Positions 1 to 64,000 of a stretch of 64,000 nucleotides of DNA are shown piece by piece; position 1 is the stretch's first letter, and every line of letters begins with the position of its first letter. The notes beneath the pieces are model-generated. The model saw only the letters and a list, made by a program, of their open reading frames with translations. It ran no database searches and was not told the DNA's origin. Position numbers and translations under genes: made by a program. The DNA comes from Sipunculus nudus (Eukaryota; Annelida; Sipuncula; Golfingiida; Sipunculidae): positions 12,608,979 through 12,672,978 of the forward strand of contig CM049321.1 in assembly GCA_026874595.1 (NCBI GenBank), given 5' to 3'.

Positions 1-1
1 A

Positions 2-340
2 CAAGAATGTCTCCATAGGTTAAGCATCCGCGCAAATTCTTTACAAGAGAGTCATCTTCAGCCCGACCGCAATACTAGACTTACCAACGCTGCCGGTGAT
101 GCCAATTATCAATTTTATCTGAGGTTGAACGAACACCTGCGTGACTGCGAAGTCATCCGCAACAGGGAAGTTACATCCGCGGAACGATGGTTCCCGAAAT
201 GGATGTTATTTATTTTATTCATTGCTCTGTGCCTTACAGTGGTTTTACAATCAAGAAGGCCAATAATAATTTGGAGCGTACCTGAATATTTGCCCGTATG
301 TAAAGTTGAAAATGATCGCAATAGTTTTGCAGAAAAGTGA
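2..340 (+). CDS. TRIM-like (type A) protein, C-terminal part; 5' end outside window
   Basis: The frame is open from base 2 to a TGA at 338-340, so this is the end of a gene entering from the left. The first residues (QECLHRL) align with QECLHKL in the coiled coil of the intact gene at 38163-39173. After an Asn-rich stretch and a charged segment comes a hydrophobic helix (WMLFILFIALCLTVVL), a probable membrane anchor, then a short basic and polar tail of about 35 residues. The order coiled coil, membrane helix, tail is that of TRIM13/TRIM59-type ligases, which known members place at the endoplasmic reticulum. RING and B-boxes would lie left of the window. The tail is longer than in the intact paralogue and differs in sequence, so the two are diverged copies. 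The open frame plus the paralogue match makes a real gene end likely; expression is unknown. Confidence 0.7.
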   Translation, partial: QECLHRLSIRANSLQESHLQPDRNTRLTNAAGDANYQFYLRLNEHLRDCEVIRNREVTSAERWFPKWMLFILFIALCLTVVLQSRRPIIIWSVPEYLPVCKVENDRNSFAEK

Positions 341-904
341 AAAAAACATCGGAGAGCAATGAAATGTGACTGCGAAATACAAAAGACAGTGCTACGTCAA
401 GTATCAATAAGACACAGCGTCTGTAGACCCACACTCTCCTCTTACGTATGTTTAAACTGTAAATTCTATTTTCTAGACTGTTGGTTGTAAGCATCTTCAA
501 GGAAGTTCATGCTTTATTATTTTTAGTTCCAGGTCGTGGCATACATATGCCATGAACACGCCACTCATTAGTAATTGGTATTGTCCCATATAGGCCTACT
601 GGAGTCGTGACACAAGTCATTCCAGAAAATACACTGCATCGGCCATCCATCCTATTGTATTAACCTGTGTCACATTTTCGATCGATCCTGAATCGATCCT
701 AAGATCCTAGGTACTCCCATACAGACAACCAAACACGGACAAATACGACTATTCGATGTAAAAGGGGTAGTTATTCTTCCTAAAAAAAAAGCAGATAATT
801 ATTTTTCGACTTGTTTACCAATCATTCTGGAACATTTCAAACAATGTGAACAGTGCTGAATATCCTTACACATATACCTTCGTAAATGAACCAGGAAATT
901 CTCA
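341..904. other. Gene-free stretch downstream of the left-edge TRIM gene
   Basis: This is the 3' flank of the partial TRIM-like gene. It is AT-rich with short A runs (about 781-790). I see no supported coding region; the short open frames on either strand have no recognisable motif. A clear AATAAA close to the stop is not seen. Confidence 0.5.
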
Positions 905-2790
905 ATGTCCACACACTTACTTGTGACAGGTTCACCCTGTTGTGATAAACCTCATGTATGATCAAATATCTATGATGAAAAATACCTGTAATATTGTATA
1001 TAGAATGATAAAAATATTGCTTCTGATAACCCTGTGTCACCTCAATATGTTTTTCCCCTGTGTAACACTGAATTACAGCTGATACTAACAACAATGAAAG
1101 CAGATCGGTTAAGTACAGTCGACACGGGCACAAAACATGTCTTACCTATTATGGCGTAACAGATATATACCTGTGCAGAACATATGTGGCCGTGTACCTT
1201 TGCTTTAAATTGCTAGTAAATCCCAGTGACAATGACAAAATTACCTACTGTCAGACGGAACATCCTGTTCAATTTTATTAACACTATCATACTCGATTTT
1301 GTGAAGTAACTATCATGTGTCAACAATAGTCATCTTGTGCTGGTATATCCCGTAAATTCCAAACCCGCGTTCAGTCTCTGATACGTTTTATTTTAACGAT
1401 TTATTTTGCTGGATACGCATTCACATGCCACATCCGCGCATATGAGATTTATCAGTATTTATTTAGTCAAAATTGATTTTACCTACACGCCGGAGTCGCA
1501 CATTGTGCATATGGAATCTTAACTGTTTCAAGACAAAACAGCTTATAAATTAAAAAGGTTCGGAACGAGACTTTGGAAAGAGTTCCTGCAGGCTTTATCA
1601 CATACATACATACATATATATATAAATATATATATATATATTAGAACATAAGAGCTAAGACTAAAGAATTAAGAACTTAAGAACATCCCAATCGTCCCAA
1701 TCACCTACAAGATAATGGAATTTTGATTTGAATAAAGATTCTTCATAAAAATGACTATTTTTCTTCTACAAAATTACTTAATGTATTAATTTGCGATATC
1801 ATATTCAATTACAAAATCCACATGACATCAACTATAGCCTGCTGTCATATCATAAACAACTCCATTGAACCTAAACATTAACAACATCTTAAACAACCAT
1901 TCTGTAGCGAAACGAATGGCGCACAAAACAAAGCAAACATACAGTAAAACATTTAAATAATGGTTATTGGTCCAAGAATTGAGGTGCAAGATCTAAAAAA
2001 GTATTAAGGCATTCTCGCCCTATTGTATTCTGTATAACTCGACATTTAAACGACAGATGGTAAAAGTAGTACATCTAATTTGCTATATGCAATTCCACTT
2101 TATCAGCTCCTTAAAACCTTTAAATTTACGGTAGCTTATGAATTCTTTTCTCTAATTATTCATTCTTCTTCTCTTTTCAATAGTGTGGAGAGTCCGGCTC
2201 ACATTAAGTTCAAGGTCACTGATAACATACAATCTCAATTTGGTATTAACTCAATGATGGTGTCACCCGAGCACTTTTGGTAGGCCTAAAGACAATAAAG
2301 CGAGTTACAGCTTGTGAAGTTGAAGGCTAGCAGCTGAGCACTTTATTTGTGCTAGTTATCATATTTGTGTATACCTATCCTTTTATTAACTATTTTATTT
2401 TTGTTAAATGACTACTTGCTTGATAAATTTATGAATTCTGCTCTTGGTCCTTTGATTAAAGAGTCTAGTGACTGCAGCGAGTGGAAAGACTGTAGCCGAT
2501 TACGCTAGATATTGCCTGCTCGAAACTTTATGAAATGATTTTGATTGAATGTATTGACCCCTTTATGGTAACGTTTGATTGTCAATTTAGCTTTAATAAA
2601 GTCCACTATAATTATATGTGTATTTATACCCTTAAAAGCGTCATTCAGTACTATATATAGCACAAATGTAAAGACTACCTTGCGCTCTTGATCCCTATCT
2701 AGACGGTCATAAAACATATAATTCCACAATAGCAGTTCTAGGATTTAACTCTATGTAGAAAATTATACTGACCTTATGTAAACATGATAT
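905..2790 (+). repeat. Segmental duplication, copy 1 (TRIM 3' flank)
   Basis: Non-coding DNA that aligns in the same order with 19645-21210 and in part with 22085-22570. Matching landmarks include the stretch around 1320-1600 (compare 20040-20290), the block at 2180-2365 (compare 20885-21065), and the block with GTCATAAAACATATAATTCC at 2706-2725 (compare 21138-21157). Copy 1 carries about 270 extra bases (roughly 2370-2640) that copy 2 lacks. Both copies follow a type A TRIM sequence, so the gene and its downstream flank were duplicated together. Confidence 0.8.
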
Positions 2791-5700
2791 GGACACTTCA
2801 AAAGCTTGAGTACTTGGGCCAGTTTTAGAGTATTTTCATTCCAATTCCAAAATGTAAACATTTGAAGCCATGTATGTGCATGACATGGAAATAAAATAAA
2901 GTACTCATAAAAAAGAAATGTGGCATTTTAAAACTTGTGTCCATTTTATGCTGAATTTATTAAACTTTGCCTAACAAAATTCTCATCTGATTTCCAGTAT
3001 AGATTTAAACAGTATGTTGAAAGTGGTTATATCCGCCGAAACAAGCCTTATAACTTAAACAGTTCAAATATTTAGTACAAATAAAATATTTACCAGAAAT
3101 CTTTTCAAAATGTTATCACTAAGTAGTATGCTAGACAGTATGCTATAACAGCTTTAACAGAATGCGAAATTTCAGAACTGTGAATATAAAGCTTCAGATT
3201 TGTGCTCTGGTATCCGACGGACAAAGGTCATTGCTTTAGCTAGGATGGCTTTCAGTCAGCTGAGGGTTGAATGACATGAAGGGAGTGCCTGAGAAGTCTA
3301 CTTTTTTACACTACACAATATTTTTTTTGTATTGTGCTTCACTCTTAATTATGAACATCTTGAGGGGATAGATATTGGTAAAGGTTTTCTTCACACAGCA
3401 TGAAAAAAAACGTGGTTTGGAAAGGGGGTGGGGGTTTTTGAAAGAAAATTAAATTGGAATAGCGGATAAATACAAATTTCAAGCTGAATATTAGATAAGA
3501 GGTGAAAATGGAGTAAGAACCAGTTGTTATGTCATCGATATCACTTGGATGAAAGAGAACGGATAAAATTTGTCGATATATGCATGAGTTAACATTTTGA
3601 TTAATTTGATTATTATTTAACCATGATAAACAACTTATATCTCAAAGACAAATAAAACATTATTTATATTTCACGTTATTTCTATACCTGAAAACTGTAT
3701 TGCATCATATTGGCAAACGGCAGGTCCAGTTTGGAAACTATCGTGCCGGTTTCAGCTGAAATTACCTTTTGTTGGGTTTTGGCATTTTGAGATTGGATCC
3801 CAATGCATGGCAGTGAGTTTTAAACATTAGAATTTGCTATTAAAATCTGACAGTCTGAGCAGCAAAGGCAAAAGGCAATTTTTAAAATAAGGCAAATGTT
3901 TGGTCTTTCTGGCTTAAACCCACAGGATGGAGGGTCAGATTATCCCCCCTGGGCTGAAATCACAACCAATATACAAACAGTTTCTGAGTTAGGACCACCT
4001 GAATGTATGGGGTTCAATGTTGCGTGTGTGGTGGTCACAATTTGGTGGTGTCACCATGTGCGTGGGGGTTGTTCACTTTTTAAGCGATTTTTAAAGTTTC
4101 TTTACCATTTAACTTGACGACCCCGCCCCATCTTTCTTCGAAACCCTTTATCTATTTAAAGTAGGATAGCTACGTATTAATAGATATAATAACCTTATTT
4201 TGTGGTGTCTTGCACACACACACCCCTCCCCCTCCCACACACACACACATACAGGACAAAATCATGGATCCTACCATACAGACTGGTATAATACAAATAT
4301 GGGGCCTATATGAGAGTTACCTACTCACCTTTCCTTAGGGGCGACCATTTGCTACCAATTGGGGCACGTTGTTTTGATTCATTTTAAATTAAAAAGTTCG
4401 TTTAGATTAGCGAGGGAAATAAATTGCTTGTTCCTGAAGGTGAAGGAAGATTTGTTTCATTACATTATTCTTTAAAAAATAATCATGCATAAATTTAAGG
4501 GTACATCATGGAAAAATGTTATTTTGTTTTATTTTCTTCGCACAGTATCATTTCAGAATCAATAGTTACAATAATATTAAGAATAATCAAATCAGAAGGA
4601 AATATATTTTTTTACACACAATGCAGTTTAGAATATATAATAACTATAATTATTTTATAAAGAAATGCTTGTATCTGCGAAGTCTCACTTTTCAGCAGTA
4701 TGCATTTAGTGTAATCCCGGCAAATGTCGGTCACACGGGCAATATCGGATACTTGCCTAAAATTCCTCGGGAATAGATCCTTTTTGGTAATCCCGGCCGA
4801 CAGCATGCAACAAATTGAAGTTTATGATTTGTTTTTATTTATAACTTCCATTAAATACAGCCAAAGTTTAAAAAAGTATAGGTTAAACAGGGCTAAATCG
4901 GAACAAATGACCGGCCACAGCCGCCCGGAAAAGTTCAGGAACGACACACGTGATCTGCGTGACCCCAAAACAAGGTCAAGTTTTGACAGTCAGGAGCAAT
5001 CTTAAGACCCGTTCACCAGTTCATATGTCAATATTCATATATGTAGCATTTTGCTTGACTATAAAAAAAGATATTTTAATATTTTCTGTAATTTGTGAAG
5101 TGTCCAGTATTACCCCCCCCCCCTTGCTCTGTATAATTTTGAAAAGACTGAATACATCTTTGAAATCGTATAAAAGATGCCCATCAAAACCCAATTGCCT
5201 GAAAGTAGGTGAGGAAAAAAATAATATATGGTATTTAAAATGGAAAGAAAAGAATGCTTAGAAGGAAAAAAGTCAGACCCCTTCCCATTTAGTCGGAGAA
5301 CAAGAGGACTGTAGCAGCCAATCTTGCAGTGTCAGGCTGTATATGCCTAGAAAAAATTACATACAGTGGCTTAATTTCAGTAAAATAAACATAACTTTCA
5401 ACGACAAGCAACAACACACATTTCAATCAGCCTTCTATATATTTTAAAATCATGCAATGTAGACCTTCCTCAAAGATTAATGTGGACTGTCTATCAAAAC
5501 GTCTGAGAGAATGAAACATGGAGGCTGAGCTGACCGGAAATGCGGAATATCGCGCCTAAAAAGCATACTCTCGATAGAGTTTTTTTATTGCAGATAAATA
5601 ACAAATTAAACACGACTTCGATGCCGTTGAAATATATAACCGGCTCTCATATATTAATTTAAAAAAGAATAATACAAAACCAGCATGCAAATTAAATATA

Positions 5701-6664
5701 ATGCAAAATCTTGCTGAAAAGCAAAATCACATTTGACGGCAACTGTCGGTATGGCGCTCCGAAAAGCGTAATCTCCTTTTAATCAGTTAATATCAATATA
5801 AGCACGATTCTTTGGTGCTTCTGACATATATAACGGACTCTAATACATTTTAATGTATTAATTTTAAAAAAACAATACAAAATCAACATGCAAATTTAAT
5901 CAAACGCAACAAAATGGTTTTGGAAGGAAAAACCTAAGTGGCTACAGCAAGCCGTCTTTCGCGTACAATTAGGCATGAATGACCATTCTCCACCAGAGAC
6001 TTCTCCGGTACGCTCAAAAAAGTCATTGAAACTAGTTTATTGCGATAGCGGCACCCTGCGTCTGTTCGGAGACACTCTGGCGCATAATGATGAAAGACAT
6101 GCGACATACGCTGATACCCAGCTGTAATATCCTAGATTGCTCCCAGCTCAGTAAGCCATATGGGCTGGCAAACAACACCATTTACAGGAGCCAGAATTGA
6201 AACTTTTGATCTGAAGGGGCATACACATATCGTTTCCATAGACTGGTCTCAATTCTATTAACACGTAACCACCGTTCAAGCTGCCTTTGTTGCAGTAACT
6301 AAACAAAAATCCTACCGTGTTTTTTTTAAATGATGCACTGGACCGAGAATTGTCCAACCGGCAATGACGACAGCAACTGGAAAGTTAAGTTTGTGTGCCG
6401 GAAGGTCCAAAGTTTCAAATAGAATGATTCACTGAATGCAGCTGTGAAAATAGCACTGAGTACTAGTCAACAGGCGACAACATTTTTTATTTCGTTTTTC
6501 ATGCATAGAAAAAAACTTTTGGTGGCACAAATATCGGTGTAAAAAGGTTTTAGTAAAAGCATAAACCATTTTTCTTCATGAAACCTCTCAAGGGTTTCTG
6601 AAAAGAAAACTTATTTTTAACATTTTATAAGCTGATGAACATGCGCGTCTGGTCAAAATATAAA
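2791..6664. other. Gene-free AT-rich stretch
   Basis: No coding region could be supported. The stretch holds a CA-rich run near 4213-4252, a poly-C run near 5114-5123, and a short inverted and direct repeat pair around 4714-4805 in which GTAATCCCGGC occurs twice. Short open frames (3896-4117, 4516-5261) lack motifs and look like chance openings. Confidence 0.5.
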
Positions 6665-7060
6665 TATTAAAAACATCATAATCTGATGTCTTCCTATGTC
6701 TTTCTGTCCATATTCATTGCGGTCTTGACAGGCATCTGTCTTAAGATACCCGCAGATACGGTCTGTTAAATATCATCAATTTAGCATTGAGTTTAATATG
6801 GCTACAAATATGTAATATCAGGTCAGCATGACCTGCCTTGCTAAGCAAACTAGTCAAACTGTAATTTGGGTTCGACCAATACTGACATGAAGTTATCATG
6901 CTACCTTTTCTTTTGTTGAGTGTTTGCGAAGGCAAATACTGGAGTCCAATATTTAATGTGCAGTTTATAACCTTGGTATGAAAACAGTAACGTGGTAGTG
7001 TTAATAATAAAATTGTTATTAACTGTTTTGATAACTCCTGCTGCATACAACTCTACAAAT
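6665..7060 (+). repeat. Dispersed direct duplication, copy 1 (partner at 29430-29790)
   Basis: The sequence from AAACATCATAATCTGATGTC onward matches 29439 onward over about 250 bases, including a shared block TAGCATTGAGTTTAATATGG (6781-6800) and the end near GTTGAGTG / CGTGGAGTG. Similarity fades toward 7060. No coding content is seen in either copy. It may be an old non-autonomous element or a segmental copy. Confidence 0.7.
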
Positions 7061-7676
7061 GTCACATCTTTCCCCTCATCGGTGTTGAGGATTTAATTGG
7101 ATTGGATTGTAAGATAAATCAATAAAAATATATCGATATACCGTGAGAAAAAAAATTGTATGTACCTTCATCCGGTGTGTGGTTCATTAATAGGACAAAG
7201 ACCATTACCGTTTGTTTGCCCACTCGGACCACCACTGGCGCTACGGAACATCTGATTGTTTTTGAAACGCACACAACAACGCACTATCGAACGGCTTTAT
7301 ATTTTTTCGCTGTCATCCAAGCTCAAAAAGCGGAGTAGGGAAAATGGCAAGTTTTGATTTATAATACTCCTTATAACTGTTTGCCATGCGTTTGAGGTTA
7401 ATTTGTCATGCACTTTAATGTACTCTGGAATTGAAATGGGGGTATCGTGCATTTATCCAGTGAAAGAAACTCACCAGAAACCTTCGCAGAGTATCACAGA
7501 CCCGCGAGGCTGTGAGAGTTTGCCATGTGTTCACACCAAATCCCCGCCGAATATCTGCTAGTCTAGTGTGTGCGATCTAGGGCCATGGTCCGCTTAGTCA
7601 AATTGTTCTTGTGAGGCTGCTAATCGCAAGCGATCACGCTGCGTTGTGGACGAATGTGGACAATAGTGCACTGCTA
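7061..7676. other. Gene-free stretch
   Basis: Unique-looking AT-rich sequence leading up to the foldback element. A small open frame at 7156-7338 has no recognisable motif and is not supported as a gene. Confidence 0.45.
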
Positions 7677-8044
7677 TGAAGCCCCTAAAGTGACATGCGT
7701 GTTATGTTTTTTCTTGGAAAATATCGCGTTCCCTCGCGATCTTTTCGCGTTCCCTAGGGATAATATCGTGTTACCTCACGATATTTATATCTCACCATAT
7801 CGTTGAGGTAGAGACCAATATTATCGCGAGGGAACGCAAAAAAATCGCGAGGGAATGCGATATTATCGCGAGGGAACGCGAAAAGATCGCGAGAAGATCG
7901 CGAGGGAACGCGATATTATCGCGAGGGAACGCGAAAAGATCGCGAGGGAACGCGAAATTATTGCGAGGGAACGCGAAATTATCGCGAGGGAACGCGATAT
8001 TTACCCAGAAAAAAAATATCACGTATGTGACTTTAGGGGCTCCA
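7677..8044. mobile_element. Foldback/MITE-like element with CGCG-rich internal repeats
   Basis: A 368-bp element with terminal inverted repeats of about 60 bp. The left end starts TGAAGCCCCTAAAGTGACAT and the reverse complement of the right end starts TGGAGCCCCTAAAGTCACAT; the match continues inward through ATATCGCGTTCCCTCGCGAT. The dinucleotide TA stands directly outside both ends (7675-7676 and 8045-8046), as expected of a TA target-site duplication in Tc1/mariner-type insertions. The interior is an array of a 21-22-bp unit with core TCGCGAGGGAACGCGA, itself bounded by the palindromic arms TCGCG/CGCGA. About nine units lie in one orientation (7822-8000) and two to three in the other (7724-7785), so the element can fold back. 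No transposase is encoded, so it is non-autonomous. Confidence 0.85.
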
Positions 8045-8964
8045 TACACTACTGTGTTGCATTGTGTTGCCTGTCGAGTGAATGTATCATGGCCCCTGGT
8101 ATCCTTGGCAACCCTGTGACCCCAGTCGTAGAGTAAGGAGAGGCATTCGACTCCTGGAAGATGTGATAATATCGTAATTCACAGGAAGAATTTTCTAAAT
8201 GCAGCGAAAAAAGTAAGAATCACAATATATAAAGTGTCGTTTAACAGATTTATAAAGCATTGATTGATAAGATTTTTTAAATGATTTTCAAATTGAGTTG
8301 ATATTTCTGTAATCCTCACGCATGAACCAGGTTTTTATTCCTTTCTTTCAGATCACACAGCAAAATTCCTGATGCACATTAATCAGTAAGTAGAATTGTA
8401 TATATTGACGCTATTCTAATGCAGTAACGAGCGAGGCTATCGGCACGACCCCGTGCCGATAAGCAGTATAATTTGCAAGCAGCCCTATATATAGCCAAAA
8501 TTTACCTCTGGTAAATACCGCATCAGTACAACTTGAGTTTTAGTTGCCAAATATACAATGTCACACAATTACAACCACAATCAGTGTATAATACTAGAAA
8601 AAGTGAGGTTTCGGATGTGCTTTAGCTGCTGTACATATTTCTTATAACTTGGATGATATACCTGGTTTCTGTTCATCCATATAATTTTTCTATATTTGTA
8701 TCAACTTTTCATCAAGTTTTATTGTTTTATAATTAAAGTAACAATATTATGACCAATTCAAATATTGTCGTGCTGATAAGAGTACTTATTCACGCGACCG
8801 ATAAATGCTACTAGCAGAAACTGTGTATGCCCCTAAGCCGGTTTCACAGTGTTGAATCATCAGTCTTAGGGATTTAAATGGATTTTTTAGAGCGATTCAG
8901 AACTTTCTTGTGAATGGTCTTGCTTTAAAGTCGAACACATCACTCTGTAAATTATATTCTGCAG
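8045..8964. other. Gene-free stretch
   Basis: AT-rich intergenic or intronic sequence right of the foldback element. No repeat or coding region could be supported. Confidence 0.4.
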
Positions 8965-9098
8965 ACCCTTCAAGGGGATTTATCAATCGGAATACAGAGC
9001 CCTCACGTATTACCGGGAATGTTGCGTTTATATTCCCTGATTTAAGCCAATCCTGGAATCATACGACTGTCCAGCATTTGGGAAGAAAGCTTTGACAG
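8965..9098 (+). other. Exon-like segment, function not recognised
   Basis: The segment is preceded by an acceptor-like ATTATATTCTGCAG and followed by a good donor, CAG|GTTAGT. One frame stays open through most of it and ends at a TGA five bases before the donor. It could be a 5'-UTR exon for the following segment or a chance arrangement. I recognise no domain. Confidence 0.2.
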
Positions 9099-9321
9099 GT
9101 TAGTCTTTGTATTGTCATAACATGACCTTAAAGAAAGCCATAAGCGATATGAATCATGAAGGATAACATTATCTTTAGCATTTAATTTGTATTATCCAAG
9201 CAGAGTAATTAGCTACTCAGAGAAGAATGTAACATTTCCAATTCATTAACTGGTCATATTATGTACACTAAATGAATAAGCATAGTTGTCTTCCAAGTAA
9301 GTTATATTGTCCTTATTCCAG

Positions 9322-9432
9322 GATTAATGGAAATATCAAATGTTCATATAGTAGGACTTGGAAACAGCGGCGAGACGGCTGTTAAAACGGGCCAATTCTT
9401 CCAAGAAACACCAAAGATAAAGAGAATTACAG
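9322..9432 (+). other. Exon-like segment with possible start codon
   Basis: An acceptor-like CCTTATTCCAG precedes the segment, and an ATG at 9327 opens a frame beginning MEISNVHIVGLGNSGETAV that runs across ACAG|GTGCAA to a stop at about 9470. The Gly-rich VGLGNSGE stretch recalls a nucleotide-binding turn, but this is only a resemblance. Part of it looks like the DNA at about 30545-30595. Splice phase and partner exons cannot be settled here. Confidence 0.22.
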
Positions 9433-11182
9433 GTGCAATTTTTCCTCTTAGTTTACGTCTTCTTAAATTTTAAACGGCCTCAGCCAAAGAAAAGAATCGA
9501 AGGACAATAAATTTACTCATATTGCTTCGCTAACTTATGACTGATGTCAGTTTAACCAAAAGGTGAGTTCAAATAGAAAGCTGAGTTTATGCAACAACCA
9601 GCAATTATTATTTTTAACTTGGGTCGTCAGGTTTTCTATAAAAAAAATTCTTGCTTACGGACTGAGTGATCTGGGCATCTTTCGTGGATATTTCCTGCAG
9701 ATTTGCCACATTCCCGAATTTTCCATGTGTTTTCTCTTAATGAAACCTTATCATTATCTTTAAAAAGTGGTAATGTTCTAAATTTATTGAACAATGAGAA
9801 TAATTCGACACGTTCACAAACATATGCATTCGAAAACAAATGACAAAAGCAATCTTGCGTTAATTTGTTGTGTTTCCATTTACTTCAGGAAGCAGACATT
9901 TCAGCATCCTTATATTTATGAGGCAGCTGAGACCATCGTCATTCAAAAGTATCAGGGAAAACCTTAATTGTAATTTTTTAGGAGGTGACAGTTTCAACAG
10001 CCTGAAAAGGGCATAATTCTCATCTTCTATGAGCCGCATTTATTCTGTCAGAGAGAGCAGAATGTAATGTTACTATCGACTTGATCATCCGGAACCCGCA
10101 TTTTCTCCGCTCGGTTTCACATATTCTCATATAAAGTTACGCACATCTAAGTTTTATCAGGATCCTGGTAATAATTTTGAACTGCTGATCTAGAATAAGT
10201 ATTCTCCATGTTCGATCTTCCATTTCCCTGATTTAACTTGAAAATCCATTAAACAGTAATTTCACTTCAACGCTGCATTGACTTGTCAAAGAACTTCTAT
10301 TTTTCCGTTTCCAGCCTTGGATAAATCTGCATTGCCGTTCCTCTTCGCCAATTTTATATTGATGACTCATCGTGTCAAGAGACTGGAATAAAATGTATAT
10401 TTCAAATTATTGTATGTATGGTAATGGATATATCATTTATATTTACTCCTCTTTAAAAACCTGCGTTTGATCCTGTTTGGGATAAGCGCTGCCATAATAT
10501 TTCCATATTTTTATTCTTGATTCCTGTTATATGTCTTCTTTATTGTATTAAATTTATTAATTTGATTTGTATATTTATTAATGAAAGCATTTTCCATTAA
10601 TGATGTTGTTGAGATGTCTGTCGAATGTATTCTTAATTGTTGCTGCTCTGTATGCAATTATCTGAAGAAAAAAATATGTTCAGATTTACGAACCAACACG
10701 TTCGGCTATTTTGCCTCGAAACAGTCAGAACCAACGACATATGCCGTCAATATTTTTTAAATGGTGCAGTACTGAACGACTGACATCTTAAAACTGAAAA
10801 AAATACTTCCGCCTGTTTTCATATACCTGTACCTTTACACCGATAGTTAGAGAGAGTTTCTGTACCTTAACCTTTACATAGGTATCCAATACAGAGTACT
10901 AAATGAATAAGCATAGTTGTCTTCCTGTACTTATCATGAGTAGTAAATACCTGGTATTTATACTTTTACATATGATTTAAGTATGTAACATCATATGTAG
11001 CTTTAAAGAACTCTAGGTACATGTATACTAGAAATGGACTTGCATTTTGATAGCACGTCTCAAGCACAACTTCTCTTATTAACAAGGTTACAGTATGTAT
11101 AATGAACTCTTGTATGATATTTTAACTTGATATATCATAAATATCAGCCACAAATCAAACTGATTCATCCTACATGATAAAA
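9433..11182. other. Gene-free stretch
   Basis: AT-rich sequence without a supported gene. A 28-bp exact repeat is shared between 9267-9294 and 10898-10925 (core AATGAATAAGCATAGTTGTC); otherwise no clear structure was found. Confidence 0.45.
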
Positions 11183-12153
11183 GGTCCAAAAGTATTTGTA
11201 TTTAAAGTAATTGTAATTACAATATACTTTATCAAATAACTTTAATTGTAATCGATTACATTTTCTAATCCTGGAAAGTATTTGTAATTGTAATCGATTG
11301 CTTTTGAAAAGTAATTGTTTAATCAATTACTTTTCAATCATTTTTGGGTATACTTGTCTCGTATGAATCATTACATCAATCTGTCAATTTTTTTTAAGCA
11401 TACTTGGCTATTATCCAAATTCCCATGGTTGTTCCTGACGTACTTCAAAGGCACATATGCATTTTGAATAATATGTTTATTATCTCAAGCAACTAGTTAA
11501 TGCTGACTGAAAAAAACATTTTCCCACCAAAGCTATCCCAATGTAAAGACTTCAGGTTACTTATTATCTGTTATTCCTGGGGTAGCCTGAACCTAATTTC
11601 AGGTTGACTTCACACTGTTTAGATAACCGCCTTTCTGATTTAATTCAATAATAAATTATAATGCTTTTAACCAATGATATATATTATTTCAATTAACCGC
11701 ATGAAAGACATAACATTTAAAAGGTTGAATCAGTCTAATAAAAGTTGTCGCATGTTGTTTACAATATTACAGTGTATTTTTTTGACTTGTACACTTCGCC
11801 AAAGCGCATGACAAATTACTTGCAAACAAAGGATATGCAAAAATTCAAACTAATTTGGGCAATCAAGAAGACGTTTATGAATTTTATGTTAATAAACATA
11901 CAGAAACAGCTTTCTATCCGTTAAGTTGCTATCAAAAGCCACGTACCCGAACTTTTCTTCATAATAGTGTTATAATAGTTTTTTTTTACCACGCCTTCAT
12001 TTAAATCCCCCGGTATATATCCGTGTAGAGGTAACCCAAAGCCACATACACACATTTGCTTCTTTATAATAATGTTTACTTGATTGGTTTGTAATCGATT
12101 ACCTTTAAAAGAAATTCTAATTGTAATCGATTACTTTAAAAGTATTTGGACCA
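11183..12153. mobile_element. Non-autonomous TIR element with ATCGAT-containing subrepeats
   Basis: The left end reads GGTCCAAAAGTATTTG and the right end reads AAGTATTTGGACC, so the outermost bases form an inverted repeat. Next to each end are several copies of TAATTGTAATCGATTAC or close variants (11230-11340 and 12088-12140), each containing the palindrome GTAATCGATTAC. The middle has no open frame for a transposase. The pattern fits a non-autonomous DNA transposon, possibly hAT-like, but no matching 8-bp target duplication is seen, so the class is uncertain. Confidence 0.6.
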
Positions 12154-13952
12154 TAGTCTGTTCCCTGGGAAACTGATCCATATAAAATTGCCGACTTGGC
12201 GTGCACAGCTCGGTCCTGCTGCTTGTCCTGTAGCGTAGACATTTAAAATTGAAGAGTTAATAAGGGAGTTTCCTCGGCCAAAAAAAATTAAATAAAGTAA
12301 GCATAATGGTGAAATTAAATGAACCTGTTAAAAATCTGTATTGGCCAAAAAATAAATAAAGCGTGACGTAAACTTTCCTAGCCTGGTGTGATCATCCGTG
12401 AACACACCTTGATCTATGTCCTGCACTTTGTTATCCTAGTGCCTCTTATATTAGTGATGTAAAGCATTTGTTTGCGCCCGATCCACAGCTTTGCCTGCCA
12501 AGGCAATGTTAACTCTGCTTTTTAGTCGCATAATTGAAGATCAGGTCACATGTTTGGGCCAAGATAAGTGGACGTAAAACGGAGGCGCACGCTATTCCAA
12601 GGTCTAATAATATATTATATATAGAGCGGAAAATAGGTACCGTGACAAAGTGGTCGTAATTTCGAGGTGACCTTGCTGAAGTCCATTAGGCGTGGTTTTA
12701 GTGTATTTTGTTATTAAATCCAAGTCGAATTGTTTTGATATTTACATTTGTTAGGAGAGAGCCTTTTGATAGTATATCCTTGAAGCCGCAGGTTTTTGTC
12801 AGTTGTCCTTATCGGGAGTGAATAATGTGATATAGCGTAAAGAACCTGTTATAAAATAGAACAGCTCTCTCTGCACAAAGAAACGAGGTCGTTCATAAAT
12901 AGCTCAAAGGTGAGATTTTTTTTTATAATCCCTAAGTAAAATAAGACACTAAAAACATAATTACAAAAAAAATTACACTGTGTATCTGATTAATTTCAGA
13001 CATTTTGGCCGAATTAGGAAAGGGGAGTGACCATCAGGTTTCAGTCAGCGACCGAACACAATAAACATAGGAAGATGCAAGTTATACAAACAGTCTCTCC
13101 AGTATGTCCCAACCAAGCGCGTTATCAGTGAGAACCCAGTAATATATATGCTTAATGGTGTAAACAGGATGTGAACTCCGTAAGTTTTACTTCGTGTGCA
13201 TGTGTGCTTACCAATACACACTGTTCTCAGTGAAACAAACTAATTTTATGCACCTTTATTAATTCCCACATCTGTGACAGGAGGCTGGCCTTCCTTGATA
13301 TTAATAGAAACATTAAAGATTGGCAATATCCTTCGGAAAAAAACTATTAAGAACTAAACATTCTGACATCATTATACAAAAAAATCGGCGGACAGTTGTT
13401 TAGCTACTTTTTAGTTAAATTTTTCCAGACAAAATGATATTTTTAGGGGAGACAATAGCAGAAAGCACGAGCATCGAGAACCTAATTGCATCATCAACGT
13501 ATTTTCATATTTTGATTGATTGATTTTATTTAGGTAGTCAGATACGTGCATTTGAAGAGCATTCGCGTTTCTTGACATAACCAAGGATAACGCTAAAAAG
13601 TTTAAAAGTATAAACTTATTTCAACAGATTGGTCAAGATTTATACAAGAGAAAAAGGCCATGCAAGGAAAACTTGATATATAAATTAAATTATATGTACT
13701 AATTTACAATTAATACTATAGATAGATGTGAACAATAATTATGGACTGTAAAACATAAAACTATTGCTACATTTTTAGAAATAGTATGTGAATAAGACTG
13801 GTCATACCAAGCATAAATAAATAACAGAACATTAAGGAATACATAAAGATATAAATCATGATCAGGCACAGTATCCGACATAAAGAAAAGAAAAGAGAAA
13901 TGAAAAAAATCATCAAATTAAGATAATTATCAATAGAAGTATAGTTTTCTTC
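12154..13952. other. Gene-free stretch with a partial upstream duplication
   Basis: AT-rich intergenic sequence. The part around 13100-13200, containing CGCGTTATCAGTGAGAACC, resembles 17760-17860 (GTGTTATCAGTGACAACC). Both lie 1-2 kb upstream of a type A TRIM pseudogene, so the 5' flank may also have been part of the duplicated unit. No gene could be supported. Confidence 0.45.
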
Positions 13953-14275
13953 AAATGTCTAGAGACCAATGTGGCATATCACAGAGTATATCATTTAAAT
14001 GACTAGAAACAATGTGACATATGACAGAGTGTAGCATATTTTAAATGACTAGAAAACAATTGGTATATCACACACTATAGTATTATTTAAATGACTAGAA
14101 AACATTGTTTCATATCACAGGATAATATAGTTTAATTTAAATGTCTAGAAACCAAATTGGCATATCACAAAGTATACATAGTTTAAATGACTAAAAAACA
14201 ATGTGGCATATCACAGAGTAAAGCATAATTTAAATAACTAGAAACCGATGTGGTATATCACGGAATAATTTTTAT
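13953..14275. repeat. Tandem repeat, about 47-bp unit, seven copies
   Basis: Seven degenerate copies each begin with AAATGACTAGAAA or a variant and continue with a block close to CAATGTGGCATATCACAGAG. Copy starts lie near 13953, 13996, 14043, 14089, 14139, 14184 and 14231. A weaker related piece appears near 14403-14445. It is non-coding and lies about 600 bp upstream of a TRIM pseudogene. Confidence 0.85.
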
Positions 14276-14865
14276 ATTTGTCTTGACAAAAGCTCCATCA
14301 GTATCAACCCTAAGGTAGTATAACAATGACCAAAGTATATAAAGATATACAGATAAATGTATATAGATATCTAGATAGACAATTAAATATTTATCAATTT
14401 TCATAAATGTAACAAATTATGTTGCCTATCACAGAATATTTTTACGATTTGTCTAAATAAAAAGCACAAATAGTAGTAGATATACTTAAAATTATGTGCA
14501 CTGGCCAAAGTGACTGTATATCTGTAAATTAAAAGAGAATTCTTCTATATGGCATCTGCATTTATAATGAACATAACTAAAATAAACTATGAGATAAAGT
14601 GGTCAAATATGACCTTACACAGATGATTTACTGTATTACTAGACAAAAGCACCTTTAAGAGTTTTTATGGCTAAAACATTATATGCAGTATATAAAATCC
14701 ATATACACATCCAAATTATTAGCAAAAGTAACTGATATCAGCAATATGCCATAGTTACAGCAGTTTCCATTTCACACGCCAAAGTCCCATCAGTTCTAAA
14801 GGAGGTTATTTTCATGATATATTATATAATACATATATAAATATTAATGTTGTCTCTCTCTACAG
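14276..14865. other. Gene-free stretch upstream of TRIM pseudogene, probable 5' intron
   Basis: AT-rich sequence ending in a pyrimidine-rich acceptor, TTGTCTCTCTCTACAG, at 14850-14865. By comparison with the intact gene at 38163 this is the 3' end of an intron in the 5' untranslated region. Confidence 0.5.
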
Positions 14866-14884
14866 ATACAACCAGATATCCAGC

Positions 14885-16069
14885 ATGGCAGCAAGTAAGG
14901 AGCACAGTATACAGACTGCCCAATCTGTTTAATAATTTGATTCACAGCCAGCCACGCTTTCTTTGTTGCCACCATACTTCCCCTGAAGCTTGCCTTAAGG
15001 TTTTAATAAACAATAGTAGGCGAGTAGATTTGTCCATCATGTAGGCATAAAACTCATATCCCCGACGGAGATGTTAAAAAACTGAAATTAAATTTCTTTT
15101 TAGAAGGCTTTCAAGAAGAACTCCTTAAGGTAGAGGGTCGCTGTGACGTATGTTTGTGTAAAGGAGTAAATGTCACTGCATCTTGCCTCTGTTTAGACTG
15201 CAATGAATATTTCTGCGAAGCTTGTGTTTTACTTCACGTAGACATATTTAATGCTCATACAACCGAGCCAGTTACCAGTAAACAGATACAATGAGATGAT
15301 CATAAACAGGATGCCAAGTTCTTATGTCGCACATGCTCCAAAGATGTATGCGCATTCTGTGTCTTCGACCTGTCGTCTTTACACCGTGGCCACAGCGTGT
15401 CGCCTAAGTCGCAAGAATTCAGTCATTTAACATCAAATTATATAAACCCTGGCAGGAGTATGGACGCCCTTAAACAAAAAATGCAGCAATGTAACAACAA
15501 AATTCAGCAGAACCCTAGGGACGAAGCCCTTGGTACACAGATTCTTACGGAAACCATAAATGAATCTGTTAATAAATCCAGAAACTACATGGACAGACGA
15601 TCAAATAAAAATAAAGAAGAAATCATAAAAATGCAAGAATGCAACTTGAAACTAACAGAATCTTTAGAAAAAGGTTCCATGGAGTGCAACCGTAGTATGA
15701 GCCATTGTATTAATGTTCTTGTTGGAGGTTTTGGTGAGTGTTTCTGACAACTGTCATATAGCCTCCCTGACGAAAAAAGGCATGAAGATCACACATATTG
15801 TAATGCCGGACGGGAGCAAAATTTACCTGACGCCCAAGGACGCAGGAACGTCTGACAATAAAAGAAAATTTCTCTTCTTGCTACTTTTTATAATCGTTAT
15901 TATTATACTCCTCCACATATTAGTTGCACGTTCCTATGAGACTATGTCTAAATCAGTCAACCAATATTTATCATTCAGATCAAAGAATTTCATAACATGG
16001 GGCCACCAAAGGCCTGGTATATACCGTTTTATCCAGGCCAACGTATTCTCACGCAGATCTCATATGTAA
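14885..16069 (+). pseudogene. TRIM-like type A pseudogene (RING, B-boxes, coiled coil, membrane tail)
   Basis: This aligns along its whole length with the intact type A gene at 38163-39173. The ATG at 14885 is kept, but a one-base loss near 14904 throws the RING out of frame. The next RING piece (HSQPRFLCCHHTSPEAC) is readable in another frame, has lost a zinc-ligand Cys, and is followed by a second shift and small deletion near 15035. From 15049 to 15747 one frame carries B-box 1, B-box 2 and the coiled coil, interrupted by TGA at 15292-15294 exactly where the first Cys of B-box 2 (C139 in the intact copy) should be. A further shift near 15740 leads to a frame with a strong membrane helix (FLFLLLFIIVIIILLHILV) ending at 16069. 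With four lesions it is a pseudogene. The last part (15713-16069) is the best preserved and may have diverged from the intact tail. Confidence 0.85.
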
Positions 16070-18006
16070 AATTAGCATTGAACCGAGTATGGATGATGGG
16101 CTGAAATGGAAAGCTTATAATATAGATTTTATAGTATTTTCCTAAACATTCGATGCTGCCATTTTTAAAATAATACTCTTTCATTTAGTTCCAATTCGTG
16201 CGATTGACTTCACTGACGTCGCTGTAGGTGTTTAAAGCAATCGTTGTGTTGTATATAGTCAGTACAAATTAATAAGTTGCTGAGGTAGTTTCTGGATTTA
16301 GACAAACTGGAGTTCCATTACAGACAAAGTGTGTCTTGATGATCACACATGAGAAATCATGACATCAGAAAGTAACAGTAGGTCAGAACATTGGCTGCTT
16401 ATATATCAGAAAAACTGTAAGTGTTATGATCAGCTGGTGCCCTGGTGTGATCTTAATTTCTCGCTAATGTACGATACTGATTATTTTGTTACTATAAACC
16501 TACACAATGTATGTTTGCTTTTTCATGCAGTTCTAAAACATGAAATGCTGAAAACATCTTTCAATAAAACAGGTTGTTCAGGTATTAATAATTTCGAGAA
16601 TATTCTATATTCTGTAAAGCTAGGGAAAATAACTTGAGCAACAGTGAACGTTAAGAAAAAAAAACAATAGGGGCGCTGATAATCTTGGTTCACCTGTCAA
16701 AATCCGCACTACCAATTGTTTCACCTGCTAATCAATGTAATGAACAGTTAATGAATCATCTGCATGCTGGAGATAAAGATAAGACTACAAACACGTAACA
16801 CACATTAGCTACGGGTATAATGACTTTGGACAATTGAGACATTAAATATCTTCTAGAAATTCCCCTTAATAAATTATAGGGAAACTGAAGAGATTAATAT
16901 CTTATTTTAATTAAATGAAAGGATATCACTATTATTATTATAACATTTCTCCACTTTCCACGTGTAATTTTCTCACCGTAGAAAATAAGATGTATCTCTT
17001 CCTCAGTCTATACACACACTTATCAAAGACAATCTATATAGCGTGATGCGTACATCTGTGTCTGAGAAGTTTGATTAACCGTGCATGTTAGCCCCGTGTT
17101 TCAATTGGTAGTGAAAGTAATGCCTAAACGGATCGCACACGAGTATGATAACAGTAAACTTATCTCATGCATAGGAACTAACGGTGATCAGCCCGTAGAT
17201 ATCTGCGCTGAGGGCATGCATCAAGGTAGTTTTTTTGTAGTTCTCACCTACAATCAGACACTATACCATTTCGCTTATCATATTCAGTTACAAGACATTG
17301 CACATAGTTGCGAGTGATTAGGCTTTTAGGCTCTCAGACCGCTCTTCACGAAGCAAAAGGTGACTTGCAGGCTACTATCAACGACCGTAATGTATATCTG
17401 CGTTTTGACTATTGGCAGAGCTGTTGTCTGTGAGCTAGGCTTGACGGATAGGACATGCTTTAGCTTTCCTTTTACCATGCTTTCAAAAGGAAACATTTTT
17501 ATATAAATTCTAATCGCAAATTACTATTCACGATCAGGTAATTCCATATTAGGAACCGAATGCATTTTTTGGTTCCATTGTAGAATTAGTGTATCAATCC
17601 AATAAACATTCATCCGTGCCAAGACATTTGTTACAAATTGTCGACATTTGCATATAAAGAGTATTGTGCGGCAGGTATCCGTGTAAACACACGCACACGC
17701 AATAAGACCAAGATAGACTTCCAAGTATTAATGCATACGCAACCTGTTCCCCATATAGACCGGTCCAAGTGACCGTGTTATCAGTGACAACCTATAATTT
17801 ATCCGTATATGTGCTCGGTGGCATATTCAGTATATGAACTCCATCATTATGATCTCCGTCTGTTTGTTTGGCAGACCATGAACAGTAGTTGGCCGGGAAA
17901 AAAGTCATATACTGATAGTCATTTCTGTGGAATAGAGAGAGGGGTTTCCTATTCTTAACTGTGACTTAGTCATCGAGTAAAGTGGCATGCAAGACATGTT
18001 TAAATT
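16070..18006. other. Gene-free stretch between TRIM pseudogenes
   Basis: AT-rich sequence. Open frames at 16359-16637 and 17081-17317 have no recognisable domain or initiation context. The 17760-17860 part resembles 13100-13200, the upstream flank of the neighbouring pseudogene. Confidence 0.45.
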
Positions 18007-18440
18007 ACAAATCGTATTTGGCTATAAAATCGTAAGGCTGAAATTCGCGATTGCTTTATTTGGAACTTTTCGCGAGGGTTCCATTTTCGCGATTGCATCA
18101 GAACCTATAAATCTATGTACAACAGTGTTTCTATTTATTTAAAATTTACAATAAATCCTACTATTCCTCACTCATTTCTGGCTCTAATTCAATCTCATTA
18201 TATATCTCATTAAATTATGACCTCTGTCACAGTCCTCTGTGATTACCGCAAGTTTTATAATAAGTAATGCTTGTATACGCGAGCCAGTTTCGACACTATT
18301 CTCACACAACGTTGCTGATTAGGTTGTTTACAGATGCTTATTGCCCTCCTGTTCATCTTAGTTCATGTGACATCTATTTCCTAAAGGTTTCATGCTCGCG
18401 ATTATTTTACTCTCGCGAATATAGCCAAATTGAAACCCTT
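18007..18440. repeat. CGCGA-motif dispersed repeat, possible imperfect inverted repeat
   Basis: The stretch contains AAATTCGCGATTGC, TTTTCGCGAGGGTTCC and TTTTCGCGATTGC on the left (18035-18088), and CTCGCGATTATT and CTCGCGAATATAGCC on the right (18394-18426). TTTGGCTATA occurs forward at 18017 and, nearly, in reverse near 18425, hinting at an inverted-repeat element of about 430 bp. It shares the CGCGAGGGTTCC flavour of the foldback element at 7677-8044, and a degenerate relative stands at 33038-33095. Confidence 0.4.
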
Positions 18441-18841
18441 GCGAATAAGAATGCTACTGCAGCAGGTTTTAGGGGCTATTTTAATGTGTCTCTCCTCTCA
18501 CGGGGCCCTAAGCCAGACTATCCCATTGGGTTCCCCATTTTTTAGTCCATACACGTTAAGTACTCGATATCTATGATATCAAACTGTAGCTGATCAGGAT
18601 GACAACTTGATTCCGAAAATTCATTGGGAAATCCACCAGCTTTAATTATTTGCTCATGTTAAGACAACCTGTTAAACTTTTTCGACTGAATAGAATGCTT
18701 ATTGGCACTATTCCTTATCCATTACCAAATTGTCATGAATGTGTAACAAGAAAAATTAATATATATCAATATGATACTTATATACTCTGTGAAATTTATT
18801 TTTATGTTTACGGATTTAATCAGGTATCCGTTGTATAAAAT

Positions 18842-19480
18842 AAAGAACACAGTATACTAGACTGCCCGATCTGTTTTGATAAGATAGTTCACAGACAGCT
18901 ACGGCTTCTTAATTTTCAACACGTGTAGATATAAAACCCACATCCCTGGTTGAAATGTTAAAAAAACTCACATTAAACTTTACCCTACAAGACGTTCAAG
19001 AAGAGCTCCATAAGACCAGGAATTGTAGTGACGTATGCCTCTGTAAGAGATTCAATTTTACTGTATCTACTCTCTCCTCAGAATGTAATCTGCATTTCAG
19101 TTATGGCTGTCTTTTGCCATATATGGATATTTCATGTTCATACTACCGAAACCAACTTAGGGAAAGGAGTAAACTGTTCCGATGATAGAAAAGAAATCAA
19201 GTACCTTTTGTAGCATATGCTGCAGAAATGTTTGATCTTTATGTGTCACGTTTGCCGTCATAGCACCATGACCAACAAATGACGCTGTTATCTTCAGCAT
19301 TTAGCTCAATTAATTCCCGTTTTAACCAGTTTTGTAGTGACATAGCCATTCTTAAAGAAAATACAGAGAAAATTTGCAGTACTGAATGTCCTAACACACG
19401 TCTTTGTAACAGAATCAGGTTATTCTCATTGTTTATAATATTTACCTTTACTTGTGATGGTTGGATGTCTTGTTAATAAA
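18842..19480 (+). pseudogene. TRIM-like type A pseudogene, heavily decayed
   Basis: The stretch from 18842 reads KEHSILDCPICFDKIVH, almost identical to the start of the intact RING at 38163, but the ATG is missing. The middle of the RING is deleted, joining its start to the CACGTGTAGAT segment and creating a stop. From about 18955 a frame resembling the linker and B-box 1 follows (LTLNFTLQDVQEELHK, then a CNSDVCLCKR-like zinc pair). Beyond 19140 the match to B-box 2 continues only as frame-broken DNA to about 19240. The last part (to 19480) has weak coiled-coil resemblance. This is the most degraded type A copy, and it is followed by duplication copy 2. Confidence 0.8.
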
Positions 19481-19644
19481 AACAATGGTCTCGAAATTAT
19501 TTATATTTTCTCTAATACCACATGCTTTTATCTGTTTAGCTCCAATCAGAATTCGATATGAAGTCAACCCATTCTTCAATCTCTTACTCATATTTTCAAA
19601 TAGAATAATTCTTACTAGATGTTAAGCGTTTACAAGCCCAGTTT

Positions 19645-21210
19645 CCAACGTTATTTTTTTATGTGTGACTGGATCACCAGGTTGTGGTTAACCTTTCTAT
19701 GTTGAAATATTTATGTAGGGCCTGTTATGACATTTTTCCCTGTAAAATTTATTTATGATTACTGCGTGTCACCTCAACATATTTTCCTTTCTCCTTTTTC
19801 TTTTATTATCAGCTGGTATCAACAACAATCACAGCAGATCGGCTACAGTCGAGACGGGCACAAAATATGTTTGACTAAGATGATATGACGAAACGAAATA
19901 TAACCTGTGCAGACGATATGTGACCGTGCATCTTGCTTAATATCACCAGAAACACCGAATGACAATGATAGAATTACCTACCGTCAGACGGAACTTCCTG
20001 TTTAATTAGATAAAAACTATCATACTCGAGTTTTGTGTAGTAACCACCATGCGTCAACAACAGTCATCTATATATCCCATATATTCCTAACCCACGTATC
20101 GTGTCTGGTACGTTTTATGTTAATGATTTGTTTTGCTGTATACGCATTTGCATGCCACATCTGCGTGTATGAGATCTCCCAGTATTTATTCAGTCAAAAT
20201 CAATTTTACCTACACACCTTAGCCACTTTCTGTGCATATGGAATCTTAGCTTAACTGTTTCAAAACAAAAGAACTTATCAATTAAAAAAGTTTTGAACCA
20301 GGCTATGTAACGAGTTGGGCAGGCTGTCTACGCACACATACACACACATACACACACGCATATATATATATAGTTTAGAGCTATGAAAAAGGACACTTAA
20401 GAACATCCATATCGCATACAAGATGACGTAATTTGGATTTAAATAAGGACTTCATTAAAATGGCCATTTTCCCCATAGAAACTTATTTAATGTATTAATT
20501 TAATATCAACTACAGCCTGCTTTCATATCACACAGCTTTACCGAACCTAAACATTTACAACACCTTAAAAGACTATTCCGTAGCGAAACAAATGGCGCAC
20601 AAACTAGAGAAAACAGAAAGTAAGACATTTAAATAATGATGATCAGTCCAAGAACTGAGGTTCAAGAACTAAAAAATTATTAAGGCATTCTTCACCTCTT
20701 GTGTAAACGTATTACTCGTCATTTAACGGCAGATGGTAAAAGCTGTTCATCTGATTTGCTATTTCCGATTACACTTTACCAGCTCCCGATCATGATATAT
20801 CATATGACATTTTAAAACTTTAAATATACATTGTCTTGTGAATACCTTTCCCTTCTTATACTTTCTTCTTCTCTTTCAATAGTGTGAAAAGTCCGGTTCA
20901 TATAAAGAGCAGGGTAACTGAAAACATACATTCTCATTTACACCTCAGTGATGGTATAACCCGAGGTCTCGGTAGGCATAAAGGCGCTAAAGCGAGTTAA
21001 AGCTTATGAAGTTGGTGGCCTTGCTACTGAGCACTTTGTTCATGCTAGTGAACATATTTGTGTATATAAGTGTCATTCAGTACAACAGATATTACATATG
21101 TTAAGAATACCTTGCGCTCTTGATCCTTATCAAGAAAGTCATAAAACATATAATTCCACAAAAGCAGTTCTAGGGATAGACTCTGTGTAGACACTTATGC
21201 GGACCTTGTG
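19645..21210 (+). repeat. Segmental duplication, copy 2 (TRIM 3' flank)
   Basis: Collinear with 905-2790. It lacks the segment equivalent to 2370-2640; the junction lies near GTGTATATAAGTGTCATTCAG at 21059-21079, and GTGTAT stands near both ends of the extra block in copy 1. As in copy 1, it begins a few hundred bases after a type A TRIM coding remnant. It includes a CA/TA microsatellite near 20330-20372. Confidence 0.8.
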
Positions 21211-21289
21211 CTTTATATTTTCAAAAGTGCATTTATCTGAATCACCCCAGGTTTTATTGCAATCTATATACTACTCATACACCGTATTT

Positions 21290-21519
21290 TGTATATACTA
21301 TTGCAGCTAATAAATACATAAATAAGTGCCAAATACCCAAAATGGAAATGGCCAACTTAGATATATATAATAATCTTATTCATATATACATATACATATA
21401 TTTGATATCATACTAAAATGTCTGTATACAATAGCAGTCTATATTCACTAATTAGTGCAAAATAATCAAAATTGAAATGGCCATTTTATATATATTTATA
21501 TATATATGAAACTTTCTTC

Positions 21520-21551
<32 letters not shown>

Positions 21552-21640
21552 GATATCATACTATAAAGTCTATATACAATTGTAGTCTGTATACACTAAT
21601 TAGTGCAAAATATTCAAATTGAAACGGCCGACTTGTATAT
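21290..21640. repeat. Tandem repeat with about 130-148-bp unit, three copies
   Basis: Each copy contains a TA-rich part and then a block ending in AAATTGAAATGGCCA or similar; the block ends fall near 21354, 21483 and 21630. CACTAATTAGTGCAAAATA is shared by copies 2 and 3. A fourth, weaker relative is near 22690-22790, inside or next to duplication copy 3. Non-coding. Confidence 0.7.
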
Positions 21641-22084
21641 ATTTATATATATTTTACTTATATATGCATACTTGAACTTATTATACTTATATATATATAT
21701 GTTAAATATATATTCCACAAAAAGGACATGTATGTCACACCAGATAAAAAAGAGAATATGTACTACACTTGTTTAATTCCTCTTGATATACTAAGTATAT
21801 CAAGTAAATACTAATATATACTAAGTAAAGGTATGAAAATAAAATTTCCAAACAACGAATAAAAATATGTACTAGGCACACGTACAACCCGGACATATAC
21901 CCTTCATTGATCTCTGATAATTAATGAATTCAGATCAGTTTAAAGGATACCTGCTATATAAATACTCCCACTAAAAAATAGCCTGTTCATGGGCGAGGCC
22001 GATTTTTGTCCGGTCTAAAAAAAAAGTCACCATCGTGTACTCATAACGTGCATGTCACACACTCATACTTCAGAATGCAGAACT

Positions 22085-22304
22085 AAAAGATAGTGGAAGG
22101 ATGGTTTATCTGTTCAGCAGTGAAACAAATCGTGCACAAAGCAGAGCAAAAAAAATAATAAAACATTCAAACAATGATGATCAGTCCAAGAGCTGGGAGG
22201 TAATTAAGACACCTTCACCTTTTTATGTATATGTATGTGTAACTCCTCATTTAACACAAATGGTTGAGATGGTACATCCGACTTTTTATTTCTAATACTA
22301 CTTG

Positions 22305-22365
<61 letters not shown>

Positions 22366-22570
22366 CTTTACCCAAAGGTTCTTTTAAATGTTACGATGAA
22401 GAACAAAAAATTTCTGTGACCTTAGTATTAAGTAGATCTATTTGGTTAATATTAATATTACCTTACGACCATGATCCCTATCATGATTGTCATTAAACAA
22501 ATAGTTCTATAACAATAATTCTAGAATTGGACAGTTTATATACACACGTTTACATTATTTACTGCAGACA
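22085..22570 (+). repeat. Segmental duplication, copy 3 (partial)
   Basis: Resembles 20575-21200 and 1905-2750: an AGCGAAACAAATGGCGCAC-like start, then AATGATGATCAGTCCAAGA (20633 and 22169), then a degenerate version of the GTCATAAAACATATA block at 22480-22505. A (TA)n tract of over 50 bases (22308-22363) replaces part of the unit. This copy lies next to the minus-strand TRIM copy rather than behind a plus-strand one. Confidence 0.65.
22308..22363. repeat. (TA)n microsatellite
   Basis: Uninterrupted TA dinucleotide run of roughly 28 units. The tyrosine-isoleucine open frame across it is an artefact of the repeat. Confidence 0.95.
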
Positions 22571-23116
22571 TCATGTTGTATATTTTCATAATACATATAC
22601 ACGAATCATCACTTAAGTCAATACAAACTCTATGTATTACTTTTCTATAATATATGTACATAAATCACACAAGCCTTTTTTTATTACAAGTGCCAACATT
22701 TTTATAAATACCAAACATACAAATGGCCAATATAGATATTCATATATTTAAGTATTTGTATACATTTGAAATCATCGAAAAGATATAAACTACATTTTAA
22801 CAAAGTATGAACCCTTACACAAATATATAAAGATATATAAAAAGTTCACACCAGATTTAAAAGAGAATATGTACTACAGTTGTTAAATGAGTTATAATTC
22901 CCCATGATAAATATGCCAAAATAAAATTGCTCTTTATCACATTATTATGTGTGATGATATTTCATATTTGCCAAAATATATATATACAGGGACAGATACA
23001 CTTCTGACCGGTATTCTACATTGATCTCTATTAATGAATGTATTCAGATCAGTTGGAAGGGCAACTGAGATATAAATACTATTTCCAGGCTTTTGGAATA
23101 CTCGAATCCTTCAGCG

Positions 23117-24148
23117 CTAGTGTGCCATATAAAATTTCCTAGTGGTGTGGAAACATATTATATACTCCATGGGCACAGGCGTATAAAAATACACAACTAC
23201 GGACCCAACGAGGAAAAAGCAAAGGAGTTCTATGGACTTCAGCTCTTCTTTTAAATAATTTAATTTCTGTTCGTAAGCATGTAAATTGTGATTAATACTT
23301 CCTATATCACTCGGTATATTGCGGTTGCTTGCCTCTAATTGCATACACTTGAAGTTACACGTGTCTACAGCTTTCTTAATTCCATTCATGGAACAAGTCA
23401 CTTTTTGGTGGTTTTACTGCATTGTGTCCACGATAGACTTTGTCAGGTCTCGTTTGAGCTCCTGGTTATTTCTGCCTAATTTTTCTTCAGCTGTGTCCCT
23501 TAAATCTTTGATGTATTTCTGCATGTCTGCCTGATACCCCTGGGTATTTTCTTTAATGAGTTCTAAATTGTTTCGCACATGGAAAAAATCCACCTTGAAA
23601 GAATCGAATTCTTTTGATAGAGGCGACACCTGGTGTCTCTTGTGATTGGACGACACGCCAAGGGCACAGAGCGGGCAAACACATTTGGAGCACGTACGGC
23701 AAAAGTACTTTACTGCTTGTCCATGATCTGTGCATTTTATGTCTTTACAAATAACTGAAACACACGTATGTGAAGTAAACGTGTCAAGATGAAGTAAGAC
23801 ACATTCATCACAGAGTTTTAGATCACAATCCAAACAGCGTTATGACGCAAGAGCCACCTTTCTCAGACACCTGCAAACACCGCATACGTCTTTCATGTTC
23901 CACATTTCGTCAACTATTTCTTGTATCATAAAATTCACAGGAAGCTCACCGATATCGCCGTAAGGGATGGTAGTCTCACGTCTGCATGTCGGACAGATCA
24001 CCCTTCCTCGTACGTTATTGGCTGCTAATTCACTGAGGCAAGATTCGCAAAATGAGTGGTGGCAACTGAGAAACCGTGGTTGACGATGGACCATATCCTC
24101 AAAACAAATCGCACACTCCAATAACCCATGTGTATTTCTCTGCGCCAT
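23117..24148 (-). pseudogene. TRIM-like type A copy, full length with two in-frame stop codons
   Basis: From the ATG at 24148 to the TAA at 23119-23117 one frame of 344 codons covers the whole type A protein without any frameshift. RING ligands C12, C15, C29, H31, C34, C37, C52 and C55 fall at the same residue numbers as in the intact gene at 38163. B-box 1 and B-box 2 follow, then a coiled coil and a C-terminal membrane helix (LCFFLVGSVVVYFY). Two TAA codons interrupt it: codon 103 (23842-23840), where the paralogue has Phe103, and codon 245 (23416-23414) in the coiled coil. All zinc ligands remain. An acceptor (GATCTTACAG) ends 8 bases before the ATG, as in the paralogues. It is most simply a young pseudogene. 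A RING-only product of 102 residues, stop readthrough or an assembly error are alternatives. Confidence 0.8.
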
Positions 24149-24156
24149 TTTCAAAT

Positions 24157-25994
24157 CTGTAAGATCAATGAAACCACAAAGTTAGCAGCGAAGTCATTAA
24201 CCCTGGAGGGACATTAGGAAATGGATAATTGGACATTACATCCTATCTGATTCTCATTTGTTATTTTTTCCTGTTAAAAGCCTTTCTTATTTGTGGAAAG
24301 ATTTAACAAATCTAATGCGTCCATCTTGATTTTCATAAACGTTGATGACACTTGAGGGATGTTTATCAAATCCCTAAATAAAAAGAGCTTTGTCAGTGTC
24401 GGAATTTGCGAAATCTTAAAATATGAAATGGCTTAAAGGCTAAATGGATAAATGGACGTGACGCTTAATGAAAGTTGTCGACTTGTCACTGGCATTCATT
24501 GCGAGTTATTGTCCAACAAATTTAGTTTGTAAATATGTAAAATGCATCTTGCTAATAAATATCCTACATATTAATGGGTCCGAAATAAATAATAAACATA
24601 GCACGTCCTGTCCTTTACAATCCGATTACTACCGAGGTTTCCCAAACGGTATCCGCCTCTTAATGGGGCCCAATCACCTATCTGACCTTTATAAACTAAC
24701 GATAATCCCTTGGAGTTTTAATAAAAATAGACAAGAACACGTGGATATCATGGCACACAGGCTGCTTTTTTTTATTTATATCAAAGTGTTTATAATACGT
24801 GGGTCCACCAAAATAATCAAAACAGATTCAGCAAAGCCATCTGGCAGCAAGTCACAGCTTTGCAAATTGCGTTTTGCAACAAGTAAATTTTCTATCGCCG
24901 AATATATGCTACCTACGAACTTAGATTATATGTTTATCCCCTTTGTTAACATTGCTCTGTTTACAAAAATATTGTTGATAATCAAGTTCATACATCCTTC
25001 ACGAAGCCGTTATAAGAACTTTTCACAAACAAAATTAACTTTATATCATTAAAATATACACAGAGGAAGCCAGAAATCATAAATTATTTTTCTAAAGGTA
25101 GGGGAATGAGCACCTTTAAAGTTTTGTAAAATATGCATGCTGTGACAGGTATTTATGTCTTACATGTGACGTGTTCTGAAAACGTAGCACATTTTTTGTC
25201 TGTTTGCTTTAACAAGTCCTAATTCTTCGAGGCGCATCTGAGGGAGTTTCCGTTCCTGTGTTTACGTTCAGGTGTAGATGAATGCCGTATATTAAAAAAA
25301 CGTTCATATTGAGGATATTCGTTTTTTTGTTTCAAACATGGATGAAAATGCAAATCCGATACATCAGAGAGGATGTAAACTATTTTATGGTTATATACCA
25401 TACCTCACTGTGTTGAGGTAAACTTCTCTAACTTGTCGAGAGATTTATCGTAAGCGCTAGTAAATATATAATCGTTAAGAGGGCAGCCTTAAATGTTACT
25501 TCATGGGAAAAGTTTCAATAACAAAATATGTAATGCACTAATGACCTATATAATCTAGATATTTAAGTCCTCACGTTACAATTATCCTAAAAGGAAGTTA
25601 ACATATATTTAAACATAATTGTCAAAATGCCACAACTACAGTAAATCTCCAAATATAAAAGTTTATTGATGATACAATAAAACTAATTGAGGATTTTTGT
25701 TATATTTTTGATGATTTCTCAATGTTCTGTAGCTAGGTAAAGGAAATAGAAACCGTAAACAACCTGTTGGGGACATGAAATACAAATTTTACTGATAATC
25801 TGGAAACATGGAATACAAAGAGGTATTATTGGGGACGCGCAACAGATAATGGAAATAGGAACATGGTATGGCAAACAGGTTAAAAAATGGGAACATTTAT
25901 TAAAAAAATGAAAATCCGAGAATGAAAAATGGAAACAGGTTAAAACGCTGGGTGCTCTACAGAACGATAAGAGTTATATTTCTTCTTTTTGTTA
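24157..25994. other. Flank of minus-strand TRIM copy; probable 5' intron and promoter side
   Basis: By analogy with the other type A genes, the part directly above 24156 is an intron of the 5' untranslated region on the minus strand. Apart from the long open frame at 24468-25052, listed separately, no coding content is supported. Confidence 0.4.
24468..25052 (+). CDS. Hypothetical open frame, 194 codons, not recognised
   Basis: The longest plus-strand open frame in the window outside the TRIM and gag-pol frames, beginning with a true ATG. The predicted protein is rich in Leu, Ile, Lys and Ser. It has hydrophobic stretches near residues 85-115 (HRLLFFIYIKVFIIRG) and 150-170, but no signal peptide pattern or family motif that I recognise. 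It lies head to head with the minus-strand TRIM copy, in sequence expected to be its 5' intron. In DNA this AT-rich such length is uncommon but possible by chance, and the composition looks more like translated intergenic DNA. Low confidence that it is a gene. Confidence 0.15.
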   Translation: MKVVDLSLAFIASYCPTNLVCKYVKCILLINILHINGSEINNKHSTSCPLQSDYYRGFPNGIRLLMGPNHLSDLYKLTIIPWSFNKNRQEHVDIMAHRLLFFIYIKVFIIRGSTKIIKTDSAKPSGSKSQLCKLRFATSKFSIAEYMLPTNLDYMFIPFVNIALFTKILLIIKFIHPSRSRYKNFSQTKLTLYH

Positions 25995-26144
25995 CTAGAT
26001 GGCGACAATTTTCCCAATCAAATTCATATTGCTCCAGCTATAACTTTCATTGATTTTCCATGTATATTTCTGAACAACATAAACCGCTACCAAAAATAAA
26101 CACACCACATTCACGCCAATGAACACTATGAAGATAAAATCAAT
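25995..26144 (-). other. Exon-like segment encoding a membrane helix and stop
   Basis: On the minus strand an acceptor (AATAATTTCAG) is followed by 49 open codons and a TAG at 25997-25995. The translation starts with a strongly hydrophobic run (IDFIFIVFIGVNVVCLFLVA) followed by a polar tail, as in the last exon of a single-pass membrane protein. It pairs by position with the segment at 26484-26344, but the phases do not agree (see that entry). Confidence 0.25.
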
Positions 26145-26343
26145 CTGAAATTATTTAAGATTCCAGGTATTAAGATTAGGGTAATCACGTCTGGTCGTCT
26201 GATGCTTTACTCTTCAATGCCGATAGTGATCCCTAATAAAATAGTGAAAACCTGTATTATTCCGTGTTTATTATGTTACACTTAGATCGACAAGCACAAA
26301 ACAAGTGTAAAAATATTTAGCTTTAAGAAATATTTGAACCTAC

Positions 26344-26484
26344 CTTTAGACAAAGCTTTAGAAGAAGCTGGAGTTATGGGTATTGTGGCACAGTAACTAC
26401 CGGGTCTAAAGTCCAAATGCGGTTTCTTTGGGCCCATATTTGGCAAGTGACAGATCCATAGCAGCGCAAGTTGGAGTGTTATTC
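26344..26484 (-). other. Exon-like segment with good splice sites
   Basis: On the minus strand a T-rich acceptor (TTTTGTTACAG) precedes 141 bases with one fully open frame, and a strong donor (AAAG|GTAGGT) follows. The frame begins with a hydrophobic stretch like the end of a signal peptide (ITLQLALLWICHL) and continues with a Pro/Ser/Lys-rich part containing one Cys. It ends in phase 1, while the next segment (26144) needs phase 0; direct joining would give GAT TGA, a stop. A missed small exon, a decayed gene or chance remain possible. Confidence 0.22.
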
Positions 26485-28041
26485 CTGTAACAAAACAATT
26501 GAAAATGAAAATAAAGTATAGTTTATTTCGTATTAACTCGATACCGATACTCTCTGGGTCTTAGCCAAATACAATGTAATCAAATCACATCGTATATGTT
26601 AGTATACAATATGCAAATGGTCTATCTACATAAGGAATTTACTTTAAAGGGCGTGCCGCCAAGCTTTTTTGTCAAGTTGGCGAACATATTTGTTTGCCTA
26701 GCGTTGCGCATGCACAAGTTGCTTAACCACCTGTTTATTATGCCACTCAAGATTACTAGGAAGCCTTACAGAGAGCTATAAAAAGCGCACAAGGGAAGTG
26801 CTCTGTGTTGCTCAACGTTGAGATTAATCCCTACCTAGGACCTATCCCCAGTACTGTAAACAAGCAGTTTATGTATACATATATGTGTCTGAGTGTGTGT
26901 GTGTCTTTATGTATGTCCGTATGTGGGCCTTTGTGCATTACATCAATGTATTATTTCCGCTACCTGGAGGTTTTTTTCACAATTCATGGCAGTCTCCAGG
27001 CGGTCGAGTTGTTCTGGTTTGTGAAGGCGTACATAATGCGTGTGTGTGATTTTTACTCTTGATTGTTTCTTTTAAAATGCTTGGTTTTCTTTTATAATTA
27101 TAAAATCAGGTAAATGAAACACTAGCTTTCTATAAAACTCAGTAGCCGGAAATGTAGAGTGTCACATTTATATTTACCTAGCTTGCTTTTATAAAGCTCA
27201 TATATAGCCGAAGAGAGAACGTGTTGCCTAGTAAACAACTGACAGACAATTGGCAACAAAAAATATTCTGATCCGGGAATGACTGGGCCTGTCCATTCTG
27301 CGCATGCTCATGGACAGCTTTCATGTTTAATCTCACTCAGGCTGTTGTAACGCTTGCCACTGATCACTTATGCAGTAGCATTCAGGTATTAATACACGTG
27401 TAAGTGCTAAAGCAACGATTGAAGTAATTTCAAATCGCTTTTGTCACTACACGTTGTCACTGTAGATTGAATCCAACATGTTGAATATCAAAATGTTTCA
27501 CACATATGCGTGTCCTGGGGATTCCATTTATACAATTAGAAAACGCGAAACATGCCATTTTGTCTATCCCATATTATACAAAGATTTTTTAATAACTGCT
27601 ACGAAAAGGTTTGGATAATTCAAATTCATTTCTTTAACCAGTTAGTTTCAAATAAATTAGACCTATTGGCCTGCCAATCATTGCAGTGTTGTTTGTGTTG
27701 ATGTTTCTGAAACTCATCTCTAATAACACAACAACCTACTCTACACCTATATTGTATGCGTTTTTTGTTTTTGATGAAAAAAATATTTAAAAAAAACTAC
27801 CTTGTGAGAAAAAAGTTTAAAAAAATAAAAAAACATGTACCTTGAAAGAAAAATAAAATGCATCTTGTAAGAAAAATTTAAAAGTACCTCGCCAATGAAA
27901 TCACTAACATTCCATAAATGTGAAAATATTTAAAGCGAATATGAACCTGGTATATTATGACAAATACCTGAATATATCTACTTTGTTCAATTTGGTTCCA
28001 TTAATTTCAATTTTGACTGGATGTTTTTCGATCCGACTGGA
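26485..28041. other. Gene-free stretch
   Basis: AT-rich sequence with a TATA-like CTATAAAAAG at 26775-26784 in a slightly GC-richer segment, and A-rich tracts at 27775-27880. The open frames at 26596-26781 and 26805-27062 have no recognised content. Confidence 0.4.
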
Positions 28042-28049
28042 TATATAAG
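28042..28049 (+). promoter_or_regulatory. TATA-box candidate
   Basis: TATATAAG stands 70 bases before the ATG at 28119, a spacing compatible with a core promoter and a short 5' leader. No initiator or upstream element could be confirmed. Confidence 0.3.
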
Positions 28050-28118
28050 CCAGTGATTTCCCTTTAGAGCGCTAGCTGCAAACAACAGTAGGTTTGAGTC
28101 ATCTTAATCGCCTCTTAA

Positions 28119-28250
28119 ATGAATATTCACTTTACTTGCTTGTTCCTTCTGGCACTCAATAAGTGTGGAAATAGTAGACAAACACAAGAAAGTAAAAAAA
28201 AGTTTGTGGTTAGAGAGAAGAACAAAGATGGTTACTTTTTTAAGAGCTGA
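28119..28250 (+). CDS. Possible short secreted peptide or first exon, 43 codons
   Basis: ATG at 28119 opens a frame of 43 codons to a TGA at 28248-28250. The N-terminus (MNIHFTCLFLLALNKCGNSR) resembles a signal peptide: hydrophobic core, then a Cys and a polar stretch. The rest is basic (KKKFVVREKNKDGYFF). A donor-like AAAGTAAAA within the Lys-rich part would allow it to be a first exon instead. I recognise no family. The TATA candidate upstream supports it weakly, and frames of this length are common by chance in AT-rich DNA. Confidence 0.2.
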   Translation: MNIHFTCLFLLALNKCGNSRQTQESKKKFVVREKNKDGYFFKS

Positions 28251-29429
28251 GTTATATAGCAATATTCCTCTTTGTTTTACCTCCCGGGAAGCAGCAGATG
28301 AGGATCAAGGATATATATATGACTATATATATTATATTTATCTATGTATATGTATATATGTGTGTGTTATGTATTAAAACAAGAAATATCATGACAATAT
28401 ATGCCTACTGCACACGCTAGAACACCTGCAGGGTAGATTTTTATAATATAATTTAAAGCGGTCAAAATGGATATACTCATACGACAAGCTACGAATCAAT
28501 ATTCTATTACTGAGGCTATTCTTCTAAGGTTGAGTGACAAATAACAATATACACATTATAATTCGTTATAGAAATGAAACGATAAAATAACCTTTGAATT
28601 TTAAGCTGTGTAAGGAAATAGATGACATTGACATCTTGGTAGAACTTCCGAGCCCCCGAGGGTGAAGTTAGTATCAAGCTATGAAATGATGACAAAGATT
28701 TCCAGATGGAAATGTGGATAGATAAAATACATATTTATCGAAAAATAAGAACGTCTCTGGTTGTGTATACAGCTTGCTTAAAAAACTTTTGTTATAAAAG
28801 TTCGGCAAATTTAATACGGGATGCCGAACATTCAAGAATGTTTTCATCGTAAGACTATTGATGTCTCTTCAAATCAAGTAGTCTCTCAAAATATGTTTTT
28901 CAAAAAGAGGAGGAACTTGGTTCTAATCGACAAACTTCAGTCCTACTCTTATGAAAAAAATCACAACTTGACATAAACTCAGCTAGCGTATAAATGTTTG
29001 TGAGTATCACATAAACCGTGATGTCCAAATGACCCTTTTTAATACGTGGTTTTAATCTCCTAAACCAGATCTGCTCTAAACCCCAAAAAACTTAATAATA
29101 TTTTAATGCATCTTAAACTCACCTGCCCTGCATGGTTTGGAGTGTGAATTACTATAATTGATTCCTGAATCTGACCTGCACTGAACGGTTTGGACTTTTT
29201 TTATGAAATGAAACACTAATATTGTTTAAATTAAATGAATCACTAACCTAAAATTAAGTTTATCGATGCCGATCCCGCAAATAAATGGCACCCCTGCTAC
29301 GTTTAATTAATTATACTCACAAATCTGCATGGAATGATTTTCTTTGGGGGGGAGGGGGGATTACAATTACAGAATCGTTTACTAGGTGCAAGAAACCACC
29401 TCTCGCATCACATTCACGAGTTTACGTTA
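28251..29429. other. Gene-free stretch
   Basis: AT-rich intergenic sequence with a TA/TG-rich patch at 28310-28370. No supported gene. Confidence 0.4.
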
Positions 29430-29790
29430 TAAATAATTAAAACATCATTACCTGATGTCTTCCTATGTATATCTGTCCATATTCAATGCCTTCTAAACAG
29501 GCGTCTGTCTTAAGTTACATACGGTCTGATAAGTACCCTAAATATAGCATTGAGTTTAATATGGCTTCAAATATGCTGTATAAAATCAACAATCAACTGC
29601 TCAAACTGTCATTTGGATTAGAGCAATACTGACACAGAATTTATCATGCTTCTTTTTTTTTCGTGGAGTGTATTGGTTTAAAATTTCAATATGTGCCTAA
29701 TAGTACCAAAACCAATAGAATTTGATCATAGTCCAAATTGTAAATAATTTTATTCTATAAACTCTTTTGATAATTAAAATTCCACCTTCT
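29430..29790 (+). repeat. Dispersed direct duplication, copy 2 (partner at 6665-7060)
   Basis: Same order of conserved blocks as 6665-7060, including TAGCATTGAGTTTAATATGG at 29545-29564 and the CTGATGTCTTCCTATGT start. Both copies are non-coding. The partner lies 23 kb away in the same orientation. Confidence 0.7.
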
Positions 29791-30057
29791 AACCCTTCAA
29801 AATTCTGGACGACTTCTACCCGCAGCTGTTTATGGAGGTTCAATCAACCCATTTAAACTTAATTTAGATAAGACCTCATGTTAGTTAAGTTTAACACTAG
29901 TGTGAACGATGTACAGGTTATCCAGCATTTATGACCAATCAATCAGCTGCTATGGCATGTATTTGTTCAATGAGTTACCCAGAACACTTTCCGTCTTATT
30001 GAGAATTTAATATATCCCTTCTAAGGACCATAATTATAAAAAGGGAATGAAAATATA

Positions 30058-30095
<38 letters not shown>

Positions 30096-30662
30096 TGAGA
30101 AAAAAATACTAACGGGCCGCATTCGCAGAACTACATTACGTTTAAAATAAAAACGTTTACATATAATAAACTGCAGCAAGAAGGAAGGAAACTGATATGA
30201 CTGATAGACAGGCTGTAGCTCTTTTTTTTCTTGGTATAAAAACATCAACATAATAAATAAATAAGATAGCATATCAAATTTAACTTGTCTGACATATTAG
30301 AAAATACTTCTGATGTTTGTGAAGGTAAGCTTACTAAAATTGTAATATGAGGCATTCCTTGCAACCTTTTCTTGGCGGTATAAACATATTGTCCTGTTTG
30401 GTACATGTCTTAAATCTATATGTTTATCTGCGTGGAAAGTAATTCGTAAGCAAAGTATCTGTCAGTGAGAACGTGTGGAGGATGAAAGGATCCCCTCGCT
30501 AATTCCACAGAGAAAAATGTTTTTTCTCCTGGAAACATACATATTATAGGTCTTGCGATGAATTGCGATGATAATTCTTTCAAGAAAGACCCAAAATAAA
30601 GCGGACTACACGTGTTTGTTCACCACGACTGGAGAACGCCTTCAATGAACCAACAACTACAG
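29791..30662. other. Gene-free stretch with (TA)n tract
   Basis: Contains a (TA)n run at 30061-30092. Around 30545-30595 there is weak similarity to the exon-like segment at 9345-9420. No supported gene. Confidence 0.4.
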
Positions 30663-30765
30663 GACAGTAAACTCAAATCACTTGCCGATCTTCGTCAAGA
30701 GATTAATGTAAATTTCAGCATAAAGGGAGCAAAACTGAAAATGTCATATATGCCAGACGAGAGTG
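30663..30765 (+). other. Exon-like segment, not recognised
   Basis: An acceptor-like CCAACAACTACAG is followed by a frame reading DSKLKSLADLRQEINVNFS and so on, and a donor-like GAGTG|GTAAAT ends it. The translation looks amphipathic and charged, like a coding exon, and the same frame stays open on both sides (30612-30800). No domain is recognised and partner exons are not evident. Confidence 0.22.
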
Positions 30766-32734
30766 GTAAATGTTTTCAATTTGTCAACATGTGGCGCTAA
30801 AGATGTTTATGAACAGTTGAGAGAGGTATTAGTAGTTTAACTGAAAATTATTCCATTCTCAAAATCTTAATATGCGCCTGTTCCATTAAATAATTAATTC
30901 ATATTTTTATAGTTGGTAATTTCTTAAATCTTATTAGAGTTGAGAAAAATTAGCAGTTGTCATTAATACGCCGTCAGAAAGAGCTGTCAAAAACAGGCCT
31001 GTGTGGTTTTCAAATTATGCCCTGAGGCAAAGATATCAGTAGTCGAATTATTATGTATGCTGATATTGATGTTATACGTTCGTAGCTCTTTTTCTGGTAG
31101 CAACATTACGAGAAATTCATGGACCGATTTTATTGACTATTATTGGGGATAAGGCTAAACCCAGGCCACAATCTGTTGAATGATATGATTTTGTAGCAGC
31201 ACTAAAATGCGGAAATGTAATGCATAAATATACGTGTAGTGACATATTTCCTCATGGGAAAAATAGAAAACTTCACACAGCTGCCGTTGTCTTGTCTGTC
31301 AGAATCCATGCTTTGGATTGCTAAATATTAACGACTATAGAACATGAAGACTTCTTTATGTAAAAGGCACAGATGGAAATTAAGATCTTGGAAATGACTT
31401 GAATATGCATGAATGATCCATGACATAAACATTATCTTCACTCAGCCATTAACATGTACGTCATGTGTTTAAATGGAAATCTTTGGTGCAAAAGTAATCC
31501 TAAAAACTTGTTTTGTTGCTTAAGTGCAACGTTTTCATTTTATATTACATTTCCTCACGTTTTATTGAAAATTGCCACTCTTATAACTCTAGACGAAGAC
31601 CAGCAAGTTTATTTGCGTGAGTTTATTGGCCTGTGATTTTTATGCTTAATCGATACCGTTTCCTAATTTAACAAGACGTTGTGAACTCGAAAACTTCACC
31701 TTTACTTGTAATTCTATTTATTTTGGGTCTTTCTATAAGAATTGTACTGTTACAATAACGTCTGTACCCATCCCGTGTCATGCACGATTCCAAGGGTAAC
31801 ACATTTACTTGTTGTGATTTATAAGAAACCCTATATGGACATTATAAAAAAAGAAAAGATCCTTTTTCCCTAACCTTATTATCATATATAGAAGACGTTG
31901 GAATTCACGTATATATCACACTGTATGTATAAAGTTGCCTTTCCTTTCATTTTCCTTCCCTTGAGGACGATTCTTAAATGAACATGTACTATTTGCGTAT
32001 GCAGTTTGGGGTGACAGAAAAAAAGTATAATACAAGACAGTGGGTTTAGTGTTCTAGGTTTTATTGTTTAAAAGGTCCAGATCACAGAAATCGTACACTT
32101 TCTGTATTCTGCAGTAATGGCATTATTATACTCTAGAAAAAGATATTTAGACCTGATGTGTTCAGGAACAAATATTTACAACCAAAAATCATCAAAATTG
32201 ATGAAGGAAAAGATGTGATATTTTATGTTATATGCATAGAGCAGGAATGTTCTTAAGCAAATTCTAAAGCCAAAACTCTTAATATGGAGCATATGGGCAT
32301 TCAGTGTGAATCAAATGTTATTTACACTATTAAGCCACCGTTTCAATACCGGTATTTCATGCTCCAGTTTGGTTCTAGAATTGCCCTCGGGAACATTCCT
32401 GCTATATACATTCTTAATAACCACGAGTGCAGTACCGTGATACATTCTGTAACACTGTTAGTATAACCCTAACACAGTGGAAATATTTTACGTTTGGAAA
32501 GCAGATCATGCCTTTAAAAAAGACATATACATACATAGGAGAAAACTAGATAATAATTTAAATTAAATACATTGCAAACCTGTTAGCCGTAATGCCTGGA
32601 CCTGGTCGTCAGCTCATCATTTTTTTCATCATCTTTCGGGAACGTGATCAAGGAAGTGATTAAGGGGCTCCTAGTCAAAGATGATGCCGTTTAAATTACA
32701 AATGGAACTCGTTTGGTCCCATGTAGATTATCCC
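30766..32734. other. Gene-free stretch
   Basis: AT-rich intergenic sequence. Short open frames at 31454 and 32284 lack motifs. No repeat structure was found. Confidence 0.4.
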
Positions 32735-32950
32735 GTAGAAGGAATACAGGAACACCCGGCCCCGGAGACACTCTGCCCAGACAACTCTCGGCCCCAGAGA
32801 CACTCGGACTTAAAGACACTCGTCCCCAGAGACAGTCGGCCCCCAAGCAGTGCGAAATAGCGACACTCGGCCCCGAGGCCGTCGGTCACAGAGATACACG
32901 GCCCAGAGGTCTGTCAACCCCCGGGTTATTTATTTCTCTGGGGCCGAGAG
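32735..32950. repeat. GC-rich degenerate minisatellite
   Basis: Irregular copies of a unit close to TCGGCCCCAGAGACAC (for example near 32791 and 32870) stand in strong compositional contrast to the surrounding AT-rich DNA. The block ends with CTCTGGGGCCGAGAG, an inverted version of the unit, so the array can pair with itself. The Pro/Arg/Thr-rich frame across it is a by-product of the repeat. Confidence 0.65.
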
Positions 32951-35134
32951 TTCCTGTTACCCGTAGAAGTCCTACATTCTAACCGTGCCTTGCAGGTCAG
33001 GTGCAGATATACTTATAATGGTTTCATGTTGGGGGAGTTAAAATTTCGAGATTTTACCTTTCCATTGCGAGGATTCATTTTTGCGATCCCAACATAACGT
33101 AACCTAAAAAAAGAAAATAATTCATTATATTAATTATTTATATTAAATGATCTCTACGCCAATTAGAAGAGGACTAAAGGCAATATGTATTCATTATCGG
33201 TAGCTACATTTCTTTAAAAGTAATATTTAATTCAAGCCTTTATGCAAGTGGGTTTAATGTTTTTAATAATTTGTTAATAATGTTGTTAATAATTTATTTC
33301 TAATAGCATTGTTAATTAGTCTATTTCAAATATTAAGGAATGCTTATTCACATGTTAGCATGTGCTATAATGTATAAATGGCATCGCCATGAGTCAGATA
33401 TTTGAAATATACTATGTTATCCTGTTCAATCAGCCATATTATTCGAGTGACAAACGTTATTCGATTACGTCGATCGTTGAATAAACGCTCATGAAATTAC
33501 AAAGCTGTATGCAAAGAATCAAAAATCAGGTGCAAATGTTACAGGAATCTGAGTGAAAGATATGCAGATATACGTTTTCCATGAACAAATGCAGAATATA
33601 CAGGCCCAGTCTCTCTCGCATCAGTAGTTTTCTAGCTGCCAAATGTCGGTCTCTTGTTTACACCAGGGTGAGGCTGTTCTTCCTTTGGTCATTTTAAGCA
33701 ATAAATGTAAGCTCGGTAAATATAAATAGGTAATACACTAAAATGCCTGCAGCACACACATGGCTGTGGCCATGATCCGAGACCGTGACCCCTGGTCCTT
33801 TACAAGGAGGCGTGAATACTGTAGGATAAAATCTATTTCGCTTAGTTCCTCCCTCCTTCCCAAGAAACTGCTAGTGTTAGTACCTGCAGTGAGTACCTCC
33901 CAGTTAACCCGGTAAATATATATATATTTCCCAACAAGATGTTTATTTTGCTTACTTTTTGGAAACGATCTCAGATAAAATGGTCTGAAGTTAAAAAGAG
34001 CCACGTGAACTTAAAAATTTATTCAGTTGTTTTTTTTTGGGGGGGGGATCACCATCTACATAAAAAAGTTTAGTATGCAGAACTCATTCAGTATACCGGA
34101 CACAGGTAGGTTGCCTGGATACCGGTTTAGTAGCGTCCAATGCCCCGAACACTTCAACCTTTGTAATTATTAATACATACATAACATAGATGTTGCGGTG
34201 GGGATTTCAAGGGTCTATGACCTATACAATTCGATAAAACAACATGTCCTTCAAAATTCCGATTTACAAGACATACTTATTGACCAAAGGGAATGTTTCC
34301 ACTCTTTACTAATTTTACGAATCGATACGGGTTGTTTTACAAAATGGCTATTTTGTTTGACTAGCTACATCGGTATGCCACCTGACACCTGGCGCGTTCA
34401 ATACTAAGATAATAATCAATGCTTTCAAATTATTTTCTCCCACTGAGATAAGTCACTCATATTTAAGTGTGGGCTTTGCCTCCTCCAGCGTACGGCGTGA
34501 TGGTCTGTGTACAAACCAGGAAACCTTAAGTAAGTTTTTTAGTGATATACACGTGTCCTTACCTTTCACAAGGGCATGTTTCAGCATAAACCGACGGTAA
34601 GTGAATGAAATGTCAAACTCTATTACCCCGATCTACGTCAAACATTGCAGTTGTTAATCCATGTGGCAGGGCGAAGCCAATTGGTTCGCTACGGTCGTAC
34701 AGGATTTACACATGTTCAAGTAAAACTAGCATTATAAAAAAATAAAAAATAATAAGAAATTTAAAAATAACATAAATATTTTGACTCACTCTCCATCCAC
34801 TTGACACTGTAATATGTAGATTTTCCGGCTGTTCTCTGGCGATCACGTACAACTAACTCCCCCTCCCACTCCCTCCGGCCGAAATGACAGAAACCCTGCA
34901 GGCATCTTCCAACGAACATCTCTGGCTGTTGAAGTGGCTGTGCTCCAAACTTATTAGTTCCTGTACGATTATTATTCCTCGTAGATACCTGCATCAAGGG
35001 TGTTACTACCTTCTGTGTTCTGTCTACAGATTGTCACTAGAAGACTTGACGTTGATGAGATTAGGCTTCTGAAATATCTTGTCATCAGGTGTCGTTACGT
35101 CACTAAAAAAACTTTTTTTTTTCAACCAGCCGGT
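32951..35134. other. Gene-free stretch
   Basis: AT-rich intergenic sequence. A CGCGA-like degenerate repeat lies at 33038-33095 and a poly-T/poly-G run at 34032-34048. The 34761-34997 minus and 34884-35072 plus frames have no recognisable domains. Confidence 0.4.
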
Positions 35135-35350
35135 AAGCATAACATATAGAGACACATGTCACTTTAGCTAACCTTGAACACATACACAGCCACATGTCCC
35201 TACAACGTATCCTGAACATATAAACAGTCACATTTCACTTGAGCTTTTGTTGAACACATACACAGCCACAAGTCACATCAGCTTAACTTCAAGACATACG
35301 CAGTCACACTTCACTACAGCTTATGTTAAAACGCGTACACAGTGTTAAAG
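35135..35350. repeat. Tandem minisatellite, about 50-bp unit, four to five copies
   Basis: Repeated blocks of the form ACACAGCCACATGTC, then CTACA or CTTTAGC, then a short AC-rich or TTGAACACAT part; ACATACACAGCCACA occurs near 35185 and again near 35260. The same minisatellite family recurs at 52055-52225. Confidence 0.75.
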
Positions 35351-35929
35351 GGTGCACCGAAAAGCAGACCGAACTGTCTCGCTAGTAAAGCTTGCTTTTC
35401 TCGCGACGCGATTGGAACCCCGGACATGTGCGCCATCTTCCTGGGTTCATTTTAGGGATCGGCCCTTCCCCCCCCCCTGAGTAAAATGGTTCCGGATCAT
35501 AATGTCGGTTCGTCCGGGATTACGCCCAGCGTTGGGCTCCAGGGAATGGTTGTTTGAAGAATTGACCTATCCATGAACTCTATGTGACCTTATTTGCATA
35601 TTCATTTAATGAATAATCATAAATAATGGACTAACGAGCAACCAATCTGGTGACCTTAAATATTGAAAAGCGTCAATCATCTGACGAAAACAAAATTTTA
35701 CATAATTGGACAAAGCTCTGCGAAACAGGACATGTGTAGTCTGTACCAGTACCCATGTCGGCATATTTTCCCGGATATTTTTTTATACAAAAGAGACAGT
35801 ATAGAAAATCCTAGGCTATAGGAGCCGGGAGCCATTCCTCCGACTGACGAATGAACTCGAATGGCTTGTTTTCGGACTTGCAAAAACAGACGCCCCCCCC
35901 CCCCCCCCCCCGTTTGCATATAGGTCATA
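35351..35929. other. Gene-free stretch, repeat-like, with poly-C run
   Basis: GC-richer sequence with a possible tRNA-like promoter remnant (GATTGGAACCCCGG near 35409), a run of 9-10 C at 35469, and a 20-base C run at 35892-35911. It leads into the 145-bp array and probably belongs to the same composite repeat. Confidence 0.4.
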
Positions 35930-36965
35930 TCAATGAGCACGGTGAGAGATCTGAGCGTGTCAAGGTCACCAGATTTCAAACTCTTCCAAGTTTTTGGTAG
36001 GAACAATCAGTGTTTCAATTTTGGGAGGAAAATATCAACCCTTCAAAAGTTATCGCATTTACAAGACAATAACTAAAATTTGGCTGATGTGACCTTAAAA
36101 GTATTGGTCAAGGTCACCAGCCTTCAAACTTCTTCGAGAACTTTGTAGGAACAATCAGTGTACCAAATTTGAGGACAAAATATGAAATATTTCAAAAGTT
36201 ATGGGCTTCACAAGAATTTTCCATTTCGGCAGATTTGACCATGAAAATAAAGTTTCAAACTCCTCCGAGATTTCAGTATGAACCATTAGTGTGTCAAATT
36301 TTGGCGGAAAATATGCACCCCTTTAAAAGTTATCGTGTTCAAAATATAATAAAAAATGTTTACGTTTTGGCGATTTGAACTTGAAGATGAAGGTCAAGAT
36401 CACCGGTTTCAGACTCCTTCGATAACGTTGTAGGGACAAAAGGTGTACCCAGTATGAGGACAAAATGTGTAATACTTCAAAAGTTATGGGCTTCACAAAA
36501 TAATTACATTTCGGCAAATTTGGCATTGAAATTGCAGGTCAAAGTCATCGGATTTCGAACTCGTCCGATATATTGGTTGAAACCATTAGTATGTCAAACT
36601 TCGGAGGAAAATATGCAGCCCTTCAAAATTTTTTTTTTGTTTACAAGGAAACCCCAAAATAATCACATTTCGGCAGATATGACCTTGAAGATGAAGGTCA
36701 AGCTCACCTTGTTTCAAACTCGTCCGAGATTTTAGTAGGAACAATCAGTGTTTTTAAATTTCGGAGGAAAATATGCAGCCCTTCAAAAGTTGTCGCGTTT
36801 ACAAGATATCCTACCAACATTTAACATTTCCGCAGTCTTGACCTCGACGATGAAGGTCAAGTACACCGGGTTTCAAACTCGTCCAAGATTTTGGTGGGAA
36901 CCATCAGTGTTTAAAATGTCGGAGGAAAATAGGCAGCCCTTCAAAAGTTATCGAGTTTACAAGAT
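35930..36965. repeat. Tandem repeat, about 145-bp unit, seven copies
   Basis: Each unit contains a GAAGGTCAAGnTCACC-like block, then TTTCAAACTCnTCCGAGATT, then AGGAACAATCAGTGT, then CGGAGGAAAATATGCAGCCC, then CTTCAAAAGTTATCG and TTTACAAGA. Units start near 36012, 36152, 36283, 36432, 36580, 36740 and 36901. Spacing is 130-160 bases. Open frames across it are repeat artefacts with broken continuity. Confidence 0.85.
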
Positions 36966-37062
36966 ATCCTTCAGACGACGAAGAATGACGACCAAAGACG
37001 ACGACAGCACTGAAAACAACATGTCTCCTCTGGAGGGGGGAGGGGGAGAGACATAATAATGT
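36966..37062. repeat. GAC-rich tail with hairpin end of the 145-bp repeat array
   Basis: Directly after the array comes a CGACGA-rich segment, then ATGTCTCCTCTGGAGG and GGAGAGACAT, which form a G/C-rich hairpin. It looks like the fixed 3' end of a dispersed composite repeat rather than unique sequence. Confidence 0.6.
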
Positions 37063-38142
37063 CTTACCTGGCACGTAATTCGTATGAGACAAATAATCCA
37101 AAATATTGCAGGATAAATCACAATGACTGCGATATATTCAACGATTATCAACAGCGATACCAGTTGATGACATCAGTCTATGCGACGTCATACGTCATCG
37201 ACCTTTGTGACGTCATTATTATGTTGTAAGCAGCTATCGCTACCATGGGCATGGAAGACCTGTGTAGGAGCATTTTGGAGGCTTACTATGATATTATATT
37301 AAAAGGGAGGAACATTTTGGCTTTGGTGAATAGATCAACTGAATAATTACCGCCAACAAGCTTACTAAAATTGCAACTCCTGGGTTGAGTATTCTTGTTC
37401 TGGTGGCAGAACTCTCTTAAGAGGGAAAGTGTTACGGGATGCACATATAAGGATTTAGGAAAAGGGGGGCCCGACCCAGGAGGACTAATGAAAACCCTAA
37501 TAAATAGGTCCCCAGGCCCGCAAAAGGGTGTTGGGGGGGGGGGGGTCCAGGCAGAAACCCTTTGAACAGGTTGCAGTTGAGGAAAAAGGGTGGATCCGGA
37601 CCCGATAGAATATTTTAGCATTGTTAATACAGGAAATGTTTATGCCACGGTGCGTTCAGGATTCAGATAAACCCTGCACCACTAACGTGAAAACATTTAC
37701 GGTTCTCGCATCGGGTCATATCAGCAATGTTTCACTCGAGTCACAATAAATAAAATATGAATAACAGGATAACATATTCATTATTATGTATAATGCTCTC
37801 TTAACATTCGCAAATAAAATAATTTTTTTTCTCAAAACGGGCAGTTTCAACTTCCATTATTTAGTGTTGTAAATGGGAATAGTACCGGCCGTCAATAATC
37901 GGAGTATAACCATGCTCTATCGTCTATCACACAATAATGATATTTTAAAGTATTGCTACAATCTGGTAATTTTATCCAATGTGTATGGTAGAAAAAAAAG
38001 GTTTATGTTATTTGACAGGAAAAAAAACTACAATATGAATAACCTTATTAAATACTCTTTGATCCAACAATTTTTCATCCATGATTTCTTTTTCAAATCT
38101 GTACAGCAATACATAATTATATTGTTTTTTTTCTGCCTACAG
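37063..38142. other. Gene-free stretch, probable 5' intron of the TRIM gene
   Basis: Holds a G/C-rich repeat-like patch (37460-37600, with GGCCCG motifs and a run of 14 G). It ends with a pyrimidine-rich splice acceptor, TTTTTTTTCTGCCTACAG, at 38125-38142. No separate gene is supported. Confidence 0.5.
38125..38142 (+). promoter_or_regulatory. Splice acceptor in the 5' untranslated region
   Basis: A T-run followed by CTGCCTACAG, 20 bases before the ATG. The pseudogene at 14885 has TCTCTCTACAG 19 bases before its ATG and the minus-strand copy has GATCTTACAG 8 bases before its own. The shared position argues that all type A genes have a 5'-UTR intron and a single coding exon. Confidence 0.6.
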
Positions 38143-38162
38143 ATTCTTCTAGAATAACCAAC

Positions 38163-39173
38163 ATGGCAAAGAACAAGGAACACAGTATACTGGACTGTCC
38201 GATCTGTTTTGACAGTATGGTTCACAAAAAGCCACGGTTCCTTTCTTGTCACCATACTTTCTGTGAAGCTTGTATTAAAGGTTTAGTTGACAATGCCAGG
38301 CGTGGAACTGTAATCTGCCCCACGTGTAGATTTAAAACTCATATCCCCGATGGGGATGTTGAAAAGCTGACGCTAAATTTCTTTTTAGAATGTCTCCAAG
38401 AAGAACTAGTTCAGAGAGGGAGTCGCTGTGACGTGTGTGTGTGTAGGGATGTAAACGTCACTGCATCATTCCGCTGCTTAGACTGTAATTTACATTTTTG
38501 TGATGAGTGTCTCTTGCTTCATGTTCACATATTCACTTCCCACACCTCTGTACCCAGCACTGGTAACGGGATTAAATGTATAGATCATCAGCAAGAAGTC
38601 AGGTATTTGTGCCGCACGTGTTCCAAACACGTATGCCCTATGTGTGTCCTAGATATGTCGGCAGTGCACCATCACCACCAGGTGTCGCCTATTATATCTC
38701 AAGAATCCAACCAACATACACCTGACTATGATAACCTATGCGGTATAGTTGATAGTCTTAATGAAAATATCGTACAACTGAGCACCAAACTGCAGCAGGA
38801 GCCTAGAGAACCAACCATTGACACTGACCGTATGTTGCACATAATGAAGGAATATATAAACAAAGCCAGGAAAGAAACAGACAAACAAGCTCATAAAGAT
38901 AAAGAGGAAATTATGAGAAAATTACAAGAGTGTCTTCATAAACTGAACGCCTGCACAAACACTCTGAATGAAGGTTATCGAGAGAGCAACCGCAGTCTTA
39001 ATCATTACAGTAGTGCTATTGAGAGTGGTTTTCAGGGGCGTCGCCGGACGTTGGGCCACCGCCAGCCTATCAGGGAGGTCATATTGGTCCAGAATGTTAT
39101 AATACCAGATGTAGTTATGACATTTCTTTTTCTTATAGTCATATACCTGCTTAAAGCACTCTTTAAGCTGTGA
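38163..39173 (+). CDS. TRIM-like E3 ubiquitin ligase with C-terminal membrane anchor (type A), intact
   Basis: A 336-residue protein in one uninterrupted exon. RING C3HC4 ligands are C12, C15, C29, H31, C34, C37, C52 and C55. B-box 1 spans about residues 89-127 (C89, C92, C105, C108, C113, C116, H120 and H127 visible). B-box 2 spans 139-172 (C139, H142, C150, C153, C158, C161, H169 and H172). A coiled coil covers about 195-290, and a C-terminal hydrophobic helix (VVMTFLFLIVIYLLKALFKL) ends at the last residue. This order, without SPRY or NHL, is that of TRIM13/TRIM59, membrane-anchored ubiquitin ligases. The inferred role is ubiquitination at a membrane; substrates are unknown. The start is fixed by the ATG 20 bases after a splice acceptor, shared with its paralogues. 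ATTAAA at 39225 is a possible poly(A) signal. This is the only intact type A copy here. Confidence 0.85.
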   Translation: MAKNKEHSILDCPICFDSMVHKKPRFLSCHHTFCEACIKGLVDNARRGTVICPTCRFKTHIPDGDVEKLTLNFFLECLQEELVQRGSRCDVCVCRDVNVTASFRCLDCNLHFCDECLLLHVHIFTSHTSVPSTGNGIKCIDHQQEVRYLCRTCSKHVCPMCVLDMSAVHHHHQVSPIISQESNQHTPDYDNLCGIVDSLNENIVQLSTKLQQEPREPTIDTDRMLHIMKEYINKARKETDKQAHKDKEEIMRKLQECLHKLNACTNTLNEGYRESNRSLNHYSSAIESGFQGRRRTLGHRQPIREVILVQNVIIPDVVMTFLFLIVIYLLKALFKL

Positions 39174-41419
39174 AATCTACAGTTCAGTATTCTGGACAAA
39201 TGGGAAGATTACACTTTTATAAACATTAAAGTTGTGCACGGTCTTCCACTGGGTCATCGGCATATTATCACCTAAACTTAGATGTGTATGTTATGGATAA
39301 GTGATGCTTGTATACTCATTCTTACTTTTCTTATTTGTTAACAATTTCGGAATAGGCATATCTGTTTATCCCATTATTTGACGGATGGTGGGCCAACAGT
39401 TTAGTTCCATTCTTTAAAAACTATAAAATTTCTTTATCAAAGTGAACCTTTGCGACTTCAAATTTCATTATTAAAGAAACAGTAAAAAAAGTATCTTCTT
39501 CCTTGCGCCTTCCAGATTACTATTGTAGTGGATGTTAAACTGCCCCTGTCGTCATTATTCAAGGACTAAAATCAACAAATATTGACTCCTATGGGCTATT
39601 TTTTCATAGCTCAACGGATGGAAGAAATCTGTAGTTGTATTTTCTGTTATTGTTATTATTTTTAAACAGTAATTATTCTTTACTGGTATTGACATATTTG
39701 GCTACCAGCTGATAAATTACTACAGTTGTAGCAGAGGTTTTGAGTGGTTCAGGTAATTCAGGGTTGCACCATGGTTGATTTCTTAATAATACTTAGCAAA
39801 GTGTTTCACTTTGGTTATTCGGTAAGAACAGTTAGATATGTATCAGCACTGAACTATATACCAAGCAAATAATCAAAAGTCTTCCATTTTTAAATCAATC
39901 TTAATGTTGGTTTATGTCAAGGCCAAATACATAAACGATTTGAAGAGATATCAAGATTACCTATACTAGTTCCTTGCTGCTTTTGTATTTGGTTTCTTAA
40001 GAGCACGCAAATCCTTTGCCAATCAGCAGTTATTCTGTCCTCACCACATGAGAAATTATTGCAGTGTGATATTTACGTATCAGAGGTGGATGCTAAAAAT
40101 CTTGAACGTAGAGTACAATACCACTACAAACTGAAGCTGTCTTTCAGAATTTCATAATATATTCGACACATTTCAGGACCTTGACATTTTACACACAAAA
40201 AGATGCAAAGCAAGATATGCGAATTATTTAAATGATACTGAAACGTTTGCTTGTGAATAAATATGCTTATTTTGGGAATTATGCGTCATTCGACTTTTGA
40301 TCAAAATGACTTTTTTTTATAAGGAACAGCATCTTTGGATTTATCACTTACTCTCATTTGCAAATACAAATCATGTGATATTGAAAGCTGTCAGTAAACA
40401 AAGAGCAGTGGGTGATAAGTGACCCTAAAACGTTTGCTTGTAAATAAATAAGCCTATTTTGAACACCATGTGGCTCTTTGATAATGTCATTCGTTCGGTG
40501 ACATTACAAAATACCTTGTCAAAAGCGGAGGCAAATATTAGGTCGAACTAGATAAACAGGCCCGATTGAACCAAGCATGAGCAGAGTTACAGCCATATAA
40601 CTTCCGGCGTTAAAAGAAATTCTCGAGAGTCGGTTGTTTTGAACACATGTAATAACTTAATCAATGAATTGACAAATTCTGAAGTGCAGATCAACTACCT
40701 AAATATGATACACTTTGGTGGCTTTTTTCTTTAAACATGATTAGATACGGTACAGTTAATTTGCGAATTGTGAGAGTAAATCTGTTTCTATCTGTCCCAT
40801 TAACGTAAACGCCAAGAAATGTTTCAGGTGACATTTGGCCGGATCATTACTTAGAGATTGGAAGGGCTGCTCGATGTAATATACCAATTTGAAGATACAA
40901 ATAACGAATAAAGGTAATCGCATAATTTAATGTAATCTTGGCACTAATAACGGAACACAGAAGATGTGCAATAGCTATATTCGAACAAGCCAGGCATTCG
41001 ATTCATACCAGGAATTGCGATGTTATTGATTTTAATTAACACCACTGTATTCACAAAACGGGTACATCGGAATTACGCACATTCCTCTACCTCGCAAACA
41101 GCGGTTCGTTAACAATGACTCAAGATAGGGAGGTATACACTACAGTAATTGCTTGCTGTCCTTACACTAACGAGCAAACATGTATGTATCGATCTGCGCA
41201 GTGATATAGTGCTATCGGTATGTCAGTGTGAAGTGCAAAAAATCAATAATGAGCTGTGGCCCATAACATAACTGTACACACAGCCATATCATTCCCAGCG
41301 TAAACGTCTTGAGGCGATGAAAGACCTTTCTTGAAACAACTGCAGGCTTGTCAACATAAACACATTTGGACAAGATTTTCTTAAATCAATACAAATCCTG
41401 TTTGCTAAATGATCCACAG
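39174..41419. other. Gene-free stretch between the two intact TRIM genes
   Basis: 3' flank of the type A gene (possible ATTAAA at 39225-39230) and 5' flank of the type B gene. A short duplication links about 40241-40310 with 40429-40500 (shared AAACGTTTGCTTGT). An acceptor-like CCACAG at 41414-41419 stands just before the type B ATG. Confidence 0.45.
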
Positions 41420-41428
41420 ACATACAAG

Positions 41429-42448
41429 ATGGAGAGTTATCAGTCCTCGTCGGCCAAAGTTCGCACGCATTGTCAAGTTTGCTTGAATGACGAATCCCTG
41501 AAACTGCTGGACTGTGAGCATTCATGCTGTATTGCATGTCTGTCTGGGCTTGCAGAAGCGCACGAAGCTACAGCTCTAAAAGTATCGTGTTTGAAATGCA
41601 AAAGTGAGACAGTCATCAAATCAGGCAACCTGTCAGACCTTCCGGATAATATTCAGCTGTATGAGGAAACGGCCACAGTTCATAAACAAAATCGACACTG
41701 TAACTGTTTCTACTGCATGAAGCTAGAGAAAGAAGCAATGGCGGTGGGTCAGTGCATAACCTGCCACAGGTTCATGTGCGAGGGGTGTGCAGAAAAACAC
41801 AAGAATTTACTTTCCCGACATCAAGTCGTACTTATGATGGATGACAAACAGCAGGAGTTTTGCCACAAACACAATGAACCTGTTGTATACGTTTGTCGGG
41901 TTTGTTCCCCCTTACGGCTGCTTTGTGATATATGTATAATGGTTGATGGCCAATGTCACTCGGAGAAGGAATTGGTAGAATATACTGATTTCATGGAAGA
42001 GGAAACAAAGCTGAAGTCAAAACTTGACCAGTTAAGCAACCTCGACGTGGTTCTAAAAGAATTAGAAGTCAGACGGCAGATGGATGTAACAAGAATCCTA
42101 GATGTGGTGAAGAGAGAAGTAGCATCACCGATTGAAGATTCTTTAAACATAAATTCAATTAAGCTTGCAACAGAAACAGTCAAGCAGACCTCTGCCATGG
42201 CACATGAATTACTTAATTGTGACGCAAGGCAGCTGGATGGTTTGCAAAAGGCGAACAGACAAATGCAAAAGGCGTTTAACGAGTTTAACAGGGAGAAAAA
42301 GAAGGCAAAGGCAATTGATCCTACCCTGGATTTGGAGTCAGAATTGAAGGAACCACTCTCCAGCTTAAAACAAGTCCTGAGTAGCATATTGGCCGCGGGC
42401 CCCACGTTTGTGGTAACTAATTTACCCAAGAAGGCACATCACAAGTAA
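41429..42448 (+). CDS. TRIM-like RING/B-box/coiled-coil protein (type B, short form), intact
   Basis: A 339-residue protein from the ATG at 41429; in-frame codons further upstream lack an ATG. RING ligands are C15, C18, C29, H31, C34, C37, C54 and C57. B-box 1 spans about 93-131 (C93, C96, C109, C112, C117, C120, H124, H131) and B-box 2 about 145-177 (C145, H148, C156, C159, C166, C169). A long coiled coil (about 185-300) follows, and the protein stops shortly after with a basic end. It resembles the N-terminal two thirds of the type B copy at 54359-56197 but has no beta-propeller, so it may ubiquitinate or act as an oligomer partner without the usual substrate domain. That its 3' end and flank recur at 52231-52830 suggests the short form is a lineage of its own. 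AATAAA motifs near 42682-42697 could end the transcript. Confidence 0.82.
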   Translation: MESYQSSSAKVRTHCQVCLNDESLKLLDCEHSCCIACLSGLAEAHEATALKVSCLKCKSETVIKSGNLSDLPDNIQLYEETATVHKQNRHCNCFYCMKLEKEAMAVGQCITCHRFMCEGCAEKHKNLLSRHQVVLMMDDKQQEFCHKHNEPVVYVCRVCSPLRLLCDICIMVDGQCHSEKELVEYTDFMEEETKLKSKLDQLSNLDVVLKELEVRRQMDVTRILDVVKREVASPIEDSLNINSIKLATETVKQTSAMAHELLNCDARQLDGLQKANRQMQKAFNEFNREKKKAKAIDPTLDLESELKEPLSSLKQVLSSILAAGPTFVVTNLPKKAHHK

Positions 42449-42860
42449 GATTTGACACCTTTTGACAAGCCATAATTCACGATGCTGTCCAGCTATAGAT
42501 ATAAGCAGCATGATGTTTTGTTCATATATTTCTAGGACACCCATACTATCATATATTTCTGGTGTATAAAGAAGCTGGTGGTCCATTGTGATGAACCTGT
42601 GTCAAGGCAGGTCAATGGGAGCCAAAAAGACAAATCAGCTACCAGTGCAACGGCCAACATCTTTTGTTATAGGCGGGTAAAATAAATAATTAAATAAAGG
42701 GTTTGACCAGGTAATTGGTGTATTAAAAGCCAACATTATGGAAAGCAATCGTTGCCTGGTAAGGAGATTAAACATGAGAACACAACAGGTGCATGACTTA
42801 TGTCACTCTGTAATACTCCACTGGTTTTGATTTGCATTATTATAAAATTTCGCTCTTTGT
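42449..42860 (+). repeat. 3' flank of type B gene, duplicated at 52366-52830
   Basis: TTGACCAGGTAATTGGTGTA (42701-42720) matches TTGACAAGGTAGTTGGTGTA (52703-52722), and neighbouring blocks keep their order. With the matching coding ends this shows duplication of the gene's 3' part and its flank. Confidence 0.7.
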
Positions 42861-44520
42861 TGTATAGTAGTGAAGACATGTGAAGGTTATGGGATAGATG
42901 ATGGAGGGCACACTATATGTTCTGTACACATTTGTTCGTATGTGTAATGGTAGCGTATCACAAAAAGATAACAGTCTACAGATAAGCCTATGATTTTAAA
43001 TATGTCAAGTTTAAAGTAATTTTTTTTGTAATTATCAGTTTTATGCTTCATTCAATCCAGATGATAATTGGTTCTTATCAGGTGTTCATACCCTTATATT
43101 GTTCTTTTTCTATATTTTCTCGGGCGAATGTCATTCAACATTCATATGTGAGTTCTCTAATGCAGTGTCTCAGTTCATACTGACATATTTATAATTATCT
43201 CGTCACAGTACGAATTATATCTTCGAAAATGAAATGCTTAGACAAAGAGACGATTATTTTAAAATGTATATTTTATGTGTCTTGGAAGCTCTACCATGAA
43301 GTTTAAAATGGAAGGCCTTAATATGAATTCTTTCTAAATTTTAGGTCCCATAGAATCAACAATACATATTTGTACATAAGCAGTGTATCATATTCGCAAT
43401 AAATGTTAAACTAATTGCACAAAACACACCAAGTTGTATTATTGTATAGACGCTTATGAACACATAACAAATTTTCAAGGACTGTGGATTAGCTTCAATA
43501 TATAGAACCGTTGTTTTCAAGAGGACCTGAGAGGTTCTTTACATTGTGTGTAGAGAGGGTACCGATATCTAATGGGACATCTGTACATTGCATTCATGTT
43601 TATTTTCGATAGCTGTTTAACACGTGGGGTATATGGTCGGCTCTATGGGACAAGCTCAAACGTTCAATCAAAATAAAGATCGTTTCATATTAACGATAAG
43701 AACACTAGTCTAGTCACAGACATTTCTCGTGTGTTACAAACACGGAGTGCATGCTATTTGCACAACTGGGGTATATTTTCTGGTAACGAAAAAGTATTGC
43801 GAATTTGCACCGTCCAGACTTGCAAACGAATATGTCTTGCCATCAAAAACCAATAAACCTGGTTGGTCATGTAGTCCGATAAAACTGTAATAAAGACAAG
43901 TAAACAAGACATAAATTATTCCACATGTATCTTTCATCTCTCTATCCGGGTACAGGTGGCGCCATCTGTGGCTAAAATCTGCATATCAACCGCACCACAG
44001 CTGCACTTATTCCTCAGATAATTGGTAACAAAACCTATGTTAAATATGCAAAAAATTAAATCAGTCAATGTCGGTTATCGCTGAGAATTAAATTCCTATC
44101 ACAACTTTGAAAATATTTCAACTCATTTATTCTAGTTTCTTTTACTCATATTAACTTGGCTACACTGACAGTAAGTCAGCTTTAGTAAAGAGATGGGTCT
44201 TCGTCCGTGGTTTTTTTCGTTCAGTCCGTCCTTTAACAGGGCACAAATGGTTACCACTAGAGACACCTAATTTAGTATCCGGAGATTTCAGGCTATACTT
44301 CAAGCAATTCCTGAGACATGGGCATGGATTTTGCAAGGCAAACAAACTATTATAGATATGGCCACTAGCTCGGTGTATAAACAAGCTGTCCAGGGTGTAT
44401 GTGTATGCAAAACTTCAGGCAGATACGTGATATCATCCCTGCGACATGTGCATGGACAAACACTACGTAACATTATTTTAAGTGGCAACACCAGTATTGT
44501 ATACGACAAAACATCCTAAA
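42861..44520. other. Gene-free stretch with dispersed repeat remnants
   Basis: AT-rich. From about 43970 onward there are pieces with CTTCAGGC, then CTCCTGAGACATGGGCATG, then TATACAA motifs (44290-44340, 44410-44460). These recur at 45100-45420 and 49585-49720 and look like an old dispersed repeat. No gene supported. Confidence 0.45.
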
Positions 44521-45082
44521 CAGGGGTCGTAATAACACATTTCCGCCTATCTCACACAGGCAACCACGTGCACGGAAAGGCATTTCCCTTTACCAATGGA
44601 AAAGCATCTGTACAACTCCGTTGGAAAGGTGAACACCTAGATGTTTTCCTAAATAGTAGCTCATAATTTGTTAGAAACATTAAACAAAAATGGAATATTT
44701 TAAAGGGGTTTTCAATATTTTACAGGTATTTTTCCACCGACTCCCTGTATTTTCTATATATTCCTAAAAACTTGGTCTATAATTTCATATACTCAAGCCC
44801 TCATCTCCTATATGTTCCTGTTGTCCCCTGCACAGTCGTGTTTCTGATATAATAATGTTACTCTTGAAAACATCCAGTTCTTTCTGCATGCAAGTATGCA
44901 TGCATGTAGGATGGCATGTAAGATGGTATAATCAGGTTAACAGTGATCAAAATGTGACTGGAAGATGATATGATGGAACAATGCATCTTTTTTAGCGGAC
45001 AGGCATTTTTCTGCGGAAAGGCGACCCTGTAATAAGGCCTTTCCATTGGAAAAGTGAAAATTTCAAAGTATTACGATCCCTG
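44521..45082. mobile_element. hAT-like non-autonomous element (562 bp)
   Basis: The left end is CAGGGGTCGTAATA and the reverse complement of the right end is CAGGGATCGTAATA. CAGGG ends with a following GTCGTAATA-like part are typical of hAT transposons. Inside are CAATGGAAAAG- and GGAAAGG-type motifs near both ends, some in inverted orientation (44596-44606 and 45040-45056). There is no transposase frame, and flanking 8-mers do not match, so the target duplication has decayed or the ends are slightly off. It lies inside the region of dispersed remnants. Confidence 0.65.
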
Positions 45083-46436
45083 TTCAATGTATGGATATGC
45101 ACAATTAAGGCTGATATGTAAGTAACTCCTGAGAAATACTTAGGAACATACACAAAAGTTTATTGTCGGTATACCAACAGTCTTGGGTATGAGAAAGCAA
45201 TCTGAGATGTACGGACATGTAAACATTCAGGCTTACTCCAGTCAAACCTCTCCAGAGAAACTGGCATTGATTTACACTGAATAAAAATTATTGTAAGTGG
45301 TGGCACCAGGTGTGTATACCAGTGAACTGTAAAAGAAGTATGAACAACTAAATTTCAGGCCGAAACATCAAGCCACTCCTGAAATATGGGCATGAGTGTA
45401 CAAAAACAAAAGCAAAGGTAGATGACTGATTTTGCGTCAAATTTGGTGATGCTAGCTATATTCTTTTTTCTGATAATGTGGTTAAAAGTACGGACGACTA
45501 ACGACTCCGTAGAGGTCGATGCAGGTGTTCTCATGTAACCAACATCTGCATATAATTTGATGGCGGTATCTACTGCCGTTTGTGAGATTTTAATAACACC
45601 ATGCTTACTTGGCCAAATGACTAATTTCAGCGTCCTGTGACTATGCCAAAAATCATCGAACTAGAACCATTCGAACAAAAAAAAAGCCCCGCCTTCGCAC
45701 ACTCACAGGTGAGCTAGACAGTTTGCTTTTAGGAATTTTATCTAGCTGATCACATATTTTGACTATTTCAAGTGTCTGCCTATATAACATTTTGCCTGTT
45801 ACAGAAATATCTCAGGAACTGCTCTGCCCGACAGCGCTAAATTAAAGGCATATAGATCTGAAGTGCAATGTTATTAGTTTCTGTGATTTTTAAAAGAGAA
45901 AGAAATGAGTTATTTAATTGTGACAGATTTATAAAAATTTAAATATTCCATGAGATATCTGTGTTTGCTTATAAAATGTCATGTTCGAATAGTGATTGGG
46001 GGCCTAAACGGTTATATTCCACTCTCTCTTAACGGTATGTAGATTTGAGCTACATTTACATTCTTTCTTTAAAAGTTGACCCAAAATCATGAACGTACTT
46101 GAACACGATATTTTTACCAGTCTTGGTATTGATATGTTGCACAGCCATCATATCCTGTTGGCTCTTAAAGTTTTCCTCTGTGTGTTAGAATTTATGGAAG
46201 CTGCCTATCCCTTGATCATTGATCCACTTTGCCTGACTACTGGTTGTAAAGTCGTCGTTGTTGTAATCATTATGACACACTGCACTTACAATTCAGATGA
46301 TTAATAGATGTACCTTTTGACAACAAAATTTTAGTTCTCACCAGCTTGACCATTATAAGAGTAAGTGCCGACTATTACGACACAGAAACCGCACAATTTT
46401 GACGTTCAAACACATATAAACTAAATTTCATTGTAA
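45083..46436. other. Gene-free stretch with dispersed repeat remnants
   Basis: Continuation of the CAGGC, CTCCTGA, ATATGGGCATGA type of repeat (45100-45420), followed by unique AT-rich DNA. The 46089-46304 frame has no recognised motif. Confidence 0.4.
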
Positions 46437-46680
46437 TTGGACAATCGAAGATTAAAATGCTTGGAACTCTTCGCTTGCGTCCCGGGTTTGATCATCGGAG
46501 TTGCCATGAGAGTGGGTTGTGCATGGTGGCCCGTCCAAGGTCGGTGGTTTGTCTGGGTCCTCAGGCTTCCTTCACCTCTACAGACTGTATGACACCATCA
46601 TACAAGCTATGGAGAGTGCGCGATTAGTTATTATAACTATTTGTACAATCCATGTATAATAAATGAACTTTATAACCAAA
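46437..46680 (+). repeat. SINE-like repeat, copy 1
   Basis: Starts near TGGACAATCGAAG and contains GGTTTGATCATCGGAG, a possible remnant of a tRNA-type B box. It then shows a central GTGGCCCGTCCAAGGTCGG (46529-46547) with GTCTGGGTCCTCAGGCTTCC, and ends near GTACAATCCATGTATAATAA. From memory, similar central domains occur in molluscan SINEs. It matches copy 2 block by block. Confidence 0.65.
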
Positions 46681-46781
46681 AATAGGTGGCACCACCAGTC
46701 TTATAAATAACAAAACGATCCCGGCTGATTTCAGGCTGATACGCCGAACCAATCTTGAACTGTATGCACAGATGCAGCAAT

Positions 46782-47013
46782 CTGGACAATCGAGGGGTAA
46801 AACGCTCGGCTCTCTCGAACCAAGTTTGATCCCCAGAGTTTCCATGAGAGAGGCTTGTGGTGGCCCGTCCAAGGTCGGTGGTTTTCTCCGAGTCCTCCGG
46901 TTTCCTTTAACGCTAAAGACTATCGAACGCCACCTTCCAAGCATTGGAGAGTGCCTCGTATTATTTTTTATAACGTTGTACAATCCATGTAAAATAAATA
47001 AAGTTTGTAGATA
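46782..47013 (+). repeat. SINE-like repeat, copy 2
   Basis: Same block order as copy 1: TGGACAATCGAGG, a CAAGTTTGATCCCC B-box-like motif, GTGGCCCGTCCAAGGTCGG (46860-46878), TCTCCGAGTCCTCCGGTTTCC, and GTACAATCCATGTAAAATAA with AATAAA at the end. The two copies are direct neighbours separated by about 100 bases. Confidence 0.7.
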
Positions 47014-47526
47014 AAGTGGCTGGTGCAGACAAAATCAACGGGCATTCCACAATCAGTTTACTATAAGGACTGACAAAAATGTCTCAGTGGTCACGTGGTT
47101 TTCGTGGGTTAGCCAATCCCTGTTTAGGTACACTGATACGCCAATGATTCTTCCGAGCTTGCTTGTGACAAATAGAGTCATCCACTGCGCAGAAAAACCG
47201 CATAGCCCACATTGTACTTAAACATAATAGATGTATTATTTATTTTAAAAGTTAGTGAAGGTTAGGAATACACCGATACTTGGGGCTGTCAGGTAAGAAG
47301 GTGAACCCTAGTTGTCAGTCCAATATAAATGAGAAAAGGACACAAAGGAACTTTAAAATCTGAACTATGAACGCTCCTCCTCCTACCGACCAAAGTGTAA
47401 AGCATAAGCGACCCTCGTCGGGTGTTATAAGTGTTCAACCAAATTTCTGGGATTGTTAAGATGACTTGTGAAGTAAAGACTTATCAACAGGATATGAATT
47501 TATATGTGCTACTCATAGCGCTAACA
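47014..47526. other. Gene-free stretch before the type B pseudogene
   Basis: AT-rich. No RING or B-box sequence is seen here, so the following pseudogene lacks its 5' half. Confidence 0.45.
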
Positions 47527-48734
47527 TCTAAAACTGGTACACTTGGATGATGTAGATGTGGTTCTGAAAGAACAAGAAGTGAAGCTGCAAACAGGGATAA
47601 GTGGAATCTTCGATGAGGTGACAAGAGAAGTCTTTTCTGTGATTGAAGATTTTTTCAACATAAATTCAATTAAGCGTGCAGGAGAAGCTGTTAAACGGGC
47701 CATCTACGATGCTCAGAAACTGCTGAATAGTGATAACAGGATCCTGGAAGGCATTCGTGAAGCAAATGAGCAAATTACAAAGGCGTTTACAGACTTCTCT
47801 GAGGAGAAGATGAAGGCCAAAATTATATGTTCTGATCTTGAATCACATTTTAAGGATCATGGGATACTCTCCACGTTTTAAGCAGGGTCTATATGATGTG
47901 CTGGCTACCAGGCCGAGGCTTCTCACAAGTAAACCAATTATGGGCATGATACGAAGGCTCAGAATGAGCAATAAGGGGCGAGTGATGTATGTATGTAAAG
48001 GAAGCACAGTCATAACTGAATTATGTCCAGATGGCAAGGCACGTCATTTGCAGACAAAAACCAGTTCATATGCAGCTCGAGACTTTGCTTTTGACACACA
48101 CGGTAATTATGTTTACTTTATCTACCAAGCATCCTCATCCTGGCATATTTACAAACTAGACCTGAGTTAAGATTTTTAAACACTTCGTTGTGTAAAGCTG
48201 AAGCGACCAACTACCCGGGAAGCGCAAGTATGTTCTAAAGTTGACCTCTGTGTAGCTAATGGGACATTTATCGTTATACTTCTGTCAAATGGAAAATTAT
48301 TAAAGTGCGATATAAATGCTACAATATACTCTGCCAGAGTGACAGTACACAATATTCCCTATCAAGATGACAACGTCCAACATACCAGTATCACCAGAGA
48401 TACTCAGCCGGGAATCATTGCTACCTATGCAAACCACAAGATTGTACTCTACCATGATGGAGAGGGAAATGTATTGAAAACGGTGTGCAAGGGTGGATCA
48501 CCAATCGGCCAACCAAGGGTTACAACCGTTAGTGCTTCGGGAAACATCCTTGTCGCAGATTCAAAAGCCGGGAACATTATTGAACTGACCACTCAAGGCG
48601 AGGTTCTGCAGAATTTACTGATACGGGAGGATGGCTTGGAATTCCCAGTGAACGTCGTCTACAGTCATCCATACTTGTGGGAAGTGGATGAAACTATAGA
48701 TGGCAAATGTTATCTGAAATGTTTCACTCTGTAA
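47527..48734 (+). pseudogene. TRIM-like type B pseudogene, 5'-truncated, with beta-propeller remnant
   Basis: Homology to the type B copy at 54359-56197 starts in the coiled coil (LDDVDVVLKEQEVKLQTGI) with no RING or B-box. A frameshift near 47870 moves the reading from frame 47543-47881 to frame 47838-48734. In that frame the propeller continues with two in-frame TAA codons at 48168-48170 and 48177-48179. NHL-like strands such as GNILVADSKAGNIIEL follow, and the frame ends at 48734. Compared with the other propeller copy the last blade is shorter and differs. Truncation, a shift and two stops make this a pseudogene. Confidence 0.8.
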
Positions 48735-51124
48735 GACTCCTCCGACTTACATTTGTCTTGTATGGCAAAGTTGTGGAAGCACGCTTCGACTAGGGATTAT
48801 GCCGATTACGTTAGCGCACAAAGTATGTTATTTTGTCAAAAATATACAAAAGTATACCTGGTAGGGCTTGCTTTCATTTTGTGACACATAAGGACACTGT
48901 CTGTAGACATCGCTTAAATGGAAATAATATATACTATGTTTTGCTTTCCCGCTTCCAGCTTTCCAGGGGTTTCATTTCAAACAAAAGATTGGGAACTGAA
49001 TAAAACTTCTATATATGCTCCAGTTCTCATTGATAACACTATTCATTCCCTATCATAATTATGTCGTAATATATGATAACCCAATTTATATCCCATTTCA
49101 CATATACGAGGCGATGTTACACACACAATCAAGGATTTATTGTCATACCTGATCTGAAATTAATATTTCTTAGATGTATGTATTGAAATGTCAGATTACT
49201 AAATAGTTAGGAACATAACTGATTCATTCAGAAAATAAATTTATCAACATATATTTTATAAAATCATATTTCTATTCTAATAATAAAATTTTTCAGCATA
49301 TTACAGAAAATATTTTCTACATATGCTGAAATATTTTTTTTAGATTCACATTGTAAATCACATCATTCTATATTTAAACTAGTGGCCTATGGGCCTTGAC
49401 GCTCAGCTGAATTCAAAGAATGTTGAACAATGAGCAAAATGACTGCCAGTGTGCGAAAACATCATGAATTTTGTGAAGAGTCCTTAGAAATGTCCAATAT
49501 ATTAAACTACCCTTTGAGATTTGCCAATGAATGGAAGCCATTCAAAGAATTATAGGTGCCGCCACCAGACTTTTGTATGAAGTAAAGCAAACCACTCCTG
49601 ACATATGTCATTAGATGAACGGCACAAAACACAAAAGTGTGTGATGCCATCGGTCTTGGTCTTGTGTACGTGATAAAACTATTCAACATCTATGCATATT
49701 TTCTGGCCAATACATCAAAATATAAACAGGCTTTGTCCTTTGGTCCATATCTACGCATGCACAAATTTTAAAGGAAGCCCAAACCATTTTCTATCTTGCT
49801 CACAAGGTTACATGAACGGCAACCTTCGGGCCAGATTCAAAGCTGAATGAGTTGTTTGCAACGGTAGCTGGGGTACTTAAGGAAATTTACAAACAATTGT
49901 AGGCCTTGATTCAAGTAATTTATTCGACACCAGTTTTTGAGTAATTATGTCTTATAAAGGGTTTTGTTCATGTGGGAAGGAAACATCCACTTCTCTCAAT
50001 TCCTTAGTGGGAAACATTCTAAAATTTTCAGTAAAATGTCAGCAAATGTTCAAGAATTAAACTGCTTTTTATGCGATTGTTCCAGTCATTATGAATATAA
50101 GATATGAGTGGATACGGGGGTTCTCTAGGTCAGCCATGTGGCACAACGTATGCACAATTTACATACAAGGAATGTGTAAGGTATGACCCCCCCCCCATTT
50201 TTCTATACACAGTGACATAACAATGTTACAGTGACAAAATTTTTAATGATAAAATGCTTGGTTTAGGTGTTCATCATTAATAAATCTACAATAAAGTACA
50301 TACAATACCACGAATCTATTAAAAGGCATAAATAATGCTGTGCAGTATTTTATATATATAGTTGTACCGATGTTTGTCAACAATTGCACCACACTGGATA
50401 CATATTTAACAGCTTGTGAAAGCAACATAACTAGAAAAATCTCATTTCATGCAGCCTGATGATAAGTACACTGGCAGGATATCAGATAATAATTGTGAAA
50501 TTCTACAGTTTTCAGTTAAACCGGTTGTGTAACACTGCATCACAGATTTGATGCATTGAATTGCAATCAATTGTTAAACTCAGAATCGATTCAGTTCGAT
50601 TACTATTTTTTCAAAGACCATCCAGAAGTATTCTTTGAGCTCTCAATTTGAATAAAATTAAAGGGCCCTCACAATTTATAGGCCTACTGTAACCTCCTCA
50701 AGTTTTCATTTTATATTTCTTAATTGCAATATTGGTAACAAATGTCCAGTTTTAAGATAACTAACTGTTGAAATAACAATATTTTCCCTTTTAAACTGAT
50801 TAAGAAAATCTATATAAAGCATCTGCATTCGATGTATGTTTTATGCACAGAATATGTTTCTCATACATATGTCTCAGATACCATAGTCTGGTCATTTTAC
50901 TTTATTTTTCAGCAAAACCCCGGAACAAACTTCAACAGAAATGATTTTTGTTGTATGATAGCCCGGAAAATTCTGGAGAATAATATATCAAAAAGTCCAA
51001 AAGTCCCATGGGGAGAGTCATTTAATTTGATTATTTTAATTGGCTAATTAACCAAAAAGGTTTCACTATACTTGTCTGTATATTTTCATAATAAGCTTTG
51101 TTTTTATCCCCTATAAGTGACCAC
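48735..51124. other. Gene-free AT-rich stretch
   Basis: Contains remnants of the dispersed CTCCTGACATATG repeat (49585-49720) and a run of 9-10 C near 50190. No gene supported; open frames at 49507, 50243 and 50832 are short and featureless. Confidence 0.45.
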
Positions 51125-51840
51125 TCATTTTAAAGATCTAGATTGCTTGTCTATTGAACCTGACCAAGATGTTAATTTACCAATAATAACGACTTTATGT
51201 AAATTGTTTAGGACAGGGCTTGTCAAAAACACTTGCCCACTTCTCCAAGGGGTTAGAAATATCACCGAACAACTTCCACAGTGTCTGAAAATTGCAAGCT
51301 AGGCCGACGATGCATTAGACCATGCCATAGAGACAGTACCGGTACAAGGGAATATCACATACAAGACAATTCATATAAAAAATAGGAGCAGGGGATGTTT
51401 TATATCACGATATGTATCATGAGGGAAATCGGGTTCCCGACAGAAGGTACTATTTAGCATTTAAATGGTGTTCAATTGCTCTTTATTGCCTGGCTATTGA
51501 TTTTGACTAAGATATAAATTTTACCAATAACAAAAAAATAATTATATTCATTTAATGTATATTGATTAGGGCAGCGAACGACAATAATACTTGTTAACTT
51601 ACTCAAGGGAATGAAAATAGTGAGAAGAACATGCCCCGGTGTCTGAAAATTTCCTGCTGGGCCTACGGTATATCAGACCATGCCCTTGAAACAGTCCTAG
51701 GGAATATAGAATATCACATACAGTATGAATTATACAGAAATATAAAAGCAGGGAATCTTTCATAGAACGATATGTATCATAAGGGATATCAAGTTTTCGA
51801 CATCAGGATACATTTAGCATTAAACTGGTGTTCCACCCTA
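51125..51840. repeat. Tandem duplication, about 358-bp unit, two copies
   Basis: Copy 1 is about 51125-51482 and copy 2 about 51483-51840. Landmarks TCAGACCATGCC-like (51316 and 51674), AACGATATGTATCAT-like (51406 and 51768) and TTTAGCATTAAA-like (51456 and 51812) repeat at a distance of 355-362 bases. The copies have diverged, so the event is old. No coding content. Confidence 0.7.
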
Positions 51841-51935
51841 ATTTAGTGAATTGCAATTTAATATGTGGATGCTTGCTTAGAAAAGATTGTTTATTGTGCT
51901 AACTTTAATAATCTGGTCAATGCATAAGAACATTT

Positions 51936-51938
<3 letters not shown>

Positions 51939-51977
<39 letters not shown>
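51939..51977. repeat. (TA)n microsatellite
   Basis: Uninterrupted TA run of about 19 units just left of the second minisatellite block. Confidence 0.95.
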
Positions 51978-51978
<1 letters not shown>

Positions 51979-52054
51979 GTCATTCTCACGTATCACATGA
52001 AATATTGATAGACTTCTTCAATGGTGGTTTTCTGTCATCATCTTCTGTCTTTGT

Positions 52055-52225
52055 AAAACATAAAGTCACATGTCACTAAGCCTATCCTGATGACATGATC
52101 ACTTACACAGCCACATATCACTACAACCTATCCTGATCACATGATCACATACACAGCCATATGTCTCTAAAACCTACACTGATCACATGGTCACATAAAC
52201 AGCAACATGTCACCACAGCTTATTC
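52055..52225. repeat. Tandem minisatellite, about 56-bp unit, three to four copies
   Basis: Units share GATCACATGATCACATACAC, then AGCCACATATCACTACAACC, then TATCCTGATCAC or variants. The ACACAGCCACATGTC and CTATCCTGA parts are the same as in the array at 35135-35350. The array abuts the TRIM 3' fragment at 52231, which suggests a breakpoint within the repeat. Confidence 0.75.
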
Positions 52226-52230
52226 CGATC

Positions 52231-52365
52231 AAAGGCAATTGACAGCACCCTAGATTTAGAGTCGGTTCTGAATCAACCATGCTCATGGTTAAAACAGGTC
52301 CTGAGTGGCAGATTGTGGACTCCACGTTTGCGATCACCGGTATGCAGAAGGCCAATCATAAGTGA
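52231..52365 (+). pseudogene. TRIM-like type B short-form, 3' fragment
   Basis: About 135 bases matching the last codons of the intact gene at 41429-42448: GCAATTGACAGCACCCTAGA against GCAATTGATCCTACCCTGGA, then the AAACAGGTCCTGAGTGGC part, ending with AATCATAAGTGA. The upstream coding part is missing and replaced by the minisatellite. Flanking homology continues to about 52830. Confidence 0.8.
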
Positions 52366-53969
52366 GATTAGTTCCGGTGGAGGGACTATTTCTCTCCGAT
52401 AATAACAATGTTATGGCAATCGCGATATTCAGTATCGCATTTAGACACGCCACAGGCCACAAATTCTCACGACCTTAAAGAACATATCCACTTTAAAAAT
52501 GTGACTGATGGTCGGCGAGAATTCAATGTTACATGCAAAAGAATTTGCTCCAGCATGGTATTTTAAAATGCTCTGCCAACATTATTTGACGGCGGAACCA
52601 GAAGCTTCATCTCCCAGCGGAAAGGCTCACATCTTCGAGGCAGATACAGGAGCGGGTGCAATTATCTAAATTACCATGTAGAACCGGTTTGTATAGCAGG
52701 GGTTGACAAGGTAGTTGGTGTACAAAAAGATTCACAATGTGAAACCCAATCCTTGGCTGAGAAGCATATCTGACATGAGATGAGAAGGGCTCCCTGAAGT
52801 ATTTAACTGGCTGTAATTTGCATAATTATCATATTTCTGAGCAATGGTATATTTAGACTTATTTGTACTTTAGCCTGTGTGTAGTGAATGTACAAATAGT
52901 TATTGTGAAAGTTGTACGCTGGCATTTAACATGCACTAATATTTATATAACATGACATGACGGATAATAAGGGCATATTTTACTCTATATAAACATGTTC
53001 CCTTGTTTGTTCAAGATACTGACCGTTCAGCATTTATGATAAGAACCCAAACCACATATTTGTGTCACAGGCAGAACCCAAACACTCCGTGTACACTAGG
53101 GATATATTTCTGGTTTAACGTTTCTTGTGACAATTTTGTCAGTATTTTCAAGATAGCCACCCATTATAAATACAACATGTTGTTACAGACCAGATAATCC
53201 AGTCGGCAATCAACCGGTAAAGCAAAGTAGACCAGTCCAAACACTTATTATATCTTTCTTATGTAACCTGAACGCCTAAAAGAAACTGAAAAAAAAACGG
53301 TTTGTGCTTATTTCAGACAAAATTAATTGCTCTTTATGTTACTGGCAATGCATAAGACAACAATAAACTTCACATCAGTTCTTCCAGAGATTTGTAGTTA
53401 TATCATCAGGATTTCGTCATCAAAGTAGGTCCACAAGGAAGTAAGTACACTTAAGATCCATGAAACCCCATGTAAGCTGACTAGCCAGCATGATCGAGCT
53501 TATGCCGCCACTGTATACCACAAACCAAATTTCTGTAATAATTGACATGCGAAGTAAGAGGACACATACGACTCATCAATTGCAGATTAAAAATGCTATG
53601 TGAATCAGATATTTTCGGTAAGGAAACAGTGAATCGTTATAAAAAATGACGTTTGATCCAATGAGGTATGCGCGGTTTTTTTTACAAATCCCCCCACACC
53701 AGACTTGTTCCTGAAATCACTGAGACACTTATTTCATGCATTGCAAATGCATGCCCAATGCAACGATACATCCATAAGGACCAATAAAATATCAAAGGAA
53801 AAAGATATAAATGCGAAGATTTAATTAAATATTTGGCAAAATAGTGCACTGGCTTCTGAACATGCATATCAACTTTGATCTTAGAGATTAGACCCCACAA
53901 ATTCCTTCTAGGTATCCTGATACCAAAAGTTTAAAATAACAATTCCCTAATCTGGGGGCCACAATGGGA

Positions 53970-54020
<51 letters not shown>

Positions 54021-54320
54021 TGTGTTTGCTGCCTGACAAAAAATGTTCCTGTCTATTAGAATAGTTAACATATTATACACGCAGCTACTAAATGACCAGA
54101 AAGTTGTTGAGCAAATATATAAGTATCAAACTCGGTGGAGATCATCGATAAGTTAAGTACAAGGTTTCCTTAAAAATCAATAGCCTCTGATCATGTGGCC
54201 CTTAATGTATCTGCGCAAGCAAAGATACGTTTCTGTGGGCGTAAACTTCCTGTCACGAGTAAAATCGTGTATCTTGGAAATAAGGTTTGCCAGCAAAAGC
54301 TACATGAAGGGACGGAGTTT
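52366..54320. other. Duplicated 3' flank (to about 52830), then a gene-free stretch
   Basis: The first part pairs with 42449-42860. After that comes AT-rich DNA with a TA/TG microsatellite at 53971-54026. No further gene. Confidence 0.5.
53971..54026. repeat. (TA)n(TG)n microsatellite
   Basis: About ten TA units followed by about seventeen TG units with one interruption. Confidence 0.95.
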
Positions 54321-54358
54321 GTTTATGATGTCAATCGTACCAGATTTAAATTGCTGAA

Positions 54359-56197
54359 TTGGCTTTTCGAAAGAGAATTTCTAGGAGACAATCTTCCTCA
54401 GCCGAATATAAAAAGAAAGAATGCTCAGTTTGCTTGTGTGATGAAACACCTAAGCTGCTGGACTGTGAGCATTCATGCTGTATAACATGTCTCTCTGGAT
54501 TAGCCGTGGAACATAGAGATTCAGAACTGAAAAATAACATGACCAACGTGCAAACGTGATACAGTTGTTAAATCGGGAGGACTGTCAGATCTTCCAGATA
54601 ATATTTTGCTTCATGAGGAAAAGGTCGAAGTTGATAACCACATTCGACACCAACACTGTTTCTACTGTCAGAAGCTGGGCGAAGGATCAACTGCTGTCAG
54701 TCAGTGCATTAACTGTCATAGGTTCCTGTTCGAGGTTTATGCTGAGAAACTCAAAACATTATTCTCGATACATAAAGTCGCACTCATGGAGCAAGAAACG
54801 AATGAGTTTTGCAAAAAACACAACGAACCTTTTGTTTATGTTTGCAAGAATTGTTCTCCTCTACGACTCTTATGTGACGTCTGTATGATGCCTGATGGTT
54901 CATGTCACACAGATAATAACTTGGTAGATTACAGTGCATTCACAGAAGAAGAAACAAAACAGAAGTCAACACTAGACCAGTTGTTCAATGTCGATGAGGT
55001 TTTGACGGAATTAGACGAAAAACGACGGACTGGGCTCGGCAGGATCGTCGATGTTGTAACAAGACAGGTAAATTCTCACATAGAAGAAATTTTAAACATA
55101 AAACACATAAAAGTTGCAGCAGAAACTGTTAAAACGACCAGCTGTGATGCAAAAAAAATCTTTTAAACTGTGATACCAGGCAGCTGAAAGACATTCAGAA
55201 AGCAAATGAGCAAGTTGAAATAGCCGTAAAGGAATTTACCATAGAGAAACAAAGGTCAAAGATCATTCGTCTTGACAAGGAATTGCAGTTAATGATGAAT
55301 CATGTTGTATCCAGGTTTACACAGGACCTAGGTGACGTGCTGGTTTCCAGACCTCAGCTTCTCACAAGGAAACCGATTGTGAGCATGGTAAGAAGGCTCG
55401 TGGCCACCAAAGCCGGGCGAGTGATGTACGTGTATAAAGGAAGCTCAGTCATAACCGAGTTAAGGTCAGATGGAAAAACATACCACCTTCAGACAAAACA
55501 TATTGCAACTGGTGGTCAAGAAATTGCAATTGACGCTCATAGAAAGAACGTGTACTCTTCCTGTAACAATCCCCCTTTCCAGCTTTATCAATATAGATTG
55601 CCATCTTTTACAAGAACAAAAGCTTTAAAGGCTCCAGGACATGCTTTTAAACCCATACATAAATCCTCTATAAGCCCTGTAGCTGACATCTTGATTACTG
55701 ACGAAAACACTGTTGTTATAGTCCGGTCAAATGGTATCATCTCAACGCTGGATTTAAAGTCCAACACGGTTATTGACCATGAAATCCCTCATCAGGATGC
55801 TGAGGTTCAGACAACTAGTAAAATGAGATACACTGGAAAAGGATTTATTGCTACCTACCCAAGCCACAAGACCGTACTCTACCAAGACGAACATGGGAAA
55901 GTGTTAGAGACTATATGTAAGGGCGGATCGCCAGTCATTCAGTCTTATGCTACAGCCATCAGCGCAACGGGAACCATCCTTGTCGCAGACGCCGGAGCTG
56001 GTAAAATTGTTGAACTGACCATGCAGGGTGAGTTTGTGCGGGACGTGTTGACCAGAGAAGATGGTCTACAGTTCACAATCAAACATGCTGTGCAGATTTA
56101 CCCACGCATAATTAGCCGTTTCAAACTTCTACCACTAGGCGGCGTGCATGTTGGCGAGGATCGCTTCAGTGTTAGAATGAGTATTTATCTTAATTAA
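54359..56197 (+). pseudogene. TRIM-like type B (RING, B-box, coiled coil, beta-propeller), two frameshifts
   Basis: The full type B order can be read across three frames. The RING start (CSVCLCDETPKLLDCEHSCC) lies in frame 54359-54559, with no ATG available: a TAA stands at 54347 in that frame. Near 54548 one extra base shifts the reading, so the last RING Cys pair and the B-boxes follow in the second frame (to 55166). B-box 1 has lost three ligands of the paralogue (C117 to F, C120 to Y, H124 to L). A second shift beside an eight-A run (55151-55158) returns to the first frame, which stays open to 56197. This last part encodes the coiled-coil end and a beta-propeller with NHL-like strands (GTILVADAGAGKIVELTMQG). 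The end at 56197 differs from the other propeller copy. It is probably a pseudogene, though the propeller frame itself is intact over more than 300 codons. Confidence 0.8.
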
Positions 56198-56689
56198 TTA
56201 AAGTTTTCTTATCAAGCTGTTACATTTGATGATGTCCTTAGTGGTTATTAACATGAAAGGACCAGTAAGAGATCGTTACTTGCGAAAAACAATGAAGAAT
56301 TCAACGCTTGTTCATGACGCCGCTTCATGTCAAAGTTGGCATGTCGGCATCAACAAGCTACATTTCTCTGATTAAAAGCAGCCAATCCCGGTCACATCCG
56401 AAGAAAAAGTATAAATAAACGTACTCTAGAAGTGTTGTCCTTCACACTAGTATATGTTAATGGGTTGCCCATTGTTGCTGTTTAATTGTTTTTGTATGAT
56501 TTATATGGCTTAACTAGGGTTTTGTCAATCATCAAATGTGCAGGGTACCAGTCTAGTCCTGCCATATCTTTCTAGATTTAAGGGCTTTCAAGGTACATTT
56601 TCACATTTCATGTTCATTTGATTCATGCTTTTCAATGCTTCAGAAATACTTATGCATATAAACAAATCAGTGTATATATGTATTGGTAT
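56198..56689. other. Gene-free stretch, 3' flank of the propeller copy
   Basis: AT-rich, with AAATAAACGTAC near 56411 as a possible poly(A) signal context. No other content. Confidence 0.4.
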
Positions 56690-57727
56690 ATATAGTATTT
56701 TAATTCTTATATTATATTATAATATTTTTTTATTATATTATTATAAGATAGTAATGTATAATAATAATATAAATATATAGGGCCTAATATATTAATATAA
56801 ATATATAATAATATGTAGCTATAATATAATCTTAAAAATTAAAGATAAAATACAATTTATATGTAAACAATATATCTGTAAATCATATATACATTATATA
56901 TATATATATATATATATATATTAGGTATACATATTAATTATATATACATGGTATATATGTGCTTTAGGTAACACAGAATTCTGTGTATGTGTTACGTGTG
57001 CCCGTGTAATTACACTTTGGAGATATACAGCAGTAATATTCGTTTTTATTTTAATATAACACATTCAGCATTATATTCGGGTATATGTGTGTGTGTTATG
57101 TGTGGATGATCAAGTGTGTGATCACTCAGACAAGTAATGAGTATTTCGCACTTCCATTATATAATACAGTAAATACTGCTATTGAAATTTTAAGATTTTG
57201 ATCCTACACCTTTGATGCACTACTGAAAAATTACAGAAAGAATTATTTTAGTTGCGATAAAAAGACAACCTGCACATATTCCATGCATTGGAATCAACTC
57301 AGCCAGTGTTTGCATAGAATAATAAATAGATCCTGGAAATACCTTAAAGGTTAAAAAAAATGTTTAGTATATGAATGGGCATAATAAAACTATATGAAAA
57401 CATAGACTGATATAAATTAAACATATACATATCATCACACATACATATATATATATATACTTAAGTGTTACATAACAGAACCGGTTCAATCTAAGAGGTG
57501 ATATATAAATATTGAAAAGAAAATAACTAAAAATGTACAAAAAATTGGCACACACACACAAGATATATGAAATATGTCAGATATTATTTAATAATAACAC
57601 ACACAAACACAATACACTCATGTTTTATATTTGTAAAAAATATATGTTTGGTTGTATAAACCAATAATCATTTTTGTATTATTTTACAATTTGCTGAAAC
57701 TATAAGAATAGAAATGTCATAAAAGTA

Positions 57728-57781
<54 letters not shown>

Positions 57782-58187
57782 ACAAACGTAGTACAAAAAT
57801 ATCTGGTATTATTATTCCTAATATAAATATAAATAATTATTAGGCTTACATATCTGAAAGTGAGCTTTCATCATCACTGGTATATATGGTCATGCATAAA
57901 AATTGAATCAATGTATACTTTAATATGTTTTAAAACACACATACACACATAAAACTTAACATAATGAAGTGAAGTCAGTCAAACAGCTGATATTTGAATA
58001 AATAAAAGAAAAGAAAAAAATATAATTAAATAATTAACATTATAAAAATAATTAAATTATAAAAAGTTATATCCCAAAATTGCATATATATATATACATA
58101 TATAAAATGTTTGTATATGTGCACTGGAATAAACTTTTAGTAAAGCAATACATATATAAAATTTGAAAGAATATTTAACTTTTCAAG

Positions 58188-58244
<57 letters not shown>

Positions 58245-58480
58245 GAATATTGATATATGTGTAAATAAACTATGACAATAGATATAGAATTTTTCTAATT
58301 ATTCACACATTCAGATATGTACCTGAAACATTTTAAAAAATATTTTCAAATTCAGTTGAAAAAAGTTGTATTTTAAACATAATAAAATAATTAATAAACC
58401 CTAATATAAAACTAATATTATTATTTCTTATTAAAATCAATTGAGAAAGTATTTGAACATATATTTTGTTAGGTTTGTTG
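56690..58480. repeat. AT-rich region with several (TA)n tracts
   Basis: Very low GC sequence with TA runs at about 56889-56921, 57444-57459, 57731-57779 and 58189-58241, and short AATAAT/ATTATT blocks between them. No coding content is seen on either strand. It separates the TRIM cluster from the retrotransposon. Confidence 0.8.
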
Positions 58481-58978
58481 AGCCAATTAGAAGTGTATAA
58501 GGGCTTAGGTCTTTTTATATGGGTTTACTTGAGGTGTCATGACAGCTGGTGATGTGCTCATGAGCAGGTAACAAGTCCATGAGTGATGTCATTTGTCCTC
58601 ATCTCCTATTGGGTCCATGCTGGGTCATGCCATATTCATGAGCTGATCATGTGATAGGCAAACACATGCAGCCCCAAGAGGAAAGTTTTGTATGTGCAGT
58701 TCCCGGTAAACGTTGCATGCAGTCACCCTTTCCTATGGGTGGCGGATCAAACGAGAGGTGCGAAAAGCCACCTGAAATGTTTTGCTCTGTAAGACTTCAA
58801 TGGCGTCTATTCAAACACGTCTTTGCTTTGTAAGTTTGCACAAGCACGTTAAGGGGATATACAGACTAAACCCAAACGCAAATTGAGTATAATATTAGTC
58901 TCGGATATGTACATATTTATGTATTTTATGCATCATAATGTGTCGACTAAACCATATAATAATCCAATTATATATATA
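58481..58978. other. Gene-free stretch left of the LTR
   Basis: Mixed composition with a TGATGTGCTCATGAG-type patch. The open frame at 58651-58833 has no recognised motif. No target-site duplication partner can be checked, as the element's right end is outside the window. Confidence 0.4.
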
Positions 58979-59451
58979 TGTGGCAGGGCCACCGAGATTA
59001 TTATTGTGATTTATGCATTCTTACCGGTTGATGCTGATTAGCGTTTTATGAGACATGTCTGGGTAACGAGAACGTATGTTGGGTATCCGAGACATGGCGG
59101 TCGTGTGTTTGGTGGGTCCGCAGACCGGTGTCAATGAGAAGCTTTACAGGGTTTCTGTTCAGCTGTTCGGATGGTTGGCCTAGTGGGGTTCAACTGATGC
59201 TCCATGGTATCTGGGTCCATGTGTGGTTCCTAGTGAGAAAGCAGCATAGTCGAGTTACATGGTGTAACCGACTTGTCAGCCACCTTTTTGTTTTGTTTTT
59301 GTTTTTGTTTAGTTTTATATTTAATTTTTTGTGTATCATACAGTTTTGTATACGAAGAACTTTTACTTGTTCCTTAATCAAGAATAAACATTTCACAATC
59401 AACCAAACGACTTCCTTTGCACCACCCAGTGTCGAACCGAGCACGGTCACA
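58979..59451 (+). mobile_element. Probable 5' LTR of a Gypsy-type element
   Basis: The right boundary is set by the primer binding site five bases further on and by a CA end (CGGTCACA, 59444-59451). The left boundary is inferred from TGTGGCAGGG at 58979, giving 473 bp with TG...CA ends. AATAAA (59383-59388) is a likely poly(A) signal for the R region. A T-rich block (59285-59330) precedes it. The matching 3' LTR is not in the window, so the left end is uncertain. Confidence 0.55.
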
Positions 59452-59456
59452 GAAAT

Positions 59457-59474
59457 TGGTACCAGGAGTGGGGT
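59457..59474 (+). promoter_or_regulatory. Primer binding site complementary to a tRNA-Leu 3' end
   Basis: TGGTACCAGGAGTGGGGT is the complement of a tRNA 3' end reading ACCCCACTCCTGGTACCA, which matches eukaryotic tRNA-Leu (UAA type, from memory). It stands directly after the LTR end, as required for priming minus-strand synthesis, and fixes the direction of the element as plus strand. Confidence 0.85.
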
Positions 59475-59510
59475 GGTGCAGGTTAAGGAAAGTTAACTTT
59501 TTAACGGTGG

Positions 59511-59634
59511 CTGACTAGAACAGGTGTGTGGACTCTGGAGGTAACCTGTGGGATGTGGGGCTACCTGAGACGCTGACTAGAACAGGTGTGTGGACTCTGG
59601 AGGTAACCTGTGGGATGTGTGGCTGCCTGAAACA
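59511..59634 (+). repeat. 62-bp tandem duplication in the retrotransposon leader
   Basis: The block starting CTGACTAGAACAGGTGTGTG occurs at 59511 and again at 59573 with only a few differences. It lies in the 5' leader just after the primer binding site. Confidence 0.9.
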
Positions 59635-61314
59635 TGTGGTCACTTATGTGGAATCGCTGAACTTGTTGTGTTCCTGCCATGAGACAGACATACTTGACTG
59701 AACTTTGAGGCATCACTTTGGTGTTCATCTGAGATTACGTACTGTTTCTGGTCCCCTGTGTCCTTGTGTGGACTAGTACTATTAAACCCAAGTATAACCA
59801 GAAGGACAGTTGCAGCTGCCTAGCAATTTGTTGTTTCCTTCACTCGTTCAGTGGATGTTTTATTTGGTTTGATGTCCACATCTGGAAATGTATTGCATAT
59901 TCACTGATATGTTGATGAATAGTGATGATATGACTGTGTTTTGTTAATGTACTGATATTAAATTCATGAATATTGACAATATGACTATGTGGTTTGTATT
60001 TTTTGCTAATGTTGGTTGGTATTAATGACATAATTATAGAGATATTTCATGTTTACTGAAGGGCTGAAACTTTATGGTTTTGTAATAATTTATTGATGTG
60101 CAAACAACCTGGCAGGGGGCGCCACAGTGAGGAACAGTTAGCTGCACAAGGTATAGTAATATGAGTTGTTCTTCAGTATTGTTGTATAAGGTGTACATGC
60201 CACAACATTTTTTTGTAAATGATACTAGACCTAAGCTGTCCCCCTGAAATGAACTTTAAAAACATGTTGACATAATATGTGGGAAAGCCTTGGTTCTTCA
60301 TGGTTATTTGTTAAAGCTCTCATGTTTTTGTTTACCAGTCAGATGACCTGTAGGGTGATCATCAGCAATATTGATAGTTGATAGTGCTTTGGTAACATGC
60401 ATGTGTAAAGTGACTGAGTTTTCTATGTCCTACCGGATTTTATGTTTTGCTCTTTTGTGATAGATTTTGTCTTGCACTGTTAAGAGATGTGAAGGTCTGT
60501 CTTTATTTAATGTAGGCTGGATTTATGGGACTCGAACAGTAATCCGAGCAAAGTGAATGTTTGTTGATGCTAGACCTTTCAGATATGAGAAGACAAACAT
60601 TGTTTTAAAGTATTGCGGTTAACAGCAGTTGCCAGAGGTTGGTGAGTCAGGATGGTGTAACATTTTATAAACAATTATCAGTAAATGTGTGGTTGTTTCA
60701 CTGTGAAACTAGTACATATTGGAGTGATCAACATAATAATATATCCTCATGTGACCTTGTATAATATTCTCATATGACCTTGTGTAACTTTAATCAGAAA
60801 TTGAATACATATTTTGCTGTGTAGTATGGGATATTTTGCTTGCATGCCGTTCATTTCACAACTCTTGAAGTAGATGATAATATGTATTGTGATTGTGTAT
60901 CACAATGGCACTTGTTCATGCTGATGTATATTACCATATTGTTTTACATGGACCCTACTGTTATAGATAATGTGTGTTATGAGGTTGCATGAGACATTTC
61001 ATGTTTCATGGAGTAATTGGATTTAACACTTGCATATGTGTGTGGAGCTACCTCTAATTGTGACATATTTTGGTAGCGAGGCTTGTGACATTGTGATGTA
61101 CGAACTTTAGTTGAGGGGAATAGTGCAATCCTCTGTTGTGAAATTGATTCCCAGGGATCCTAGTGATCAGATGCCTTGTTTACTGATCCCTAGTGACTGA
61201 ATTGTTTTGTTCAAGGATCCGTAATCTGTGACTGTATTTACTTAGTTGGTAACCACGCTTAGGTTACTGATGATTTTGTTACTTTGTATATTCTTGGTGA
61301 CTGTTGGGTTAGCA
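59635..61314 (+). other. Untranslated leader of the retrotransposon
   Basis: About 1.7 kb between the primer binding site region and the gag start, with no supported open frame. It has many short TGTGATT- and ATGTGTG-type motifs. This leader is long for the group; an insertion within it or a lost reading frame could explain the length. Confidence 0.5.
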
Positions 61315-64000
61315 ATGCCAGGTGACGAAGACAGGTTCGCTGACCTGCAGAGGCGGTTGGTAGAGCTTGAGAGTAATGGAGGTGCTAGGGCTCAGGTTAT
61401 GTATAATACAAGGAGGCTTCCTAAGTTTACTGGTGAACTAAGTGAACTAGAGGATTGGGTGAGAGAGCAGGGACTCCGAGGGAAGTCGGCAGGTGATTTC
61501 CTGATTTCATCGTTAGAAGGCCCGGCTAAGAAGGAGGTTCGTTTTGCGGAGGCAGCAATAAGAGAGTCACCAGAGGCTATATTCAAACTTCTTGAGGATG
61601 CGTTTGGGGAGAAAGCCACTAGTGGAAGGCTCGTATCTCTGCTTTTTAGTCGCAAGCAAAGGGATAGGGAATCACTGAGAGATTTCTCCCACGTCCTTAT
61701 GGAACTCCGTGACAGAATTTAATCCGTTGATAATGATGCGCTGCCCAACTCTGATAAACTTCTCAGGGACCACTTTATTGATGGGTTGAGAGATGATAAC
61801 CTCTACCAGGACATGATAAAGTTAGTGGAGAGCAAAGATGATGTTACATTTCGGGAAGTGAGGGATGCCGCACTTGCTCGAGAGGGTCACCGTAAGCGTG
61901 TACATGCTACCACCAGGGAGGTAGAGTGTAGTGAGCAGAACAGTCTCTCAGAGATGACACAATTGCTTCGTAGTGTATTAGACCAACAGCAAAAACAGGA
62001 CGTTAGGCTCCAGGAGCAGCAACAACTGATTCAAGAGCAGCAGAATCAAATCAGGGAACTAACCAACCAGTTGAAGTCTGTTAGTGTAGGTGCTAGTGGG
62101 TTCAAGGGAGCTAAGACACAAGGTAACTTCAGAAATAGTAACACTACTAAGCAGGGAAAGAGAAATTACCCGCTTAGATGCTTCAACTGTAATAGTCTGG
62201 ACCATTTGGTGAAAGATTGTCCTTCAAGGAAGGATCGTGAAACTGGGAAAACCCCAAAGAAAGCTTTTTCCAGTCAGCAAGACGAAGCTGACATAGACAC
62301 ACAGCCAGCGGTTCAGAGTGCAGAATCAGATTTATTACGGAATGCTTTAGGTGGGCGTCCAGTGGTTCAGGCCACATTTGGTGGGTGCCAGATCAACTGC
62401 CTTGTAGATACGGGGTCAATGGTAACTACTCTGGACGAGGAGGCGTTCCAGAAAATGTGGAGAGAGAATGCGCCTCATTTGGCTGAAGTCGGTAATTTGC
62501 TCGCAGTGACGGCGGCTAATGGTCTCGATGTACCATATACTGGAGTAACCCATATGGACATTGAAGTCGAGGGCACACTTGTGCAAGATGTGGGCATTTT
62601 GATCACTAAAACAAGAAAAGACAAAAGGGAAGTGCCTGGGATTTTAGGAACAAATGTTCTGTCTCACCTGTCCAAGTTTAAGGATCTTATCACATTGGCT
62701 CAGAACCAGATATGTGTTCGAGAAAGTCGACAGGGAGGTTTTGTGAGAGTAGCAGGCATGTCTGAGATTGTAGTACCCCCTAGGAGCACTTGTGATGTCA
62801 AGGCTGTTGGACCAAGGATGGGACCAACTGCGCTGGTAGAGCCATTGTCACAGGGGCTCCCACGAGGCATGAAGACAGCCCCCACCTTGATAGATGCAAG
62901 GAAAAATTTTTGTGTCCAAGTGGTAAATTTTAGTGAGGGAGAAGTGCGCCTTCGTCCAGGAACTCGTTTGGGAACTATTCATCCTGTCTGCCATGTGCCA
63001 AGTGGAAAGTTCAGTGTTCAACTGAAAGAGCAAGAAATACTCATCACACGGGATGATAGTGACTGTGCACCGTCTGATTCCTCGTCTAACCAGGATTGCA
63101 GATTTCCTGAAGGGATCGATATGTTTCATGTAGAGTTAACTCCGGAACAGAGACAAAGTCTCATGCAGCTATTCCAACGTTACGAAGATGTGTTCCTACG
63201 GGAGGGTGATGACCTTGGCAAGACGGACTTAATTCAGCACCATATCCGTACACAGGATGAGGAGCCGGTCTGCCAGCCTTATCGTAGGCTCCCACCCCAG
63301 CTGTGGAAGGAGGTACGAGAACACCTCCTTGACTTATGTGAAAAGGGTATCATTACGGAGAGTACCTCCAATTATGCATCCCCGATTGTGGTAGTCCGGA
63401 AGAAAAGTGGCAAAATCCGCATGTGTGTGGATTACCGAAAATTAAATCAGAAAATCAAAAGGGATGTGTTCCCAATTCCAAGGGTGGAAGAAACTCTTGA
63501 CGCCCTGGGATCATCAAAGTATTTCAGTACGCTGGATTCGGCGTCGGCATACCATCAGGTTGAGGTGGCACCCCGTGACAGGCATAAGACGGCGTTCACA
63601 ACACCTTTTGGTTTGTGGCAGTATGTTCATATGCCATACGGCCTGACCAACGCACCCTCAACGTTTCAAAGAATGATGACGTCCCTATTTCAGGATGATA
63701 TTCTCCGCATTTTGATGGTGTATTTGGATGATGTAGTCGTCTATTCGTCCACAATAGAGGAACATGTCGCAAGACTTGAAACTGTGTTTAAGAAACTACG
63801 GGCACATGGACTTAAGTTACAACGAGAGAAGTGTAGCCTACTAAAGGAACGTGTCAAATATCTTGGTCACATCATATCCGGTGAAGGAGTGAGCACAGAC
63901 CCGGAAAAGATAGATGCCGTGAGAGAATGGCCAGTGCCTGAGACGCTTCGACAGCTCAGACAGTACCTTGGATTTACTGGATACTATAGACGCTTTGTAC
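61315..64000 (+). mobile_element. Ty3/Gypsy-type gag-pol, 5' part, one in-frame stop; continues past window
   Basis: Reading starts at the ATG at 61315 (an ATG at 61270 is in the same frame but opens with a hydrophobic run). A gag capsid-like region is followed by a TAA at 61720-61722. The same frame then continues open to the window end. It passes a Gln-rich coiled region (about 61980-62090), a zinc knuckle CX2CX4HX4C (62179-62220), the retropepsin motif DTGS (Asp at 62407), and reverse transcriptase with MPYGLTNAP (about 63631) and YLDD (63721-63732). It ends in the start of the connection region toward RNase H. The stop lies inside gag and not at the gag-pol border, so it is more likely a C-to-T nonsense change than a programmed one. 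With gag and pol in one frame the element resembles single-frame Gypsy groups. Integrase and the 3' LTR would lie beyond 64000. Confidence 0.85.

What the first reader, a model, noticed from the sequence alone, without database searches (positions are those of the whole stretch)
1..56197. Two-lineage TRIM cluster caught in birth and decay
Nine TRIM-like coding sequences or remnants lie in about 56 kb. Two are intact, one is cut by the window edge, and six are broken in different ways: nonsense only, frameshift only, 5' truncation, 3' fragment and internal deletion. Two architectures sit side by side: membrane-anchored (type A) and coiled-coil with or without propeller (type B). TRIM expansions in bivalves are known, but this order, with type A on the left and type B on the right and different decay stages, gives a time series of gene turnover.
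Basis: partly seen in the sequence, partly recalled or inferred. Interest (0 to 1): 0.7.

Follow-up and report, generated by a model that had tools for sequence, protein, structure and literature searches.

The report
Old TRIM gene cluster with pseudogenes
A stretch of animal DNA (host not identified) holds nine genes or remnants of the TRIM ubiquitin-ligase kind; the copies are ancient and six are broken, several apparently long after they were copied, which looks like ordinary gene-family turnover rather than a fresh burst of new genes.

Summary
Nine TRIM-like loci are present: five type A (RING, B-boxes, membrane anchor) and four type B (with or without a propeller). Two are open, one is cut by the window edge, six are broken.

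Corrections: A4 is on the minus strand. B4 is not 'frameshift only': its start codon is lost and a 2.6-kb insert splits its propeller; the rest lies at 58694-58789, beyond the given range. B3 carries the tail of B1, so the propeller-less form is shared by two copies.

'Birth and decay time series' is only half supported. Of 11 pairs scored, dS is 1.0-3.0 in ten and undefined in one, so no birth is caught. Lesion counts suggest deaths 0.006-0.074 substitutions per site ago; only A3 and B4 have intervals that do not overlap, and there is no left-right trend. Broken and open copies do not differ significantly in omega. A splice-acceptor-like site before the ATG in 3 of 5 loci examined, and no poly(A) tail at 7 of 7, favour DNA-level duplication.

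Host, tree with other species, expression and haplotypes were not tested. Ordinary; low interest.

The parts
2..340 (+). A1: last 112 codons and stop of a type A gene, cut by the window edge; membrane anchor
   Evidence: hydropathy maximum 2.31 over 19 residues
14885..16069 (+). A2: type A pseudogene; frameshifts at 14912, 14929, 15027, 15769; stops at 15292, 15745; membrane anchor after the last shift
18831..19362 (+). A3: type A remnant; start codon and splice acceptor lost, internal gap, 5 frameshifts, 2 stops, 3' half missing
23117..24148 (-). A4: type A frame of 343 codons with two in-frame TAA (23842, 23416), no frameshift seen; membrane anchor kept
38125..38142 (+). splice-acceptor-like site of A5, ending 20 nt before the ATG (13 of 14 pyrimidines); A2 has one 19 nt before (12 of 14), A4 one 8 nt before (10 of 14)
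38163..39173 (+). A5: open type A gene, 336 aa: RING, B-boxes, C-terminal anchor
41429..42448 (+). B1: open type B gene without propeller, 339 aa
47531..48734 (+). B2: 5'-truncated type B with propeller; frameshift 47873, stops 48168 and 48177
52226..52365 (+). B3: 3' end of a B1-like short form with one frameshift (52307), beside a 46-bp minisatellite
54374..56074 (+). B4: type B with propeller; start codon lost, frameshifts 54548 and 55158; interrupted after 56074
56075..58696 (.). AT-rich insert of about 2.6 kb that splits B4; CAGTTC at 56069-56074 and 58697-58702 as possible target-site duplication
   Evidence: 26% GC over 56081-58693
58694..58792 (+). end of B4 beyond the insert: 32 codons as aligned, and stop

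Best explanation
This is an old, DNA-duplicated cluster of TRIM-type E3 ubiquitin ligase genes in an animal genome, in two anciently separated classes: A (RING, B-boxes, presumed coiled coil, C-terminal membrane anchor) and B (RING and B-boxes by sequence, presumed coiled coil, with an NHL-like propeller, or in B1 and B3 without it). Shown: the homologies, the lesions, the near-saturated or saturated silent divergence between the copies scored, and an acceptor-like site before three type A start codons. Inferred: copies arose by segmental or tandem duplication together with a 5' intron, lived under constraint for most of their history, and then broke by stops, small indels, deletions and insertion, late compared with their duplication. 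Inferred function: A5 as a membrane-anchored ligase and B1 as a soluble one, possibly in innate immunity, by analogy with oyster TRIMs.
For: A5 reaches the Pfam cut-offs of four RING models and of B-box; its best solved matches are TRIM2 and TRIM3. B1 matches the TRIM28 tripartite region (E = 9.3e-6, residues 3-230) and A5. The propeller profile matches NHL structures of Thin (3.5e-4) and TRIM2 (0.0023). NG86 dS is 1.0-3.0 in 10 of 11 pairs, undefined in one. Branch omega is 0.15-0.18 for A5 and B1, and omega = 1 is rejected on the branches of A3, A4, B2 and B4 too (2dlnL 4.4 to 34.7), so those copies spent most of their history under constraint. Lesion-based time since death is 0.006-0.074 per site. 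Acceptor-like sites with 10 or more of 14 pyrimidines precede 3 of 5 start sites examined against 153 of 2762 ATGs of the window. A content after the stop lies within the control range at 7 of 7 loci examined.
Against: B1 reaches no Pfam cut-off, and no RING or B-box model is listed for it at E up to 1; a three-row B profile finds only TRIM2, at E = 0.092. NHL scores 13.1 bits against a cut-off of 20 on one B2 piece. Separate omegas for open and broken copies are not significantly better than one, so loss of function rests on the lesions. The acceptor limits (5-25 nt, 10 of 14) were set after the sites had been seen; A3 and B1 do not meet them, and at 8 of 14 (met by B1) 18% of ATGs qualify. 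B1's hydropathy maximum, 1.63, is not far below A4's 1.93. Immune function is analogy only.
Confidence: 0.8

Rival explanations
1. Assembly or sequencing errors: some broken copies are intact genes with base-calling errors.
For: 3 of 12 frameshifts checked (15769, 18960, 55158) lie beside homopolymers of 6 to 8 bases; frameshifts outnumber stops in A2 and A3.
Against: 9 of the 12 are not at such runs, nor, by eye, is the thirteenth (B3, 52307). Lost start codons, 5' truncation, deletion and a 2.6-kb insert are not base-calling errors. A5 and B1 are clean in the same window.
Confidence: 0.08
2. Segregating null alleles: A4 (two stops, no frameshift seen) and perhaps B4 are functional on other haplotypes, so the window shows polymorphism rather than fixed decay.
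For: Lesion-based time since death is 0.011 (0.001-0.039) for A4 and 0.006 (0.001-0.022) for B4, on the scale of within-species diversity that I recall for bivalves; A4's omega of 0.22-0.26 is near that of the open copies.
Against: No second haplotype was available; A4 needs two independent hits, and B4 a start loss, two frameshifts and a large insert.
Confidence: 0.3
3. The genes were spread by retroposition, and the broken ones are processed pseudogenes.
For: The open copies are single coding exons.
Against: A pyrimidine tract with CAG stands 8-20 nt before the ATG in A5, A2 and A4, as expected of an intron that a processed copy would lack; no A-rich tail beyond the control range at 7 of 7 loci examined.
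Confidence: 0.05
4. A more recent segmental duplication joins A1 and A3: about 1.4 kb of non-coding DNA downstream of both is 82-83% identical where aligned (K about 0.2), which would be a recorded birth.
For: Blocks 1011-2373/19744-21066 and 2633-2778/21065-21210 are collinear and on the same strand as the genes, K = 0.205 and 0.195. The third, partial copy (22113-22528) lies about 0.6 kb beyond the 3' end of A4; flanks of type B genes that were tested have none.
Against: That third copy is in the opposite orientation relative to its gene, and the flanks tested after A2 and A5 have none, so the block may be a dispersed repeat. The coding parts of A1 and A3 do not overlap, so their own divergence cannot be measured.
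Confidence: 0.35

Closest known systems
Clustered, fast-turnover mammalian TRIM genes with pseudogenes (PMC2533329; passages seen)
   Same: Clustered paralogues with premature stops or distal frameshifts in some species; [quoted passage not shown]
   Different: That gene group is headed 'absent in invertebrates' there and is of SPRY type (partly recalled); here C-terminal anchors or propellers, and near-saturated divergence
Oyster TRIM genes responding to disease (PMC9892467; passages seen)
   Same: Many TRIM transcripts in one animal, named TRIM2-, TRIM3-, TRIM5-, TRIM45- or TRIM71-like; 79 in one expression module
   Different: Transcript-based; the passages seen describe no gene cluster or pseudogene series
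Young TRIM genes of primates (PMC3228819; two passages seen)
   Same: Related TRIM genes at few loci, with pseudogenes among them
   Different: Recent primate copies; here the scored copies are near or beyond saturation
TRIM-NHL proteins (TRIM2, TRIM3, TRIM32, TRIM71, Thin)
   Same: B2 and B4 end in a propeller-like region whose profile matches NHL structures of Thin and TRIM2
   Different: Weak match; no NHL repeat reaches Pfam's cut-off; B1 and B3 lack the domain
TRIM proteins with a C-terminal membrane anchor (TRIM13, TRIM59; recalled, from no call)
   Same: A1, A2, A4 and A5 have a hydrophobic segment near the C-terminus
   Different: The RING matches seen are to TRIM2, 3, 56 and 32 structures; orthology untested

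Membership tests
TRIM (RBCC), type A | RING finger | tested here: met
   A5 above the Pfam cut-off of four RING models
TRIM (RBCC), type A | B-box | tested here: met
   A5 26.7 bits and A2 33.3 bits against 24.1; the first B-box is not called above cut-off
TRIM (RBCC), types A and B | Coiled coil after the B-boxes | not tested
TRIM (RBCC), type B | RING and B-boxes | tested here: inconclusive
   No RING or B-box model listed for B1 at E up to 1; TRIM28 tripartite region matched at 9.3e-6; B profile only TRIM2 at 0.092; Cys/His spacing looks complete by eye; A5-B1 E = 2e-12
TRIM-NHL, type B long form | NHL propeller | tested here: inconclusive
   Profile of three pieces matches NHL of Thin 3.5e-4 and TRIM2 0.0023; Pfam NHL 13.1 bits against 20 on a B2 piece
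TRIM with C-terminal membrane anchor, type A | C-terminal transmembrane segment | tested here: met
   19-residue hydropathy maxima near the C-terminus: 2.31 (A1), 3.54 (A2), 1.93 (A4), 2.65 (A5); B1 1.63 and B4 1.26 for comparison; hydropathy only
TRIM | E3 ubiquitin ligase activity | not testable with these tools
   Needs a biochemical assay

The most novel reading that the evidence does not exclude
The locus is a reservoir of null and present alleles: A4, and perhaps other broken copies, are working genes on other haplotypes, so that individuals carry different sets of membrane-anchored and soluble TRIM ligases; and the propeller-less B1/B3 form is a long-kept subfamily that lacks the presumed substrate-binding part and could act as adaptor or competitor of the long form.
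Probability: 0.2. Interest if true: 0.55.

Novelty: new member of a known kind. Interest (0 to 1): 0.25.

Why it matters
If the dating holds, copies survived until their silent sites were near saturation and several then broke late, so loss here is more recent than gain. That is a testable statement about how invertebrate TRIM repertoires turn over, but birth and death of clustered TRIM genes is described in mammals (PMC2533329, passages).

Tried and rejected
Retroposition was considered and disfavoured. B1 as a one-off truncation of a long form was rejected because B3 has the same tail. A tenth copy was sought and not found (with the limits told under the observation). The A1-A3 block as proof of a recent duplication was held back; its odds were raised from 0.3 to 0.35 on rechecking, because the third copy does lie beyond the 3' end of a type A gene, though turned round. 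Separate omegas for open and broken copies did not reach significance. For A2, omega = 1 could not be rejected in three data sets at 2dlnL 0.34, 1.32 and 3.57. Relatives in viral contigs: none for A5 or B1. Rfam at gathering thresholds and tRNA scan: nothing.

Papers: 9 searches; among the titles listed none names a bivalve TRIM cluster with pseudogenes, which is no proof of absence, as most lists were cut. Seven papers were fetched: passages of PMC3228819, PMC9892467 and PMC2533329; outline and abstract of PMC7492417; in PMC13093298, PMC8382680 and PMC4595640 the passages shown for 'TRIM' concerned read or alignment trimming, not TRIM genes.

Limits: one search scored 11 pairs; A1 was left out. 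YN00 failed in 6 of 11. Searches use star trees and drop stop and frameshifted codons. In one search the type A query had B1 joined to its end by accident (one file held both), which affects only the far 3' ends; one search used the right query, but the A2 length is. In one search the 0.8 share of indels that shift the frame is assumed, the indel-to-substitution ratio (42 to 227) comes from one non-coding block, and lost starts, deletions, the insert and B3 were not counted.
Full report
What is there. Translated searches with the two open genes and ten further frames found nine TRIM-like loci. Frame-aware alignment gave their lesions. Type A: A1 (2-340, cut by the edge), A2 (14885-16069), A3 (18831-19362), A4 (24148-23117, minus strand), A5 (38163-39173, open). 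Type B: B1 (41429-42448, open, no propeller), B2 (47531-48734), B3 (52226-52365), B4 (54374-56074 with its end at 58694-58792). Profiles built from each type and run against all six frames found no tenth locus at E < 0.01; the best hits in base-shuffled windows, 5 per profile, had E of 0.089 to 3.1. This scan missed the B4 tail, and part of one row of its B profile was out of frame, so small remnants could be overlooked.

What they encode. A5 passes the Pfam cut-offs of four RING models and of B-box, and its nearest solved relatives by sequence are TRIM2 and TRIM3, then TRIM56 and TRIM32. The four type A C-termini available (A1, A2, A4, A5) have a hydrophobic segment near the end. B1 gets no RING or B-box match from Pfam, but matches the TRIM28 tripartite region at 9.3e-6 and A5 at 2e-12; a B profile gave only TRIM2 at 0.092. 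The region after the presumed coiled coil in B2 and B4 matches NHL propellers of Thin and TRIM2 weakly. B3 shares the last 48 residues of B1 (27 of 48 columns identical, with one frameshift), including the ending before the stop, so the short form is not a one-off truncation. No structure could be predicted.

How they were copied. In A5, A2 and A4 a pyrimidine tract and CAG stand 20, 19 and 8 nt before the ATG. With 10 or more pyrimidines of 14 and 5-25 nt from the ATG, limits set after looking, this is seen at 3 of 5 start sites examined (not at A3, whose site is changed, nor at B1) and at 153 of 2762 ATGs of the window. This fits a 5' UTR intron copied along, so DNA-level duplication. A content after the stop codon is within the control range at 7 of 7 loci examined. 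Non-coding DNA downstream of A1 and A3 is 82-83% identical where aligned (K 0.205 and 0.195). A third, partial copy at 22113-22528 lies beyond the 3' end of A4 but turned round relative to it; the flanks tested after A2 and A5 and beside type B genes have none. The block may mark a segmental duplication or be a dispersed repeat.

How old. Of 11 pairs scored, NG86 dS was 1.0 to 3.0 for ten and undefined for one; where defined, dN/dS was 0.08 to 0.32; YN00 worked for 5 of 11. On star trees omega is 0.15-0.18 for the open copies, 0.22-0.26 for A4, 0.32-0.33 for A3, 0.34 for B2, 0.36 for B4 and 0.40-0.63 for A2; omega = 1 is rejected for each branch but that of A2. A model with separate omegas for open and broken copies is not significantly better (2dlnL 0.84, 1.48, 2.94; reached or exceeded in 12, 9 and 4 of 40 simulations). 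So the coding sequences carry mainly the signature of their working life.

How long dead. Counting stops and frameshifts, with an indel-to-substitution ratio from the non-coding block, gives 0.006 (B4), 0.011 (A4), 0.013 (B2), 0.031 (A2) and 0.074 (A3) substitutions per site. These are far below the distances between copies. The 95% intervals are wide; only those of A3 (0.030-0.152) and B4 (0.001-0.022) do not overlap. There is no gradient along the map, and the omegas give another order. A4 has two stops and no frameshift; if 18% of lesions are expected to be stops, two of two has a chance of about 0.03, a mild oddity noticed after the fact that would fit young or segregating null alleles.

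B4. The propeller breaks after the codons LQF (ending at 56074) and resumes with VQF at 58694. B2 has no break there. CAGTTC stands on both sides of the roughly 2.6-kb, AT-rich insert, a possible target-site duplication; no terminal repeats were recognised by eye.

Artefact. Of 13 frameshifts, 12 were checked, and 3 of these lie beside homopolymers of 6 to 8 bases; the one in B3 does not, by eye. Other lesions are not typical base-calling errors, but no reads were available.

Known or new. [quoted passage not shown] Passages of PMC9892467 describe many TRIM transcripts in oyster expression data. PMC7492417 (abstract seen) describes tandem arrays carried by Helentron-type elements in oyster, a possible source of minisatellites such as that beside B3; this link is conjecture. 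The host was not identified: the genome search was never reached. The cluster is a new member of a known kind.

Noticed in passing
61246-64000 +: Ty3/Gypsy-type retroelement: CCHC zinc knuckle, aspartyl protease and reverse transcriptase (RVT_1 E = 1.6e-36), running off the window, with one in-frame stop near 61720.
   Followed up: partly
56075-58696: AT-rich insert of about 2.6 kb that splits the end of the B4 propeller, with CAGTTC on both sides.
   Followed up: partly
1011-2780, 19744-21212, 22113-22528: Non-coding block in two long copies (K about 0.2) and one partial copy, each beyond the 3' end of a type A locus, the third turned round relative to its gene.
   Followed up: partly
7675-8046: Palindromic element with 112-nt arms and a 21-bp repeat, with open frames on both strands.
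   Followed up: no
35959-36970: Direct repeats with a unit of about 159 bp carrying GACCTTGAAGATGAAGGTCAAG-like motifs; I recall similar repeats from mollusc genomes, untested.
   Followed up: no
52067-52231 and 35142-35342: Related minisatellites (46-bp and 38-bp units); the first ends within 6 bases of the start of the B3 fragment.
   Followed up: partly
46438-47009 and 51142-51833: Pairs of about 240-bp and 350-bp direct repeats upstream of the truncated B2 and of B3.
   Followed up: no
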